From: Chromobacterium haemolyticum DSM 19808
GTDB taxonomy: Bacteria; Pseudomonadota; Gammaproteobacteria; Burkholderiales; Chromobacteriaceae
Length of the DNA stretch: 64,000 nucleotides
Reading direction: 5' to 3'
Assembly (NCBI RefSeq): GCF_000711885.1
Contig: NZ_JONK01000026.1
Span: 1 to 64,000 of the forward strand
Below are positions 1 to 64,000 of the stretch, piece by piece; within the stretch, counting starts at the first letter, position 1, and every line of letters starts with the position of its first letter. Position numbers and translations under genes: made by a program. The notes below the pieces were generated by a model. That model saw only the letters and a list, made by a program, of their open reading frames with translations, did no database searches and was not told where the DNA came from.

Positions 1-129
1 GGTACATTCCGATGCATTACTCACCCGTTCGCCACTCGTCAGCGGTGCAAGCACCCTGTTACCGTTCGACTTGCATGTGTAAAGCATGCCGCCAGCGTTC
101 AATCTGAGCCAGGATCAAACTCTTCAGTT
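1..129 (-). rRNA. rrs: 16S ribosomal RNA, 5' end (partial)
   Basis: The reverse complement contains the universal 16S start AGAGTTTGATCCTGGCTCAG followed by the V1 region and the stretch up to the conserved GAGTGGCGAACGGGTGAGTAA. Only the first ~130 nt of the gene lie in the window; it runs off the left edge. The mature 5' end is estimated from the GAACTGAAGAG stretch near 129 and may be off by a few bases. The V1 loop looks like that of Chromobacterium-type Neisseriales, which is inference by eye. Confidence 0.97.
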
Positions 130-245
130 CAATTCCAAGCAAATTTTCTGGCACGCAAGATCAAAGAAACATCGAGACATTTCTCGTCTTGCAGTGCAAG
201 TGTTTGGTCATCGACCGAGCACTTACACCTATCGGTTATTCGTTC

Positions 246-257
246 TGTTAAAGATCG
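246..257 (-). promoter_or_regulatory. rRNA leader boxA antitermination element
   Basis: On the minus strand the leader carries CGATCTTTAACA, matching the E. coli rrn boxA TGCTCTTTAACA in its last nine bases. It lies between the promoter at 311-339 and the 16S start, where NusB/NusE-dependent antitermination is normally nucleated. Confidence 0.7.
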
Positions 258-310
258 GTGCGGACCGCTGCGTTTCGTTTCCGTCGCTGCGTTGTCTGCT
301 GAGGAGGCGA

Positions 311-339
311 ACTATACGTCACGCCCCTAAACCCGTCAA
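311..339 (-). promoter_or_regulatory. sigma-70 promoter of the rRNA operon
   Basis: On the minus strand TTGACG (-35, 334-339) and TATAGT (-10, 311-316) are separated by exactly 17 nt. A T-rich stretch upstream could act as an UP element, and the sequence after the -10 is GC-rich, as in stringently controlled rRNA P1 promoters. It sits about 180 nt upstream of the 16S 5' end. Confidence 0.85.
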
Positions 340-415
340 CACCTTTCTACACAAAAAACCACCGCTTTCAGCTAAGTCATTGAATCTCAATAACACCGCC
401 AACAACTGCAAGCGC

Positions 416-1321
416 TCAGCCTGAGCCAAACCGGTCGGAACCCGGCGGCAGCGGCCTCACTTCCTGCAGCTTCTGGTAGTCAACATGATCGTTTTCTTCC
501 GCGTCGGTATAGATCAGATCGGCGAAAGCATGGTTCCAGCGGATGTCCTGATGCGAAAAGGTATGGCGCGCCACCATCGGTTGGACGGTAGTTTCGTCGA
601 TCCCGTTGATGGACAGAATCAGCTGCGCGCGAACAGCCGCCAACGATTCGGCGTCGTGCCCATATAAGGGACTCCCCTCCTCCAGCTTGTGCACCAACGT
701 CCAGCCGAGCACGAACATAGGATGCTCGTCTCGCACCAGCTCCAAGTCATGAAGCTTGCGGAAGCTCACGCCTTCTGCGCTGACTTCATGCTGCAACAAG
801 CGCAAGCGGGCGCTGGCGTCGATGATCACATTATTTCTGGCATTGGCCGCGCGCAGCATCAGCGCGGGTTTGCCGTCCAACAAGCGCACAACTGGACTAT
901 GGGTAAAAACGATACGCGCCCTGGGCCGCGAAAAGCGGGCGAAGGTGACGCCGGTGATCAGCGCGATGCTCATCATGCCAATGAAGATTTCCAGCATCGA
1001 AACCCAGTGGGCGTACAGGCTTTGCGGATGCATATCGCCATAGCCCACAGTGGCCAGCGTTTCGACACTAAAGAAGAAGGCGCCAAGGAAACCCGGCGGA
1101 TATTGATTAGCGATGCCGCCCGCCTTCGCCTGGTAGAGGCCGGCGAACAATAGATTCAGCGCGATGAAAGCAGCGGCGATGAAAAGATAGAAGCGCGGCC
1201 AGCTGATGGTCATGCAGAAATGGTAGAGGTCTTGCAGGGAGTGGCGGGGCACGCTGTGAAGATAGACGCTGCGGCCCCCTACCTCTACGCGCCGAGCCGG
1301 CTTGTTACCGCGGGAAGTCAT
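416..1321 (-). CDS. inward-rectifier-type potassium channel (KirBac-like)
   Basis: A 301-residue protein with the potassium-channel selectivity filter TVGYGDM at residues 91-97. The filter sits between two membrane helices (about 45-63 and 105-128). A cytoplasmic beta-sandwich domain (about 135-290) follows, with the RPRARIVFTHSPVV segment typical of bacterial inward rectifiers (KirBac family). Such proteins form tetrameric K+ channels in the inner membrane, gated by the C-terminal domain. The ATG at 1321 has no clear ribosome binding site. The gene stands alone between the rRNA leader and the flagellar cluster, and its physiological role is unknown. Confidence 0.9.
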   Translation of the reverse strand: MTSRGNKPARRVEVGGRSVYLHSVPRHSLQDLYHFCMTISWPRFYLFIAAAFIALNLLFAGLYQAKAGGIANQYPPGFLGAFFFSVETLATVGYGDMHPQSLYAHWVSMLEIFIGMMSIALITGVTFARFSRPRARIVFTHSPVVRLLDGKPALMLRAANARNNVIIDASARLRLLQHEVSAEGVSFRKLHDLELVRDEHPMFVLGWTLVHKLEEGSPLYGHDAESLAAVRAQLILSINGIDETTVQPMVARHTFSHQDIRWNHAFADLIYTDAEENDHVDYQKLQEVRPLPPGSDRFGSG

Positions 1322-1479
1322 GAATGGCCAACCCGTTCTTGAGGTGGGAATGGCTGATTGTGTGAAGATCGCGAACCGGAGTCAATGCCCCCGGCAATCG
1401 CCGGCGCCCTTGGAACGCGCGCTGTCCGCCGGGCATCGCCTCTATATATTGCCAAGCGCGGCGGACATGAAACGCTCCC

Positions 1480-2517
1480 CTAGCTCAGCGACAACAGGGA
1501 CACCACCCGGTAGCGGCTGACGCCGATCAGGGCCGGCACCAACTCATAGAAGTTGCGATATCCATCCGGCTGATTCAGACGGGCGTTGAAGTCGGAAACG
1601 AACTGGCTAGCCCAGCTCTGTTCATTCATATGCGACAACTGCTCGATGGAGTGTTGCGCCTCTGCGATCGCGCCATTGATGGCCGCGCGGGTTTGCTGTA
1701 GTTGGCCGATGGAGCGCACCACGCTTTGCAAAGCCTGACGCACTTGGGCGTGATCGTTTACCTTCCAGCGCTCCGGCTGAAAAGCCTCGGCCTCGGGCTG
1801 TAGTTTAAGCCGCTGCGGAATGCCGCCGGGGAAACGAATGCCCCCGCCGCGCACGGTCATGCGCTCGCTGAGCGCCTCCCATTGCGATTCCGGCACACTG
1901 AACGCCAGTTGCCCATCTTCATTCAGCTCAGCGCGCACGCCGCTGGCGGCGAGACCGCGATTGAAGCGACGCAGAATATCTTCTTCGCCGGACGCTCCGC
2001 CCACTTGCACCGACGCCGGTGCTACACCGGACTCTCCGGTGGAGAAGACCAGGGTTTCCGCTTGCCCGCCGGACAAGGCCGCTAGTTCCAAGCCTTTGAC
2101 GGTGAAGCTCTGGCGCGCGTCGGCGGCCAGATGGAAGCGCAACTGTCCGTCCAGGCTGCCGCCGCTAACGGTCTGGCGCTTGCGCCACTGTTCGTTGAGT
2201 TGCTCCAACTGGCGCTGCAAATCGCCTTGATTCAGCTGGCGCTGAGTCAGTTCGCGGCTGAGCCCGGACTTAACGCCTTCCAGCTGATCGATCAGACCAT
2301 CGACAAAGGACAATGCCTGCTGCGCCGAGGTCAGCTGCTCGTTGAGCTGAGCGCTATAGCGCCAACCCGAGGCCGGTGCGCCGCGCACTTGCGCGGCCGG
2401 TTGCGCCTGCGACGCGGGCGCGCGTTCAATCACGCTGGCGGCGGCAACCGCGCCGGCGTCCTTGCCCCAGCGTTTGCCGCTTTGTTTGACGTTGACGGAG
2501 GAAATCGGAGTGTTCAT
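1480..2517 (-). CDS. uncharacterised last gene of the flagellar cluster, coiled coil plus flagellin-IN-like segment
   Basis: I do not recognise this 345-residue protein. After a low-complexity N-terminus it has a heptad-rich region (about 60-115), a middle part resembling the flagellin hook-IN motif (FNRGLAASGVRAELNEDGQL, near 190-210), and a second helical stretch (about 265-310). There is no signal peptide or membrane helix. ATG 2517 is preferred (GAGAGCGG upstream); a TTG at 2532 overlaps the flgL stop and is the alternative. It follows flgL directly on the same strand, so it is probably co-transcribed with the hook genes. A filament, cap or hook-junction role, or a chaperone role, is possible but unproven. 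Confidence 0.65.
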   Translation of the reverse strand: MNTPISSVNVKQSGKRWGKDAGAVAAASVIERAPASQAQPAAQVRGAPASGWRYSAQLNEQLTSAQQALSFVDGLIDQLEGVKSGLSRELTQRQLNQGDLQRQLEQLNEQWRKRQTVSGGSLDGQLRFHLAADARQSFTVKGLELAALSGGQAETLVFSTGESGVAPASVQVGGASGEEDILRRFNRGLAASGVRAELNEDGQLAFSVPESQWEALSERMTVRGGGIRFPGGIPQRLKLQPEAEAFQPERWKVNDHAQVRQALQSVVRSIGQLQQTRAAINGAIAEAQHSIEQLSHMNEQSWASQFVSDFNARLNQPDGYRNFYELVPALIGVSRYRVVSLLSLS

Positions 2518-2528
2518 GCCGCTCTCGA

Positions 2529-3437
2529 TCAAATCACGTCAAACAAAGACAACTGGCTGACGCGGCCATAGGCTTTTTGGCTGGCTTGCAGCGCCATGGT
2601 GTAGCCGTTCATTTGAATGAAAGCGTCGGCGTAATCCAGGCTGCCCAACTTGGTCATGGTCTGTTTATTGGACAGGCTGACGTTATCGTGATTGAGCGCC
2701 AGCGTTTTCATGATGTTCTGCGTGCCGCCCAGTTGGGCGATCTTGCTGGAGATGCCTTCCAGCGCCTTGTCGCTGGCGTTCATCGCGCTGCGGATGTAAG
2801 CGGCGACGGTTGGATCCTTATTGTCCAGCGCGGGGTCTTCCAGCCGGCTTATGGTTTTGTCCAGCTGATTGAGGATGTCCGCCATGTTTTCCAGGGTGAC
2901 GTTAGAGGCTTGGGTAATGCCGTCGCCCACCACCACTTGCTGCTTATCCGTGTTGCCGGTAAAGCTGTAGCGGCTGCCCGCCGGCTTAGTCTCGTCGTAA
3001 GCGAGGGCCGCCACAGCCGGCTTGGAGCCGGAGAACATGTAGCGGCCTTCGGCATCCTTGGTATTAGCCGAGTAGAACAGGCTTTCGCGCAGGCTGCGCA
3101 GCGGCGTCGCCATCGCCTTGAGATCGTCCTCCGGCGGGTTGTTGGCGGCCGCGGTCAGCAGGTCCTTGGCGTCGCGGATGTCCAGGCTAATGCTATCCAG
3201 GATGGATTCGTTCTTGGACAGCGCGGAGCTGAGCGCGCCGATGTTTTGCTGATACTGGTCCAGCGCGGCTTCTTCACGCTGCAAGCGCAACAGGCGCACG
3301 CTGGCGATGGGGTCGTCCGACGGGGCCAGCAGCCGATCGCCGCTGGACATGCGCTGCAGCAACTCGGCCAGCGCGGAGTTGCTGGTCTGCATCGCCAATT
3401 GCATGGTGGACAGGTATTGATTGCTGGAAACGCGCAT
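2529..3437 (-). CDS. flgL: flagellar hook-filament junction protein FlgL (HAP3)
   Basis: A 302-residue protein with a flagellin-like N-terminus (MRVSSNQYLSTMQLAMQ) and a C-terminus ending in the amphipathic stretch QASQKAYGRVSQLSLFDVI, as in HAP3. FlgL is exported by the flagellar type III system and joins FlgK to the flagellin filament. Length is close to the usual ~317 residues. It follows flgK by 10 nt and ends at the start region of the unrecognised terminal gene. Confidence 0.96.
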   Translation of the reverse strand: MRVSSNQYLSTMQLAMQTSNSALAELLQRMSSGDRLLAPSDDPIASVRLLRLQREEAALDQYQQNIGALSSALSKNESILDSISLDIRDAKDLLTAAANNPPEDDLKAMATPLRSLRESLFYSANTKDAEGRYMFSGSKPAVAALAYDETKPAGSRYSFTGNTDKQQVVVGDGITQASNVTLENMADILNQLDKTISRLEDPALDNKDPTVAAYIRSAMNASDKALEGISSKIAQLGGTQNIMKTLALNHDNVSLSNKQTMTKLGSLDYADAFIQMNGYTMALQASQKAYGRVSQLSLFDVI

Positions 3438-3447
3438 GCTGTCTTCC

Positions 3448-4815
3448 TTACAAGATGGACAAGGTGCTTTCGAACAGCTGGTTCGCCACGCTGATCACCT
3501 TCATATTGGCCTGGTACATTTTCTGGAACTCCAGCAGGTTCATCGCCTCTTCATCGCGATTGACGCCGCTGGTATTGTGCCAACTCTTTTCCGCTTCGGC
3601 GCGGATCACCTTGGCGCTTTCCAGACCGGATTTGTTCTGTTTGCTGCTAACCGCCAACTTGCCCACCATTTGCGAGTAAGCGTCGCCAATGGTGACGGCG
3701 CCGACGCCGGGCATGGTGATCTTTTGCTGTTGCAGTCCGATCACCGCCAGCAGGTTGCTATTGTCGCCGGGCTTGGCCGGATCGCCGGAGAAGCCCAATT
3801 CGACGGAGGTGATGCCGCTGGTTTTCAAAATGCCGTTGACGCCGGAAGCGTCGTAGACGAATAGCGGCTTACCCGGTTGGCCGTTGCTGTCGTAGCCCAG
3901 CGCCAACTGGTCGTTGATGCGCTGAGCCACTTCGCTGGCCAGGGTTTTCACCTGGGCGCGCATCGGGCGCACCGTCTGCAGCTCGTATTGATTCAGCCCG
4001 CCCAGCTGGCCGCCGAGGCCGTCGCCGGCCAGGGTGTATTTGTCCTTGGCGAAGTTCAGCGTCAGCACTTGGCTGCCGTCCGGCTGGCTGGTATTGCTCA
4101 ACGTGGCCGCCTGGGTGTCCGCCACCAGCGGCAGGCCGCTCTTCAGGCTGACGTTTTTGCTGCCGTCCGGCTGCGACACCACCCGCACTTCCACCAGAGT
4201 CGACAGCGCATCGATCTGACGGTCGCGCTCATCCTCCAAGCCGGAGGTATTGGTACCGACGGCCTTGCCGGCCGCGATCTTGGCGTTGAGATCGGCGATA
4301 TTGGACGTTGAACTGTTGATCTGCGTGACCGTGGCGGAGCGTTGCTCAGCGATGGCGGCCAGTTGCGAGCCGAACACTTTATCCAGATTGTTGAAACGCT
4401 GAGCCAAGGCTTCGGCGCTTCGGATCACCGGGTCGCGCATCGCGTCGCCTGACAGGCTGGCGGCGCTGAGCGCCTGAAAAAACTGATCAAAGCCGGCGGA
4501 CAGGCTGCTGCCGTCGCGGCCCATCACCTGCTCCAACTGGCCGAAGTAAGGATTCTGCGCCACCAGCTCGCCCTGATTGGAAGCCGCCTGCCAAAGTTGC
4601 AGGTTCTTGAAATCGTCGTTGAAGCGGCGCACCGCGTTGACCACCACGCCGGAGCCGGCGCTGTATGGGTCGCCGCTGCCGGGCATCAGCGCGGTCAAGA
4701 CCACGCCCTGACGCGAGTAGCCCGGGGTCATCTGGTTGGCGATGTTCTGGCTGACGGCGTTCAGCGCGGCCTGGGAGGCGACGGCGCCGGTCAGCGCGTT
4801 GTCTATCATGCGCAT
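3448..4815 (-). CDS. flgK: flagellar hook-associated protein FlgK (HAP1)
   Basis: A 455-residue protein. The N-terminus MRMIDNALTGAVASQAALNAVSQ and the following IANQMTPGYSRQGV are the rod/hook family signature. The C-terminus (EEAMNLLEFQKMYQANMKVI, then VANQLFESTLSIL) is the conserved D0 helix. FlgK forms the first hook-filament junction layer. It is shorter than E. coli FlgK (547 residues); the missing length falls in the variable middle domains. It starts 8 nt after the flgJ stop. Confidence 0.96.
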   Translation of the reverse strand: MRMIDNALTGAVASQAALNAVSQNIANQMTPGYSRQGVVLTALMPGSGDPYSAGSGVVVNAVRRFNDDFKNLQLWQAASNQGELVAQNPYFGQLEQVMGRDGSSLSAGFDQFFQALSAASLSGDAMRDPVIRSAEALAQRFNNLDKVFGSQLAAIAEQRSATVTQINSSTSNIADLNAKIAAGKAVGTNTSGLEDERDRQIDALSTLVEVRVVSQPDGSKNVSLKSGLPLVADTQAATLSNTSQPDGSQVLTLNFAKDKYTLAGDGLGGQLGGLNQYELQTVRPMRAQVKTLASEVAQRINDQLALGYDSNGQPGKPLFVYDASGVNGILKTSGITSVELGFSGDPAKPGDNSNLLAVIGLQQQKITMPGVGAVTIGDAYSQMVGKLAVSSKQNKSGLESAKVIRAEAEKSWHNTSGVNRDEEAMNLLEFQKMYQANMKVISVANQLFESTLSIL

Positions 4816-4823
4816 GGCGGTTC

Positions 4824-5270
4824 TTACCTTTTATTCAGCGGCAGCAGGGGCGGAGCGAAAGCGGCCAGGCCCTGCGCGTCCGGCAGCGGGCCGGGGATCT
4901 GTTTATCGCTTGCGACCGGCGCGCCGCCGTTCTTAAGGTGAATATTGCCGCCCTGCTCCGGCAGCAGTTGCCGCAGGATGGCGTTGGCCACGCCGAACAC
5001 TCGCTGTTTAGCCAACTGGTCCGCCACCGCGCCGTCGGCGAAATCCATCATGTCGCCGTTGATGGAGTTGGCGAAGATGCTGTCTTCGCCGGCGATCTCG
5101 CGCGTGGTTTTGCGGATCTGCTTGAACATCTCGCGGACAAACTGGGCCTCGAATTGCTCCGCTGCGGCGCCGGCCTTGCGACGATATTCCGGCGAGGCCG
5201 GCTGCACCGCCGGCTCGTCCTTGGCGTCGGCCGGCATCGCCAGCGCGGCTTGTATTTTGTTGCTTTCCAT
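4824..5270 (-). CDS. flgJ: flagellar rod-capping protein FlgJ, single-domain form
   Basis: A 148-residue protein starting [13 protein letters not shown], whose ATG at 5270 shares its A with the flgI TGA stop. The core (AAAEQFEAQFVREMFKQIRKT, then DFADGAVADQLAKQRVFGVANAILRQL) is the FlgJ N-terminal rod-capping domain. Many beta- and gammaproteobacterial FlgJ proteins have about 300 residues with a C-terminal peptidoglycan hydrolase; that domain is absent here. The protein should cap the growing rod, with a separate lytic enzyme elsewhere opening the wall. A longer upstream reading exists but overlaps flgI and is rejected. Confidence 0.92.
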   Translation of the reverse strand: MESNKIQAALAMPADAKDEPAVQPASPEYRRKAGAAAEQFEAQFVREMFKQIRKTTREIAGEDSIFANSINGDMMDFADGAVADQLAKQRVFGVANAILRQLLPEQGGNIHLKNGGAPVASDKQIPGPLPDAQGLAAFAPPLLPLNKR

Positions 5271-6370
5271 CAGATCACCACCAGTTCGCCGTCGATTGCG
5301 CCGGCCTGATCCAGCGCTTGCAGTATCGCCATGATGTCGTCCGGCGTGGCGCCGGTGCTGTTCACGGTGTCGATGATGGCACGCAGGCTGGCGCCGGCCG
5401 GCCACTGGAACATGCGGCCGGAGCCTTGATCCACGTTGACGGTGGAGTTGGGCACGGTCGTGGTCTGGCCGTTGCTGAACGGTCCGGGCTGGCTGACGCT
5501 GGGGCTTTCCGAGATCACCACGCGCAGGCTGCCGTGGGACACCGCCGCCGGACGCACGGTGACGCCCTGGCTGATCACCACGGTGCCGGTACGCGAGTTG
5601 AACACCACTCGCGGCACTTCGCTGCCCACGCCGACGTTCACTCGTTCCAGCCGCGCGACGAAGGCGACGCGCTCGGTGGGATCCAGCGGCGCGCGCACCT
5701 GGATGGTGGTGGCGTTGCGCGTGCTGGCCACCCGGCCGAAGCTGGCGTTGATGGCCTTGACGATATTGGTGGCGGTTTCGAAATTAGGCCGGCGCAGGCT
5801 GAGACGCACGCTGTCGCCTTCTTCGAAATCGCTGGGAATTTCGCGTTCGATCGACGCGCCGTTGGGGACGCGGCCGGAGGTGGGCGTGTTGACGGTGACG
5901 CTGGAACCGCTCTTGCCCTGGGCGGACACGCCGCCCACCACCACATTGCCCTGGGCCAAGGCGTAGATTTCACCGTTGGCCGCCTTCAGTTGGGTCAGCA
6001 GCAAGGTGCCGCCGCGCAGGCTCTTGGCGTCGCCTAGCGAGGATACGGTGACGTCTATGGTCTGGCCGCGCCCATAGCCCGGCGGCAGGCTGGCGCTAAC
6101 CATCACCGCCGCCACGTTCTTGACCTTGGTATCGGTGCGTTCCGGCATTTTCAGGCCGAACTGCTTGAGCATATTGGCCACGGATTGGCCGGAGAATTTG
6201 ACCTGGGAGTTGTCGCCGGTGCCGTCCAGACCCACCACGATGCCGTAGCCGATCAACTGGTTTTCGCGGATGCCCTCCACCGTCACCAGATTGCGCAAGG
6301 GCTGCGCCGTCGCCAGCGTCGCCGTCAGCAGCAGCGTCCATCCCATTATTTGCTTGATAAAACCGTGCAT
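5270..6370 (-). CDS. flgI: flagellar P-ring protein FlgI
   Basis: A 366-residue periplasmic protein with a signal peptide ([23 protein letters not shown]). It has the family start [20 protein letters not shown] followed by VGLDGTGDN. It polymerises around the distal rod in the peptidoglycan layer. ATG 6370 is chosen because AGGGCGG precedes it; an upstream in-frame start at 6424 would place extra residues before the signal peptide. Length matches the usual 365. Its stop overlaps the flgJ start by one base. Confidence 0.96.
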
Positions 6371-6489
6371 GATCCGCCCTGAATGATTCTGTGATTGCGC
6401 ATGCTCGCCCCAAGGGCCGCACACGCGAACGGCGGACGCCTGTCAGCGCCCGCCTGTTGTCCCGCCCGGGCTGCTCGCCGCCCCGCCAC

Positions 6490-7140
6490 TCAGAACGGCA
6501 TCAGCGGGCTGGCGAAGAACTTCATCAACCAGCCGGGCTCGTTGGCGTCCGACAAGGCTCCGCGCCCGGAATAGCCGATGCGGGCGTTGGCGATGCGCAG
6601 CGAGGACACGCGGTTGTCGGTGTCTATGTCTTCCACCCGCACATAGCCGGCCAGACGCAGGAATTCCTCGCCCTGGTTCAGCACCAGCTGCTTTTCGCCC
6701 TTCACTTCCAGCAGACCGTTGCCCAGCACCTTGTGCACGACTACGGTCAGCGCGCCGGACAACATGTTCTGCTGAGTAGAGGTGGAGGAGCCGTTGAAGT
6801 CGCGGCCGGCGTCCACGCCTACTTGCGCGCGGAAGGTGGTATTGCCCAGCAGCGACGGTGCGATGTTGGCACCGGATTTCTTGCCGAAGCTGGTGCCGGC
6901 CTTCTTGCTGGCCTGAGTGGTTTCTTCCAGCACCACGGTCAGCACGTCGCCGGGACGGAAAGCCCGGCTGTCCGAAGTCAGCGATTGCGCGCCCGCCACG
7001 GTAAACACGCCGCCGCCCTTGCCGCGCTGCGGCTGCTGCAGCAATTCCGGCAAGGCGAATTCCTGCGTGGTCCGCGGCGGGATCGGCTGCGCGCAGCCGG
7101 CCAGCAGCAGCGCGAACAAGCTCAGGGCCAGCAGCTTCAT
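6490..7140 (-). CDS. flgH: flagellar L-ring lipoprotein FlgH
   Basis: A 216-residue lipoprotein. The signal sequence MKLLALSLFALLLAGC ends in a lipobox with Cys16. Conserved FlgH segments follow (RPGDVLTVVLEETTQASKKA; GNGLLEVKGEKQLVLNQGEE; RVEDIDTDNRVSS). It forms the outer-membrane L ring. The start overlaps the flgG stop by 4 nt (ATGA), so the two are translationally coupled. About 120 nt separate it from flgI. Confidence 0.96.
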   Translation of the reverse strand: MKLLALSLFALLLAGCAQPIPPRTTQEFALPELLQQPQRGKGGGVFTVAGAQSLTSDSRAFRPGDVLTVVLEETTQASKKAGTSFGKKSGANIAPSLLGNTTFRAQVGVDAGRDFNGSSTSTQQNMLSGALTVVVHKVLGNGLLEVKGEKQLVLNQGEEFLRLAGYVRVEDIDTDNRVSSLRIANARIGYSGRGALSDANEPGWLMKFFASPLMPF

Positions 7141-7925
7141 CGGGCCGACTGCGCCAGGTACTGCATCATATTGTCGGCGGCGCTCAGCACCTTGGTGTTC
7201 ATCTCGTAAGTGCGCTGCGCGGCGATCATGTCCACCATTTCCTCCACCACCTGGACGTTGGAACCCTCCAGCGAACCCTGCTTGAGCTTGCCCAAGGAGC
7301 CGGAGCCCGGCGCGTCGGTGGTGGCTTCGCCACTGGCGGCGGTTTTCTGGAACAGGTTATCGCCCAGCGCCAACAGGCCGGCCGGATTGACGAAGCTGGC
7401 CAGTTCGATCTGACCAGCGGTTTCCAGCGTGCTGCCGCTACCGCGGGTGTAGCTGACGGCGCCGGTTTCGCTGATGGTCACCGAGGAGGCGTCGGCCGGG
7501 ATGGTGATGGACGGCTCCAGCGGCAGGCCCTGCGGGGTGACGATGGCGCCCTGGTCGTTGCGCTGCAGCTGGCCGGCGCGGGTGTAGCCGGTTTCGCCGT
7601 TGCTCATTTTCACTTGCAAAAAGCCCTGACCGACGATGGCCAGATCCAAGGACTGATTGGTTGTGGTCAGCGAGCCCGGGGTAAACACTTTTTGAGTGCC
7701 CACCAAGCGGGTGCCGTTACCCAGCTGCACGCCCAGCGGCGCGGTGTTGTCTTGGTCGGTCTTGCCGCCCGGCTGACGGTCCACTTGGTAGAACAGGTCT
7801 TCGAACACCATGCGGTCGCGCTTGAAGCCGACGGTGTTGACGTTGGCGAGGTTGTTGGCGATGGCGGTCAGACGCGCGTCCTGCGCCTGAATGCCGGTCT
7901 TGCTCACCCACATTGCTGGATTCAT
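7137..7925 (-). CDS. flgG: flagellar distal rod protein FlgG
   Basis: A 262-residue rod protein. It starts MNPAMWVSKTGIQAQDARLT, followed by AIANNLANVNTVGFKRDR, the axial-family signature. It ends with VVEEMVDMIAAQRTYEMNTK and a helical tail. It builds the distal rod through the P and L rings. Length matches E. coli FlgG (260). Located between flgF and flgH, as in most flg operons. Confidence 0.97.
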   Translation of the reverse strand: MNPAMWVSKTGIQAQDARLTAIANNLANVNTVGFKRDRMVFEDLFYQVDRQPGGKTDQDNTAPLGVQLGNGTRLVGTQKVFTPGSLTTTNQSLDLAIVGQGFLQVKMSNGETGYTRAGQLQRNDQGAIVTPQGLPLEPSITIPADASSVTISETGAVSYTRGSGSTLETAGQIELASFVNPAGLLALGDNLFQKTAASGEATTDAPGSGSLGKLKQGSLEGSNVQVVEEMVDMIAAQRTYEMNTKVLSAADNMMQYLAQSAR

Positions 7926-7989
7926 GTTTCGATTCCCCGATGGTTTGCCCCGTCGGCCTTGGCCGCGGCGCTGTTATTGGAATGCCGGA

Positions 7990-8721
7990 TCAGGCGCGCA
8001 CCAGGCGGTTGCCCGCCTCCACCATGTCGCTGGCGGAGTTGAACAAGCGCATCTGCATTTCAAAATTGCGGTTCAGCGTCATGGTGGCCACCATCTCCTC
8101 CACCGCGGACACATTGCTGCGCTCCAGATGCTCGCCCTGCACCTTGACGGTGTCGTCGGCGGCCAGCGCGCCACCCTGGCGGCTGACCACCAGGCCGTTG
8201 GCGTCCTTGGCGATGTCCTGCGGCAGCGGCTTGACCAGCTTGAGCTTGTCTATGGGCTGCATTTCGCTTTCGCCGGCGGCCAGTACCGAGATCACGCCGT
8301 CGCTGCCTATGTGCAACTTGACGTAGTCCGGCGGCAAGGTAATCTGCCCGCCGTCGCCCAGCACCGGATGGCCGTTGACGCTCAACTTGCCGTCCACATC
8401 CGCCACCATGGCGCCGGCGCGGGTGTAGGCCTCGTTGCCGTCCGGCCCCTGCACGGCGAAGAAACCGTCGCCCTTCACCGCCACGTCCAGATCGCGCCCC
8501 GTCTCCACCACCGCGCCGCTGCGCACATCCACCGCGTTGGCGCCGTTCTGGCTCAGGTGACGGGCGTCGTAGCCGTAGCCGGGCACGGTCTGACTGGTGC
8601 TGACGCCGATGTCGGCTCGGAAACCGCCGGTTTCGGCGTTGGCGATATTGTTGGCGTGAATCTGCTGCGCCTTGAGCATGCGGTCGGCGCCGCTCATCGC
8701 GGTGTAGATCAGTGCGTCCAT
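7990..8721 (-). CDS. flgF: flagellar proximal rod protein FlgF
   Basis: A 243-residue axial protein starting MDALIYTAMSGADRMLKAQQ with the HANNIANAETGGFRAD signature. The C-terminus VSAVEEMVATMTLNRNFEMQ precedes a final helix ending in NRLVRA. FlgF is one of the proximal rod subunits. The slightly shortened length (E. coli 251) is unremarkable. It is separated from flgE by 16 nt and from flgG by 64 nt. Confidence 0.95.
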   Translation of the reverse strand: MDALIYTAMSGADRMLKAQQIHANNIANAETGGFRADIGVSTSQTVPGYGYDARHLSQNGANAVDVRSGAVVETGRDLDVAVKGDGFFAVQGPDGNEAYTRAGAMVADVDGKLSVNGHPVLGDGGQITLPPDYVKLHIGSDGVISVLAAGESEMQPIDKLKLVKPLPQDIAKDANGLVVSRQGGALAADDTVKVQGEHLERSNVSAVEEMVATMTLNRNFEMQMRLFNSASDMVEAGNRLVRA

Positions 8722-8737
8722 TTACTCTTGCTCCGCC

Positions 8738-9916
8738 TTACACCGCCTGCATCAGCGCCTGAATGGTCTGGTTTTCGGTGGAAATCACCTTGGTGTTGGC
8801 CTGGTAATTGCGCTGCGCGGTCATCAGATCCACCAGTTCGGAGGTCATGTCCACATTGGACTGCTCCAGGGTGAAAGCCAGCAAATTGCCGGACAGGCCT
8901 GCGCCCGGGCGCGAGTAGACCGCGGTGCCGGAGCCGGCGGTTTCCACCCAGCTGGTCTGCGAGGTGGCTTGCAGCGCGGATTCGTTAGGGAAGTTGGCGA
9001 TGGCCAAGGTGCCCACCACCTGCTTCTGGCCGTTGCTGTAAGCCGCCACCACGTCGCCGTTGTCGTTCAGGCTGGTGCCAGTCATCGAGCCGGACGCGTA
9101 GCCGTTGCTGGCGTTCAGGGTCTGGCTGCTTTCGCCGGCAAACTGGGTGGTGCCGGTGTAATCCAGGTTCACCGCCAGCGGGGAGGCGCCGGGAGGCGTC
9201 CCCAGGTCCAGCGCCACCGGCGCGGTGGGGCTGGTCAGCTTGCCGTCGGTGTCGAATGTGAGCGTTGCGGTGGTGGGCTGATCCTTGCCGTCCAGCGTGT
9301 AGTGCACGGTGATGGTGTTCGGCCCGGTCTTGCAGAAGTACTGGGTCAGGTTGAGCTTATTGCCCAGGGAATCGTAAACCGTGGACACCGCCGAGCTGTT
9401 GAAGGTGTTCTGCGACTTGTCGAACGGCACGGTCTGCACACTCCAACCGGCCGACATATTGCCGACGTATTGCAGCTTGTCGCTGGCCTTGGCCGGGATG
9501 TTGCCGTTGGGGATCTTGATGTCCCCAAAGGCGCCCAGCGCATTGCCGTCGGCCTTGCCGTAGCCCTGTACGCGACGGTTGAATCCGTCCACCAGGTAGC
9601 CATCCTTGTCCGCGGTGAAGATGCCGACGCGCGAATAAGCCATGCCGCCGTTCAGATCGCGGCTGACGAAGAAGCCGCGGCCGTCGATGGCGGCGTCCAA
9701 CGGACGGCCGGTGCGCACGGTGTTGCCGTTGCGCGCCATGTTCTGACTGTGGCCGACCACTTCCACCCCCATCGGCTGCGCGCCGGCGTAGGCCGCGGAA
9801 AAACTGGTGCGGCTGGACTTGAAGCCGTAGGTGCCGGTGTTGGCGATGTTGTTACTGATATTGCCCAGTTGGTTGTTGACGGCGTTGATGCCGGACAAAG
9901 CAATGTCGAAACTCAT
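8738..9916 (-). CDS. flgE: flagellar hook protein FlgE
   Basis: A 392-residue hook subunit. The N-terminus MSFDIALSGINAVNNQLGNI continues with SNNIANTGTYGFKSSRTSF. The Ser/Thr/Ala/Asn-rich centre is typical of hook proteins, and the C-terminus has SELVDLMTAQRNYQANTKVI. It forms the flexible hook under the FlgD cap, encoded directly upstream. Length is near that of Salmonella FlgE (403). Confidence 0.97.
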   Translation of the reverse strand: MSFDIALSGINAVNNQLGNISNNIANTGTYGFKSSRTSFSAAYAGAQPMGVEVVGHSQNMARNGNTVRTGRPLDAAIDGRGFFVSRDLNGGMAYSRVGIFTADKDGYLVDGFNRRVQGYGKADGNALGAFGDIKIPNGNIPAKASDKLQYVGNMSAGWSVQTVPFDKSQNTFNSSAVSTVYDSLGNKLNLTQYFCKTGPNTITVHYTLDGKDQPTTATLTFDTDGKLTSPTAPVALDLGTPPGASPLAVNLDYTGTTQFAGESSQTLNASNGYASGSMTGTSLNDNGDVVAAYSNGQKQVVGTLAIANFPNESALQATSQTSWVETAGSGTAVYSRPGAGLSGNLLAFTLEQSNVDMTSELVDLMTAQRNYQANTKVISTENQTIQALMQAV

Positions 9917-9953
9917 GGTCGCTCCAAAGTTTTAGGTGTCTTGAATCGGCGCT

Positions 9954-10640
9954 TCAGGCCTGGGTCTTGCCCAGCAAACGAGTAATGGCGGAAGCGGGGA
10001 ATTCGCCCAGGCCGGCCAGTGTCAGCGTAGGCTCGCCGCCGTTGATGGGCAGGCGCACGCCGGACACGGTAGCCTGCATTTCAAGCCCGGCCTTGGACTT
10101 GGACGCAGTGCGCACTTCCAGTTTGTAATCGCCGTCCACCAGGCCGTGCTTGCTTGGGTCCACGCTGAAATCGAACTCGCCTGCAGGACGCTTGCCCAGC
10201 TCGATCACGGTCTCCTTGCCCCCCGCATCGGTCAGCACCAGCGACACCTGCTGCTCTTCGCCGGACAGGGTCACGCGGCCGGACAAGGCGTCCTTGCCGC
10301 TCAGGTGCGCCTGATCGGCCTGCACCAGCACCTGGCGTCCCACTTGCGAGCCCAGCGACACGCCCTGCAGCTCGCGCAACATCAGCGCGTTGCCCTGCAG
10401 TTGCTTGAGCATGTCGGCGGAGCTCTTCATCTGGCTCATCTGCGCCAGTTGGCTGACGAACTGCGAAGCGTCGGTGGGGTCCAGCGGGTTCTGGTTCTGG
10501 ATCTGAGCCAGCAGCAGCTTCATGAACATATCGTCCATGCCGGGATTTTGTCCGGCGGCCGGCGCCACGCCCGGAGGATTGGCGCCGTTGGAGGCGGCGG
10601 ACTGGTTCTGCTGTCCGTTTTGCGCGGCGTTCACGCTCAT
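9954..10640 (-). CDS. flgD: flagellar hook-capping scaffold protein FlgD
   Basis: A 228-residue protein. After a Gln/Asn/Ala-rich N-terminus comes the FlgD signature MKLLLAQIQNQNPLDPTDAS, then QFVSQLAQMSQMKSSADM. A C-terminal beta domain follows (Ig/tudor-like in known FlgD structures). It caps the growing hook and is discarded when the hook is complete. The start overlaps the flgC stop by 4 nt. Confidence 0.96.
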   Translation of the reverse strand: MSVNAAQNGQQNQSAASNGANPPGVAPAAGQNPGMDDMFMKLLLAQIQNQNPLDPTDASQFVSQLAQMSQMKSSADMLKQLQGNALMLRELQGVSLGSQVGRQVLVQADQAHLSGKDALSGRVTLSGEEQQVSLVLTDAGGKETVIELGKRPAGEFDFSVDPSKHGLVDGDYKLEVRTASKSKAGLEMQATVSGVRLPINGGEPTLTLAGLGEFPASAITRLLGKTQA

Positions 10641-11062
10641 GCGTTGTCTCCCAGTTTCAGCAGGTCCTGCTGCATGCCCTTGACTCGGGCCAGCACTTCC
10701 ACATTGGTCTGGAACGCGCGCGAGGCCGACAGCATGTCGGTCATCTCTTCCACCGCGTTCACATTGGAATAGAAAACATTGCCGTCGGCGTCGGCCAGCG
10801 GATTGCCCGGTTCGTGCGCCTTGCGCACCGGCTCCTGGTTCTGCACCACGTCCAACACCCCCACGCTGGCGCCTCGCCAGCCGTCGAAGCCGTCGCCGCC
10901 GCGGTACTGAGTGGCGAACACCGGCTTGCGGGAACGATAGGCGGCCTGCTCGCTGCCGGCGGCGGTATCTGCGTTGGCCAGGTTGCTGGCCACCGTGTTG
11001 AGACGCACCGTCTGCGCCGTCATGGCGGAGCCGGCGATGCGGGAAATATCGCGAAAGGACAT
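10637..11062 (-). CDS. flgC: flagellar proximal rod protein FlgC
   Basis: A 141-residue axial protein starting MSFRDISRIAGSAMTAQTVR with VASNLANADTAAGSEQAAYR. It contains NPLADADGNVFYSNVNAVEE and ends with the usual helix (ARVKGMQQDLLKLGDNA). It forms the proximal rod with FlgB and FlgF. It begins 3 nt after the flgB stop, consistent with co-translation. Confidence 0.96.
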   Translation of the reverse strand: MSFRDISRIAGSAMTAQTVRLNTVASNLANADTAAGSEQAAYRSRKPVFATQYRGGDGFDGWRGASVGVLDVVQNQEPVRKAHEPGNPLADADGNVFYSNVNAVEEMTDMLSASRAFQTNVEVLARVKGMQQDLLKLGDNA

Positions 11063-11065
11063 GGC

Positions 11066-11425
11066 TTACTGACCTGCTATCACTTTGGCCAGCCCGCGGA
11101 ACTTCATGTTCAGGAAGGCGAGGCTGGTCTGGAATTCGGAAACGTTCTGCGCGAACTCGGCCTGCTCCACGCCCAGTTCCACGGTATTGCCGTCGCGCGC
11201 GGGATGGTTGGGCAGCCGGTATTGCAATTCACCGGACGGCGAATCCAGCGGAAACGCCGCGTCGTCCGCCGAAGCGGCCAAGGCTGTTTTGAAGTCGATG
11301 TCTCGCGCCTGATAGCCGGGCGTGTTCTCGTTGGCGATGTTGGACGCCAGAATGCGGGTGCGCTCCGCCCTCAACTGCAAGGCAGCAGGGTGGACGCTCA
11401 ATGCCTTATCAAGGTGCAAACCCAT
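11066..11425 (-). CDS. flgB: flagellar proximal rod protein FlgB
   Basis: A 119-residue rod protein, the first gene of the minus-strand flg operon. It shows RILASNIANENTPGYQARDI and a C-terminal NMKFRGLAKVIAGQ helix. Slightly shorter than E. coli FlgB (138). The 135 nt between flgB and the divergent flgA must hold both promoters; I could not assign a convincing sigma-54 or sigma-28 site there. Confidence 0.95.
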   Translation of the reverse strand: MGLHLDKALSVHPAALQLRAERTRILASNIANENTPGYQARDIDFKTALAASADDAAFPLDSPSGELQYRLPNHPARDGNTVELGVEQAEFAQNVSEFQTSLAFLNMKFRGLAKVIAGQ

Positions 11426-11560
11426 TGCCTAGACCCATGCGGTTCTCTACCATGTTTAAACATCGGCTATCTAATTCACATTAAATGGCCGCTCGATTGA
11501 AAAGCGATACTAATAACCGCACCCTCTCGCGTATACGGGATAATTACCAAGTCATCTTTA

Positions 11561-12277
11561 ATGGGAATTTTCACACCCCCTCGGCATCAAGCCGCGCCGC
11601 TATTGGCTGCGCTGCTCATTCTGACCAGCGTTCCGGCGCTGGCGACCCCCTATCCGGCCGCCGCCGCGGTGGAGCAGACCGCGCGCGCGCTGCTGCTGAA
11701 AAAACTGGAAAAAGCCGGCCTGGAAGCGGCCCGCGTCAACGTCAAAGCACTGCCGCCGCGCGGCTTCAACGCCCCGCCCTGCCCCGAACCGGTGCGCGTC
11801 GCCGCGCTGGATGAACGCGCGCCCAGCCGCATGCGGCTGCAGGCGCGCTGCGACGCCGCCGGCTGGGACGCGGAATTCATCGTCCGCGCCGAGATCAGCG
11901 CCCGCGTGGCGGTGGCGGCGCGCGACATCCCGGCGCGCAGCCTGCTGGACGCCGGCGACATAGAATGGCAGGAGCGCCCGGTGCTGGACCCGGCCGACAT
12001 GGTGGGCGCCAAGACCAAGCTGGAAGGCTTGAGCAACCGCACCGCGCTGCGCCAGGGCCAGCCGCTGCGGCTCAAGGCGCTGGAAGCCAGCCTGCTGGTC
12101 AAGCGCGGCGAAGAAGTGCGCATCGTGGCGCGCCATAGCGGCATCGAGGTAGTCGCCGCCGGCGAGGCGCTGGGCAACGGCCGCCAGGGCGAAATCATCC
12201 GCGTGCGCAACAGCGCCACCGGCAAGGTGATCCGCGCCCGCGCCAGTCAGCCGGGCGAGGTCAACCCGGTGGACTAA
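11561..12277 (+). CDS. flgA: flagellar P-ring assembly chaperone FlgA
   Basis: A 238-residue protein with a signal peptide (cleavage probably after SVPALA, near residue 28). Its C-terminal SAF domain is visible in VAARDIPARSLLDAGDIEWQ and LLVKRGEEVRIVARHSGIEV. In the periplasm FlgA helps FlgI assemble the P ring. It is divergent from flgB, as in many proteobacteria, and ends at a terminator. No flgM or flgN follows it. Confidence 0.94.
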   Translation: MGIFTPPRHQAAPLLAALLILTSVPALATPYPAAAAVEQTARALLLKKLEKAGLEAARVNVKALPPRGFNAPPCPEPVRVAALDERAPSRMRLQARCDAAGWDAEFIVRAEISARVAVAARDIPARSLLDAGDIEWQERPVLDPADMVGAKTKLEGLSNRTALRQGQPLRLKALEASLLVKRGEEVRIVARHSGIEVVAAGEALGNGRQGEIIRVRNSATGKVIRARASQPGEVNPVD

Positions 12278-12284
12278 ACACGAG

Positions 12285-12309
12285 AAAAGCCCCAAACAGG
12301 GGCTTTTTC
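12285..12309. terminator. bidirectional intrinsic terminator between flgA and the GST gene
   Basis: AAAAGCCCC and GGGGCTTTTT form a stem with a short A-rich loop. The 3' T-run is on the plus strand and the 5' A-run serves the minus strand. It lies between the convergent ends of flgA and the glutathione transferase gene. Confidence 0.85.
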
Positions 12310-12338
12310 TTGCGAGGGCGAACGCCCCTGGAAACGGC

Positions 12339-13043
12339 TTACGATCTTGCAGGAATCGTCAGCCCGCGCTGCACCGCCGGCCGCGCCAGGAAGGCGTCCA
12401 ATACGCGCGTTACCTGCGGGAAGTCCGCAATCGACACCAGTTCGCCGGCCTCGTAAAAACCAATCAGATTGCGCACCCAGGGGAAGATGGCGATGTCGGC
12501 GATGCCGTACTCCTCGCCCATCACCCACTGGCGGCCGCTCAAGCGTTGATCCAGCACCGCCAGCAGGCGGCGTGCCTCGTTCACGTAACGGTCGCGCGGA
12601 CGTTTGTCTTCGTAATCCTTGCCGGCGAACTTATGAAAGAAGCCCACCTGTCCAAACATCGGACCAATCCCGCCCATCTGGAACATCAGCCACTGTATGG
12701 CCTCGTAGCGCGCGGCGGGATCGGATGGCAACAGCCGGCCGCTCTTCTCCGCCAGATACAGCAGGATGGCGCCGGATTCGAACAAGGCTAGCGGCTTTCC
12801 GCCCGGGCCGGCCGGATCGAGAATGGCGGGAATCTTGTTATTGGGGTTCAGCGACAGGAATTCCGGCGACAACTGATCGTTGCTGTCGAAGCTGACCAGA
12901 TGCGCCTCGTAAGGCAGGCCGGTTTCTTCCAGCATGATGGACGCCTTGACTCCGTTGGGCGTGGTCAGCGAATACAGTTGGATACGGTCCGGATATTGCG
13001 CCGGCCATTTTCGGGTAATGGGAAAGGCGGATAAATCACTCAT
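12339..13043 (-). CDS. glutathione S-transferase, YfcG/YghU-like
   Basis: A 234-residue GST. The N-terminal thioredoxin-fold domain (about 20-105) contains LYSLTTPNGVKASIMLEETG, the cis-Pro loop NNKIPAILDP, and the glutathione gamma-glutamate binding ESGAILLYLAEK. An all-helical domain follows, with VMGEEYGIADIAIFPWV. The TPN motif and the sequence VSFDSNDQLSPEFLSLNPNN resemble the Nu-class disulfide-bond reductases YfcG and YghU rather than classical conjugating enzymes. Cytosolic and probably monocistronic; the substrate is unknown. Confidence 0.88.
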   Translation of the reverse strand: MSDLSAFPITRKWPAQYPDRIQLYSLTTPNGVKASIMLEETGLPYEAHLVSFDSNDQLSPEFLSLNPNNKIPAILDPAGPGGKPLALFESGAILLYLAEKSGRLLPSDPAARYEAIQWLMFQMGGIGPMFGQVGFFHKFAGKDYEDKRPRDRYVNEARRLLAVLDQRLSGRQWVMGEEYGIADIAIFPWVRNLIGFYEAGELVSIADFPQVTRVLDAFLARPAVQRGLTIPARS

Positions 13044-13313
13044 ACGCGCTCCATGAGTTGGCGGGTGGCTTGCGCGCCCATGATAAGCCCGGTTTTTGCA
13101 TTTGTCTTAAATCAGCCATTAATCAATGGCGAGACCTTGTTGACGCCACGGCTGGATACACCGTTCATCCGTGTCCATGGCTAACGCCGCCCAGCGATAA
13201 AACATTCATGCAAAAATAAATTTCTCTTCCAAATGATATGGAATGTATTAGTTTGAAATGAGCTTGGCGTGCTCCACTGGCACTCCTGGATGGCAATTAC
13301 TATGGAGGCAGCC

Positions 13314-14642
13314 ATGCCCTTTTTTTCTGGAAAACTCAAGGAGCAGCTCAACGAGCTGACCGGCCAGCTGGACGACCTGCGCGGCATGCTGTCCGCCATC
13401 GACCGTTCGATGGCGATGATACAGTTCACTCCCGACGGCATCGTCACCAACGTCAACGAGAACTTCCTGCGCACCATGGCTTACCAGCGCGAGGAAGTCA
13501 TCGGCAAGCACCATCGGATATTCTGCGACAAGAACTACGTATCCAGTCCCGCTTACGCCGAGTTCTGGCAAAAACTGAAGCGCGGCGAACCGGTCAACGG
13601 CCGCTTCAGCCGCTTTGCGAAGAACGGCGAGGAAATCTGGCTGGAAGCCAGCTACACACCGATACTGTCCAGCGACGGCCAGGTCTGCGGCGTGGTCAAG
13701 GTGGCGTCCGATATCTCCGAACAAGTGCACAGAGAGCAAAACGATCAGGCCATCCGCCTGGCCATCAGCCGCTCCATGGCTCAGATCGAGTTTGATCTGG
13801 ACGGCAACATCCAGGACGCCAACGAGAATTTCCTCAACACCTTCGGTTATACGCTGGCTGAAATCCGCGGCAGGCACCACCGCATGCTCTGCGACGCCGA
13901 CTACGCCGCCAGCCCCGACTACGCGGAGTTCTGGCGCCAGTTGCGCCAGGGCAAGTTTTTCCAGGGCCAGTTCAAGCGCCTGAGCAAAAACGGGCAAACC
14001 ATCTGGCTGGAGGCGACTTACAACCCGGTATACGACCTTAACGGCAAGCCGGTGCGGGTGGTCAAGTTCGCCCAGGACATCACCCGTCGGGTACAGCAAC
14101 TGCAGGCCCAGGCGGAAAACGCTCAATCGGCGGTGGAAGTCTCGGTCAACACCGAACAACTATCGGTCAAGGGCAGCGCGGTGCTGGAACAGGCCGCCAC
14201 CGAAATCACCAAAGTGGCGTCCAGCGTGGAAAGCTCCTCCATCATCATCACCAAGCTGGGCGACAGCTCCGGTCAGATCGGCACCATCATCAGCACCATC
14301 AGCGAGATCGCCGACCAAACCAATCTCTTGGCCTTGAACGCGGCGATCGAGGCGGCGCGCGCCGGCGAGATGGGCCGCGGCTTCGCCGTGGTGGCCGATG
14401 AGGTGCGCAAGCTGGCCGAGCGCACCAGCCAATCCACCGGCGAGATATCCGGCATCGTGCGCAGCATCCAGGAGGACTCCAAGTCCGCCATTTCCTCCAT
14501 GCAACAGGTGCGCGGCCTGGCCGACACCAGCCTGCAGTTGTCCGAACAGGCGCGCGATTCCATCGCCGAGATCCGCGCCGGCGCCAAGGAAGTGGTGCAA
14601 GTGGTGCGCGATGTATCGGAGCTGCTGCAGCAGCGGGCTTGA
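13314..14642 (+). CDS. soluble double-PAS methyl-accepting chemoreceptor (BdlA-like)
   Basis: A 442-residue protein with two tandem PAS domains (about 30-140 and 150-265). They share the pattern [20 protein letters not shown] / [20 protein letters not shown]. An MCP signalling domain follows with the hairpin tip [20 protein letters not shown]. There is no transmembrane segment, so it is a cytoplasmic receptor; the layout is that of Pseudomonas BdlA, a biofilm-dispersal receptor, and of other PAS-PAS-MCP proteins. ATG 13314 is chosen because GGAGG lies 6 nt upstream. The signalling domain is short, so it probably pairs only with matching length-class receptors. Ligand or redox input is unknown. 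Confidence 0.9.
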
Positions 14643-14726
14643 GCCGGGAAAGCCTTGATCCAAATCATGTCCGCGCCGGCCCCGGCGCGGCGATACTGAG
14701 GCGCCCACGCCTTTCCCGAGTTCGCG

Positions 14727-15926
14727 ATGAAACACCCCCGCCCCGCGGCGATGCTGGTTCAGGCGCCGCATCGCGCCGCCTTCCTCCCCGGCATGCTGTT
14801 CGCCATCCTGCTGTTGGCCGCCTGGAGCGCCGAACTGGTCAGCCGCCTGCTCGGCGTCCACGCCGCGCTGGCGGTGCCCTCTTCGCTTGCCCACGGCTTC
14901 CTGATGCTGTTCGGTTTCTTCCCGCTGTTCATGACGGGCTTTCTCTTCACCGCCGGCCCGCGCTGGCTGGGCGTGGAACAGCCCGGCCGCATCGTCTTCG
15001 TCGGCGTGCCGGCGCTGATGGTCGGCGGGCTGCTGTTGTGGTTGGCCGGACTGTGGCGGGGCATGGCCTGGACGCTGACCGGGCACGCCTTGTACACACT
15101 GGGCTTCAGCGGCCTGGCGCTGACTTTCGCTTGCCTGCTGCTGGCCAGCCCGCAGCAGGACCGCCGCCACGCCTGCGCGGTGCTGGCCGCCCTGCTCTGC
15201 GGCACCCTGGCGTTGCTGGCCGGCGCTTACTGGCTGATCTTTCAGGATGGTCAGGCCTGGCTGTGGATGTGCAATCTGGCCTTGTGGGGTTTTCTGTTGC
15301 CCGTGTTCCTCACCGTCTGCCACCGCATGCTGCCCTTCTTCTCCGCCAACGCGTTGCCGCAGCATCAGCCCTGGCGGCCGGGCTGGCTGCTAGCCGCCAT
15401 GCTGGCCGGCTCCCTGGGCCATGGCCTGCTGGACGGCTTCGGCCTGCCCAGTTGGCCGCTGGACGCGGCGCTGGCCGTACTGTTCGCCTATGTCAGCTGG
15501 CGTTGGCGGCTGGCGGCCGCGCTGCGGGTGCGGCTGCTGGGCATGTTACATCTGGCTTTCGCCTGGCTGCCTATCGCTTTCGGCCTGTACGCGCTCAACG
15601 GCTGGCTGGCTTCCCCGCGCCTGGCGCTGGCGGCGTTGCACGCCGTCACCGTCGGCTTCTTTCTGACCATGATGATCGCCTTTGTGTCGCGCGTGACGCT
15701 GGGCCACTCCGGCCAGCCTTTGCAAGCCGGCCCCGGCTTGTGGCGGCTCTATCTGGCCGCGCACTGGTTGGCGCTGACCCGGGTAGCCACTGAAATGCTG
15801 CCCGGCGTCTGGTCCGGCTGGCTGTACGGCGCGGCGGCCATGGGCTGGCTGTTGACGCTGGCGGCCTGGGGCCGCGCTTTCATGCCCAGCTACTGGCGGC
15901 GGCGAGCCGACGGCAAACCGGGTTGA
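14727..15926 (+). CDS. nnrS: NnrS family membrane protein
   Basis: A 399-residue, strongly hydrophobic protein with about 12 predicted membrane helices. It has NnrS-family landmarks: HRAAFLPGMLFAILLLAAW near the start, HGFLMLFGFFPLFMTGFLFT, ARCNxx-like polar breaks, and HAVTVGFFLTMMIAFVSRVT followed by LGHSGQPL. NnrS proteins are heme- and copper-containing membrane proteins induced by nitric oxide that relieve nitrosative stress. It stands alone after the chemoreceptor. No NnrR/DNR site was identified. Confidence 0.9.
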   Translation: MKHPRPAAMLVQAPHRAAFLPGMLFAILLLAAWSAELVSRLLGVHAALAVPSSLAHGFLMLFGFFPLFMTGFLFTAGPRWLGVEQPGRIVFVGVPALMVGGLLLWLAGLWRGMAWTLTGHALYTLGFSGLALTFACLLLASPQQDRRHACAVLAALLCGTLALLAGAYWLIFQDGQAWLWMCNLALWGFLLPVFLTVCHRMLPFFSANALPQHQPWRPGWLLAAMLAGSLGHGLLDGFGLPSWPLDAALAVLFAYVSWRWRLAAALRVRLLGMLHLAFAWLPIAFGLYALNGWLASPRLALAALHAVTVGFFLTMMIAFVSRVTLGHSGQPLQAGPGLWRLYLAAHWLALTRVATEMLPGVWSGWLYGAAAMGWLLTLAAWGRAFMPSYWRRRADGKPG

Positions 15927-15935
15927 TCCTCTGAA

Positions 15936-17141
15936 CTAACCTTGTCCGCGTCGACGCAAATACTCGGGCACTTCGTCTGCCGGCATCGGCCAGCCCAGCA
16001 GATAGCCCTGTACGTAATCCACCCCCAAGCGCAGCATCAATCGCAAATCCGTCTCTTCGCCAATGCCTTCCGCCACAACTTGGATATTGCGGTCCTTGGC
16101 CAGCCGGATGGTGGATTCAAGGATTTCTCTCGCCACGCTGTCGCCGGCAGCGCCGGCCACCAGCGCGCGGTCTATCTTGATCGTGCTGACCGGCAGCTCG
16201 CGCAGATATTCCAAACCGTTGTAACCGCAGCCCACATCGTCCAAGGAAACGCGAAAACCGGCCATGCGCAGCCGTATCACGTTTTCCAGCGCCTGATAGA
16301 TGTTTTTGAGCCGCTGGGTTTCAGTCAGCTCCAGCGTCAACAAGGCCGGGGCCATGCCCAATTCTTCGGCCGCCTCGGCCAGGCTGGACGGTAGTTCAGG
16401 GTTACAGAACTGGCTGGCGGTGAGGTTGATCGAGACCCTCAAACCGGACAAGGCCATTTGCCCGCTCCAACGACGATAATCTTCCGCCGCCAAGCGGAAA
16501 ATAGCGAAAAACAAGTCCTCGTCCAGGCCATAATGCTCCAGACCGGGCAAAAACGCGGACGGCTCCAGCAAGCCCAACTCGGGATGATGCCAGCGCGCCA
16601 GCGCCTCCACCCCCATCACTCTCAACAAACCCGGGTCCGCCTGCGGCTGATACCAGGGCAGGATTTCTCCACGCCGCAGCGCCCGCTCCAGCTCCTGCCG
16701 ATCAAACCTCGGCGTAACGCCGTCCCATGCAGGCTTCCGCGCCACCGTCTGCCACAGCTTGCATAATTGCTCCATGGACAAAGGGGTGTTCAAGCTGCCT
16801 ATCACCGGCAGATTGTGAAACGCCGCCACGCGATAAGCGCCCATCAGCATGTCCTTGGACAGCGAGCTGTTGAACACGATGGGCGGCACCGCTTGCAAGT
16901 CGGCCAGATGACGCAGCAGCAGGATGCCGTCCATTCCCGGCATGTTGAGGTCGCTGATCATCAAATCATAGCGATGCCGCTTGAGCTGTTCGAGCGCGCC
17001 GGCGCCGTCGCACGCCTCATCGATGCGCTCGATTCCCACATGGCGCAAAGCCTGGCTCAGGGCGCAGCGTTGCACGTCGTGATCGTCCACGATCAAGACC
17101 CGCATCGGCGCCGGGCAGGGTTTGGAGCTTATAGATTCCAT
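15936..17141 (-). CDS. REC-EAL response regulator, cyclic-di-GMP phosphodiesterase (RocR-like)
   Basis: A 401-residue protein. The N-terminal receiver domain (about 12-125) has acidic DDHD and phospho-acceptor Asp in MISDLNMPGMDG. The EAL domain (about 145-395) has the signature VEALARWHHPELG. The metal and substrate residues known from RocR can all be seen: the INLTA Asn, the ELTET Glu, the LDD Asp pair, the IKID Lys, EGI Glu and QGY Gln. It is therefore predicted active in c-di-GMP hydrolysis. No histidine kinase is adjacent. It is relevant to this window because PelD, encoded further right, responds to the same messenger. Confidence 0.92.
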   Translation of the reverse strand: MESISSKPCPAPMRVLIVDDHDVQRCALSQALRHVGIERIDEACDGAGALEQLKRHRYDLMISDLNMPGMDGILLLRHLADLQAVPPIVFNSSLSKDMLMGAYRVAAFHNLPVIGSLNTPLSMEQLCKLWQTVARKPAWDGVTPRFDRQELERALRRGEILPWYQPQADPGLLRVMGVEALARWHHPELGLLEPSAFLPGLEHYGLDEDLFFAIFRLAAEDYRRWSGQMALSGLRVSINLTASQFCNPELPSSLAEAAEELGMAPALLTLELTETQRLKNIYQALENVIRLRMAGFRVSLDDVGCGYNGLEYLRELPVSTIKIDRALVAGAAGDSVAREILESTIRLAKDRNIQVVAEGIGEETDLRLMLRLGVDYVQGYLLGWPMPADEVPEYLRRRGQG

Positions 17142-17480
17142 GGCATGTTCTCTGTCCCAGTTGGAGCGCTATTCTCCTCAGCCGGCTCCAGCGAAAGAAA
17201 TAGGAAGATGCTGAATCTGCCATGAAATTTTCAGACATGGATTTTCACTTTTATCAAAACCGCATCAAACTTTGCCGCATGACGCTGCGCTTTTGTTCTA
17301 TATCACCATTGGGGGCCACCAAGGCGAAACTTCATCTCAATCAATCAAATAGCGCGGCGAAGAACGGATTTCGCCTGGGTTGACCCGAATTGAATGATCA
17401 CCACCGGCGCCGCTGGCGGACCGTCACGCCGACCCGCCTCCCGCGCCGTTTTCCGGCTACGTCAAGCAGGAGGTCCGGCA
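17142..17480. other. intergenic region between divergent signalling genes
   Basis: Holds the upstream regions of the REC-EAL gene (minus) and the Aer-like receptor (plus). I see no clear terminator, RNA or repeat. The last bases carry the GGAGG ribosome binding site used by the receptor start at 17481. Confidence 0.6.
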
Positions 17481-19067
17481 ATGAGAAGCAACCTTCCCGT
17501 GGATGGCACCGAGGTATTCTTGCTGCCCCACCGTCCCATCGTCACCAAGACCGATCTAAAAGGCCAGATCACTTACGCCAATCGCGCCTTCATCGACATT
17601 AGCGGTTTCAGCGAAGAAGAGCTGATTGGGCAGCCGCACAATATCGTGCGCCACCCGGACATGCCTCAAGCCGCTTTCGACGACTTATGGACCACCATCA
17701 AGTCCGGCCGCCCATGGAAGGGACTGGTCAAGAATCGCACCAAGCAAGGGCATTTCTACTGGGTGGAAGCCTACGTCACGCCGATCTGCGAAGGCGGCCG
17801 GCCAGTGGGTTATATGTCGGTGCGCAGCGCGCCGTCCAAACAACAGACCATCGACGCCGAACAACTTTACGCCCGTGTCCGCGAGCGCCGCCAAGCGTTT
17901 CCAGAAACTCGTCACGCCGCCCCGCCGGCAACCGCCTGGCTTTTACTATGCGCGCAATTGCCCTCCGCGGCCCTGATCCTGAGCGGCGCGGCTAGCGACG
18001 GCGCCTTGCGCCTGACGCTGCTGGCGCTGGCGGCGGCATGGACCTTGGCCGCCGCCTACTTGGCCGGGCGTTGGCTGGCACGGCCGATAGACGCGGCGCG
18101 GCACGCGCTGATGCGGCTGGCCGAAGGCGACTTCAGTACCCAGATACCGGCCTCCGGCCCGCGCGAACCCCGCGCGGTGCTGGATGAAATGGAAACCTTG
18201 CGCATCCATTTGCGCGCCATTCTCGCCGATGTCGTCGCCGGCGCCGAGGACGTCAGCGAGGCCGCCACAGCCACCCACGCCGAAGCCGAATCGTTGAACG
18301 CCCGCGGTGAAACCACTTTGGAGGGCATCACCCGGGTGGCGGCCGCCTTGCAGCAGCTGTCCGTGTCGGTCAACGAGATTTCGCAGTCCACCCGCACCGG
18401 CGCCGAGTTCGCAGACCAAGCAACCGAGCTGGCCAGCCAGGGCGAAGCTCAGATGAGCGACACCCGTCAGGCGGCTCAGGCGGTGGTCAGCGAGGTGTCC
18501 TGCACGCGCGACATCATCATCAAGCTGGAGCAATCGGTGGAATCGATCAACACCGTCACCGGCGTGATCAAGGACATCGCCAACCAGACCAATCTATTAG
18601 CCTTGAACGCGGCGATAGAAGCGGCGCGCGCCGGCGAGCAAGGCCGCGGTTTCGCCGTGGTGGCCGACGAAGTGCGCAAGCTGGCGGAACGCACCGCCGG
18701 CAACACGCTGGAGATCGAACAATCGGTGTCCTTCCTGCGCGAACGCTCGCAGGAGGCGCTGGAAGAAGTGAAGGCCGCGGTGAACAAAGTCCACACCGCC
18801 GAGGAAACCATACAAGCGGCCGCCCAAGGGCTGGAGGCAATCCGCAACGCCAATGAGAAGGTGGCGGAGTCGTCCTCCAGCGTGGCCAATATGCTGCAAC
18901 AACAGTCGTCCGCTTCCACCGAAGTGGCTCAGAACATGGAAACCATGAGCACGCTCACCGAACAAAACAGCCACAGCATTGCCGCTACCCTGCAAGTGGC
19001 GCAGAAGCTGCAGACCACCGCCAGCGATTTGCGCCGCCTGGTCAGCCAATTTGAAAAACACATGTAA
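17481..19067 (+). CDS. PAS-containing methyl-accepting chemotaxis protein (Aer-like)
   Basis: A 528-residue receptor. The N-terminal PAS domain (about 15-125) has the Aer-type pattern [20 protein letters not shown], then [12 protein letters not shown] hydrophobic hairpin or anchor follows (about 145-200), then a HAMP-like segment ([20 protein letters not shown]). The MCP domain has the tip [20 protein letters not shown]. There is no periplasmic sensor domain, so it likely reads redox or energy state from the cytoplasmic side; FAD binding is known for Aer but not proven here. Start 17481 is preferred (GGAGG 7 nt upstream) over an in-frame ATG at 17394. Confidence 0.9.
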
Positions 19068-19282
19068 TTGGCATCAGACCTGCGGCCGCATGGCATGTTT
19101 GTGGAAAATTTCCATGCAAACCAGTTTTATTACACAAACTGTGAAAAATTACGGAACTACTTGATAACCATTCTTTCATAACCGTTATTCGTCGCGGCGC
19201 TATTGCACTGCACCATGACACCCGTCGCGACGAAGACGGCGCAGGCAGGCGGCGCACGCCGCCCGCCCGCGCTCCCTATAAA

Positions 19283-19423
19283 GCATGTTCAAAGTCTCTT
19301 GAGCAGGAACGAGATAAGGCAATGTGGCTGAAGAAGCGGAATGTACATGCGGTACATCAGCATTTCGGTCTCACCGTGCCATGTCTCACGAAGCGCGGCT
19401 GGCATTGAACAGGTTCTAAACCG
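19283..19423. repeat. dispersed intergenic repeat, copy A
   Basis: A block of about 140 bp that aligns along its length with 60124-60271. Shared blocks include AAAGTCTC near one end, AGAAGCGGAATG / AGAAAGCGGAATG and AGCATTTCG in the middle, and TCTCACGAAGCGC / CCTCACGAAGCGC then TGAACAG at the other end. The outer ends form an imperfect inverted repeat. It lies between the Aer-like gene and the mgtE riboswitch. It looks like a palindromic miniature element native to this genome. Confidence 0.7.
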
Positions 19424-19611
19424 TGGTTCTACAAAACAGGGAGGTGATCATCCAGTAAAACCGCGCCCAACGCGACGCGCCGCCACTAGAGCGGTGTCGA
19501 GTCCGGCGCAGGAACCGCCCGGCAGCAAGCCCGGCCTTCCATTCAGAGCCGCATACATGATCCAGCCCAAGCCGCCACACGGCCTGCGGGCAAAAATCAA
19601 CGGTTCTCAGA

Positions 19612-19760
19612 TGCAGTGTCTCGTTCGGCGAGGCTCCTATGCAAACACAGGTCACTGATCTGACGACGTCGAGAGACGCCCAAGGTTAGGACAGGCTTTA
19701 TCGGATTAAGGTATAGCCCAAAGTGACTTCCCGCATGCAAGCGGGATACGTTGCATAGTG
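19612..19760 (+). promoter_or_regulatory. M-box (ykoK) magnesium riboswitch upstream of mgtE
   Basis: The hallmark M-box blocks appear in order: TTCGGCGAGGCTCCTATGC, then ACACAGGTCACTG, the ACGTCGAGAGACGC hairpin, AAGGTTAGGACAGG, ATCGGATTAAGGTATAGCCC and AAAGTGACTTCCCGC. A stable hairpin (CCCGC...GCGGG, 19730-19746) ends the aptamer region. In this class Mg2+ binding folds the RNA into a compact form that switches off the downstream transporter. The mgtE start codon lies about 110 nt further on. Confidence 0.88.
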
Positions 19761-19868
19761 CCAAAACTTAGACGCGGAGATAGCTTTTCTGCACTCTCTC
19801 TTCTGGTTTACGCCCCCATTGTGACAACTGTTTGTGGTTATAAAACAGCTAACGGGGAATACCTCAAA

Positions 19869-20891
19869 ATGTCTTTTGCAAGCATCACCCTGCCTACCGC
19901 TCAGGCAAACGAAGTCAATCTGAAAGAAACCGTCGCCTCCTACATGAGCGACTCGCTGATCACCCTCAGCCGCGACATGAAAGTCAGCGAAGCGCGCGAG
20001 CACATGCTCAAACAGCTGCGCGACGAAGACATTCCCGCCCAGATTTTCGTCATAGACGGCAGCCGCTTCCTGCATGGTCAGCTCTCGGTCAAGCGCCTGC
20101 TGACCGAAACGGACCTGAATCTGTCGGTTTCCGCGCTGATGGGCCCCACCTCCTTTGTCGTCGAGCCTAACCAACAGCGCCGCGACATCGTGCCGGAGCT
20201 GATAGACAAGGGCGTGGATCTCGCGCCGGTGGTCAGCGGCGGCAAACTGCTGGGCGCCCTCTACGAAAAGGAAATCGCCGCGCTGATCCGCGACGAAGGC
20301 ACCGACGACGCTCAACGCCAGGGCGCCAGCCTGCCGCTGGAAACCTCCTACCTGGAAAGCTCCCCATGGAGCTTGTGGAAAAAGCGCCTGCCCTGGCTGT
20401 TGCTGCTGTTCTTCGCGGAAGCCTACACCAGCACCATCCTGCAAGTGTTTGAAGAACAGCTGGAAGCCGCCATCGCGCTGGCCTTCTTCATCCCGCTACT
20501 GATCGGCACCGGCGGCAACAGCGGTACCCAGATCACCTCCACCCTGGTGCGCGCGATGGCGATGGGCGAAGTCAGCCTGCGCAACATCGGCACGGTATTG
20601 CGCAAAGAGGTGACCACGTCCTTCATGATCGCGCTGGCCATCGGCATGGTGGCCTGGATACGGGCCTGGATGCTGGGGGTGGGCAACGAAGTGGCCTTGG
20701 TGGTGTGTCTGACGCTAATCGCCATCACCATCTGGAGCGCCATCGTCTCCTCCATCATTCCGATGCTGCTGAAGAAAATGCGCATCGACCCGGCCGTGGT
20801 GTCGGCGCCTTTCATCGCCACCTTCATCGACGGCACCGGTCTGGTGATTTACTTCAACATCGCCATGCTGGTGATTTCCGACCTGGCCTAA
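19869..20891 (+). CDS. mgtE: magnesium transporter MgtE, short form
   Basis: A 340-residue protein. It begins directly with a CBS pair (about 15-150: SYMSDSLITLSRDMKVSEAR). It continues into five membrane helices with the MgtE pore signatures LIGTGGNSGTQITSTLVRAM and VSAPFIATFIDGTGLVIYFN. Classical MgtE has about 450 residues with an N-terminal superhelical domain; that domain is missing here, so gating must rest on the CBS domains alone. ATG 19869 is preferred over an upstream in-frame start at 19758, which would run through the riboswitch expression region. Expression is predicted to fall when Mg2+ is high. Confidence 0.92.
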   Translation: MSFASITLPTAQANEVNLKETVASYMSDSLITLSRDMKVSEAREHMLKQLRDEDIPAQIFVIDGSRFLHGQLSVKRLLTETDLNLSVSALMGPTSFVVEPNQQRRDIVPELIDKGVDLAPVVSGGKLLGALYEKEIAALIRDEGTDDAQRQGASLPLETSYLESSPWSLWKKRLPWLLLLFFAEAYTSTILQVFEEQLEAAIALAFFIPLLIGTGGNSGTQITSTLVRAMAMGEVSLRNIGTVLRKEVTTSFMIALAIGMVAWIRAWMLGVGNEVALVVCLTLIAITIWSAIVSSIIPMLLKKMRIDPAVVSAPFIATFIDGTGLVIYFNIAMLVISDLA

Positions 20892-21158
20892 GCGCCCCCC
20901 TTCCGGCGCGCTACCACGCGCCGCCGCAAACCGCGCCCGCCAAGCCCATCCTCTGGATGAGGACTTGCCGGGCGCGCACCGTATGTGCGCGAGACTTTGA
21001 ACACGCACTTAGGCCAGTTTGTCCGCTTCGTGGTTTTTATCACGCTGCCGCCAAGTTGTTCTTAGCGATTCAGCATGCTAGTGTCCTGATAAATTTAAAT
21101 AATCAAGGCATACGCCAGCACCTCATTTCATCGCAACGCCACTTAAACGGCCTCTTTC

Positions 21159-22019
21159 ATGACCCATTCAAACCGTAACCGCTTCGCCGCCACGCTGGCG
21201 CTGGCTGCCGCGCTGCCGCTGGCGGTCCACGCCGAAACCTTCGACCTGGGCGCCATCCTCAAGGACGGCATCAAGAAGGCGCTGCAGAAAGACCCCGCCG
21301 CGGACGGCGCCGCAGTCCCGCTTACCCCCGGCGTCTACGACGGCTCCGACAAACAGTTCGAACGCACGCTGACCATACGCCCCAACGGCAAGTTCGAACT
21401 GGAAGTCATGCAAAAAGGCAAACCCGGCCAACTGCGCTCCGGTTCCGGCAGGGGGCAATTGCAGGCCAATGGCGGGCAGTGGCGCTATAGCGAGGGCATC
21501 TGCACGATGAGCGTGCAGCCCCAAACAGCCGCAGTGCAAGTGCAGATGGACCGCTGCGCCAGCACCTTTGGCGATGTGCCCTTCGACGGCGTTTATCGCC
21601 AGGCCAAAACCGCCGCTGGCGCCCAAGCCGGCGCCGGCAAGAACAAGGCCCTGGCGGCGCAGCTGAGCTGCCACAATCTCAATCTGAGCGACAACGGCGT
21701 CGCCAAACTGCTGGCCGCCGCCACCGGCTCAACGCCCAACCAGGTATGGGAACATGAGCTGGCCTTGCCCAGCGGCTATGACTACGGCGATTTGCCGATT
21801 CGCTCGGCGCAGTTGTCCGAGGCGGACGGCGGTTTCCTGGCCCTGTTCGTGGACGGCGACGCCGCCGCCATCAAGAGCGCGATCAAGAAAACCCAGCGCA
21901 AAAGCAGCAGCGCGGCGATGTTGAGCAAGGTGGGCGAAAGCTATCCCTTCCCGGGAAAACCCAACGGCCTGCCCTATGTGCTGTGCCGGAGCAAGGCGGT
22001 TCAACACGGGCTGTATTGA
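21159..22019 (+). CDS. secreted protein of unknown function
   Basis: A 286-residue protein that I do not recognise. It has a clear signal peptide (cleavage probably after LAVHAE, near residue 24). A middle beta-rich stretch follows (PGVYDGSDKQFERTLTIRPN, repeated basic/hydrophobic alternation), with three Cys pairs spread through the protein. The C-terminal part has KVGESYPFPGKPNGLPYVLC. Probably periplasmic or exported. It stands alone and ends 18 nt before a strong terminator, which is also the point where the accessory island begins. Confidence 0.75.
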   Translation: MTHSNRNRFAATLALAAALPLAVHAETFDLGAILKDGIKKALQKDPAADGAAVPLTPGVYDGSDKQFERTLTIRPNGKFELEVMQKGKPGQLRSGSGRGQLQANGGQWRYSEGICTMSVQPQTAAVQVQMDRCASTFGDVPFDGVYRQAKTAAGAQAGAGKNKALAAQLSCHNLNLSDNGVAKLLAAATGSTPNQVWEHELALPSGYDYGDLPIRSAQLSEADGGFLALFVDGDAAAIKSAIKKTQRKSSSAAMLSKVGESYPFPGKPNGLPYVLCRSKAVQHGLY

Positions 22020-22036
22020 CGCTTGCTCCAAACGAC

Positions 22037-22064
22037 AATGGCCCCGGCAAACGCCGGGGCCATT
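22037..22064 (+). terminator. intrinsic terminator at the island's left boundary
   Basis: AATGGCCCCGGC and GCCGGGGCCATT form a perfect 12-bp stem with a 4-nt loop. The last five bases, CCATT (22060-22064), recur at 51909-51913 beyond the other island end, so the insertion point appears to be the 3' foot of this hairpin. Confidence 0.88.
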
Positions 22065-22202
22065 TGTGGGTGACAGCATAAGCTGCGACTCAACACTTAT
22101 AAAAATCAAAACCTTATGAACACCCTAACCAGCATAAGCTGCGACTAATTGCCGGCAAAAGCTGCGATTTTCACCTGCAATTTACGCATAAGTTGCGATT
22201 TT
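22065..22202 (+). repeat. left-end repeat array of the island
   Basis: Four direct copies of a short core: CAGCATAAGCTGCGACT at 22074-22090 and again at 22130-22146, CAAAAGCTGCGATTTT at 22156-22171, and GCATAAGTTGCGATTTT at 22186-22202. Spacings are about 56, 26 and 30 bp. Arrays of this type are transposase binding sites at the ends of Tn7-like and IS21-family elements. Only one core copy was found at the right end. Confidence 0.8.
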
Positions 22203-22265
22203 CCCCACAATATAGAGTGACACGCTCCAAAAATTCATAAGTCATTGATTTTACAAGTGTAATTT

Positions 22266-22928
22266 ATGAAAAATATCCCTGTAACCGTCTTGGAGAGAAT
22301 TCTAGTTACTAGCAATAGAAGGCAGGGCTACCTTTCTCGTACGGCCCAGGCAAGTATGCGCCCAACAAAACCTCACTCCCACTGGTAAGCGAGAATTGTA
22401 TGTGGTGTCTCTTGATCTCAAATCCTTCTTTGACCAAGTCGATTCCGTAGCGCTAAGGCGCGAGCTCGTGCGGCTTGAAACAGCTCATCGGCTGAAATTT
22501 GGCCTGCCCGAACGATTGGCTCCGGACGAGCAGTTCTGGGAGTATGTTGAGCGTATCTTCAGTTGGCACTGGCGCCATGATGAACACGCGCATACGCCAC
22601 TGATAAAGGAAACCAATCAGAGAATGGCCTGCCACTGGGTTTGCCGCAGGGCCTAGTTGCTTCAGGATTCTTGGCCAACGCCTACCTGATTGGATTGGAC
22701 CAACGCCTGAACCAGGTTTCGCTCGACGGTGAAATGCTCGATGGAGAAATTAAGCTCGTAGACTATTGTCGCTATGTCGATGATATCCGTTTAGTAGTAG
22801 AGGCACCGAGCCGCTACAACGGACAAGCGCCTGATCTCCTCCTGAAGAGTGTTTGCGAATATGTGCAGACGCATCTGCAGGCCCAGTATGTTCGACAGCG
22901 TACAGATGTCAAGCCTGAAAAGTTATAA
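22266..22928 (+). pseudogene. reverse transcriptase remnant, frameshifted and truncated
   Basis: Three reading frames must be joined. ATG 22266 starts a 40-residue piece (NIPVTVLERILVTSNRRQGY). A second frame carries VVSLDLKSFFDQVDSVALRR, a typical RT motif A region. A third frame from about 22641 carries GLVASGFLANAYLIGLDQRL and the catalytic YVDD in VDYCRYVDDIRLVVEAP. The thumb and C-terminal parts are missing. It is not a group II intron RT of the usual YADD type and may derive from a defence-type (DRT/UG) or retron-related RT. It lies just inside the island's left end. Confidence 0.75.
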
Positions 22929-22988
22929 CCTCAAATAACATGGCATGACACCATCCGCACATTCAAGAGCCATTTGCCGGAGATGCTG

Positions 22989-23708
22989 ATGATTAGCACG
23001 TCAAATCCGCGAGGGAATCTATTGTTGGCCTCCTTGCCCGAAGCGGAGTGGTTACGCTGGGAGCACAAGCTGGAACCCATCGCTATGCCTCTGGGCCTAG
23101 TGCTGTACGAATCCGGGAGAACCATGACCCACGTCTACTTCCCCTGCTCCTCCATCGTGTCGCTGCTGTTTGTGACCGAGAGTGGCGCGTCGGCGGAAAT
23201 TGCCGTTGTCGGCAACGAGGGCATTATCGGCATCTCTCTATTCATGGGCGGAGAATCCACGCCGAGTCGAGCAGTGGTGCAAAGCGCAGGAGAAGGGTAC
23301 CGGCTCAAAGCACAGGCCATGAAAGAAGAATTCGACCTCGGCGGTCCGGTGTTGCACTTGCTGCTGCGCTACACTCAGGCCCTGATTACCCAAATGACCC
23401 AAACAGCAGTTTGCAACCGCCACCACTCGCTTGACCAGCAACTGTGCCGCTGGCTCCTGCTTAGCCTGGACCGCTTGCAAGGCAATGAATTGATTATGAC
23501 TCAGGAACTGATCGCAAACATGCTGGGAGTCCGTCGCGAGGGGGTTACCGAAGCCGCGCTCAAACTACAACATGCCGGATTGATTCGCTATACCCGTGGC
23601 CATATCACGATTCTCGACCGGGCCGGGCTGGAGGGCCGTACCTGCGAATGCTATGCCGTGGTCAAAAATGAGTATGACCGCCTGCTGCCCAATTGCCTCG
23701 CCACCTGA
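22989..23708 (+). CDS. Crp/Fnr family transcriptional regulator 1
   Basis: A 239-residue protein with a cyclic-nucleotide-binding-type beta roll (about 25-135; YFPCSSIVSLLFVTESGASA, EIAVVGNEGIIGISLFMGG). A helical dimer segment and a C-terminal winged helix follow (MTQELIANMLGVRREGVTEA, then ALKLQHAGLIRYTRGHITIL). The residues needed to bind cAMP in Crp are not evident and there is no N-terminal FNR cysteine set. ATG 22989 has GGAG 6 nt upstream. It is 155 nt before a paralogue of the same family. Confidence 0.88.
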   Translation: MISTSNPRGNLLLASLPEAEWLRWEHKLEPIAMPLGLVLYESGRTMTHVYFPCSSIVSLLFVTESGASAEIAVVGNEGIIGISLFMGGESTPSRAVVQSAGEGYRLKAQAMKEEFDLGGPVLHLLLRYTQALITQMTQTAVCNRHHSLDQQLCRWLLLSLDRLQGNELIMTQELIANMLGVRREGVTEAALKLQHAGLIRYTRGHITILDRAGLEGRTCECYAVVKNEYDRLLPNCLAT

Positions 23709-23863
23709 ACTACGCAGAATGTTCTCTTGAGTACGCTGGCAGACAGTCGGCCAACACTGCGAGCGGTAGCCTCGGTATCTTGATGCGCAGGAAACGTTAG
23801 CCATACGCACCATCGGTCAGCACTCGTCGGCAAGAGGGTGTCCATCATGCACCGGAGCACGCC

Positions 23864-24556
23864 GTGCCAGCTATCCAGAACCACTTAATAGAGTTATTGC
23901 CACGTACTGATCAGTTGCATCTGCTTGAACATTGCAAACTAGTCGAGCTGACGCTATCTGAAATCCTATGCGCCGCTGGCGACAAAACCCGCTACGTCTA
24001 CTTCCCTACTGGGTGCTTCATTTCCCAGGTGGCTCAGGTTGAGGGACAATTGCGGCTGGAAGTGGGCATGGTGGGCACGGAAGGCATGCTCGGTTCGCAA
24101 CTGGCACTGGGTCAGGTTACCGAACCTCTGCATGCCTTAGTGCAAGGGTCGGGAGCAGTGCTACGCATGAGTGCCAGTGCATTCAGCCAGGAGTTGCTGC
24201 GCAGCAAGGCACTACAGCGCATGCTTAACCGTTACCTATATGTACAGATGCTGCAATTGGCCACCTCGTCTAGTTGCATGCGCTTTCATCAGATCGACCA
24301 GCGTCTGGCCCGTTGGTTGCTCATGAGCCAGGACCGCGTGCATTCGGATAGTTTTCATGTAACCCATGAATTTCTTTCCATCATGCTTGGTGTACGCCGG
24401 GTCGGCGTCACCATGGCAGCCGGCTTGTTGCAGCGGAGCGGACTGATCGAGTACCACCGTGGTACGCTGACGGTACGTGATCGCAGCGGACTGGAGGCTT
24501 CAGCCTGCAGTTGCTACGCGAGAAATTGCCACACCTATCAAAGCATCATGCATTAG
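23864..24556 (+). CDS. Crp/Fnr family transcriptional regulator 2
   Basis: A 230-residue paralogue of the preceding regulator. It shares the YFPTGCFISQVAQ sensor strand, VGTEGMLGSQLALG, and the winged helix VTHEFLSIMLGVRRVGVTMA followed by AAGLLQRSGLIEYHRGTLTV. The start is GTG 23864, supported by GGAG 6 nt upstream; no in-frame ATG is nearby. Cys residues near the C-terminus (SACSCYARNCH) are unusual and could matter for sensing, but this is speculation. The pair may control island genes. Confidence 0.88.
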   Translation: MPAIQNHLIELLPRTDQLHLLEHCKLVELTLSEILCAAGDKTRYVYFPTGCFISQVAQVEGQLRLEVGMVGTEGMLGSQLALGQVTEPLHALVQGSGAVLRMSASAFSQELLRSKALQRMLNRYLYVQMLQLATSSSCMRFHQIDQRLARWLLMSQDRVHSDSFHVTHEFLSIMLGVRRVGVTMAAGLLQRSGLIEYHRGTLTVRDRSGLEASACSCYARNCHTYQSIMH

Positions 24557-24893
24557 CCCCTCCGCAATCTTGTGTGCGTCTGCGTACAGAAACTGATGCC
24601 TGATGACATAAGACTCCTTAACGGTGAGACTGAGTATTCGCATTAACTCAGTGAGTTCTGGCATTATTTAATAGGGCAGGATTGCCTACAGAAGCGGGGA
24701 CAGTCCAAGCATCTATAGCCAAGCATTCAATCAGTCATAATTTTTGAATCTATTTTTATTTCTAATTCAGAATTATGTTAGCCAGAGTACAGAGGTGGTG
24801 CGGGAATAGAGCAATACTGTTTAGGTGCTGAACTCAGATCGCCATCGATGTGTTTTTGGTACAACCTTCTTTTACCACGCCAAAGGAATTATC
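24557..24893. other. AT-rich intergenic stretch
   Basis: No gene, RNA or repeat seen. It is markedly AT-rich compared with the backbone and probably holds the promoter of the small downstream gene. The ribosome binding site AAAGGAATT sits at its right end. Confidence 0.5.
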
Positions 24894-25100
24894 ATGTCAC
24901 CCGAAAATACCAACCCCAGCAATGCCCACAAGGCTGCAGCAACAGAGCATAAGGCTTGCGCAGACCTTCATCTGAAGGCTGCCGACCATCATGACAGTAA
25001 AAAATTGGATGAGGCAAAAGCCAATTCTGCCAAAGCTTTGCAAAGTAGTGAGCTGGCACACAAACAATCCAAGAACGCTAGCGACTGCTCCACAAAATGA
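24894..25100 (+). CDS. small hydrophilic Ala/Lys/His-rich protein
   Basis: A 68-residue protein (MSPENTNPSNAHKAAATEHK...) that is unusually rich in Ala, Lys, His and Asn, with no membrane segment or signal peptide. It is predicted mostly helical. AAGGA precedes the ATG at a good distance and a strong terminator follows, so this is probably a real gene. The function is unknown. Its composition and its position beside stress genes would suit a small hydrophilic stress protein. Confidence 0.65.
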   Translation: MSPENTNPSNAHKAAATEHKACADLHLKAADHHDSKKLDEAKANSAKALQSSELAHKQSKNASDCSTK

Positions 25101-25143
25101 TGTCATTTTTTTAATGACATAATTTCTGACTGATTCAGTCTTT

Positions 25144-25169
25144 AAAAAGCCCGCACTTGCGGGCTTTTT
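25144..25169 (+). terminator. intrinsic terminator after the small hydrophilic gene
   Basis: AAAAAGCCCGC and GCGGGCTTTTT form an 11-bp stem with a 4-nt loop. It can also serve transcription from the right (galE end), as it has an A-run on the other side. Confidence 0.88.
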
Positions 25170-25322
25170 ACTTGTATATTTATTTTGCCATGGATGCAGC
25201 ATTAACACGAACCCCTGACGACCCTCAAAGCCAAGCAGATGCCTTGCAGCCGGAGCGCCTGCAAGAAATTGCTTTTTTCCACAGGGTAGGTTTTCAGCCC
25301 CTCCCTAACCATTTGCAGATCA

Positions 25323-26339
25323 TCAATCCAGATAACCAGACGGATTATCCTGCTGCCAACGCCAGCTGTCCCGACACATTTCCTCTAGATTACGCTCGGC
25401 TTTCCAACCAAGGCGCTGCTCTGCAGCCGCAGGATTGGCATAACAACAAGCAATATCACCACTACGCCTCTCAACTATGCGATAAGGAATGTTACGACCG
25501 CAAGCTTTGGAAAAAGCATGGATAGTTTGCAAGACCGAATAACCCTGCCCAGTACCTAGGTTGAGGGTAACAACTTCTGGCTCGCCAGTGAATATATCTA
25601 GGGCCTTGACATGAGCAATTGCTAAGTCCACGACATGAATATAGTCACGCACTCCTGTGCCATCAATAGTAGGATAGTCGTCACCATAGACCTTGAGTTC
25701 AGCTAAATTCCCCACAGCTACTTGGCTAATATATGGCATCAGATTATTTGGGACACCATTGGGATCCTCGCCAATCATTCCACTCTCATGCGCACCGACA
25801 GGATTGAAGTAGCGTAAAAGGGCAACTCGCCAGCCTACTTCGCTCCTCGCCACATCACGCAAAATATTCTCCACCATTAGCTTACTCTGGCCATACGGAT
25901 TGCCCGGTCCTAGAGGGCAATCCTCCAACAAGGCCACACCACCGGCATCTTTGTACACGGTTGCCGAAGAACTAAACACTATACAATGTACACCCGCAGT
26001 CTGCATCGACTCTAGCAGGCTCAGTGTGCCACTAACATTATTTTGATAGTAACGCAAAGGATTCGATATCGACTCGCTCACTGATTTGAGCGCAGCAAAA
26101 TGGATTACTCCATCAATTGAATGACTAGAAAAAATTTTCTGCAATACTGCCTTGTCAGCAATGTCCGCATGATAAAATTGAATTTTGTGACCCGATATCT
26201 GCTCAACGCGTTTAAGGGCTTCGAGTTTACTATTTATCAAGTTATCAATAGCAATAACCTGATGGCCTGCCGAAAATAATTCCACCATGGTGTGAGATCC
26301 AATATATCCAGCAGCACCAGTAACAAGAATATTAGCCAT
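25323..26339 (-). CDS. UDP-hexose 4-epimerase, GalE family, probable UDP-GlcNAc/GalNAc epimerase (PelX-like)
   Basis: A 338-residue short-chain epimerase. It has the NAD loop TGAAGYIGSH (residues 7-16), the catalytic SSSATVY and YGQSK (Tyr-x3-Lys). The C-terminus has the GalE-type WKAERNLEEMCRDSWRWQQD. E. coli GalE Tyr299 aligns with the second Cys of GDIACCYA; a Cys at this site is known to let the pocket accept N-acetylated sugars. Since Pel contains GalNAc and GlcNAc, and PelX epimerases occur in other pel loci, UDP-GlcNAc to UDP-GalNAc conversion is the likely role. It is the last gene of the pel transcription unit, 55 nt after the hydrolase gene. Confidence 0.88.
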   Translation of the reverse strand: MANILVTGAAGYIGSHTMVELFSAGHQVIAIDNLINSKLEALKRVEQISGHKIQFYHADIADKAVLQKIFSSHSIDGVIHFAALKSVSESISNPLRYYQNNVSGTLSLLESMQTAGVHCIVFSSSATVYKDAGGVALLEDCPLGPGNPYGQSKLMVENILRDVARSEVGWRVALLRYFNPVGAHESGMIGEDPNGVPNNLMPYISQVAVGNLAELKVYGDDYPTIDGTGVRDYIHVVDLAIAHVKALDIFTGEPEVVTLNLGTGQGYSVLQTIHAFSKACGRNIPYRIVERRSGDIACCYANPAAAEQRLGWKAERNLEEMCRDSWRWQQDNPSGYLD

Positions 26340-26394
26340 TAATAATTATCCAAAAGAAATTCGTCATCAGATACTATAAAAACCATCATTAACA

Positions 26395-27237
26395 CTAGGG
26401 TAACGACGCCGGATTTATCACCCTAAGCCCACCGTCCGTCACATAAGGAATCAGGCCCAACTTACGTATCTGAAGTATAGTCAATTTTGCACAAGACACA
26501 TCCGCAGGTGGACAATAGTCAATAGCAATCACCGGCACTCCGTAGCTTTTCACCATCTTGACCTGCGCCAATAACCATTCCCTGCCGTCAGCCGGCACAT
26601 CGACATAACTCTGCTTTGCTTCGCTCCAGCCTTTGAATAAGGACTCGAATGCAACGGCGTAGACTTGCTCATGCACCTTGGGCAGCAGCTCAAAGCCACG
26701 ATTCAAAATCAGCCTGGCTTGCGGGTAGTTGCGATGAATCGACTGTATGATCGCTACCAAACCCTGCTGATAGCGCTGCCTATCTTCATCATTTCTCGAA
26801 ACCAGTTGATAGGAGTCCAGCGTGTCGAGAAAAAAACCTTGATAGCCCGCTCGCCACAAAGGCGCAATGATGCGGCTGACAATGAACTCTGCCCACCCTA
26901 CAGCGCTGCTATCAATGACTTCCGACTGCCATTCCTGATTACGCCCTACAATCCAACTTTTAGGAATATCCCGGAAGTAAGGCCGTGAATGCATCACCTC
27001 CCCCACGCTGACATAAGCCAGCCATCGTGTGCTACCGGCATCGCCTCTGGGATCAAAACCATTATCTGGTTCAATAACAGCCATATCAAAACGAGACAGC
27101 AATGCGGTTTGAGGAGCTTTGCCGTAGTAAAAGGCAATGCTCCATGGCGGCGCATCAGACTCGGCGGCTTGACATAACCCAGCACACATCAAGCCAATAG
27201 CGCCGGACAAGCAACGCAGAAATAAGTTATTTTTCAT
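26395..27237 (-). CDS. stand-alone PelA-hydrolase-like glycoside hydrolase (GH114/GH166-type)
   Basis: A 280-residue secreted protein (signal peptide to about residue 24, ending LCQAA). It is a TIM-barrel-type enzyme similar to the N-terminal domain of PelA encoded in the same operon: both end with an IDYC-x-x-AD segment. It retains the motif GFFLDTLDSYQL (Asp138, Asp141) and AFESLF (Glu198), which in this fold hold the catalytic acids. ATG 27237 is preferred over a TTG at 27267. It lies between pelG and the epimerase, 35 nt from pelG. Cleavage of Pel or another galactosaminoglycan in the periplasm or outside is the likely activity. Confidence 0.82.
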   Translation of the reverse strand: MKNNLFLRCLSGAIGLMCAGLCQAAESDAPPWSIAFYYGKAPQTALLSRFDMAVIEPDNGFDPRGDAGSTRWLAYVSVGEVMHSRPYFRDIPKSWIVGRNQEWQSEVIDSSAVGWAEFIVSRIIAPLWRAGYQGFFLDTLDSYQLVSRNDEDRQRYQQGLVAIIQSIHRNYPQARLILNRGFELLPKVHEQVYAVAFESLFKGWSEAKQSYVDVPADGREWLLAQVKMVKSYGVPVIAIDYCPPADVSCAKLTILQIRKLGLIPYVTDGGLRVINPASLP

Positions 27238-27272
27238 CAGATAGATACAAAAGATATGTCTTATCAAATATA

Positions 27273-28643
27273 CTACTGCTTCATATAAGTCTCGTACTCC
27301 AGTGAATCAAAACAATGATCCAATAGATGCACAGACACCAATACCACCAAAAGCAAGGCAGCCGCAAAACCGTAGCCATAGGCATTGGGGCCAATCAACA
27401 AAGTTAGCCATGTAAATAGCCCGTTCATCAATACGAATGATGCAACCAAAAAAAACACCACTAAGCGTTTGTCTAGATAAAAGAAGATATTCAGGATCCC
27501 GAGAAAAAGCACTTGCAAACTGGCTGATATCACGTCAATTCGCATAAGCGGCACATACAACACAGAAATACCAAGAAATTGCAACAACTTATCGCCAAAT
27601 GAAAAAATCAGCAGCGTCACCAGCGCCTGTATCTTCAATATTTCGTATAAGCCAGTACGCACACTGTTCACCATCATATCTCGACACTCATGAATGCGTT
27701 TAAGCGTGCCGCCATTGCGCACTGAGTTATAAAAATCATCATAATGTTCAACGAAATCAGTTTCGATTCTGAGTAGAAAAACCGCCATACCCGGAATAAC
27801 GCACAAGTAGGAAATGAATACCGGCATATCATATATCACCGACTCGTACAAAGGGCCGATCACCCTTTGGCCGGTTGCCGGCGCATACCAGAACATGATT
27901 TTATCCAGCCAGATGCCGAGATTGAACAAGACGCCGACAAACATCAGGCTAGGATAGGAGAACTGACGGTCAAATACTTGCCAAGAGAGATAATCCGTTG
28001 CTGTGTAATTGCGATGAATTAGGCAGACCATGCCGACAAGCAATACCGCATGACCAGCAACAAAGCCTGCAAGCAAACCTTCCAGGCCAAAAGCGCTTAG
28101 CCGCAAGGCCAGCAAAACGACAATAGCATAGCCAATAAAGAAAATTACCAGAATTGCCTTGTATTGCTTGATACTGGTCAGGAAAATGACACTAATCCAG
28201 AGATTGCTGATAATGACAAAGCCAATCAGCATCAGCAGCCTATACAAAACAGATTCGCCGCGAAATAGCGTGAGCGCCAATGCCAGACCTATTAATCCAG
28301 TCGCTATCGTTGTCAAAAATGTCACGGCATTGAAGTTCGGCAAGACAGCATTGAACTGTCTTTCGAACAAACGATCAGACACAAAGCGGGTAAACGATAA
28401 CTGCAACACACCGGTAACGATCAAACTAAATGCTATCAGATAAGTGACCGACATCTGGAACTGCACAATTTGCACATGTGATCGAGCCATGCTCAGGCTG
28501 AATATCCCGATCAGCAGCATGCCTATCGTTGAGAGGATTAGTGGTCCTGCGCTGATAGCGCCCGCATAAGCATAAGCGGCCAAAGTGCTGCTCAAATTAT
28601 CGTGCCGCAATATTTTCCGCAGCTCAAAACCTATCCCGGCCAT
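27273..28643 (-). CDS. pelG: Pel exopolysaccharide transporter PelG
   Basis: A 456-residue integral membrane protein with about 12 helices, the same length as Pseudomonas PelG. The N-terminus MAGIGFELRKILRHDNLSST is characteristic. It belongs to the MOP/Wzx-like flippase superfamily and is proposed to move the growing Pel polymer over the inner membrane with PelD and PelE. It starts 11 nt after the pelF stop. Confidence 0.94.
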   Translation of the reverse strand: MAGIGFELRKILRHDNLSSTLAAYAYAGAISAGPLILSTIGMLLIGIFSLSMARSHVQIVQFQMSVTYLIAFSLIVTGVLQLSFTRFVSDRLFERQFNAVLPNFNAVTFLTTIATGLIGLALALTLFRGESVLYRLLMLIGFVIISNLWISVIFLTSIKQYKAILVIFFIGYAIVVLLALRLSAFGLEGLLAGFVAGHAVLLVGMVCLIHRNYTATDYLSWQVFDRQFSYPSLMFVGVLFNLGIWLDKIMFWYAPATGQRVIGPLYESVIYDMPVFISYLCVIPGMAVFLLRIETDFVEHYDDFYNSVRNGGTLKRIHECRDMMVNSVRTGLYEILKIQALVTLLIFSFGDKLLQFLGISVLYVPLMRIDVISASLQVLFLGILNIFFYLDKRLVVFFLVASFVLMNGLFTWLTLLIGPNAYGYGFAAALLLVVLVSVHLLDHCFDSLEYETYMKQ

Positions 28644-28654
28644 ACTTGATCTCC

Positions 28655-30196
28655 TTATTCATCAACCGCATCCGGAAGAGCGAGTAATCGATGATAAAGC
28701 TGGCGATAACTTTCCTCCATCAAAGCACTGGTGTAATAGCGCTCCGTTCGAGCAATGCCTGCTTGTTGAGCGCTTTTCCACTCCTGCGGCTGATTCAATA
28801 ATTCCAAGATGGCTTGAGCAAGCTGCTCAGGATTCGCGATCTGCACTACGCGACCGGCCCGGCCAAGCGCGCGATCCTCTTCGGACAGTCCTTCAATCAG
28901 CTGCCGGCAAGATCCGACATCTGTACTGATTACCGGCACACCCGCGGCATAGGCTTCCAAAATAACCAATGGCAAAGCTTCGCTAATCGAACTAAGCGCT
29001 ACCAACCCTATCTTCGGCAACAATTCGTCCACATTGCAAAAACCCATAAATTTCAGATTTTTCTCCATACCAAGACTGCTCACCAAATCGCGACACTCTT
29101 GAGCGTATTCAGGATCTTCGCTTTCAGGTCCAACAATCCACCCTTGCAATTGTGGAAGCTGACGGCTTGCAATAAAAACCGCACGAATAAAGGTCTTGAT
29201 ATCCTTGATGGGTACCACCCTGCCGATGAGTGCCACCACAAAAGGCACGCTTGAGGGTCGCAAATCGCGCAAAGGAGAAAATCGCTCAACCGGTATCCCA
29301 TTCGGAATATTTCGGGTCTTGTACTCCGGAGCGCCATCCGCCAGCTGGCGCAATCTGTTTCCCTCGTACAGCGCCGTAATTTCAGAAGCCGCGTCGTAAC
29401 ACACTCGCCCCAAGGCATGAAAGAATTGAATCCACAAATCCTGAAAATAACCGACTTGAGAGATGTCTTTTTCGAACACGCCGCGATTGTCCCGAATCCA
29501 CTCGCTTTGCAGCAAGTCAATTTTTCGCTCTTTAGTGTAAATCCCATGCTCAGATACCAATAATGGGCGATGCGAGCGATGGTGCAACAATGCTCCCAAA
29601 AAGCCGGCGTATCCGGTCGAGACCGTATGATATATACGCGCAGGTATTAAATTTTCACATATGCGAGCCAGCTGCCATATCGGCTTATGCATAATGCGCA
29701 CAGTCCAGAAATAATCCGTAAATGATGGATCACGGCAGTGTTTTTCATAGCTAGCCGAGATATATTCCCAAGAATGGCGGCCACGCAGAAATTGTTGCTC
29801 GCTCAGCGCTCTGCTCTCAGAGAGCATTGGAATAATCTGGCGCACCATTTTTCCGATGTAGGCCAAATTATGATTATTCCTGAATGCATCATGCATTTTA
29901 GAAAGCTGGGCATTATCCAAGGCTTCCTCCCCCATGCCATGCAACAGCGCTGGCTGAACAAAGTCGTAGAGGTAGTGTTCCTCGAAGTGAACAACATTAT
30001 CTGGCAGCTTGTAATATTGCTGACCATAATCGCTGCGCTGACTGCCAATAAAAACAATGGCGAAGGTAAACTCTGGATAAGCTCGAATGATCTGATTTAC
30101 CCACGCCGATACGCCTCCCCTGACGTAGGGGAATGTGCCTTCGAGCAGCAGGGCGATATCGGCAGACTTGGCTGTTGGTTGCATATTTACACTCAT
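28655..30196 (-). CDS. pelF: Pel glycosyltransferase PelF
   Basis: A 513-residue GT4-family (GT-B fold) cytoplasmic glycosyltransferase. It has the glycine-rich N-terminal loop LLLEGTFPYVRGGVSAWVNQ, the linker VALIGRVVPIKDIKTFIRAV, and the C-terminal nucleotide-sugar site SEALPLVILEAYAAGVPVIS with the E-x7-E pair. PelF polymerises Pel from UDP-activated N-acetyl sugars. Length is near that of P. aeruginosa PelF (507). The ATG overlaps the pelE stop by 4 nt. Confidence 0.95.
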   Translation of the reverse strand: MSVNMQPTAKSADIALLLEGTFPYVRGGVSAWVNQIIRAYPEFTFAIVFIGSQRSDYGQQYYKLPDNVVHFEEHYLYDFVQPALLHGMGEEALDNAQLSKMHDAFRNNHNLAYIGKMVRQIIPMLSESRALSEQQFLRGRHSWEYISASYEKHCRDPSFTDYFWTVRIMHKPIWQLARICENLIPARIYHTVSTGYAGFLGALLHHRSHRPLLVSEHGIYTKERKIDLLQSEWIRDNRGVFEKDISQVGYFQDLWIQFFHALGRVCYDAASEITALYEGNRLRQLADGAPEYKTRNIPNGIPVERFSPLRDLRPSSVPFVVALIGRVVPIKDIKTFIRAVFIASRQLPQLQGWIVGPESEDPEYAQECRDLVSSLGMEKNLKFMGFCNVDELLPKIGLVALSSISEALPLVILEAYAAGVPVISTDVGSCRQLIEGLSEEDRALGRAGRVVQIANPEQLAQAILELLNQPQEWKSAQQAGIARTERYYTSALMEESYRQLYHRLLALPDAVDE

Positions 30197-31200
30197 GTTA
30201 ACCAGTACCGTGACACATGCTGAATGGAGGTCATATTGATTCCTTCACCCAGCATATTTAATAGATTTCTCAACTGAGCATAATCCTGTTTCAAATATGC
30301 AACTTCCGCCTGCCAAGGCAACAAGCGACTTTCCGGGAAATTATTTCGAAGTGCCTGAGCAAAACAAACCTTGCTCTCTTCAATATTACTGTGCAGCAAT
30401 GCGCAACGCCCTAGCAAATACCACATAGCCGCAATTTCTTGGCTATACTGCAAAGCCAAACGGGCGTATCTTTCCACGCATTCCAGCGTGAAGCTACGCA
30501 CTTCGCCCCTTACTAAATTCTGATAAATTAACTCCCAGTACAGCTCAGCCAATCGTGTACAAATATCGGCTCTCAAACCATCTTCGTCGGCCTGATCCAA
30601 CTGCCCCCGGGCAGCAACTATTTTCCGCGTAATGCTTTTCTCTGCGCTATCGACCACGCCGTAAGCAAGCAAGCGCACTTCTTCAACGGGATCCGATAGC
30701 AAATCATGCTGTAGATCGCCGATAATATAAGACGGCATGAATTGCATCGAAACCAACGCGGACAAGCGGTCCTCATCCGAAACATCTGTATTTTTCAGAC
30801 GAGATCTCAGGTGACTGCCGGAGCCATGATTGACACTGGAGGCCAAGTGACTGATGTATTCGGCTGGCTCCACCTGGTCCAGGCTAACAGAGTGCGAAAA
30901 TTGCTTGAATAGTGCAGGCACTAGAAAATAGGCGAAAAAAAACAGCAAGACGCCCACTATGGGCATGAACAAGCAAAGAGAAAATACATGTAAAAATTGT
31001 TGTATCCTGTACCCAGTGAAATCAATGGGCATAGCAAAAACCACGCTGCCAGCAGAAAGCGATGCCGCTAATATCTGCCATAAAACAATCATCAACAGAC
31101 TATTTGGCATATCCGACGAGGTAATGGACAGCACAATAACGTGCCATTGCACAAAAATAGCCAACAGCCCGAATAAAAGAGCAAAGATAAACTTAACCAT
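30193..31200 (-). CDS. pelE: Pel biosynthesis inner-membrane protein PelE
   Basis: A 335-residue protein with two N-terminal membrane helices (about 3-30 and 70-105). A soluble helical part follows with TPR-like pairs (for example LECVERYARLALQYSQEIAA). It forms the inner-membrane Pel synthase complex with PelD, PelF and PelG. ATG 31200 (MVKFIFALLFG) overlaps the end of pelD; longer in-frame starts upstream are rejected because they lie well inside pelD. Length fits PelE (about 329). Confidence 0.9.
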   Translation of the reverse strand: MVKFIFALLFGLLAIFVQWHVIVLSITSSDMPNSLLMIVLWQILAASLSAGSVVFAMPIDFTGYRIQQFLHVFSLCLFMPIVGVLLFFFAYFLVPALFKQFSHSVSLDQVEPAEYISHLASSVNHGSGSHLRSRLKNTDVSDEDRLSALVSMQFMPSYIIGDLQHDLLSDPVEEVRLLAYGVVDSAEKSITRKIVAARGQLDQADEDGLRADICTRLAELYWELIYQNLVRGEVRSFTLECVERYARLALQYSQEIAAMWYLLGRCALLHSNIEESKVCFAQALRNNFPESRLLPWQAEVAYLKQDYAQLRNLLNMLGEGINMTSIQHVSRYWLT

Positions 31201-32641
31201 GATGCTGGCAATGCTGGAGAAGTTTCTGCAGACCATGCCCGGGATCATCACCATCAACCATTTTGCTGCGTATAATCAACGCGTTATCCAGATCAATAGC
31301 AAACTGCTCTTTCAATACATCCCGAAAACGCTCCAAATACCCTTCCACACCCTCTGCAGGCGTTAATGGCATCAACACGATCATTACGTGGCGACCTTCG
31401 ATCTCGGGAGTCCAGATTGAATCAAGCGCGCGCCGTAAACGCATGGCTTGGTTAAACAATAGTTCACCTTCATCGCCGGATGGAAACGCCAGCCCCAGCA
31501 TCGCGCTTTGTATTCCATACAGGCTTTTTAAGCGGCTCAGACGCCCCAACTCCAGCGAAAACGAATAAGGGCAGTCAGGTAATAAGTTGCGCACCACGTC
31601 CACCGTCGCTTTGTGGTTAACGCCAAAAGCATAGTAGTTCAGTAGGGCTAATAATAATTGCAAGTTATCGAAATTAAGCGCAAGAAAAGGCATCCTGGAG
31701 ATGACCAGTACACCAAGCATCTGTTCAGAGGCATCGACGATAGGGGCGCAAGCCAAATATTGATCTTTTGCTTCTTCATCTTCCAAGTCTTTAAGATGCG
31801 ATAACTCCTGATAAACCAGGCAATGACGCAACACTGGCGAATACGAATCCAGCTCAAAATCATGGCCGACATACGCGACAGACTGAGCAACGATCATGCC
31901 ATCTCGCACGGGATAGATCGCCGCGACTTCAATTTGACAAGTCAACGCGACAAACTCAAGCATGCTCTGTGCATTAGGCAGCAGCTGTTGCTCCGCATCA
32001 CTGGCTGGCGCGGCCAGTGCACGAAGGTGCTCAATGGCATCACGGAAGGTGGTAGGCCTGGACAGAAAATCATTCTCCAGCTTGGCATGTGAAATCCGGA
32101 GCAAGTAGTGATTATTGGTAATGGAAACCAGCCTATCCCGCAGATAGGCATTTATGCTTTTTTCGCTAATCGCGCGGCTTGCCCACAAATCGCAAAAGTG
32201 ACCCACCACCACCACTTGCGTGAATCCGCCAACAAAAAGCATGGTCGGGAAAGCGCCTCCCGCATGTTGCCGGTAGAAAAACTCCCACGCCGCAAAAAGG
32301 CATATTCCCGATACCACGCCTAATAAGGCCCCGTAGCGCAGCGCCACGATGGTCGGCAACAACCATATCCACGGAAACGGGTTATCCAACAGCAAGGGAT
32401 CGCCTGGCTGAAGAATATAAAACAGGCCAATAACCAGCAGCATGATCAAGACAACCTCAAACAGCAGCGCAGGCCGCCCAGCATGAGGAATCAGCAGCCG
32501 ACCAAACAAGCGGGAAATACCCTGCGGATCCGATTGCCTGGCATTCCGCTTGCCCACCCAGCCAGCGCTTGACGGTGTCTTGCGATCCGAGAGTTCCGCC
32601 GGCCCCGGCGACCTGTCTTGTGACTTGGCTTCTGTTAGCAC
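31193..32641 (-). CDS. pelD: cyclic-di-GMP receptor PelD
   Basis: A 482-residue protein with about four membrane helices (60-150), a GAF domain (about 215-345) and a degenerate GGDEF domain (355-470). The diguanylate cyclase active site is absent but the inhibitory-site motif RALD (404-407) is kept; in P. aeruginosa PelD the equivalent RxxD binds c-di-GMP and switches on polymerisation. GTG 32641 is chosen as start because AGGAG, overlapping the pelC stop, lies 8 nt upstream. An open frame extends to 32728 inside pelC, but that would be long for the family. Confidence 0.9.
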   Translation of the reverse strand: MLTEAKSQDRSPGPAELSDRKTPSSAGWVGKRNARQSDPQGISRLFGRLLIPHAGRPALLFEVVLIMLLVIGLFYILQPGDPLLLDNPFPWIWLLPTIVALRYGALLGVVSGICLFAAWEFFYRQHAGGAFPTMLFVGGFTQVVVVGHFCDLWASRAISEKSINAYLRDRLVSITNNHYLLRISHAKLENDFLSRPTTFRDAIEHLRALAAPASDAEQQLLPNAQSMLEFVALTCQIEVAAIYPVRDGMIVAQSVAYVGHDFELDSYSPVLRHCLVYQELSHLKDLEDEEAKDQYLACAPIVDASEQMLGVLVISRMPFLALNFDNLQLLLALLNYYAFGVNHKATVDVVRNLLPDCPYSFSLELGRLSRLKSLYGIQSAMLGLAFPSGDEGELLFNQAMRLRRALDSIWTPEIEGRHVMIVLMPLTPAEGVEGYLERFRDVLKEQFAIDLDNALIIRSKMVDGDDPGHGLQKLLQHCQHHG

Positions 32642-32652
32642 GTTCGCCACTC

Positions 32653-33186
32653 CTATTTCTGCGCGAGCGGCGCCAACAGTTGCTGGATCAGCGTCTGCCC
32701 TACCCCAGCCAGGCTGGAGCGGCTCCATCCACTACGACTGCCCGTCGCGCTCCAGACCACCTTGCCGCTGTTCAGGTCAAGCACGTCAAAGGTCACGCCA
32801 GCAACCGGCTCGCCGTCCACACCCACCTTGTAGCGCCACTCTTGCACCGCCCCGCCAAGGGCGTAGCGAGCCCCGCTCTTGCGAGCCCAGTCCAGCGACT
32901 GAGCTCGGGCCTGCCGGCGGTCGGTGTCGGATTCAATATCCGCGGTATCCACCTCCGCCTCATAATTTCTTAAATCAACAAATCCCTGCTGGAGCATAAT
33001 GCTCTGGGCGATGCTGCTCGCTCGGGCGCCGGCATCGGGCGTTTCCGTAAAATTCGCCATGGGCAGCAACACCCACGACTGTCCTTTGGCAAACGTTGGA
33101 ACTTGACTGGTGTTGATCGTGGAACATCCTGCCAACACCAGTACCACCAGGGATAACACCCGCTTCCACATAAATGCAATTTTCAT
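32653..33186 (-). CDS. pelC: Pel outer-membrane lipoprotein PelC
   Basis: A 177-residue lipoprotein: signal sequence to the lipobox VLAGC (Cys21). The mature part contains DARARSIAQ-like and ALGGAVQEWRYKVGVDGEPV segments and an amphipathic C-terminus (RSSLAGVGQTLIQQLLAPLA). PelC forms a dodecameric ring below PelB on the periplasmic face of the outer membrane and guides the cationic polymer. Length matches PelC (172). Confidence 0.88.
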   Translation of the reverse strand: MKIAFMWKRVLSLVVLVLAGCSTINTSQVPTFAKGQSWVLLPMANFTETPDAGARASSIAQSIMLQQGFVDLRNYEAEVDTADIESDTDRRQARAQSLDWARKSGARYALGGAVQEWRYKVGVDGEPVAGVTFDVLDLNSGKVVWSATGSRSGWSRSSLAGVGQTLIQQLLAPLAQK

Positions 33187-33259
33187 AGCCTTGCCCTTCG
33201 TTCACTCGACGATGTTCGAATACACCTGAAGACGGCGACTTAATCTCGCCACGCCACAC

Positions 33260-36200
33260 TTAGTAAAACATCCGGTACGACACGCCCACCTGTGTCGATG
33301 CCGCATTTCTTCCAACCGCCGGCTCATGGGAAAAGTACAGCCTTGCCTGATCATTGCCCGCCACAGGGCCCGACATGCCGATGCTGGCCTCGGGACGCCA
33401 GCCCACCGCGCTCTGATGCACGATGCCGGCATCCATGAAGGGCCGCCAGCTGCGCCAATATGGGTGGGGCTCATCCCTTGGGTTGTGGGCCGTCATGAGT
33501 TGATCCAGCCCCAAACCCATCATCAAGCCGAACTGCGTGGCATTAGTAGGCATGAAATAAGAAGTCTGCGGCGCGCGGCCTGGGGGCAACAATACGGACA
33601 GCGAAGGAATCTGACTGTCGCTAGACGCGTATGCGCTGCGTTCGCCAACCAGACGGATGCTCCAATCTGGATAAGTGCTTCTGATCCGATAACCGACATT
33701 GCCGGACAAAGTCCACCCTGTGCCCAGGAAGCTGCCGTCTTGGGCATGGAAGCGGTCCAACTCATAACTGCCACTCCAGAACCATCTGGCATCCTTGCTC
33801 ATATCCAAGCCCAGCCGCAGCATGTCCTTGGTGCCTGCGGCATTCAGTTCAGCCGAATTGTTGGCGTATTGCCGGATGCCGGCATTGAACGTGATGCCCA
33901 ACGCGCCGTCGCGGTTGAACTCGCCATAAAGACTGGCGGTGCCAAACGAATTCAGCGCTTGTCTTGTGCCGAGCGTTATGGCGAGTCGGCGTTCAGACGT
34001 CACATCGCTGACGGTCAGATTCAACATCCGATCGTGAGAAGGAATCCAGGCTAGCTGGGTCGCGCTACTGAGATGTTGCGCACTGTCCGTGGCTTTGAGC
34101 CCCAGCCCATAGCGAGAAGTGAGTGGAACACTGCCGATCAGGACGTAATCCAGAGAATCCACCGGGCTATGCTTAGCGGCGATGATGTCCGCGCCGAACG
34201 ACGGGGGGTCCCTCAGCAACAGATCCGACATGGTCTGATGTGCGGCATCATTATCCGGAGCGCCCTCATGGGCATCGAAGGCCAACGTTTGCGCCTGCGG
34301 GACGCGCCCGATCCGATCCAGTGCCTCGATGGCACTTCTTATCGGAATGGATCCATCGCCGCCATCCAGAATACGCGATAGCGTGTCCCGGTCATTATCC
34401 GCAATGGCCAGCGTTGCCCTGGCATCCGCCGGCCGCAGCAACCAGCGAGCGTATTGCCGCGTGAGCCAGGCGCGGGCAAGTTCGTTGTATTCCCCGCTTA
34501 CCGCCCACGCCAACATCGTCTCCCTGGCAACTGCTCTCAGGGCAGGCTTTCGCGGTGCAGCGTCGGCTGGCGGCGCGCCTTTTTCGTTTTCCTCCGACCC
34601 CAAGGCCTGTATCAGCGTACTGTCCAGCAGGGTTTCAGCCAATTGAGCGGGCTGCCCGCCATCCCGTTTCAGCAAACTAGCCAGCAGATTCCGAGAATAG
34701 TCTCCTCCAGCAAAGCTCTGCGACAGCCGCACCCGGGCGGCCTGCGTCTCCAGCTGCGCCGCCGGCTTTGGCGGGGTTTTGCCGTCATCACCGGCATATC
34801 CCTGCTGATCGATGTTTGGCTTGTCACCGGAGGCGCCATCGCGGCTTTTCGCTTGCAGTTCGCGCCAGACTTTGCTCCGGAGCGTCCATGCCACCATGGA
34901 ATGGCCCGCAGCGTCCTCAGCCTCAGCCAACGACAGCGTCCACAAAGGATCGTCATCCGCCAGCGTCGACTGCCGACGCAAGAAGCTCAGCGCGCTGGCC
35001 GCATGACCAAGCCGCAATTCGCCGGCACCATACGCTCCCCAGTAGGTGGAGTCCTCCTGGGCCTGCCCCCGCCAGCGATGTAATGCTGCAGTCAATTCAT
35101 CGTTGCGTCCAAAATCTACCAACATCCACAGGTATTGCACTCGGATTTCATCGGTCACGTCCGCTTGCCGCACGGCTCTCCGCAAATCAGCCAGCGCGCC
35201 TTTCCAGTATTGACGCTGGCGATAATACTCGGCCCGCGCCGCCAGCAAGGCGCTTGAATGACTCAGCATGGACGCTTGCTCCAGCGTCAGCTTGTGCAAC
35301 AGGTTTCGAATGCGCGGCCACGCCGCCGCCGCCGTATAGTTTGTCAATGCCAAGAGCAAAGCGGCTTCAGAGCCATTCTTCCGGAACTCCAACTCGGCGA
35401 TGCGTCCGGCATCCAGAGGATAATCTTGATAGGAATAGATCATCCCGTGCAGGTCGGCATCTGTGGCCAGCCCGGTGGCTATCAGTCGCTCATTGCCCAA
35501 ATCGACATCCTGCCTGCGCTGCGTCAGTTGGGCCAATTGAGCGTAGGTGCGCCAAAAAGCGGCCGCATCCGCCTTCTCCTGCTTGATATCCCGCGCCGCA
35601 GTCAGCGCATCTAGCGCTGCGGAAAAATCGCCATGCCGGTATTCTAGATTTGCGATATGCATGGCGTAGCCCGGAGTCGGGCCAAACTCGGACTGCAGCG
35701 TCTGGTAGGTCGCCAGCGCCTTGCCATCCTGCCCAACGCGCTCGGCCACTTCGGCCAGCTTCTCCAGCATAGGTCTGCGCATGGAGCCAGCTGCGTTCTG
35801 CTGCAGATATGTCAAGGCTTCGTCAGGCCTGCCCAAGCGCTCTAGAGTGTCTACCACAGCAACTTTCTGCGACAAATCCGCCGATTTGGCCCTCGCCGCG
35901 TGCATTTGCGCAGCCAAATAAGCCTGGTCGTCATGCAATTGCGGAGCCAGAGTCAATACATTTTGCCAAGCGGCATCATTGTCTGTGCCGCGAGCAACCT
36001 GCAGCCAGGCGCGTAGAGCCAAGTCGGGATGATTGTTCCATTGTGCGACCTGCGCCAGACGCTTTGTCCACACCTCCATGTTGAAATGGCGCCCCAAGGC
36101 TTGCTGAGCGATGCTTTGGGCATCGTTAAGCTGGCCGCTTTCAATAAATGCCTGGTATGCCAGTTCAAGGTCGCTTTCAAGCCCGCCGGTTTGCTGCGCA

Positions 36201-37156
36201 GGCGCCGCCGAAGGGGACGGAGTCGGCCTCTTGGCCGTGCCCAGCTTATGGGCGCTTTGCGCACGCTGGGCTGGCTCGGCCTCGCGCCGGGGCGTCGCTG
36301 CGCCGCCGGTATGCAATACCAATTGCGTCAAAGCCTTAGCGTAACGCGTGGACAAGTCCGGGCGACCGCATTGACGGGCCTGATCCAGCAACACGCGCAA
36401 GCTTGCAGGATCATTCATCATGGCTGCGCCGCGACGATCACCTTCCGCGCACGCTTGGGCGATTTTCCCAGCCGATGCCAGCACTTTCAGCCCGGCGATG
36501 AAATTGCGACGCTTATCTTCCAGTGTCGCCGCATGTTCAAATGCGGCAAAAAAAGCCTGGGCGGACTGCTCATACGCGCGTTGCGATAAGGCCAGCTTGC
36601 CTATTTTTTCCTGCCACAGCATCGCATGGCCAGGATCCCGCCCCGCCAGGCGATGGTAATAGGTCAGCATCACATCCGCGGCGCCGGCGGCAGTCGCCTG
36701 GGTGGCAAGCCTCGTCATAACCTGCGCATCCCATTCATAGCGCAGAGTGCGCTGCAATAGCACGCGGTATGACGCCATATACATTTCGCGGCGCTTGTCC
36801 TGCGGCGATACGGCATAAGCCATTTGTTCTGCGGCATCTACTTGCAGCAATAGCGCCCGTTGACGTTCTTCGCCGCTGCCGACCCGGGCTAGATTGTTTG
36901 CCGCGCTCATGGCGGCCTCCCAACGCCCCAGTCGCAAATGCTGCGAGGCCAGCAGCTCAAGATAGGATGGCTCGTCCGGCCTGACCCGCAACCAGGCTTC
37001 CAAATAAGCCACCGACAGCTCGCTGGGCGGACGGGACATCAAATCATAGGCCCGCACACCGCCGCGCGGATATGCGGCCACTAGCGCCAAGATCACGCCC
37101 ACGCCGATGAAAATGGACAACCAGAGTGGGCAAAGCCGCTCTCGCTTGCTACTCAT
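33260..37156 (-). CDS. pelB: Pel outer-membrane exporter PelB (TPR plus beta-barrel)
   Basis: A 1298-residue protein: an N-terminal membrane helix (about 11-28), a long periplasmic TPR superhelix (about 55-900, for example AYLEAWLRVRPDEPSYLELL) and a C-terminal 16-strand-type beta-barrel (about 985-1298) ending in Phe-Tyr. It is somewhat longer than P. aeruginosa PelB (1193); the extra length includes a low-complexity Ala/Pro/Arg-rich linker near residues 290-325. The TPR part contacts PelA and the barrel exports Pel. Its start overlaps the pelA stop by 8 nt (ATGAGTAG). Confidence 0.93.
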   Translation of the reverse strand: MSSKRERLCPLWLSIFIGVGVILALVAAYPRGGVRAYDLMSRPPSELSVAYLEAWLRVRPDEPSYLELLASQHLRLGRWEAAMSAANNLARVGSGEERQRALLLQVDAAEQMAYAVSPQDKRREMYMASYRVLLQRTLRYEWDAQVMTRLATQATAAGAADVMLTYYHRLAGRDPGHAMLWQEKIGKLALSQRAYEQSAQAFFAAFEHAATLEDKRRNFIAGLKVLASAGKIAQACAEGDRRGAAMMNDPASLRVLLDQARQCGRPDLSTRYAKALTQLVLHTGGAATPRREAEPAQRAQSAHKLGTAKRPTPSPSAAPAQQTGGLESDLELAYQAFIESGQLNDAQSIAQQALGRHFNMEVWTKRLAQVAQWNNHPDLALRAWLQVARGTDNDAAWQNVLTLAPQLHDDQAYLAAQMHAARAKSADLSQKVAVVDTLERLGRPDEALTYLQQNAAGSMRRPMLEKLAEVAERVGQDGKALATYQTLQSEFGPTPGYAMHIANLEYRHGDFSAALDALTAARDIKQEKADAAAFWRTYAQLAQLTQRRQDVDLGNERLIATGLATDADLHGMIYSYQDYPLDAGRIAELEFRKNGSEAALLLALTNYTAAAAWPRIRNLLHKLTLEQASMLSHSSALLAARAEYYRQRQYWKGALADLRRAVRQADVTDEIRVQYLWMLVDFGRNDELTAALHRWRGQAQEDSTYWGAYGAGELRLGHAASALSFLRRQSTLADDDPLWTLSLAEAEDAAGHSMVAWTLRSKVWRELQAKSRDGASGDKPNIDQQGYAGDDGKTPPKPAAQLETQAARVRLSQSFAGGDYSRNLLASLLKRDGGQPAQLAETLLDSTLIQALGSEENEKGAPPADAAPRKPALRAVARETMLAWAVSGEYNELARAWLTRQYARWLLRPADARATLAIADNDRDTLSRILDGGDGSIPIRSAIEALDRIGRVPQAQTLAFDAHEGAPDNDAAHQTMSDLLLRDPPSFGADIIAAKHSPVDSLDYVLIGSVPLTSRYGLGLKATDSAQHLSSATQLAWIPSHDRMLNLTVSDVTSERRLAITLGTRQALNSFGTASLYGEFNRDGALGITFNAGIRQYANNSAELNAAGTKDMLRLGLDMSKDARWFWSGSYELDRFHAQDGSFLGTGWTLSGNVGYRIRSTYPDWSIRLVGERSAYASSDSQIPSLSVLLPPGRAPQTSYFMPTNATQFGLMMGLGLDQLMTAHNPRDEPHPYWRSWRPFMDAGIVHQSAVGWRPEASIGMSGPVAGNDQARLYFSHEPAVGRNAASTQVGVSYRMFY

Positions 37157-39911
37157 GCGTCACCCTGATTAAATGATAAGAAACCGGATGCGCCGGCGCA
37201 GCCGCCACGGAAAATCGCAGCTGGCCGTTTTTGTCCAGTCTGGTTTTGACTGGCTGGCCGTCCACTAAGACCTTGCAACCCGCAGCATTGGCCACCACGA
37301 CATCCGCTTTGTAGTAACCCCCGAACTCAAATTGGATTCCATGGGCATCGCGCTGGAATCCCCGCACAAAACCTGCGGCTGCGCTAATGTAAGGAGCCTT
37401 GCCCGCTCCATTCAGAACAAACCGGGCCTCATCACTTGCCATGTGCACATAAAGCCCTCCCGGACCTGGCACATAACCGCTGACGCCAGATGCTGTCAGC
37501 ACATCGGGTGCCCCCTTTCCCGGCCAGCGCAGCTGGCGCAAACTTGAACCTGAACGCACTAACCAGCCGTCGCCATCGCGGGCAACAACCACTCGTCTCC
37601 AGTCCAGAACCCGCCGGATATAGTCCGTAGTGTAAATCGGAAAAACTGCCTGCTTCAGCGCCCCTTCATACACATTGATCAAGGCCTTGAGCGATGCCAA
37701 CTTGGTGCCTGAATACATGTGGTAGTAAATATTGATGGCCTTGAAGCGCAACGGGCTATCCGTGAGCGAAAAGGTTTCAAGCACCCGATCGAAGCCGTAG
37801 AAAGGACCGCGCCAATCGTTGGTATAAACATTTTCATCCATGATTGCAGCATAGACCTGAAACTCATCAGGACCATTGCCCTTGGCCACCCCATACGGCG
37901 CGATATTGGACCAACTCTTATTGCTGTGAGTGATGTTGGTATCGCCCCCGTTGATGTTTAACGCGCCAGCCTGATGAGCAAGGCGCAATGCGAAAGGGGA
38001 CGCCGCCGCATTGCCCGGCCACTGAACGACCGCCACGCGTTTTCCACTCGGGGCAAGGTTGCTGTTGATGTAATCGATGGAGCCCTGAATCTCCCTATTC
38101 AGATCAAATTCGTAGTGAGGGATATTCAACGCAAAATCGCCATCGCTGCCTTTCCCTTTGCCGTGGAGGCGCTTTCCGCGCTCATCGATCATTTCCATCA
38201 TGAAAGGATGGGAAAAGGTATGCGTGCCAATTTCCACATTGGGCAAGGCGAACATATGGCGGGCGATTTGCTCCAGACGGGGAGATAAATTGGGGTACAA
38301 GCCCGCCTTGCCGACTTCACCTTCGATAACAGACAAAGTGGTAGGAATGGGAAACCTCTTGAACACCTGGTCGTACAATGCCTGCGCGCCATAATCCGGG
38401 CCGGGAAATTCGGCTCGGGAGGCGAAACCATCGCCATCCACATGCACAAACATCAGGCGACGGCCATTCTCCGTGGTGACATCCGGCATCGGCATCACGG
38501 GCAGCGACAAGGCCCGAGTCAAAAACTCAATAGGCTGAATCACCCAGCGCATCTGCTGATTATCAGGCAGACTGGCCAATCCATATGGATCAAGGGTGTA
38601 TCCACCCCATGGCAGGATGGCCGCAGCGTCAACCGTGTAATTGCCCGCAGCTAGACGCAGCAGCGACTGGCCTTCCGCAAGCACGCGTATATTCGGCACA
38701 TTGCGTATGTCCGCGGGCGGCATGATTTCAAACCCCAACATCGCGGCCTTACCGACAATGCGCGGCTGAACATCCAGAGGACGCGGCACGGCAACCAGCG
38801 CCAGGCCGAGTTTTTGCGCGCTGCGATGATCAACCACAAAACCGAACTGTCCCAGCACGGCCACCGGCATGCCTTCCGCCATCCGGGCCAGCAACCAGCG
38901 TCGCCACGCATCCGGCTTTTTGACGACATTGTCTATCCTCACCACGATGCCCGCATAGCGATCCGTGCCAATGCGACTAGGCAAGGGTTTGTTCACGTCG
39001 GCGTACTGGATGTCATACCCGAGGTAATTCAAAGGCATCGACACGTCCCGCACTGCCGCCACCCGGTCCAGCGGCTCCCCTTCCCCTGGGCTGTGCACGA
39101 TCAGCACCTTGCGCGGCATCACTTCAAGGCGGCCCATCCCGACGATGGAAAAAGCGGGATCCGCGACGTAGGGCATCAGCCCTTCACGCCTGATCCGCTC
39201 AGCCGTCTCGCGGCGACAGGCCTTGTCCGCGGCACGGCAATAATCAATGACCACAATAGGCAAGCCGCTGCGGTTTTTCAGGGAATCGATGCGGGCGAGG
39301 AGATCGCTGCGCATCGGGTCCGCTACAGACAACGCTTGCGAACCCACATCGCTCGGGCGGTACAAGCCATCGACAACAAGAGCCTGCAATTTGCCCGGCA
39401 GGCGTTCTGCGAGCGCAAGATGGTTTTTCAGAACCAGACGGACGTCCGGATAATTCTGGAGAATGGCGTCGACCAGCCGTTCCAGACGGACATCCGCGGC
39501 ATCAGAGGCATCAGAGGCAGCGGACAGCGCGGCGCCATCATCCAGTAGAAAACCCCGATAGCCTTTTTGCCACAAGGGTTGCAGTTGCTGCCGCAGCCAT
39601 TGCTCATCTGGTTGAGATGAATCCGTGGCCAAGCTGCGCAAATCAAGCCTGGCAAACCAGACAGTATGAGGTGCAAGATCTTGCGCCGGAATGGGCGACC
39701 TCTGTGGATCAATTACAACGACATCAAATGCCTGCAGTTCGTCAACAGGTACATCAGCACCGTAGTACAACGCCATATTTAATGATTTCGTACTCAGATT
39801 TTCAGATATTGCCGTTTCAGACAAAAATGGCCCTAAAACCATAAATAAAGCAAAGGTTTTAAAATAACCCAAGTATCGGTGCAGACTAAATTTTGTGGCG
39901 TAATCAACCAT
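37149..39911 (-). CDS. pelA: Pel deacetylase PelA with degenerate hydrolase domain
   Basis: A 920-residue periplasmic protein, first gene of the operon. The N-terminal signal or anchor is near 15-35. The GH166-type hydrolase region spans 45-255, a reductase-like middle 265-420, and the CE4-like deacetylase domain 480-760. Deacetylase metal ligands are visible: HVDGDG (Asp492, Asp494) and THTFSHPF (His564, His568). In the hydrolase region, where the stand-alone paralogue has LDTLDS and ESLF, PelA has LDDGAA (123-128) and DGLY (181-184), so glycosidase activity may be lost. Deacetylation makes Pel cationic before export via PelB. Confidence 0.94.
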   Translation of the reverse strand: MVDYATKFSLHRYLGYFKTFALFMVLGPFLSETAISENLSTKSLNMALYYGADVPVDELQAFDVVVIDPQRSPIPAQDLAPHTVWFARLDLRSLATDSSQPDEQWLRQQLQPLWQKGYRGFLLDDGAALSAASDASDAADVRLERLVDAILQNYPDVRLVLKNHLALAERLPGKLQALVVDGLYRPSDVGSQALSVADPMRSDLLARIDSLKNRSGLPIVVIDYCRAADKACRRETAERIRREGLMPYVADPAFSIVGMGRLEVMPRKVLIVHSPGEGEPLDRVAAVRDVSMPLNYLGYDIQYADVNKPLPSRIGTDRYAGIVVRIDNVVKKPDAWRRWLLARMAEGMPVAVLGQFGFVVDHRSAQKLGLALVAVPRPLDVQPRIVGKAAMLGFEIMPPADIRNVPNIRVLAEGQSLLRLAAGNYTVDAAAILPWGGYTLDPYGLASLPDNQQMRWVIQPIEFLTRALSLPVMPMPDVTTENGRRLMFVHVDGDGFASRAEFPGPDYGAQALYDQVFKRFPIPTTLSVIEGEVGKAGLYPNLSPRLEQIARHMFALPNVEIGTHTFSHPFMMEMIDERGKRLHGKGKGSDGDFALNIPHYEFDLNREIQGSIDYINSNLAPSGKRVAVVQWPGNAAASPFALRLAHQAGALNINGGDTNITHSNKSWSNIAPYGVAKGNGPDEFQVYAAIMDENVYTNDWRGPFYGFDRVLETFSLTDSPLRFKAINIYYHMYSGTKLASLKALINVYEGALKQAVFPIYTTDYIRRVLDWRRVVVARDGDGWLVRSGSSLRQLRWPGKGAPDVLTASGVSGYVPGPGGLYVHMASDEARFVLNGAGKAPYISAAAGFVRGFQRDAHGIQFEFGGYYKADVVVANAAGCKVLVDGQPVKTRLDKNGQLRFSVAAAPAHPVSYHLIRVTHE

Positions 39912-40435
39912 GAATCACTTCTCTCCCATCTGCGTCCTTGTTCACATCCAACTCATCATTGGATACGGCTACCGATCACGTACCCTACACGGGGGGTTTT
40001 TCATACATGAACTTTAGTTCCGCTTTATATCAAAACCCAGTTTGCCATTGACATATTTTTGCAAGGCCCGTCATGCCAATGTTTGCAAAAATGAGCAAAT
40101 ATTGTTCTTCTTCAGAAAGAATAGACCAAGCTTTATGTTTGGAAAGCAAACTACCATCAAACAACACATTGTGTAAAGTTAATTAATTGTTTCTTTACAA
40201 TAGAACACCAGGACCAATTTCTCAAGAAAATGCTTTATGGGTACTCAGGAGAAGGGAAGGGAGGAACAAGTTTCCGCCTTCTCGTAAGTTGGATTCATCC
40301 CTGATCTATCCAGGACACCACATAGGCCCCCATCAAGCCGGTTTTGACGGACTGCCAGATCAGCGTCCTGGACTCCCCCGGCAGACTTACCCGGCTCCTG
40401 TAGGCATTCCCATCTTATAAATTGAGTATATAAAG
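39912..40435. other. intergenic region upstream of pelA and left of the IS3 remnant
   Basis: The part next to pelA (39912-40190) is AT-rich and must contain the pel promoter; no clear -10/-35 pair or regulator site was identified. The part 40190-40435 has no gene and resembles neither neighbour; it may be further insertion-sequence debris. Confidence 0.45.
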
Positions 40436-40930
40436 ATGCCAATGGACACACCGCGTTTCACCCCAGAATTTAAAGAAGAAGCCGTCAAACAAGTCACCGA
40501 GCGCGGCTACTCGGTGGCCGAGATTTCCGCTTGGCTTGGGGTTTCCCGCCATAGCCTGTACAAGTGGGTGAAAGCCGTCACCCCGGACAACTCGGAGAGG
40601 CAAGCGACGGAACTGATCAAGGCCAAGAGCGAGATCCTTTGCCTGAAGGCGCATGCCAAAAAAGACGCCAGGTTACTGACACTTCGCGACTCCTGGCGGG
40701 CTAGTGGAGGGTGTATGGATCGCACCGGATGCTGGGTTGGTCTGTGCGAAATCGGCAAGGCGTGTGGCAAGCACCGTGTCGCCAGAATCATGAGGCAACA
40801 CCGAATCAAGGCTCAGCGCGGCCATAAAGCCCCACGGCCCATTACAGGGCACCCCTCTTTGTTGGCCCCAACCATCCGAACCGTGAATTCACAACATCAC
40901 AGCCTGACCAAGCCTGGGTGACGGACATTA
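40436..40930 (+). pseudogene. IS3-family transposase remnant (orfA and start of orfB)
   Basis: The first ~75 residues are a typical IS3 OrfA helix-turn-helix (RFTPEFKEEAVKQVTERGYS, then VAEISAWLGVSRHSLYKWVK). The sequence jumps within a few codons to the OrfB N-terminal part (GKHRVARIMRQHRIKAQRGH). It then shifts frame just before the DQAWVTDI block that opens the catalytic core. An internal deletion and at least one frameshift make it non-functional. The DDE core is absent; the sequence at 40931 switches to what looks like a group II intron. Confidence 0.85.
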
Positions 40931-41165
40931 GTGTGCCGCAGCAAGCGGCGTAAGAGATGAGAGTACGCCCCCTCGCCATCGGCTTACAGGAGCGGGTGGC
41001 AAACCACCATGAGCGGCTTGGGTCACAACCCACGGTCGTGAGCGTCATGGAAAAGGCGTCGTAAAGACGTCAGGTCTGGATTATGGAAGACGAACAACCG
41101 TGAACTGCCGTTCAAGTGTCGAAAGTACTCATATGACATCAGAAGCGGGGGTGATGTTGCCCCGC
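40931..41165 (+). mobile_element. 5' fragment of a group II intron nested in the IS3 remnant
   Basis: Immediately after the IS3 codons for WVTDI, the sequence begins GTGTGCC, a group II intron-type 5' end. About 230 nt of structured sequence follow, with the paired segments, GGAGCGGGTGGCAAACCACC and later GTGTCGAAAGTAC, expected of domain I. No intron-encoded protein or domain V/VI follows; the element is truncated before the ferritin-like gene. The assignment is from sequence style and insertion position. Confidence 0.5.
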
Positions 41166-41247
41166 GATCAGTCAGGATGACTATTTATCATTTCACTAAC
41201 CAGACCGTTGCAAAGGTTTTTGATCTGATAATCAAGGAGTTTTGCTG

Positions 41248-41784
41248 ATGAAAAACGAAAAAGACAACTCCACCAGCAGTGCCGAACAAGACATGAGCAG
41301 CAATGCTGCCAAAAAAATGACTGATGGTGCGGTAACACAAGGCTATCGAGGTGAGCGTCACAAATTGATTGCCTTGCTCAATGCCGCCCTGGCCTCCGAG
41401 CTGGTCTGCTTTCTTCGCTATACCCGCTTCTATTACACGGTGGGTGGATTATCCAATACCGCATTGAAAGCCGAGTTCATGCAGCATGCCCGGGAAGAGA
41501 TGCCGCATGCCAACATGCTGGCAGAGCGTATTGTTCAGCTCAATGGCAAGCCTGATTTTGATCCGGAAAACCTACTGAATAATGCGCATAGCCAGTATAA
41601 TGACACCGACAAGATCCAGGCCATGATCAAGGCCAATCTGGTGGCAGAACGCATTGCCATCGAATCCTATCGCAAAATGATTCAGGAATTGAAGGACAGC
41701 GATCCCACCACCAGCTTGTTGCTGACAACGATTCTGTCGCAGGAAGAAGAGCATGCAGAAGAAATGCGCAGCCTGCTGGATTGA
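41248..41784 (+). CDS. ferritin-like diiron protein (bacterioferritin type)
   Basis: A 178-residue protein with a low-complexity N-terminus and a four-helix bundle. Diiron ligand patterns can be seen on successive helices: ALASELVCFLRY, HAREEMPHANML (E-x-x-H), LVAERIAIESY, and LSQEEEHAEEM (E-x-x-H). It likely stores iron or detoxifies peroxide. ATG 41248 is preferred, with AAGGAG upstream; a TTG at 41242 is an alternative. It is the first gene of the stress cassette on the plus strand and ends at a strong terminator. Confidence 0.88.
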   Translation: MKNEKDNSTSSAEQDMSSNAAKKMTDGAVTQGYRGERHKLIALLNAALASELVCFLRYTRFYYTVGGLSNTALKAEFMQHAREEMPHANMLAERIVQLNGKPDFDPENLLNNAHSQYNDTDKIQAMIKANLVAERIAIESYRKMIQELKDSDPTTSLLLTTILSQEEEHAEEMRSLLD

Positions 41785-41797
41785 CAACATGATGCCG

Positions 41798-41840
41798 TAT
41801 CAAGATAAAAGTCCGCGCCATGCGGACTTTTATCTTGATA
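41798..41840. terminator. bidirectional terminator between ferritin-like gene and minus-strand genes
   Basis: A perfect 19-bp inverted repeat (TATCAAGATAAAAGTCCGC and its complement) with a 5-nt loop, between convergent genes. It contains a T-run on both strands. Confidence 0.88.
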
Positions 41841-41855
41841 CAAGGTGGAGATGCT

Positions 41856-42218
41856 TCAGCAACGGCGATGAAAATAAGCAGGCACACCGTGTTGATTAGC
41901 CGGTGAGGCCGGCTGCGTCACCAACTGGTCAAACAGCATGCATACTCCGCGGGTAGCACCGCTCTCGTGGGCAAGCATGATCTGAAACAGCTGGACAATT
42001 GTCTCCTCACTTAGCTTGCCAATGTGCCGGGATGCGACACCCGCACTGATGCAATGAAAAATGGCGCGGCCATTGCCATCCAGCTCCCGAACATCATCAA
42101 TGGTAAAGCGCATGGGTACATGGGCTGAACCCATCATCAGCCAGTAACCGGCTAGCGTTACGCCTTGGTGGCTGCCTTTCAGGGTCAGAATCTGGTGCAG
42201 GATTTCATCTTCAGACAT
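41856..42218 (-). CDS. hypothetical protein
   Basis: A 120-residue protein (MSEDEILHQILTLKGSHQGV...) without signal peptide or obvious domain. The middle, FTIDDVRELDGNGRAIFHCI, looks like a small alpha/beta fold. I do not recognise it. It is the last gene of the minus-strand run that begins with cfa, 96 nt after it, so it may be co-transcribed. Confidence 0.6.
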   Translation of the reverse strand: MSEDEILHQILTLKGSHQGVTLAGYWLMMGSAHVPMRFTIDDVRELDGNGRAIFHCISAGVASRHIGKLSEETIVQLFQIMLAHESGATRGVCMLFDQLVTQPASPANQHGVPAYFHRRC

Positions 42219-42314
42219 GGTCGCTCCCGTTTCGCTAAAGGGTCATGTTTGGCTGCAGCATGCTGTAACGCTAACTAGCCGCGCAGGGCTGTGGTCGTAT
42301 TGTTGCAAAGACAC

Positions 42315-43514
42315 TCATTCGTACATGTACTGGCGGGACCACGCCAAGGTATCGGCAGGACGTCCTGCGGGCTGACACAGAATCTGGTAAATGCTGACTA
42401 CATCGTTACGGAAGGCATAGGCACACCCGGCCAGATAAATGCGCCAGATACGGTAGCGTTCCTCGCCGATTTCCTGGCGGATGCTGCTGCTGTTCTTCTC
42501 GTAATTCTGCGACCACAGGCTGAGGGTCAAGGCATAGTGACGGCGCAGGTTTTCTACATCCAGCACCTCCAGACCGCCCTGCTGCATGGAGCTTAGCGTG
42601 GTGCCGATATGGGGCAGCTGACCGCCGGGGAAAACATATTTGTCGATGAAATTGCCGGCACCGAATGGTGCATCCCGCTGACGGGTGCTGACCGAGGTGA
42701 TGCCGTGGTTCAGTGCCAGCCCATCAGGACTGAGCAGATTCACTATCTGCCGGAAGTAGTCGGCCAGCCCCTTGATGCCGACGTGTTCAAACATCCCGAC
42801 ACTGGTAATCCGGTCAAAACTGCCGGATACATCGCGATAATCCATCAGCCTGATTTCTACCCTATCCTGCACGCCGGCCTGGTTTACCCGGTGCGTGGCT
42901 TCTTCAAACTGCTGTTGTGACAGGGTAACACCCAGGCACCTGGCACCGAATTGCCGTGCCGCCCGGATGACCAGCGCACCCCAGCCACAGCCGATATCCA
43001 GCAAGGTATGCCCGCTTTGCAGCCTCACCTTGGTGAGGATATGGTCGATTTTCTTGATTTGTGCTGCCGCCAGTGTTTCATCACCTTCGGGAAAATAAGC
43101 GCAGGAGTACACCATTTCCGGTTCCAGCCACTGTGCGTAAAAGTGGTTGGACACGTCGTAGTGGTACTGAATGGCCTGGCGATCGGCCCAACGATTATGC
43201 TGAAACAGCAGCCCGGCCAGCCGCTGCAAGGGATAGGGCTTGCCACGGCGGGCCAGGGAATGCGCCATCTTAATGATGTCCTCCAGTTTGCCGTCGATGT
43301 CGACCAGGCCCCGGACATACGCTTCGCCCAGATGGTCCAGCCGCGGGGAAAGCAAGTAGCGCAAGCCGGCGGCCTTACGGATGTGCATGGTCACCAATGG
43401 CTGCTCGAACTGGCCGAAATCAATGGCCTGGCCATTGCAGACCAGGCGCGCCGGCAAGGGGCTGTGCTGCCGTAGCTGGCAGGCCAGGCGTTCTATGCGT
43501 TGTTGCCAGATCAT
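42315..43514 (-). CDS. cfa: cyclopropane-fatty-acyl-phospholipid synthase
   Basis: A 399-residue SAM-dependent enzyme that adds a methylene bridge across double bonds of membrane lipids, a late-growth and acid/solvent stress response. It has the SAM loop LLDIGCGWGALVIRAARQFG. It also has Cfa signatures: YHYDVSNHFYAQWL, YSCAYF, MFEHVG, and NFIDKYVFPGGQLP. An N-terminal lipid-binding domain spans about 1-105. ATG 43514 has AAGGA 8 nt upstream. Full length and apparently intact. Confidence 0.95.
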   Translation of the reverse strand: MIWQQRIERLACQLRQHSPLPARLVCNGQAIDFGQFEQPLVTMHIRKAAGLRYLLSPRLDHLGEAYVRGLVDIDGKLEDIIKMAHSLARRGKPYPLQRLAGLLFQHNRWADRQAIQYHYDVSNHFYAQWLEPEMVYSCAYFPEGDETLAAAQIKKIDHILTKVRLQSGHTLLDIGCGWGALVIRAARQFGARCLGVTLSQQQFEEATHRVNQAGVQDRVEIRLMDYRDVSGSFDRITSVGMFEHVGIKGLADYFRQIVNLLSPDGLALNHGITSVSTRQRDAPFGAGNFIDKYVFPGGQLPHIGTTLSSMQQGGLEVLDVENLRRHYALTLSLWSQNYEKNSSSIRQEIGEERYRIWRIYLAGCAYAFRNDVVSIYQILCQPAGRPADTLAWSRQYMYE

Positions 43515-43610
43515 GCTGTATGTCCTTGCAGAAGGAGCTGGCCTACTCGGCCAGCCAGGGTTGCGAGATGCAAAGCGACCGGCCTGCGGCAGCAGCAAGC
43601 CGTGCTGGAT

Positions 43611-44469
43611 TCAGGGTTCTGCACCTGGGCGATGCCTGAGCTCATCCGTTGTGGGCGGCCGCTGCGGGAGCATGGCATGTTCCGGCTTGTCTGGCACAGC
43701 AGCTGCACCGGCCTGCCCGGCGGGTTTGCGTATGGGTTCGGCATGGCCATCAGCGGGTCTGGCCGGGTGTGGGGGCGGCTCCGCAGAGCGGGCACGATTT
43801 GGCTGATCCGCGTTCATCGGGTGCTTGTTATCCGGCATGGCTGGCGCTGCATGGCGCGCAGTGTCTGGCATGGGCCGGAGCGACGGACGCGGCTGCGCAT
43901 CGGGAGTGGCGAGTCCGGGAGGATCGCGGTCGGTACCGTGCTGTCTTGCTTGCTGATGCTCCAGCGTTGACTGCTGCTTGAGCGAATGCGGATAGCGGTT
44001 GCCGCCATACTGTTTCTGATAGTCGGGCAGCGGACTGGCTGGCTGGCGGTACAGATTTCCTGTTCCACTGCTGCCAATCCGGGTGTTTGCGACTCCAGCC
44101 GGCCCCCCAGTGCTGGTCCCAGGGCGGCGCTTCATTGGCGCTCCTGCCCTGAAAATAGGCCGGGCGATGATGGTAATAACGCAAGGGAATGCGCCAGATG
44201 AACACGGGCACCCGGTCTGCCGCCATCGGTGTCCATGGCCCGTTATACCAGTTGCTGTAATACCAGCCATCTTCATGGAACACCCAGTAACGGCCGCCAT
44301 AGAAAAAGTAGTTGAGCTGCTGCGCAGGGTCGTAATACACCGGGTAACCCGGAATGAGGATCAGGGAAGGATAACTGCTGATGCTGATGTCAAGACGGGT
44401 TTGCGCTTGCAGGGTGGTACTGGGCCCAAGCAGCAGCGACAGGGAAATGCCAACCAGTATGTAGCGCAT
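43611..44469 (-). pseudogene. YXWGXW-type secreted protein, frameshifted at a GCCA tandem repeat
   Basis: The N-terminal frame (ATG 44469, signal peptide ending TTLQAQ) gives an aromatic repeat-rich part, including YYDPAQQLNYFFYGGRYWVF. From about 44047 the continuing family sequence, PLPDYQKQYGGNRYPHSLKQ, is in the next frame. At the junction the minus strand has CCGCCAGCCAGCCAGTCCG, three GCCA units. Removing one unit restores an unbroken 284-residue reading through VPPASPLPDYQ. It is either a broken gene or a slippage-switched one. The C-terminal half is Pro/Ala/Gln-rich. Function unknown; the family is common beside stress genes. Confidence 0.75.
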
Positions 44470-44512
44470 GGTGTTTGCTCCTGATCCCGTCCCGGCGATC
44501 CGATGATGATGG

Positions 44513-45355
44513 CTATTGACCAGACAAAGACAAGGCGGACGCATCTACCTGCCTGACGCCGCGCACGTTCTTGCTTAGTTCAATCGCCAGCGCGCGCTCG
44601 GCTTTGCTGCCCAGCCGGCCGCTCAGTGCCACCACGCCATGACGTGTCTTGACGTTGATGCTGGAGCTTTCAACATGGCTGGAGTACAGCAGGCTGGATT
44701 TCACCTTGGTGGTGATCCAGCTGTCCGAGATGCTTTGCTCGGCATGCTGGCTGGAATTTTTCACTGACTCGGCCAGCGTAGGTTTGACAGTGCTGATCTG
44801 TAGCTGATTGTCTACCGACACCACACCACGGGTGCTGCTTGCCATGCGGCTGGCCGCCTGGCTGGCACTGGCGCTATTGGCTGTTCCCTGCAAGCTGACC
44901 TTGCCCAGCTTGGTATGCACCGTCACAGCAAGCCCATCGGCGTACTTGCTCCACAGCAGTTTGGATCTGACTGCTGCGGAAATGGTGGCATCGTCGGTCA
45001 ATTCGCCATAGCTGCGGGCGGCGCTGGACTTGCTCGGCACAAAATCGCTGTTGACTTGCAGTTGGTTGTCCACGCTGGTGACGCCAGCGACAGCCAGGGC
45101 AATTTCTTTGGCCAGCTCCTTTTTCACCCCTTCCTCCACCGTACCGGTCAGCGTGACCTTGCCTTCATGCACCAGCACCCGGATGTCCTGATCGCGCAGC
45201 GATGGATTCAGGGTGTAAGTAGTGGATAGCTGGCTTTCCTGGCGTGCATCTTTTAAGTCCTGATTGCTTGCTGCCGCCTGAGCCGGGTTGTAGTTAAGCA
45301 GCGCAAGGCAGGCGACCAGGGTGGCGGGCAGCATCTGGCGGGGTAGGGTTTTCAT
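44513..45355 (-). CDS. secreted triple-BON-domain protein (OsmY-like)
   Basis: A 280-residue protein with a signal peptide (to AQAA) and three BON domains (about 50-110, 125-195, 215-280). Each ends in the pattern V..VDNQLQ or V.QVDA. OsmY-type BON proteins are periplasmic, induced by osmotic and stationary-phase stress, and stabilise the envelope or act as chaperones. ATG 45355 (MKTLPRQM) is preferred over an in-frame start at 45385. Confidence 0.9.
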   Translation of the reverse strand: MKTLPRQMLPATLVACLALLNYNPAQAAASNQDLKDARQESQLSTTYTLNPSLRDQDIRVLVHEGKVTLTGTVEEGVKKELAKEIALAVAGVTSVDNQLQVNSDFVPSKSSAARSYGELTDDATISAAVRSKLLWSKYADGLAVTVHTKLGKVSLQGTANSASASQAASRMASSTRGVVSVDNQLQISTVKPTLAESVKNSSQHAEQSISDSWITTKVKSSLLYSSHVESSSINVKTRHGVVALSGRLGSKAERALAIELSKNVRGVRQVDASALSLSGQ

Positions 45356-45430
45356 GGTGCAGTTCTCCGGTATCGGTAGTGGCAAGACAAAGGCCAGGCA
45401 CAGCGCGGCCGTGAAAATGACATCCCGCGC

Positions 45431-45730
45431 CTATTTGAGCTTGTCCAGAAAATGCTTTACCTGACGCTCGGCTTCTTCACGCGTAATGGCATAGCGCTGC
45501 TGGATCAGCCCGATCAATTTCTGCGCCTGGCCTTCGGCACGCAGCAGTTCGTCGTCGGTCAATTTGCCCCAGACAACCTTGGCCGCACCCACATGCTCCT
45601 TCCATTTGCCTTTCAGTTCATCGACGCTGGGGAAATGAAAGCTAGCGTCCTGCTTACTGATCTCGACCGAGACCTCTACCGCGCTCTGTTTGGCGGCAAG
45701 GGTTTTGTCCTGCTCGGCTGACTTGTCCAT
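45431..45730 (-). CDS. CsbD-family stress protein
   Basis: A 99-residue hydrophilic protein. The core LKGKWKEHVGAAKVVWGKLT followed by DDELLRAEGQAQKLIGLIQ is the CsbD signature, here with an N-terminal acidic/Lys extension (about 35 residues) and a C-terminal coiled tail (ITREEAERQVKHFLDKLK). CsbD-like proteins are general-stress proteins of unknown mechanism. It lies between the BON gene and the divergent PRC-barrel gene. Confidence 0.9.
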   Translation of the reverse strand: MDKSAEQDKTLAAKQSAVEVSVEISKQDASFHFPSVDELKGKWKEHVGAAKVVWGKLTDDELLRAEGQAQKLIGLIQQRYAITREEAERQVKHFLDKLK

Positions 45731-45954
45731 GAAACTCTCCTTGGTGATGGGTCTGCAGCCAGACTAGGACTTGCCCGCCAGGCCGATCTGTACGCCAGCG
45801 CACACCTCGGCAATATGTTGTGCCGGTGGATTTATCGGTCTTCGGTGTGCTGCCGAACAGTGCAGTGCTAATGGCTGGCGTAAACCGGAGCAGTAGCCAG
45901 CAATCCCTTTGGCTACGACAGAAGCAAGCCGTGCTTCGGTTTAAGGAGAAGGTG

Positions 45955-46365
45955 ATGAACCAGATGCAGCTCAATACGGATGGCAGCAATCGCACCAGCA
46001 GCAACACCGGCGGGCCAGGACCCTATCTGATGGGTGCAAACACGCTGATAGGTGACGCTGTTTTGAATCAACAAGGCGAGGGGCTGGGTGACATCAAGGA
46101 AATCATGCTGAATGTCAGCAGCGGCCAGGTGGCGTATGCCGTGCTGGCGTTTGGCGGCTTCATGGGGCTGGGCGAAAAGCTGTTTGCCGTGCCGTGGCAA
46201 GCGCTGGTGCTGGACCCCATCAACAAGCGTTTCATGCTCAACATCAGCAAGGAGCGCTTTATCCACGCGCCAGGCTTTGATAAGGACCAGTGGCCAGACA
46301 TGGCCGACCCGGCCTGGTCCAGTATCGTCCATGACTTCTACGGTACCGACCTGTACAGCGAATAA
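45955..46365 (+). CDS. PRC-barrel domain protein
   Basis: A 136-residue protein with a PRC-barrel (about 25-105; LMGANTLIGDAVLNQQGEGL, GDIKEIMLNVSSGQVAYAVL, AVPWQALVLDPINKRFMLNI). ATG 45955 is preceded by AAGGAGAAGGTG. Stand-alone PRC proteins of this type are frequent among desiccation and stress genes; the function is unknown. Divergent from csbD, and followed by a terminator. Confidence 0.88.
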   Translation: MNQMQLNTDGSNRTSSNTGGPGPYLMGANTLIGDAVLNQQGEGLGDIKEIMLNVSSGQVAYAVLAFGGFMGLGEKLFAVPWQALVLDPINKRFMLNISKERFIHAPGFDKDQWPDMADPAWSSIVHDFYGTDLYSE

Positions 46366-46370
46366 GAGCG

Positions 46371-46433
46371 GCTAACAAAATAGCGTAGTACCCCTGAAGC
46401 CAGGCGCGCCGACGCAGCAGGGGTTTTGTTAGC
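46371..46433 (+). terminator. likely terminator after the PRC-barrel gene
   Basis: GCTAACAAAA pairs with TTTTGTTAGC (46424-46433), enclosing CCCCTG (46391-46396) paired with CAGGGG (46418-46423). A composite hairpin just downstream of the stop codon. Confidence 0.55.
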
Positions 46434-46516
46434 GGACCCAAGTACTGGCAGGTGTGGGTCTGGCGGGTGCATTGCCATCCGCCTTGTGCCGCCTGCCTGT
46501 TTGCAGGAGTGTCATC

Positions 46517-46655
46517 ATGTTGGAAACAATTGCAGTGATTCTGTTTTTGCCTGGGCATGGTCACTTCCTACACCATGGGTGGGCTGATCCACCTGTTGTT
46601 GCTGTTGATGCTGATCGTGGTGGTGGCGCGTATCTTGCAAGGGCGTCGCATCTAG
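46517..46655 (+). pseudogene. small membrane protein of the Lmo0937/DUF5670 type, frameshifted
   Basis: The reading MLETIAVILFL is followed, one base out of frame, by LGMVTSYTMGGLIHLLLLLM and VVVARILQGRRI to a TAG at 46653. Together they match a ~48-residue two-helix stress membrane protein found beside CsbD and BON genes. The annotated frame alone loses the second helix. One extra base or a small deletion near 46548 explains it. A sequencing error is possible. Confidence 0.65.
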
Positions 46656-46759
46656 CCTTGCTACATCAAAGCCCCCACCAACGGGTGGAGGGCTGATGCC
46701 AGAGCCAGCCGACGCCAGCAACTGCGCGTTGCCGGCAGAGCGGGCTCAAGGAGAGATTC

Positions 46760-46963
46760 ATGCGTGCAGTGCGAAACGGATTTTGCGCAGTCATGCTGCT
46801 GGCCGGACTGGCTGGCTGTTCTTCAATGTCGGAACGCGGCAAGGATACGGCCATCGGTGCCGGCGTGGGCGCTGGCGTGGGTGCCATCCTTACCGGTGGC
46901 AGTGCGGCGGGCACGGTGGGTGGTGCTGCCGTAGGTGGCGTGATTGGCCATGAGGTGAAGTGA
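46760..46963 (+). CDS. glycine-zipper lipoprotein (OsmB-like)
   Basis: A 67-residue lipoprotein: signal sequence with lipobox LAGLAGC (Cys20) and a mature part dominated by a glycine zipper (DTAIGAGVGAGVGAILTGGS, AAGTVGGAAVGGVIGHEVK). OsmB-type proteins are osmotically induced outer-membrane lipoproteins. The ribosome binding site AAGGAGAG is good. Confidence 0.85.
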   Translation: MRAVRNGFCAVMLLAGLAGCSSMSERGKDTAIGAGVGAGVGAILTGGSAAGTVGGAAVGGVIGHEVK

Positions 46964-47074
46964 AAGCACTGCCGGCACGGGCTGATCGCTGCTTGTGCTG
47001 ATGGCACGTCACTTCATCCACCATCCGCCTACCCCATGGGCAAGCTTGCTATGCGTTGCCGAGGCCCGGAGTCT

Positions 47075-49780
47075 CTACAAGGGTTTGTCAGCGGCTCTTA
47101 ACAGGCTGCGCAACACGAAGGGCATCCCGCCATGGCGGCAGTAGTCCACTTCGGTTGCGGTATCTACCCGCAACAACAAAGTACAGCGTCGGCAAGTACC
47201 ATCGGGGTAGTCGATATACAGTTGTACCGGCTGTGCCGGAAGCAGTGTATTTTCCAGCCCCTCCAGCGTGAACAATTCCCTGCCAGTCAGCCCAAGCGAC
47301 GCGATGCAGTCCCCTGCCATGAATTGCAGCGGCAACACCCCCATGCCCACCAGATTGGCACGGTGGATGCGCTCGAAGCATTCTGCAATGACCGCACGCA
47401 CACCAGGCAGTGCCGTTCCTGTCGCCGCCCAGTCCCGGCTTGACCCGCTACCATATTCCTTGCCGGCAATAATCAGCAATGCCACCTGCTCCGCCTGATA
47501 ACGCCGGGCAATATCATGGATGAAGCCTTGCTGGCCATCCGGCTGGTGCAGGGTCATGCCACCGGTGACCGGCCTGCCGTCTGCAGCCGGTAGCAACATC
47601 AGGTTGCGTATCCTGATATTGGCAAAAGTGCCACGTACCATGACTTCGTGATTACCCCGGTGCGAGCCGTAGCTGTTGAAGTCTGCGGGCGTAATGCCCA
47701 GTTGCTGCAGATAGAGGACAGCACAGGAGTCTGTGGTAATACTGCCTGCCGGGCTGATGTGATCGGTGGTGACCGAATCACCAAACAGCGCCAGCACCCT
47801 GGCCTGCCGTATTGCCTGCCGTGGCGGCGGTACATCTAGCGCTACCGCATCAAGAAAGGGCGGACGGGCAATATAACTGGAAGGTGGCCAGCTGTAGGAC
47901 TGCTGCGGGTTGAGCGGCAGCGCCTGCCACAAGGAGGCGTCAGGCACTTGATACAAGCGTGGATAGCTTGCCGGGTCTTCCGCATCACGCATGGCGCTGT
48001 CTATTTCCTGCTGGCTTGGCCACAGCATGGACAAATAGACGGCATTGCTTGTGCGTCCTGGCCAAGTGGCTCGCTGCCCAGGTCGATGCCTATCCGTCCG
48101 GCAAGGGAAAAAGCCACGACCAGCGGTGGACTCATCAGGAAGTTGGCGCGTAGCGCCGGATGAATACGCGCTTCGAAATTGCGATTACCGGACAACACGG
48201 CGGCACAGACAAGATCCCCCTGGACAATCTCCTGTTCCAGTACCGTGTCCAGCGGCCCCGAATTGCCAATGCAGGTGGTACAGCCATAGGCCACCAGTTG
48301 AAACCCCAGCTGCGCCAGTGGTTCCAGCAAGTCGGCGCGGTGCAGGTAGTCTGCGTACCACTTGCGAGCCGGGGGCCAGCGAGGTCTTGATGTGGCTCGG
48401 CACTTTCAAGCCCAGTGCCACCGCCTTGCGCGCCAGCAGGCCGGCCGTCAGCATGCTGCCTGGATGCGAGGTATTGGTGCAGGAGGTGATGGCAGCAATC
48501 ACGATGTCGCCATGCGTCAGTTGCCTGGTTTGCGCCGGGTGCGGCGACCTATCGCTGGCCACCCCGCCCTTGCCAAACCCACCCTGCTCGACTGGGGCAA
48601 ACAGCGTGCTCATGAAACTTTGCTTCAACTGACGCAGCGAGATGCGATCCTGCGGCCGGCGCGAGCCAGCCAAGCAGGGCTCGATGTCTGCCAGGTTGAC
48701 GTTGATGATGCGGCTGTAGTCGATCTCGCCCAGGCATGGCATGCCGAACATCTGCTGCACCTGGAAATAGGCCTGAAAAGCAGCCACCTGCTCGCGGTCC
48801 CTGCCGGTGGCAATCAGGTAGGCCACGGTTTGATGATCGGGTGGGAAATACGCCACGGTGGCACCATACTCCGGGGCCATATTGGCAATAGTGGCGAGGT
48901 CCGGCACGGTGAGCCGAGCGGCCCCGTGCCCAAAGAATTCGACAAAAGCACCCACCACACCCGACTTGCGCAGCAGCGCGGTCAGGGTGAGAACCACATC
49001 CGTGGCAGTCACCCCCGCCGGCAAGTGTCCGTGCAGATGCACGCCCACCACGTCGGGCTGCAACAAGAACACCGGCAGTCCCAGCATGGCAGACTCCGCC
49101 TCGACCCCGCCTACACCCCAGCCCAGCACGCCCAGCCCGTTGATCATGGTGGTATGTGAATCGGTGCCAACCAGCGTATCGGGAAAGTAAATTCGATCAT
49201 CTCGGCTCAGACCTGGTGCCAGATACTCCAGATTCACCTGATGAACAATGCCGCGTCCGGGTGGTGTGACCTGCAGATTGGCAAAGGCGTGCTGACTCCA
49301 TTTGATGAAACGGTAGCGTTCGGCATTGCGCTGATATTCCAGCAGCAGGTTGCGCTGCAAGGCATCGGCTTCGCGGAAGAAATCCACCTGTACCGAATGA
49401 TCCACCACCAGATGCACCGGTATCTTCGGCGTGATCAGCGCGGGCGACCTTCCCAGGCGAATGGTGGCATCGCGCATGGCCGCCAGATCGCACAGCAAGG
49501 GCAGGCCGGTGAAGTCCTGCAGCAGGATACGCGCCACCACGAAAGGGATTTCCGTATTACGCTCCACTTGCGGCTGCCAGCTGGCCAACTGGCGCACATG
49601 GGCCTCGGTCACCCGCCCGCCATCCAGATTACGCAGCAGCGATTCCAGCATGATCCGCAAGGACACCGGCAGCCGCGCGATGGCACCAAAGCCCTGCTGT
49701 TGCAGCAAAGGCAGGGCGTAGTACAAACCGACCTGCCCCTGTCCGAAGGAGAATTCGCGTAAATAGCTGGCACTGTGCAT
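47075..49780 (-). pseudogene. acnA: aconitate hydratase AcnA with two compensating frameshifts
   Basis: Start ATG 49780 (GGAGG upstream). The first frame runs to KTSLAPGSQVV near 48350, and the second carries the cluster motif LVAYGCTTCIGNSGPL. From about 48045 the third frame runs to 47075 and includes LFGDSVTTDHISPAGSI and GKEYGSGSSRDWAATGT. Correcting one extra C after GTGGTA and one missing G in CAAGCAATG gives an intact ~901-residue AcnA with all [4Fe-4S] cysteines (SCTNTS, GCTTC). E. coli AcnA is 891 and is the stress-stable aconitase. Truly broken, or sequencing error. Confidence 0.88.
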
Positions 49781-50037
49781 GGTGTGGCCTCCTGCAAGGA
49801 GTGTTGCGTTTCCATGCTGGCCGCCGGATGGCGCTGGCCAAGCAGGAAGTGGCATCGTGTCAGCTGCATGCCGCATATTCTGTGCGCAAGCATACATAGC
49901 CGACAGCCCCTGCCCTTGCAGCCCGGCGACCATTGGCCAGCACGGCATGCAAACGATGCCTCCTGTGTGCGCTAGCCAACAGACCGATCTGCGTGTTCGG
50001 CTCAGCCTTTACTCGTCTCATACAAAGGAGTGACGTC

Positions 50038-50694
50038 ATGATCAAGAATGATTCCCAGTTGCAAAGTGATGTCCTGGCCGAACTGAAATGGGACCCAGCG
50101 GTCACCGCTACCCACATCGGAGTGGAAGCCAATCAGGGCGTCATTACCCTGAGCGGCCATGTCGCCAACTTTGCCGAGAAGTGGGCCGCTGAAAAAGCCA
50201 CCCAGCGTGTGGTTGGTGTGCAGGCGATTGCAGTAGAGATCGCCGTTGATCTGCCCGGATCGGACAAACGCAGTGATGCCGATGTATCGCGCGCAGCAGC
50301 CAATGCCTTGCAGTTGATGGAAGGAAGCTGCGGCAAATCCATCAAGGTGATGGTGGAGAACGGCTGGGTCACCTTATCCGGTGATGTGGAGTGGGACTTC
50401 CAGCGCAAGGCCGCCATCCGCTTGCTCCGGCATGTCAGCGGAGTGACTGGAGTCAGCAGCACCATCAACATCCGCCCGAAGCTGCAGATGCTAGCGGTGA
50501 AAGACGAAGTGGAAGCGGCACTGAAGCGCCGCGCCATTGCCGACATCAACAGCATTACCGTCAGTATCGATGGCCCGGACATCACCCTGGGCGGCACAGT
50601 CCATAGCTGGTCTGAACGCGCACTGGCCAATCATGCTGCAGCCTGCCTGCCAGGGGTGCGGAATGTCATCGACAACATCCGCGTTGTCATCTGA
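50038..50694 (+). CDS. cytoplasmic triple-BON-domain protein
   Basis: A 218-residue protein of three BON domains (about 3-70, 80-145, 150-218), for example VEANQGVITLSGHVANFAEK and NGWVTLSGDVEWDFQRKAAI. Unlike the OsmY-like protein in this cassette it has no signal peptide, so it is predicted cytoplasmic. AAAGGAG precedes the ATG. It is divergent from acnA and 51 nt upstream of the next gene, which is probably co-transcribed. Confidence 0.9.
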   Translation: MIKNDSQLQSDVLAELKWDPAVTATHIGVEANQGVITLSGHVANFAEKWAAEKATQRVVGVQAIAVEIAVDLPGSDKRSDADVSRAAANALQLMEGSCGKSIKVMVENGWVTLSGDVEWDFQRKAAIRLLRHVSGVTGVSSTINIRPKLQMLAVKDEVEAALKRRAIADINSITVSIDGPDITLGGTVHSWSERALANHAAACLPGVRNVIDNIRVVI

Positions 50695-50745
50695 ACCCAC
50701 CAACGGCGGCATTGTCTTGTTGCCCGGCCATGGAGGACATGCATC

Positions 50746-51249
50746 ATGGAACATGAAAAATCATCGGTTTATGTTTACAACACCCACCAGGAGGCGGAGG
50801 AGGCCATCCGAGTTCTCAGTCGTTCTGGTTTTGATGTGAAAAAGCTTTCTTTGATCGGAAAGGGTTATCACAGCGAGGAATTCCCGGTCGGGTTTTATAG
50901 CACCGGCGACAAAATCAAAACCTGGGGCGGCATCGGTGCGTTCTGGGGAGGTTTGTGGAGCTTGTTGCTGGCACCGGCTGTGTTCATGATCCCGGGGCTG
51001 GGCCTGCTGGCCATGGCCGGGCCGGTGGTGACCGCGCTAGTTGGCGGGGTGGAAGGTGCCGTCATCATTGGCGGATTGTCCGCCGTGGGCGCTGCGCTCA
51101 CCCGCATCGGTGTCAGCGGCGAGGAAGCTATCAAGTATGAGTCAGCGCTCAAGGCAGACAAGTATGTGTTGATGGTACATGGCTCGCTGGAAGACATTGC
51201 CAAGGCGCACTCTGTTCTGGCGAATCAGACGAGTTGGCAAACTGCCTGA
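50746..51249 (+). CDS. Gly/Ala-rich membrane protein, general stress/DUF1269-like
   Basis: A 167-residue protein. The N-terminal ~50 residues (SSVYVYNTHQEAEEAIRVLS) resemble the heat-induced/general stress protein 17M domain. Two hydrophobic Gly-rich helices follow (about 66-90 and 92-125; MAGPVVTALVGGVEGAVIIG). The C-terminus, YESALKADKYVLMVHGSLED, repeats an alpha/beta unit. Likely an inner-membrane stress protein. It has GGAGG upstream and is the last confident gene of the island. Confidence 0.82.
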   Translation: MEHEKSSVYVYNTHQEAEEAIRVLSRSGFDVKKLSLIGKGYHSEEFPVGFYSTGDKIKTWGGIGAFWGGLWSLLLAPAVFMIPGLGLLAMAGPVVTALVGGVEGAVIIGGLSAVGAALTRIGVSGEEAIKYESALKADKYVLMVHGSLEDIAKAHSVLANQTSWQTA

Positions 51250-51881
51250 AACAAGCATTAACCGTATGCCTTGCGCTCCAGTGGTACTGGCCGCAGGGCA
51301 TTTCTTGCTTTCGCCCAATGCCGACTCATGGTCGTGCAAACTAGCCTGATCCTATGCAGCTCACCATCGGCAGCCCGCCCACTTTATTCCTTCCCCTTGT
51401 GACAGGAGTAGCAGTTCCAGGTGCAATACTTCTGCCAGTACCTTGCTGCATTCTTTGGACAACAGAGCCTGCAGGCACCATTGAAGGCATAAGAAAAAAT
51501 ATTCTCGCGACTCCTTGAGTTGAGCAGAAAGCCAACATCCGCATTTCCTCCAGCCTCACGGCCGTCCTCGGATACCGTGGGCGAATAATGAAGTCCTGCT
51601 TAACTAGGCATACTATCTGGACCAGCAATACATTTTTGTAACATCAAAGAAAACATTTTCTCATGATGATCAACACATACCGGTCCGGTTGGACATCAAG
51701 AAGAGCGCAACAACAACCAATCATCTCCTTGAGCATCTTGGCAACAAGGCTACCTTTTTTTGGCATGGCGCACCTTGTCAACTAGCCACGAGTGGAAAAG
51801 CCTACCTCATCAAACCGGGTTCCAATCCCCAATACACTGGAGTTACAGTTCGGGAAGGACATTTATCTCCTTAAGTGGCAA
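51250..51881. other. gene-poor right flank of the island
   Basis: No confident gene. A 61-codon reading at 51689-51874 (plus; MDIKKSATTTNHLLEHLGNK) is of marginal coding quality, without a clear ribosome binding site, and I do not recognise its product. No second copy of the end-repeat core was found here. Confidence 0.5.
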
Positions 51882-51908
51882 AGTCGCAGCTTATGCTGTC
51901 ACTCACAA
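51882..51908 (-). repeat. right terminal inverted repeat of the island
   Basis: Read on the minus strand it begins TTGTGAGTGACAGC and continues ATAAGCTGCGACT. It differs from the left end only by A for G at position 6. CCATT follows at 51909-51913, as it precedes the left end. Confidence 0.8.
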
Positions 51909-51937
51909 CCATTGTCGTCAATCAACCCGTCTCAAGC

Positions 51938-54796
51938 TCAACCGCAAGCGCCTACGTGACCGCAGGCGGTGCAAAACTCGCAGCCATCCTTCTTGATCAA
52001 GGCGTGGTTGCCGCACTCCGGGCAGGGCTTGCCCGGCACCTGTTTCAAGGCGGCGCTGGCTTCCGGGCTGAACAGGTCGCTTTGCTCAGGCACCATCACT
52101 CCCATCTCTTCCAGCGGCACGCCCTCCTCGGTCAACACCCCCAGCATCGCGTAGCGATGGATGATCAGTTGCGCCAGATAGGCGACGGTGGACGGCCAGC
52201 TCTGCGACTTCTCCACGCCGGGGATGCGGGCGAAGAAATCGCCCTGCGGCTCGGCGTAGCTCAGCAGCTTCCGCAACTTGAGGCCGATCCAGGCCGGGTC
52301 TATCACCCGCATGTCCAGGCTCAGCATCTTGCACAGGCCGTCCAGCTCTCGCGGGTAAGCGCCGGCCAGCCACATCGAATACGGTCGGCGCTGGCCGTTG
52401 GGCAGCACCAGTTCCTTGATGAAGAGCACAAAGTCGTCGCCGGTTTGCGGGTTGCTGACGTCCACCGACCAACTCATGGTGCCGTCGGTTCCGGATTTAG
52501 GCTCCTTGCGCGCGAACAGCGCGTCCATCACCGGCGTCGGCTCGTTTTGATCCGCCGGCAACGCCCCTAGTTGCTCGACGCGGTGGCGCACCACCTGGCC
52601 CAGGGCCGCCGAGGCCGAGGTGGCGTAGACGGTGCGCTCGCCCAGATCGAACACATAGCGTTTGTCGCCGTTGGTGTGCGACAACGCATCCAGCTTGGCG
52701 GCCAGCCAGCCGTGATCGCGGCAACGCATGTCCATGGATAGGGTTTTAGCCACCGCGCCCAGCCCGCGTTGTTCCTCGGTGGCGTTGACCCAGCATTCAA
52801 ACGGCGACACTCGGCCGTTCTCCACATGGCCCACCACCACGGCGAAGTCGCCGGCGTCCCCTTCCACCATGAACGTCCACGACGGGTTGCCTTCCTTTAG
52901 CTTGGGCCGGTTAGGCCACTTCAAGCTGGACAAGGCCGGCGTCGGCGCGGTGTTGAGCACCACGCGGCGGTCCGGATCGCCGTCGCCGCTGCCGGACAAG
53001 TCCTGCGGCGTGGCGGCGCTGGGCTTGGCCGGCTCCACCGACAACACCGAACCCAGCACGCTGTTGGGCCGGTAGGTGGTAATCCCTTTCAGTCCGGCGC
53101 GCCAGGCTTCCAGATACAGGCTTTCGAAATCGTCGAACGGATAATCGCCCGGCACGTTCACCGTCTTGGAGATGGCGGTGTCGATATAGGGCGCCACCGC
53201 CGCCACCATGCGCATATGGTCCAGCGCGCTCATTTCCAACGCGGAGACGAAGTAGTCCGGCAGGGCGTTGGTGTCCCCGCCCTGCATCCGGTAGACGCGG
53301 TAGGCGTGGTCTTCCACCAGATATTCCTGCTGGCTGCCGTCGGCCATGCGCTTCTTGCGGGTGTAGAACCAGGAGAACGGCGGCTCGATGCCGTTCGAGG
53401 CATTGTCGGCGAAGGCCAGCGAAATGGTGCCGGTGGGCGCGATGGACAAGAGGTGCGAGTTGCGAATGCCATGCTTGCGGATGCGCGCCTTGATCGCCTC
53501 CGGCAAGCGGCTGGCGCAGTGCGGAGCGGCCAGGTAAGCGTCGGCGTCGAACAGCGGAAAACCGCCTTTCTCGATGGCGAGATCGACGGAGGCGTCGTAG
53601 GCGGCGTCGCGCATCGCCTCGGAAATGCGGCTGGCGAAACGGCGGCCCTCCTCGCTGTCATAGCGTATTTTCAGCATGATCAGCGCGTCGCCCAGGCCGG
53701 TGAAGCCCAGGCCGACGCGGCGCTTGGCCTGGGCCTCGCGCTGCTGCTCCTCCAGCGGCCACACGGTCAGGTCCAGCACATTGTCCAGCATGCGCACCGA
53801 CATGCGCACCACTTTCTCGAAGCTCTTGAAATCAAAGCTGGGCTTATCGCCAAACGGCTGGCGCACATGGCGGCACAAATTGATGGAGCCCAGGTCGCAG
53901 CAGCCGTAATCCGGCAGCGGCTGCTCGCCGCAGGGGTTGGTGGACTCAATCACCTCGCAATAGGACAGATTGTTGTCCTGGTTGATGCGGGTCATGAACA
54001 GCACGCCCGGCTCGGCGTGGTCGTAGGTGGAAGCCATGATCTGCCGCCACAGCTCACGCGCCGGCACGGCGCGGTAGACCCACAGGCCGTCCTCGCGCTG
54101 GTAGCTGCCGGGGAAGGCGTCGGACGAGGGCTCCACCGCGTGGGTCAGTTCCCAGGCGGCGTCCGCTTCCACGGCGCGCATGAAGTCGTCGGACACGCCC
54201 ACCGAGATGTTGAAATTGCGCAAATCGCCCTGGTCCTTGGCGTGGATGAATTCCTCCACGTCCGGATGAGAAATATCCAGCACCCCCATCTGCGCGCCGC
54301 GACGCGCGCCGGCGGACTCCACCGTCTCGCAGCTGCGGTCGAACACCCGCATATAGGACACCGGGCCGGACGCGCGGCTGTTGGTGCCCTTGACCCGCGC
54401 GCCCTTGGGGCGGATGCGCGAGAAGTTGTAGCCGACGCCGCCGCCGCGGCGCATGGTTTCCGCGGCCTGCAGCAGCGCCTCGTAAATGCCCACCTTGCCG
54501 TTTTCGGTTTCGGACACCGAATCGCCCACCGGCTGCACAAAGCAATTGATCAAGGTGGCGCGCAAATCGGTGCCGGCGGCGGAATTGATGCGGCCGCCGG
54601 GAATAAAGCCGTTTTCCAGCGCTTGATAGAACAGCGGCTCGAAACGCGCAGGGTCGCTTTCCAGCGCCGCCAGCGCCTTGGCCACGCGCAGGCGCACTTC
54701 GCTCACGCTGTGTTCGCCGTTCTTGGCGTATTTTTCCAGCAATACCTCGCGGGAGATATCCTGCTCGGTCATGGCGGCGATGTTTTCCTGCTTCAT
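51938..54796 (-). CDS. nrdJ: adenosylcobalamin-dependent (class II) ribonucleotide reductase
   Basis: A 952-residue class II enzyme that reduces ribonucleotides using B12 and so works with or without oxygen. It has the [20 protein letters not shown] active-site region, the radical-barrel segment [17 protein letters not shown], and a C-terminal Cys-rich tail (PCPECG...CEFCTACG) that regenerates the active site and may bind zinc. There is no N-terminal ATP cone. ATG 54796 is preferred over an upstream in-frame codon at 54907. The stop lies 25 nt beyond the island's right boundary repeat. Confidence 0.95.
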
Positions 54797-54919
54797 GGTT
54801 CCCGGTTCCTCTTGAATTGCGGCCTGCGGCGGCCAGGGCGGCCCCCTTCCAGCATGCAATGGACCGTGTGAGCCGCAAAAGGTTTCGACACGTCCAATAC
54901 GCAACATCTGGAAAAGAAA

Positions 54920-54953
54920 AACGGCGTATTACACTATATGTAGTTACGCCGTT
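54920..54953. promoter_or_regulatory. palindrome with NrdR-box-like core upstream of nrdJ
   Basis: ACACTATATGTAGTTA (54931-54946) resembles the NrdR box consensus and is framed by 9-bp arms AACGGCGTA and TACGCCGTT that are mutually complementary. It lies about 135 nt upstream of the nrdJ start. NrdR sites usually occur in pairs; I could find no convincing second box. Confidence 0.55.
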
Positions 54954-55037
54954 CGTTGACACATATCAAGCGCTATTCCACCCCGCCGCCGTTTTTCCCT
55001 ATTGTCATGGGCAAAAACACGACGCGCGGCCGTCGCC

Positions 55038-58000
55038 TCACGGCGTCTTCAGTTTCACCTCCAGCGGCACGCCGTCGCGGCCGGCGGAGACCTTGACCGG
55101 CTCGCCCAACTGGATGCGTTCCTGCAGGGCCGGGTCGGTCTTGATCATGGCCGCGCGCGCATTGGCGGCGCGTTGCTTGGCCAATTGCTGCAGGCTGGCG
55201 TCGGTGATGTTCTGCGCGGCGATCAACTCGTCCCGCAGCAGCTTGCCCAAGGCCGCTCCGGACGGTCCGCCCGGCTTCAGCGTGTGGCCCAGCAGCTTGA
55301 AACGGCCGATCTGCTTGCCGTACACCGATTTCACCGCGGACAGGATTTCGCCGTCCTGCATGTCCGGCTGCGGCAGCGGCTCGCCGGCGCCCAGCTGATG
55401 ACCGGCGGCGGCGAAGATCGCCAGATCGGTTTGCGCGCGCGCCATCTCCTTGCGGTCCGCGTTGGCGTTGTAGCCGCCGCTGATCGACAGCATCAGCTTG
55501 GGCCGCTTCACCATCAGCCCGGCCACCTTGACCAGCTTCTCGCGCTCCGGCGGCGTCACATTGGCCTCACCGGCCACGAAGCGGATATCGTCGAAGCCCT
55601 CGCCGCCCAGCAAGGCGCCCAATGCGCGGAACGGCGCGGTCACCACCTTGGTCACCACGTTGACGATGGTTTTCCAGATGATCTTGCCGTAGCTGAACTG
55701 CGGATCGTCCAGGCTGCCGGCCACCGGCAAATCCAGATCGATGCGTTTATCGCTGTCCTCCAAAATAGCCACCGCCAGCCGCAACGGCAGCCGCGGGCCC
55801 TTGTACTCGCTGTCCGGCAGCTCGTCGCCCAGTTGCAGGGAATCAATCACCACCCGGTTCTCGCCCTTGAGCTGGCGTTGCTCCAGCAGGTAGCGCAGAT
55901 CCACCGACAAGCGGCCGTCCTTGACCTGCCAGCCGGCGAAGTTCATCGAATACGGGTTCAGCGTGCCCATGGAGATATTGCGGAAGGCCAGCGTGATGTC
56001 GGTGTTGTCGGTGGGCGCCAGCGGCGACAGCGCGCCGCGCACCTTGACGTCGCCAAACTGGTCCACGTCGCCGTCCAGCGTGATGTTGCCGCGCCGATTG
56101 GCGCGGGTGGACAGGTTCTGGATGGAGCCTCGCAGATTGTGCATATCGGTGGCGAAGTCCGGTTTCATGCCGTGGTCGGCGAACTGCACCCGGCCTCCCT
56201 GCACGTGAATGGACTTCACCTCCACCAACGGCAGCGGCCCCGGCTTAGCCTTGGGCGCGGCCGGCTTGGCGCCCCCTTGGCCGGCAAACAGCCGGGCCAC
56301 GTTGAGCTCGCGTTTCTCGTCCAGCACTAGTCGCCCCGCCGGCGCTTGCAGCCGCACATCGTTAATCGCCACTTTCAGCGGCATGCCTTGGGCGCTGAGG
56401 CCGCGTACTTGCAGATCGCGCCAGCCCAGCAAGGGCAATTTTTCGCCCGGCTCGTACACCGCCAGCCGCGCCACGCCGGCTGAGCCGCCGACACGCCAGC
56501 CGCGGGCGCCAAAATCCAGGTTCAAATCCGCCGACAGCGCGCCGCCGCCAAAACGCAGCGGCGTGCCGCTCAAGGCGTAGGGCGCCAACGGCGCCAGCTG
56601 CACCCCGTCAGCGCGCAACTTGCCCTTGAGCGCTCCGGCGGAGGCGTCGATATCGGCCTTGGCCGCCAGCTTGCCGCCGTTGAGCTTGCCGGCCAGGTCC
56701 ACCGCCAGCCGCTGGCCGTCGTCCACTTCCACCATGCCGCCCAGGCCGGACAAGGCCACGCTCACCGGCTTGGGCAGGCCGCGGTCGGTCCAGCTCAACT
56801 GGCTGTCGCGCAACTCCATTTCCGGATAAGAGAATTTCCAGGCCGGCGCCGCCTCGCTCTGAGCGCGCGTCGGCGCGGGGACCGGTTTGGCACGGCTGGC
56901 GGACTCGAACAAGCGGGCCAGATTGATCTGGCCGGCGCGGTCGCGCTCCACCTTGGCCTCAAGGCCGCTCAGCGTCAGCTTGCCCGGCTCGATGCGGCGG
57001 CCTTGTTGCAATAACTGGCTGGACGCCAGTTCCGCGCTGGCCAGGCTCAAAACCGGTTCCGCGCCTTGCGCGCCCAGCTTGAGCTCGTCCAGCCGCGCCA
57101 GCATGCCCGTCAGCGCGAAGCCATGGTCCGGCGACAAGGCGAAGCGGCCGGACAACAGCGGCAGCTTGGCCTCCAGCGCCAGCGGCTGGCGGAAACCCTG
57201 ATCGGCGTAGCTCACGCGCCAGTTGCGCAGCTTAATCGCCTCGATGTTCACCAACCACGGCAGCGGCGCTTCCGCCGGCTGAGGCTTGGCGACGGCCGGC
57301 GCGGCCGGAATCGCCTTTTGCCAATCCACCGTTCCGTCGCGGTCGCGCCCGGCCATCGCCAGGCCTTGGTCCAGCTCGATGGACTGCACTTTCAACATTG
57401 AACGCGCCAAGTCCAGCGCGCCGCCTTCGACGCGGACTTCCGGAATCGTCAGTTCGCTGCGGCCGCCCGGCGCTTTCAACGCGAAGCGCAGCAGGCTGGC
57501 GCGGAACGGCGACACCGTCAGCTCCGGCGTTTTGCCGGACATTTCAAAATGGTAGCGCGCCGACACGGACAAACGGCCTTCCGGCGCGGCGGTGTTGAAA
57601 TGCGGCTGCACATAAGGCCAGATCGAGGCCAGCGGCAGCTCCGCCATCTGCGCCTCGCCGTCGGACTTCAGCGGTTGCAGATTGATGCTGCCCTTCCAGT
57701 TGAAACGGGTGCCGTCGGTCAAGGCCGCCTGCATCGTGTAGCTGCCGTTTTCCGGCAGCGTGGACAGGTCCACCAGCGATAGATTGAGCGGCACCATGGT
57801 AAAGCGCTCGTCGCCGCCCAGCCGGTCCGACAACTGCGCCTGGCCGTTGCGGATGTTCAAGGCCTTGATCAACAGCCGCGGCAGCTTGTCCGATCCGCCT
57901 TCGGGCTTGGCCGGCCCGGCGGCGTCGGCGACGAAATGGGCCCAGTTCCACTGACCGGCACGGTTGCGCGCCAAGGCCAGCCTCGGTTCGTCCAAGGAAA

Positions 58001-58358
58001 ACTCCTGAGCCTGCCAGCGGCCGATCAGTAGCATGGACGGGTCCAGGTTCAGATACGCCCGCTTCACCGCGAACAGCGGCCGGCCGTCGCCCTCGCTCAG
58101 CTTGAGATCCCTCACCTCCAGCGACATGTCCCAAGGTGTGATCTTCACCTTGCCCATGCTCAGGGTGCGGCCTATGCCCTGCGCCCATTTGGAGGCCGCG
58201 TCGCTGATCATGCCCGGCGCCAGCCAGCCCAGGAACCCCCAGAACAAGGCCAACAACACAATGGGGACCGCCGCCCAGCGCAGCCAGCGGCGGCGCGGTT
58301 TCGGCGATGGCGAGTTGGAATCTGAAGCGGGTCTTATCTGTTCGGTATCGTTTTCCAT
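55038..58358 (-). CDS. large DUF748/AsmA-like inner-membrane-anchored protein
   Basis: A 1106-residue protein with one N-terminal membrane helix (about 27-47) and a very long periplasmic part of beta-rich repeats. The DUF748 hallmarks are visible: VRDLKLSEGDGRPLFAVKRA, VKSIHVQGGRVQFADHGMKP, and NRRGNITLDGDVDQFGDVKV. The C-terminal QTDLAIFAAAGHQLGAGEPL region is also typical. Related AsmA-type proteins form periplasmic bridges or affect outer-membrane assembly, but the role here is unknown. Monocistronic. Confidence 0.85.
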   Translation of the reverse strand: MENDTEQIRPASDSNSPSPKPRRRWLRWAAVPIVLLALFWGFLGWLAPGMISDAASKWAQGIGRTLSMGKVKITPWDMSLEVRDLKLSEGDGRPLFAVKRAYLNLDPSMLLIGRWQAQEFSLDEPRLALARNRAGQWNWAHFVADAAGPAKPEGGSDKLPRLLIKALNIRNGQAQLSDRLGGDERFTMVPLNLSLVDLSTLPENGSYTMQAALTDGTRFNWKGSINLQPLKSDGEAQMAELPLASIWPYVQPHFNTAAPEGRLSVSARYHFEMSGKTPELTVSPFRASLLRFALKAPGGRSELTIPEVRVEGGALDLARSMLKVQSIELDQGLAMAGRDRDGTVDWQKAIPAAPAVAKPQPAEAPLPWLVNIEAIKLRNWRVSYADQGFRQPLALEAKLPLLSGRFALSPDHGFALTGMLARLDELKLGAQGAEPVLSLASAELASSQLLQQGRRIEPGKLTLSGLEAKVERDRAGQINLARLFESASRAKPVPAPTRAQSEAAPAWKFSYPEMELRDSQLSWTDRGLPKPVSVALSGLGGMVEVDDGQRLAVDLAGKLNGGKLAAKADIDASAGALKGKLRADGVQLAPLAPYALSGTPLRFGGGALSADLNLDFGARGWRVGGSAGVARLAVYEPGEKLPLLGWRDLQVRGLSAQGMPLKVAINDVRLQAPAGRLVLDEKRELNVARLFAGQGGAKPAAPKAKPGPLPLVEVKSIHVQGGRVQFADHGMKPDFATDMHNLRGSIQNLSTRANRRGNITLDGDVDQFGDVKVRGALSPLAPTDNTDITLAFRNISMGTLNPYSMNFAGWQVKDGRLSVDLRYLLEQRQLKGENRVVIDSLQLGDELPDSEYKGPRLPLRLAVAILEDSDKRIDLDLPVAGSLDDPQFSYGKIIWKTIVNVVTKVVTAPFRALGALLGGEGFDDIRFVAGEANVTPPEREKLVKVAGLMVKRPKLMLSISGGYNANADRKEMARAQTDLAIFAAAGHQLGAGEPLPQPDMQDGEILSAVKSVYGKQIGRFKLLGHTLKPGGPSGAALGKLLRDELIAAQNITDASLQQLAKQRAANARAAMIKTDPALQERIQLGEPVKVSAGRDGVPLEVKLKTP

Positions 58359-58761
58359 ATCGTCTAATTCTAATACTCATAAAGAGGTCTTAACAGTCCC
58401 CGTGGCAGATTTCCCTGTTGCCGCAAACCAACAGCTGGCCAACATTCAGTCAATAATCATTGCGAATGTCCACGCGCCGGTACTAGCATGCATTCGTTCA
58501 AAATATTGAACATTTCGAACCAAGAACGATCAATCCCATTCAAACCGGCATTGGCCGTTTTATCAAATCAGAGAGGAGCACCCGGATTGCCGATCCATCA
58601 ATGGGCCCGATTCCAGCCCCGTCCCGCCTGCCCGCGCAGCCCCGGCTGCCGCACACTGGACCGTAGATTATTTTTAGTACAAGCGCAGCGGCCGCATACC
58701 TTGCGGCACAACGCCCAGCGCGACAGCAGCTCGGGCGCGCACACATGACAACAGAGGGTTT
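58359..58761. other. intergenic region upstream of the glutamine synthetase gene
   Basis: Contains the divergent promoters of the DUF748 gene and the glutamine synthetase gene. No repeat, RNA or clear regulator site was recognised. Confidence 0.5.
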
Positions 58762-60102
58762 ATGAATAACGCAGAACAAATCAACAAATGGTTGGACGAC
58801 AATCGCATCACCGAAGTGGAATGCCTGATCCCGGACATGACCGGGCTCGCCCGCGGCAAAATCGTGCCGCGCCATAAATACAATCCGGCCGAAGGCCTGC
58901 GCCTGCCGGAAGCCGTGCTCTCCATGACCGTGACCGGGGATTACCCGGACCAGGACTTCACCTCCATCGCCGATCCCGACATGCGGCTGATCCCGGACGC
59001 CAGCACGCTGCGCCCAGTGCCGTGGAACCTGGAGCCCACCGCCCAGATCATCCACGATTGCGCCTTTTTCGACGGCCGCCCGGTGGACCTGGCGCCGCGC
59101 AACGTGCTCAAGCGCATCCTCAAACTGTACGAAGACGAAGGCCTCAAAGCCGTGGTGGCGCCGGAAATGGAGTTCTACCTAGTGGAAATCCAGCCGGACG
59201 AAGACATCCCGCTGCGCCCGCCGGTAGGCCGCACCAAACGCACCGAAGCGGGCATGCAGAGCTTCTCCATCGACGCTGTCAACGAATACGACGGCATCTT
59301 CGACGTGATGTACGACTGGTGCGAGGCCCAGGGGCTGGCACTGGACACTCTGATCCACGAAATGGGCACCGCCCAGATGGAAATCAATCTGGACCACGGC
59401 GACCCGCTGGCGCTGGCGGACCAGGTCTTCCTGTTCAAACGCACCGTGCGCGAAGTGGCGATCCGCAACAATATGTACGCCACCTTCATGGCCAAGCCGA
59501 TGCAGGGCCAGCCCGGCAGCGCCATGCACCTGCACCAGAGCGTGGTGGACAAGGACAGCGGCAAAAACATCTTCAGCCTGAAGGACGGCCAGCCCTCGCA
59601 GAAATTCTTCCATTTCATCGGCGGTCTGCAAAACTATCTGCCGCCGGCCATGCCCTTCTTCGCGCCCTATGTGAACTCCTACCGCCGGCTGAGCCGCTAC
59701 ACCTCGGCGCCGATCAACCTGTCCTGGGGCTACGACAACCGCACCTGCGGTCTGCGCGTGCCGCACTCGGACCCTCAGGCGCGGCGGGTGGAAAACCGTC
59801 TGGCCGGCGTCGACGTCAACCCCTATCTGGCCATCGCCGCCAGCCTGGCTTGCGGTTACCTGGGCATGAAACAGGGCTTGATGCCGTCCGAACCGCTGAC
59901 CGGCAGCGCCTACGAGCAGCCTCACCAACTTCCGCGCCACCTGGACGACGCCATCGACATGCTGCTCAAGTGCGAACCGCTGACCAACCTGTTCGGCGAA
60001 CACTTCATCCGCACTTACAGCGCCATCAAGGAAGCCGAGTACCGGGAGTACTTTGACGTGATCAGCCCGTGGGAGCGTCGCTTCCTGCTGCTGCACGTTT
60101 GA
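58762..60102 (+). CDS. glutamine-synthetase-family enzyme, PuuA-like
   Basis: A 446-residue GS-fold enzyme. It has LIPDMTGLARGKIVP in the N-terminal beta-grasp domain, the metal ligand segment APEMEFYLVE, EMGTAQMEINL, the SAMHLHQSV loop and the ATP site (NRTCGLRVPHSD, then RRVENRLAGVDVNP). Length and the lack of an adenylylation-type C-terminus fit the gamma-glutamylpolyamine synthetase (PuuA/PauA) group rather than GlnA. It probably glutamylates putrescine or a related amine. No puuBCD-like partner is adjacent, so the substrate is inferred only. Confidence 0.82.
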   Translation: MNNAEQINKWLDDNRITEVECLIPDMTGLARGKIVPRHKYNPAEGLRLPEAVLSMTVTGDYPDQDFTSIADPDMRLIPDASTLRPVPWNLEPTAQIIHDCAFFDGRPVDLAPRNVLKRILKLYEDEGLKAVVAPEMEFYLVEIQPDEDIPLRPPVGRTKRTEAGMQSFSIDAVNEYDGIFDVMYDWCEAQGLALDTLIHEMGTAQMEINLDHGDPLALADQVFLFKRTVREVAIRNNMYATFMAKPMQGQPGSAMHLHQSVVDKDSGKNIFSLKDGQPSQKFFHFIGGLQNYLPPAMPFFAPYVNSYRRLSRYTSAPINLSWGYDNRTCGLRVPHSDPQARRVENRLAGVDVNPYLAIAASLACGYLGMKQGLMPSEPLTGSAYEQPHQLPRHLDDAIDMLLKCEPLTNLFGEHFIRTYSAIKEAEYREYFDVISPWERRFLLLHV

Positions 60103-60123
60103 TCGGCGCTTAGCGCGTTTCTT

Positions 60124-60271
60124 AGAGCCTGTTCTAAAGTCTCGCGAGCAAGGGCGAGACAAGGCGAAAACCGCTGAGAAAGCGGAATGGTCAAGTGGTA
60201 CATGAGCATTTCGAAGCGGCACTCACCGTGTCACGCCTCACGAAGCGCAGCAGATTATGAACAGACTCTTA
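60124..60271. repeat. dispersed intergenic repeat, copy B
   Basis: About 148 bp, homologous with 19283-19423. The ends are a near-perfect inverted repeat: GAGCCTGTTC at the left and GAACAGACTC at the right (9 of 10 paired). The interior is also partly self-complementary, so the whole unit could fold into a long hairpin. It lies just downstream of the glutamine synthetase gene. Confidence 0.72.
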
Positions 60272-60402
60272 GGCGCAGAACGCTCGCCGCCGGCCTCTCT
60301 TCCGGGCTGGCGGCTTTTCCGCCCCGGCGTCATCAAACTGTGCATTGACAATCCCCGCCCCAGAATATTCAATATGGCTAACCTAGGCCGATAGAGCATT
60401 CC

Positions 60403-61134
60403 ATGCACCCAAGCCACCAGCCAGACCCCGTCCGCCCAGCGCCTCGCACCGGGCTGAGCCTGAGCGAAACCCTGCGCCAGGTGCAACGCGACGCCTCCCC
60501 CGACAACGACCACGACTACTGCCGCGCCTTGCACGACTTCGTGCGCGGCCATGTGCGCTTCGGCTTCACCAGCCAGTTTGAAACCGTCACGCCGGAGCGC
60601 ACGCTGGCCTTGGGACGCGGCCATTGCAACGCCCAGGGCGACCTGCTGCGCGCGCTGCTGACCACTGCCGGCATCCCGGCGCGGCTGCGCTTCGTGCGGC
60701 TGGACAAACGCATCCTCCGCCACGCCGTGCCCGCCCCGGTCTACCTGTGCCTGCCGGAACACCTGTTCCACGGCCTGGTGCAAGCGCGGCTGGACGGCCG
60801 CTGGCTGCACAGCGACAGCTATCTGTTCGATCCCGATGGCTTCGAGCGTCAATACGCGCGCCTGCTCGCCTCCGGCCTGCCGCGCGGCTATGGACTGCGC
60901 CTGGGCGCGGACTGCCGCTGGAACGCGAACGCCGACAGCTTCTCCCAAGCCAGCGCCGACGACCTCCACGACGACGACCCGGTCTACGACAGCCTGGCCA
61001 TCGCGCTACAGGAAGAAGCCGGCAACAACACCTTGCTGGGCCTGCATTTCAACCAATGGCTGAAACTGGCGCCCCCGCCGCTGCGCCGCCGCGGCGAACG
61101 CTATCTGAACAGCCGGCTGCACCCCGCCGGGTAA
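60403..61134 (+). CDS. transglutaminase-like cysteine-protease-fold protein
   Basis: A 243-residue cytosolic protein with a transglutaminase core: Cys in GRGHCNAQGDLLRALLTTAG (near 75), a His/Asp-bearing strand GRWLHSDSYLFDPDG (near 135-148). The Cys-His-Asp order fits the transglutaminase-like superfamily, which also includes peptidases. Substrate unknown. The stop is 17 nt from the convergent methyltransferase stop. Confidence 0.78.
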   Translation: MHPSHQPDPVRPAPRTGLSLSETLRQVQRDASPDNDHDYCRALHDFVRGHVRFGFTSQFETVTPERTLALGRGHCNAQGDLLRALLTTAGIPARLRFVRLDKRILRHAVPAPVYLCLPEHLFHGLVQARLDGRWLHSDSYLFDPDGFERQYARLLASGLPRGYGLRLGADCRWNANADSFSQASADDLHDDDPVYDSLAIALQEEAGNNTLLGLHFNQWLKLAPPPLRRRGERYLNSRLHPAG

Positions 61135-61151
61135 TCCGGCCGGCGCGGCCG

Positions 61152-61970
61152 CTATGACGACACGCCGCCCGCGGCCTCCGGCTTGCTCGCCCAAGTAGCG
61201 ATGAAGGCCGGCAGATAACCGTCGATGACGAAGCGCGGCGTCGGCTGCATCTCCTCGTGGAAACCCGCCAACAAAAAACCGGACTCCAACTGGCCGCCTA
61301 TCTGCTCGGCCAGACTATGGCCGAACACCAGCGCCTCGCCGCCAGCCCGTTTGGCGGCCAACGCCGCCGGCTCCAGATCGCGCAGATCGGAATACGGCGC
61401 TGGGTAGCGCGGCCGAATCAGACCCTGACGCGCATACGCCGGGTCGCGGTCGCCGATAAAAGCCGCCGGATTGAAAAAACTACTGAGCAAGCGCCCGCCC
61501 GGGCACAACACCCTGAAGCACTCGCGCCACACCGGACGCACGTCCGGCACGTAGAGATTGGAAATCGGGTGGAACACGCAGTCGAAGCCGGCGTCGGCGA
61601 AGCGCGACAAATCGCGCATATCGCCCTGCTCCGTCGTCAGCGTCAGCCCTTCGCGCCGCGCCACCAACCGATCGCGCTCCAGTTGCTGCTCGGAGGCGTC
61701 GAACACTGTGACCACCGCCCCTGCCGCCGCCAATAGCGGGCCCTGCTGACCGCCGCCGCTGGCCAGGCACAGAATACGCCAGCCGGTCACCTGATCCAGC
61801 CAGCCGGCTGGCAGCGGTCCCGGCGTCAGCCGCGCCTGATGATCGCCGGCGCGCGCGGCGGCGATGGCGGCGGCGTCCACTGGTTGCGACCACGGGCCGG
61901 CCTGCTCGGCCTGGCGATCCCAGGCGGCCTGATTATGCGAAAAAATATCGAGGGAAGCGTGTTCCAACAT
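61152..61970 (-). CDS. class I SAM-dependent methyltransferase
   Basis: A 272-residue protein with a Rossmann methyltransferase fold: ILCLASGGGQQGPLLAAAGA (SAM loop, about 67-86), VVTVFDASEQQLERDR, and FRVLCPGGRLLSSFFNP (motif post-III). It starts at ATG 61970 (MLEHASLDIFSHNQAAWDRQ) with AGGA upstream; a longer reading to 62087 is rejected. Substrate cannot be told from the sequence. Confidence 0.85.
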   Translation of the reverse strand: MLEHASLDIFSHNQAAWDRQAEQAGPWSQPVDAAAIAAARAGDHQARLTPGPLPAGWLDQVTGWRILCLASGGGQQGPLLAAAGAVVTVFDASEQQLERDRLVARREGLTLTTEQGDMRDLSRFADAGFDCVFHPISNLYVPDVRPVWRECFRVLCPGGRLLSSFFNPAAFIGDRDPAYARQGLIRPRYPAPYSDLRDLEPAALAAKRAGGEALVFGHSLAEQIGGQLESGFLLAGFHEEMQPTPRFVIDGYLPAFIATWASKPEAAGGVSS

Positions 61971-62303
61971 GGGGAATCCTGTTCTATTCAGAGCATTGGA
62001 AACACCCAGCCAAAGCCGCATCCATAAGGAAATGGACGGCTCCCATGGGGGAGCGAAGACGAAGCATGACAACGAAAGAAACGGCAATGCGGCAAACGGC
62101 CCAGGCTGGGCAAACGATTGACGGGCATTACAGCTTCATTCCGGCGCGCTCCTATCGGGAAAGGGGAAGACTCGCATCCGCGCAAACGGACGGACGCCGA
62201 AGTGTCGGCGCGGTGGAGATTCTACGCCAGATCAAATTTAAATGACATAGCAATTCCGTAAACCAGGCCATTCAAGCTTTGCGCTCCCCCACCCCTTGGA
62301 GAC
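61971..62303. other. intergenic region between divergent methyltransferase and sphingomyelinase genes
   Basis: No gene, repeat or RNA recognised. It holds both promoters. GGAG just before 62304 is the sphingomyelinase ribosome binding site. Confidence 0.5.
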
Positions 62304-63824
62304 ATGATGAACGCTTGTCTGGCACTTTGCGCCGCGCTGCTGGCCGCTCCCGCGCTCGCCGCCTACCCCGACGATCTCAAGCTGACCACCTGGAACGCCA
62401 TGTTGCTGCCGCAGTCGCTCTATCCCAACTACGGCCAGGAACAACGCGCACGCCTGATCGCCGCCGCGCCCATCCTGCGGCAGCAGGACGTGGCGGTGTT
62501 TCAGGAGCTTCAGGACAACAGCAGTTCCGAGGCGCTGCTGCAAGGCCTGAAAGCGCGATTCCCGCACCAAACCCCGGTGATAGGCCGCAGCCAAAACGGC
62601 TGGGACGGCACCGAGGGCTGGGACGGCGCCAGGCCGGAAGACGGCGGCGTCGCCATCGTCAGCCGCTGGCCCATCGTGGAAAAGCGGCAGTATTTGTTCC
62701 GCAACGCCGGCTGCAGCTGGGATCAATACGCACTCAAGGGCTTCGCCTACGCCAAGCTGCAAGTGGGCGGCCAGTACTATCACGTACTGGGCACTCATCT
62801 TCAATCGGAGGACAGCGGCTGCAAAGACCACGCCGCCGTGCGCCAGGCCCAGCTGCGCGAAATCGCCGATTGGCTGCGCGCGCGGCGGCTGCCCAAGGAC
62901 GAAATGGTGTTGATAGCCGGCGACATGAACGTGGACCGCCGCAAGCCGGCGGAATACCGCGCGATGCTGGACATCCTGCAGGCCAATGAACCCCGCTACG
63001 CCGGCGTCGCAGACAGCTTCGACACTGCCCGCAACGGCTTGGCGCTGGAACGCTATGGCGCGCGCGGCGGCGACGCGCCGGAATACCTGGACTACATCCT
63101 GACGCTGAAAGCCCACCGCCAGCCGGCGGCCTGGCACAATCTGGCGCTGGACGCGCCGTCACCGCAGTGGACGGTGCAATCCGTCGGCAAGCACACCTAT
63201 GCCTATACCGACTACAGCGACCACTACCCGGTGCAAGCCTTTGCCTGGGCGGACGCCGCCACCCCCACGCAATCCTATACCGACCAGGCAGGCAGCTACC
63301 GCCAGGTGGGCTTGCAAAGCCTGGGCAACGGCCAATGGCTGCAAAGCGCCGCCTCCAACGACGGCTGGCTGAAGGCCAGCCCCGGCAATGGCCCCACAGC
63401 GCGCTTCAACCTATCCAACAACTTCGCCATGCGCGACAACGGCTGCCTGCGCTCCGGCGACTACCTGCGGGTGGAGCGGGCGGACCGCCCCGGGTGGTTC
63501 TGGACCTGGTGGGGCGGCCTGGACGCCAATCAATACGCCTATTACACCAAGCAAGGCCCGCTCAATGCCTCCTCGGAGCTGCGCTTGCAGATCCAGGATC
63601 GGCCGGACGGCTGCCTGCGGGACGGCGATATTGTCAGCTTCAAGGACTGGGCGAGGCAGAACGACTACTATCTGACCGCCTGGAACGGCGGCGCCCACGA
63701 TGGACAACTGTATTTATGGCAGCCCAATATCGGCCCGCGAGAACGCTTCCGCGTCAGCATCACGCGCCAGCCGCAGCGGCAGGACTGGAAAGCGCAGCTG
63801 CTTTATAAAAACAGCAAGCGCTGA
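62304..63824 (+). CDS. secreted sphingomyelin phosphodiesterase (sphingomyelinase C-like) with extra C-terminal domain
   Basis: A 506-residue exported protein (signal peptide to ALAA, near residue 19). Residues 25-320 form a DNase-I-type phosphodiesterase with all expected catalytic groups: Asn in TTWNAM, Glu in FQELQD, GDMNVD and DYSDHYPV. These define the bacterial sphingomyelinase C/EEP family, often hemolytic. Residues ~330-506 form an added Trp/Tyr-rich beta domain (SGDYLRVERADRPGWFWTWW) that I do not recognise and that may bind membranes or sugars. Monocistronic, followed by a terminator. Confidence 0.88.
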   Translation: MMNACLALCAALLAAPALAAYPDDLKLTTWNAMLLPQSLYPNYGQEQRARLIAAAPILRQQDVAVFQELQDNSSSEALLQGLKARFPHQTPVIGRSQNGWDGTEGWDGARPEDGGVAIVSRWPIVEKRQYLFRNAGCSWDQYALKGFAYAKLQVGGQYYHVLGTHLQSEDSGCKDHAAVRQAQLREIADWLRARRLPKDEMVLIAGDMNVDRRKPAEYRAMLDILQANEPRYAGVADSFDTARNGLALERYGARGGDAPEYLDYILTLKAHRQPAAWHNLALDAPSPQWTVQSVGKHTYAYTDYSDHYPVQAFAWADAATPTQSYTDQAGSYRQVGLQSLGNGQWLQSAASNDGWLKASPGNGPTARFNLSNNFAMRDNGCLRSGDYLRVERADRPGWFWTWWGGLDANQYAYYTKQGPLNASSELRLQIQDRPDGCLRDGDIVSFKDWARQNDYYLTAWNGGAHDGQLYLWQPNIGPRERFRVSITRQPQRQDWKAQLLYKNSKR

Positions 63825-63838
63825 TGAGAACCACGGAT

Positions 63839-63866
63839 AGCGGGCGGCTCGCGCCGCCCGCTTTTC
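63839..63866 (+). terminator. intrinsic terminator after the sphingomyelinase gene
   Basis: AGCGGGCGGC pairs with GCCGCCCGCT around a TCGC loop, followed by TTTTC. It also lies at the 3' side of the convergent minus-strand gene. Confidence 0.82.
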
Positions 63867-63871
63867 ACTGC

Positions 63872-64000
63872 TTACCAGGCCAGGAACAGCAAGGACGCGC
63901 CCAGCAGCAGGCACAAGGGGGAATAGAAACGAGTGTCGTTGCGGGCGAAGCGGCTATCGCGAACGCTCTTGAACAAACCGACATAGCGGAATTCGCCGAT
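63872..64000 (-). CDS. C-terminal end of a DUF3995-like membrane protein (partial)
   Basis: The minus strand reads [20 protein letters not shown] and on through a hydrophobic helix ending [12 protein letters not shown] before a TAA at 63874-63872. The FKxVRxSRFAR...YSPLCLLLG pattern is that of the C-terminus of small DUF3995 membrane proteins. The gene's start lies beyond the window. Confidence 0.65.

What the first reader, a model, noticed from the sequence alone, without database searches (positions are those of the whole stretch)
22060..51913. A ~29.8 kb Pel-plus-stress island bounded by inverted repeats and a CCATT direct repeat, without a visible transposase
The two ends match at 26 of 27 positions in inverted orientation, and CCATT abuts both ends. 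The left copy of CCATT is the foot of a terminator hairpin, and the right flank runs straight into the nrdJ gene, so backbone genes appear continuous without the island. The content (matrix polysaccharide, regulators, stress genes, several element remnants) is accessory in character. Ends of this form belong to DDE (rve) transposons such as Tn7-like or IS21-family elements. Mobilisation of a complete pel operon this way would be new to my knowledge; that part is inference.
Basis: partly seen in the sequence, partly recalled or inferred. Interest (0 to 1): 0.8.

Follow-up and report, generated by a model that had tools for sequence, protein, structure and literature searches.

The report
Tn7-like island beside nrdJ gene
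A 29.8-kilobase block carrying a complete-looking biofilm-polysaccharide operon and stress genes sits between the two ends of a crippled Tn7-like jumping element whose relatives insert about 30 bases after one particular enzyme gene, nrdJ.

Summary
In detail: ends at 22064 and 51908 match at 26 of 27 positions, and four sister genomes have the uninterrupted site with one CCATT. The ends are those of a Tn7-like transposon lineage found at the 3' end of nrdJ. A scan blind to nrdJ found the end in 6 of 61 family genomes, all at nrdJ or, in one, 2 kb past it. Nine loci have an end 27-31 nt after the nrdJ stop. One, G917 of another family, is a 21-kb element with tnsA-tnsB-tnsC-tnsD, a 5-bp duplication and CATAA repeats spaced 12/33/55 and 68/91/122, as in G014/G034 and in the window's far end. 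The window copy has no detectable tns gene and only 33 bp of the conserved nrdJ-side end, so it is a non-autonomous derivative. One-hop arrival of its cargo, including pel, is likely but not shown; G010 has a 90%-identical pel operon elsewhere. I found no paper naming nrdJ as a Tn7-like attachment site; supplements were not readable.

The parts
22060..22064 (.). left copy of target duplication CCATT (3' foot of terminator hairpin 22037-22064)
   Evidence: single copy in four empty-site relatives
22065..22206 (+). far (left) transposon end: TGTGGG... with four TnsB-type sites, CATAA at offsets 12, 68, 122 and CAAAA at 91 from TGT
   Evidence: same 68/91/122 spacing in G917 and G002
22306..22928 (+). 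reverse-transcriptase remnant in two frames; the second piece matches RVT_1 (PF00078) at 2.3e-06, just below the curated cut-off; the first piece matched nothing
22974..24556 (+). two Crp/Fnr-type regulators (22974-23708, 23864-24556)
25323..26339 (-). NAD-dependent sugar epimerase/dehydratase gene
   Evidence: PF16363, PF01370
26395..39911 (-). pel operon: GH114 gene, pelG, pelF, pelE, pelD, pelC, pelB, pelA; G, D, B by named Pfam models, F by its DUF3492 and glycosyltransferase domains, A by a GH114 match below cut-off and its place, C and E by gene order only (recalled)
   Evidence: 90% identical to G010 over 26394-39779
40436..41075 (+). transposase fragment (HTH_Tnp_1; IS3-type by recall) followed by a group II intron fragment (40959-41075, RF01999)
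41242..51249 (.). stress-type cargo: ferritin-like, cyclopropane-fatty-acid synthase, BON (two genes), PRC-barrel, aconitase split over three ORFs (47075-49948, -), YflT-domain gene
51875..51907 (-). nrdJ-side (right) end: 33 bp identical to the G014 end, then similarity stops; one CATAA site, against two in G002 and three in G014 and G034
51908..51908 (.). extra A between ...ACA and CCATT
51909..51913 (.). right copy of target duplication CCATT
51938..54907 (-). nrdJ (class II ribonucleotide reductase; class by recall, barrel domain by Pfam), the inferred attachment gene; stop codon 30 nt from the transposon end

Best explanation
The block is a non-autonomous, decayed Tn7-like transposon (far end 22065, nrdJ-side end 51907) inserted at a chromosomal attachment site about 30 bp after the nrdJ stop codon. 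Inferred mechanism, by homology: a TnsD/TniQ protein binds the conserved 3' end of nrdJ, TnsC relays this, and TnsA+TnsB cut and paste the element, leaving a 5-bp duplication. The array of CATAA-centred repeats in each end would be the TnsB sites. Shown: ends, duplication, empty sites, near-constant distance and orientation at nrdJ, and a relative with the same end geometry and tnsABCD. Inferred: the window copy arrived with its tns genes or was moved in trans, and later lost the inner part of its nrdJ-side end, the side where the tns genes of G917 and G131 lie. Less certain: the pel and stress genes came in as cargo of the same hop.
For: Empty site in 4 of the 17 other genus genomes with an nrdJ match; all four lack PelG. 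A second insertion/empty pair: G002 has a 2-kb element between the same two ends (CCGTG/CCATG), and G006 has the uninterrupted site with CCATG. Blind to nrdJ, the 21-bp end at up to 2 mismatches occurs in 6 of 61 family genomes: five next to nrdJ, and the sixth, G040, keeps a far end about 2 kb past nrdJ. Distance from nrdJ stop to TGT (TGC in G017): window 30, G014 30, G002 27, G047 28, G034 31, G008 31, G017 31, G131 30, G917 29, i.e. the 9 loci in which I found an nrdJ-side end. G917 has CATAA at 12/33/55 in its nrdJ-side end, the offsets of G014 and G034, and at 68/91/122 in its far end; the window and G002 have the same far-end spacing with CAAAA at 91. These two patterns hit nothing but element ends in 2,622,236 strand positions of the loci then held, overlapping loci counted repeatedly. 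G917 has AATAT on both sides and Pfam-supported tnsA, tnsB, tnsC, tnsD. Benler 2021 (passages): related transposases have similar TnsB-site architecture; outermost predicted sites are offset from the boundary by a median of 12 bp.
Against: No tns gene and no tns remnant seen in the island (tblastn of three tnsABCD sets, E<=0.1: no island hit). No transposon with both the window's repeat sequence and tns genes was found; the G917 sites share CATAA and spacing, not the rest. Only 3 of the 9 nrdJ-side ends have the full 12/33/55 pattern (G014, G034, G917); G002 has 12/34, G131 12/33, and the window, G047, G008 and G017 a single site (offset 9 in the last two). The far end of G040 does not meet the far-end pattern, and the far ends of G131, G014, G017, G008, G034 and G047 were not found in the stretches fetched. 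G131 and G917 were picked because nrdJ lay near tns genes, so their being at nrdJ is not an independent sign of preference: of 33 TnsA-bearing genomes with an nrdJ match only G131 had TnsA beside it, and 13 of 15 stretches upstream of related tnsD genes had no nrdJ. The duplication is off by one base. That TnsD recognises nrdJ is inferred from position. One-hop arrival of the cargo is not shown.
Confidence: 0.9

Rival explanations
1. A short Tn7-like element (like the 2-kb one of G002) inserted beside nrdJ, and the pel and stress genes accumulated inside it afterwards by IS elements, recombination or other islands.
For: A mini-element with both ends exists in G002. The G010 pel locus shares only 26394-39779 with the window. 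The island holds a transposase fragment, a group II intron fragment and an RT fragment. G+C varies by module from 46% to 61%.
Against: The whole interval is missing from the site in the four empty-site species. Large, mixed cargo is normal for Tn7-like elements (recalled; the Benler 2021 abstract was seen only up to '96% of these transposons carry at').
Confidence: 0.35
2. The end arrays are coincidental motifs and the block is an ordinary island placed by homologous recombination or an integrase.
For: The only transposase-type match in the island is one fragment. The motif at up to 3 mismatches is not in excess in the window.
Against: Target duplication, empty sites, near-constant distance and orientation in nine loci, and array spacing shared with a tnsABCD element. 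No integrase-family match among the 27 island ORFs given to Pfam.
Confidence: 0.02
3. The element is of the Tn402/Tn5053 or IS21 group rather than a Tn7-type element with tnsA and tnsD.
For: Those groups also carry rve-family transposases and short target duplications (recalled).
Against: The tns-bearing elements at the same site carry a TnsA endonuclease gene and a 510- or 629-aa TniQ protein. For the window itself this is by relatedness of the ends only.
Confidence: 0.05

Closest known systems
Tn7 (TnsABC+D at attTn7, 3' of glmS)
   Same: Site-specific insertion shortly after a conserved gene, controlled orientation, spaced TnsB sites in the left end and close ones in the right end (PMC11406308 passages; PMC2918618 start of abstract in listing). 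TGT ends: recalled.
   Different: Attachment gene is nrdJ, not glmS; repeat built on CATAA; the window copy has no tns genes and a truncated right end.
Other Tn7-like elements with TniQ/TnsD or TnsF selectors (tRNA, parE, comM sites)
   Same: tnsABC plus a selector protein, cargo, insertion at safe sites (passages).
   Different: 'nrd' has 0 occurrences in the main text of PMC10293859, PMC8649781 and PMC11406308, and no library paper holds both 'Tn7-like' and 'nrdJ'.
Tn7-like element of G000 contig C15, downstream of an msrB-like gene (gene judged by eye)
   Same: Same genome, tnsABCD-type genes; TnsB 35% identical to that of G917.
   Different: No hit to either array pattern in its 20-kb locus, and a different neighbouring gene.

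Membership tests
Tn7-like transposons | 5'-TGT...ACA-3' termini | tested here: met
   TGTGGG at 22065...CTCACA ending 51907
Tn7-like transposons | Arrays of about 20-bp TnsB sites, spaced in the left end, close in the right end | tested here: met
   Left end 12/68/91/122 in the window. The right end is down to one site in the window; relatives have 12/33/55 (G014, G034, G917) or 12/34 (G002). That TnsB binds them was not tested
Tn7-like transposons | 5-bp target duplication | tested here: met
   CCATT on both sides with one extra A on the right; G917 AATAT/AATAT; G002 CCGTG/CCATG with CCATG in the empty relative
Tn7-like transposons | Near-fixed distance and orientation at one chromosomal gene | tested here: met
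   27-31 nt after the nrdJ stop in the 9 loci with an nrdJ-side end
Tn7-like transposons | tnsA, tnsB, tnsC and a tnsD/tniQ selector in the element | tested here: not met
   Not found in the window island; present in G917 and G131 at the same site. Hence filed as a non-autonomous derivative, not as a working Tn7-like element
Tn7-like transposons | TnsD binds the attachment gene and directs insertion | not testable with these tools
   Inferred from position only
IS21 family | istA/istB genes (recalled) | tested here: not met
   No such Pfam match among 27 island ORFs
Tn402/Tn5053 group | Lacks tnsA; inserts at res/par sites (recalled) | tested here: not met
   The window copy sits at nrdJ; relatives with the same end geometry or site carry tnsA

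The most novel reading that the evidence does not exclude
A lineage of Tn7-like transposons present in at least two bacterial families has specialised on the 3' end of the class II ribonucleotide reductase gene as its safe harbour, and in one Chromobacterium it delivered a complete Pel biofilm operon with stress genes in one hop, then lost its transposition genes so that the trait became fixed in place.
Probability: 0.5. Interest if true: 0.65.

Novelty: new member of a known kind. Interest (0 to 1): 0.5.

Why it matters
It adds a candidate attachment gene, nrdJ, to the chromosomal sites used by Tn7-like elements, with tns-bearing elements (G917, G131) that make the target specificity directly testable. 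It shows how a genomic island that appears to lack any transposase can be assigned by end architecture alone. It also gives a concrete route by which a whole biofilm-matrix operon could enter a genome without damaging a gene.

Tried and rejected
An exact 19-mer scan of the GTDB collection gave four contigs: C. alticapitis and P. subflava at nrdJ, a Pseudogulbenkiania MAG 2 kb past nrdJ, and a Cohnella hit taken as chance and not followed. G014, which has the same 19-mer, was not among them, so that scan does not cover all genomes. Left-end and right-end DNA found nothing in plasmids. The G014 right end found only the window among 300 order genomes; the query's own genome was evidently not in that sample. 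A viral-contig scan with a 17-mer gave two hits that I did not examine. No TniQ match lies beside nrdJ in any of the 18 genus genomes with an nrdJ match (positions compared). The tnsD of G131 matched 7 of 369 class genomes; by E-value the best is the window's own C15 element at 25% identity. In the family of G131 it gave 24 hits in 20 of 187 genomes. I fetched 15 stretches from 14 of these genomes (one cut short by the contig end), and 2 contained nrdJb: G917, accepted, and G866, where nrdJb is followed by other genes and a broken second nrdJb end and no tnsABC match was seen; G866 is not counted among the nine. The G131 far end was sought and not found. G117 has TnsA and nrdJ on one contig 75 kb apart; its fetched stretches had no close match to the window repeat, not pursued. 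The own-genome element on contig C15 was considered as a helper and put aside because its locus has no array-pattern hit. In G917 a second ...ACAAATAT at about 2930 was dropped because it lacks the array spacing. The tblastn gave two hits, neither judged to be a tns remnant: one lies in the window outside the island, the other inside the nrdJ region of L045. Two weak hits (E 0.010 and 0.043) lie in G017 stretches, not in the island.
Full report
Observation. The inverted ends and CCATT copies are real and at the stated places. The match is 26 of 27 when the T/A next to the TGT/ACA is included and 25 of 27 when the ends are registered at TGT; about 2e-5 such pairs would be expected in 64 kb. The right copy of CCATT is separated from ...ACA by one A. 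The left CCATT is the foot of a perfect 12-bp hairpin. The repeat GCATAARYTGCGAYT has five hits with 0-1 mismatch, all in the two ends; at up to 3 mismatches its count (7) is not above chance (10 expected).

Empty sites. Of 19 genomes of the genus searched with the nrdJ flank, 18 match, the window's own included. In four of the 17 others (L004-L007) the left flank runs straight into nrdJ with one CCATT. In four more (G008, G017, G014, G002) a related end lies at the same place near nrdJ. The remaining nine show no such end in the roughly 110-150 bp inspected. One of the nine, G006, is itself the uninterrupted counterpart of the G002 insertion: its CCATGCTGAAACTTATGGCGGATC is what stands outside the far end in G002.

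A near-fixed attachment site. The 21-bp end with up to two mismatches, searched without regard to nrdJ, occurs in 6 of 61 family genomes. Five of them carry it next to nrdJ: the window, G002, G014, G034 and G047. The sixth, G040, has a far end about 2 kb past nrdJ and no recognisable near end. Degenerate ends in G008 and G017 are also at nrdJ. From nrdJ stop codon to TGT (TGC in G017) the distances are 30 (window), 30 (G014), 27 (G002), 28 (G047), 31 (G034), 31 (G008), 31 (G017), 30 (G131) and 29 (G917), although the intergenic sequences are mostly unrelated. The same end faces nrdJ: about 110-150 bp of it, or more, is conserved pairwise among G014, G002, G008, G017 and P. subflava, while the window keeps only 33 bp; G034 has the near-end array; in G131 and G917 it is the side of tnsA. 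Contig lengths and record titles show that G002 is C. alticapitis, G047 P. subflava and G040 a Pseudogulbenkiania MAG.

Tns-bearing relatives. A TnsA search of 399 order genomes gave 65 with a match. An nrdJ search of these 65 gave 33 with a match, and in one, G131, the two are neighbours: a tnsA-tnsB-tnsC-tnsD set begins 470 bp after nrdJb, the second half of a split nrdJ. A search of 187 genomes of that family with its TnsD gave 20 with a match. Of 15 stretches fetched upstream, 2 contain nrdJb; 13 do not, so related TnsD proteins mostly sit elsewhere. In G917 nrdJb is followed, after about 2.4 kb, by tnsABCD. Its nrdJ-side end starts 29 nt after the stop with CATAA at offsets 12, 33 and 55. 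Its far end lies about 21 kb away with CATAA at 68, 91 and 122, and AATAT flanks both. G014 and G034 have 12/33/55. The window and G002 have 68/91/122, with CAAAA at 91. In 2,622,236 strand positions of the loci then held (overlapping loci counted repeatedly), the near-end pattern hit 8 records (3 places: G014, G034, G917) and the far-end pattern, allowing one mismatch in 15, 9 records (3 places: window, G002, G917). The other near ends do not meet the full pattern: G002 12/34, G131 12/33, and a single site in the window, G047, G008 and G017. G131's far end was not found. G131 and G917 were chosen for nrdJ next to tns genes, so what they add is the distance and the array spacing, not a count of preference. 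Among the tnsABCD sets of G917, G131 and the own-genome C15 element, TnsB proteins are 33-35% identical.

What the window copy is. No tns gene is seen among 27 island ORFs, and tblastn with three tnsABCD sets gives no island hit at E<=0.1. With one TnsB-type site left in the nrdJ-side end it should not transpose as it stands; this is inference, by analogy with Tn7 (recalled, with passages of PMC11406308 on end sites). G131 and G917 carry their tns genes on that side, so one deletion there could have removed both the inner end and the genes.

Cargo. Left to right: RT remnant, two Crp/Fnr regulators, a sugar epimerase gene, the pel operon, transposase and group II intron fragments, then ferritin-like, cyclopropane synthase, BON, PRC-barrel, split aconitase, BON and YflT genes. 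G+C is 46-61% by module against 62-65% in the backbone. PelG is found in 5 of 61 family genomes and in 2 of the 19 genus genomes. G010 has the pel operon at 90% DNA identity over 26394-39779, the only window match on its 70.7-kb contig, which begins 0.9 kb before it. PelG matches on plasmids reach 62% identity at most.

Literature. 'Tn7-like' with 'nrdJ': 0 papers. 'Tn7-like' with 'Chromobacterium': 0 papers. Two broader searches: the 12 of 425 and 25 of 902 papers listed show no such report by title. 'Tn7-like' with Pel and exopolysaccharide: 3 papers, none on a Tn7-borne pel operon by title and abstract start. pel operon with horizontal transfer: 12 of 36 listed, seen as listing only. Passages only were seen of PMC10293859, PMC8649781 and PMC11406308. 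Supplementary tables could not be read, so nrdJ may be listed there.

Verdict. A true transposon boundary of a Tn7-like, nrdJ-addressed lineage; the window copy is a non-autonomous remnant with cargo. The family assignment is firm, the nrdJ-binding step is inferred, and one-hop arrival of pel is the weaker part of the claim.

Noticed in passing
L084 8906-14251 (G000 contig C15), L093: A second tnsABCD-type set in the same genome lies downstream of an msrB-like gene (judged by eye); G014 has a related one (89.5% over 4.1 kb) after the same gene.
   Followed up: partly
L115-L118 (G010 contig C31): A 90%-identical pel operon in another Chromobacterium at another locus, beside oxidoreductase- and nitroreductase-like genes (judged by eye).
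   Followed up: partly
L150 5602-7608 (G866): nrdJb followed by other genes and then a broken second copy of the nrdJb 3' end, with a TniQ-type gene further on: another element may use the same gene end.
   Followed up: no
window 40959-41075: Group II intron fragment (RF01999, 94 bits) directly after a transposase fragment.
   Followed up: no
window 47075-49948: Aconitase gene split over three overlapping ORFs, so probably broken.
   Followed up: no
L047 2746-4790: In a Pseudogulbenkiania MAG the nrdJ-adjacent element holds a phosphotransferase-family (APH, PF01636) gene and an IS5-like transposase fragment (the latter judged by eye).
   Followed up: no
L045 3387-3401: A second, inner, degenerate end copy 200 bp inside the nrdJ-side end in P. 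subflava, as if elements had inserted in tandem.
   Followed up: no
L122, L123 (IMG/VR contigs): One exact match each to CAGCATAAGYTGCGAYT; not examined, could be chance.
   Followed up: no
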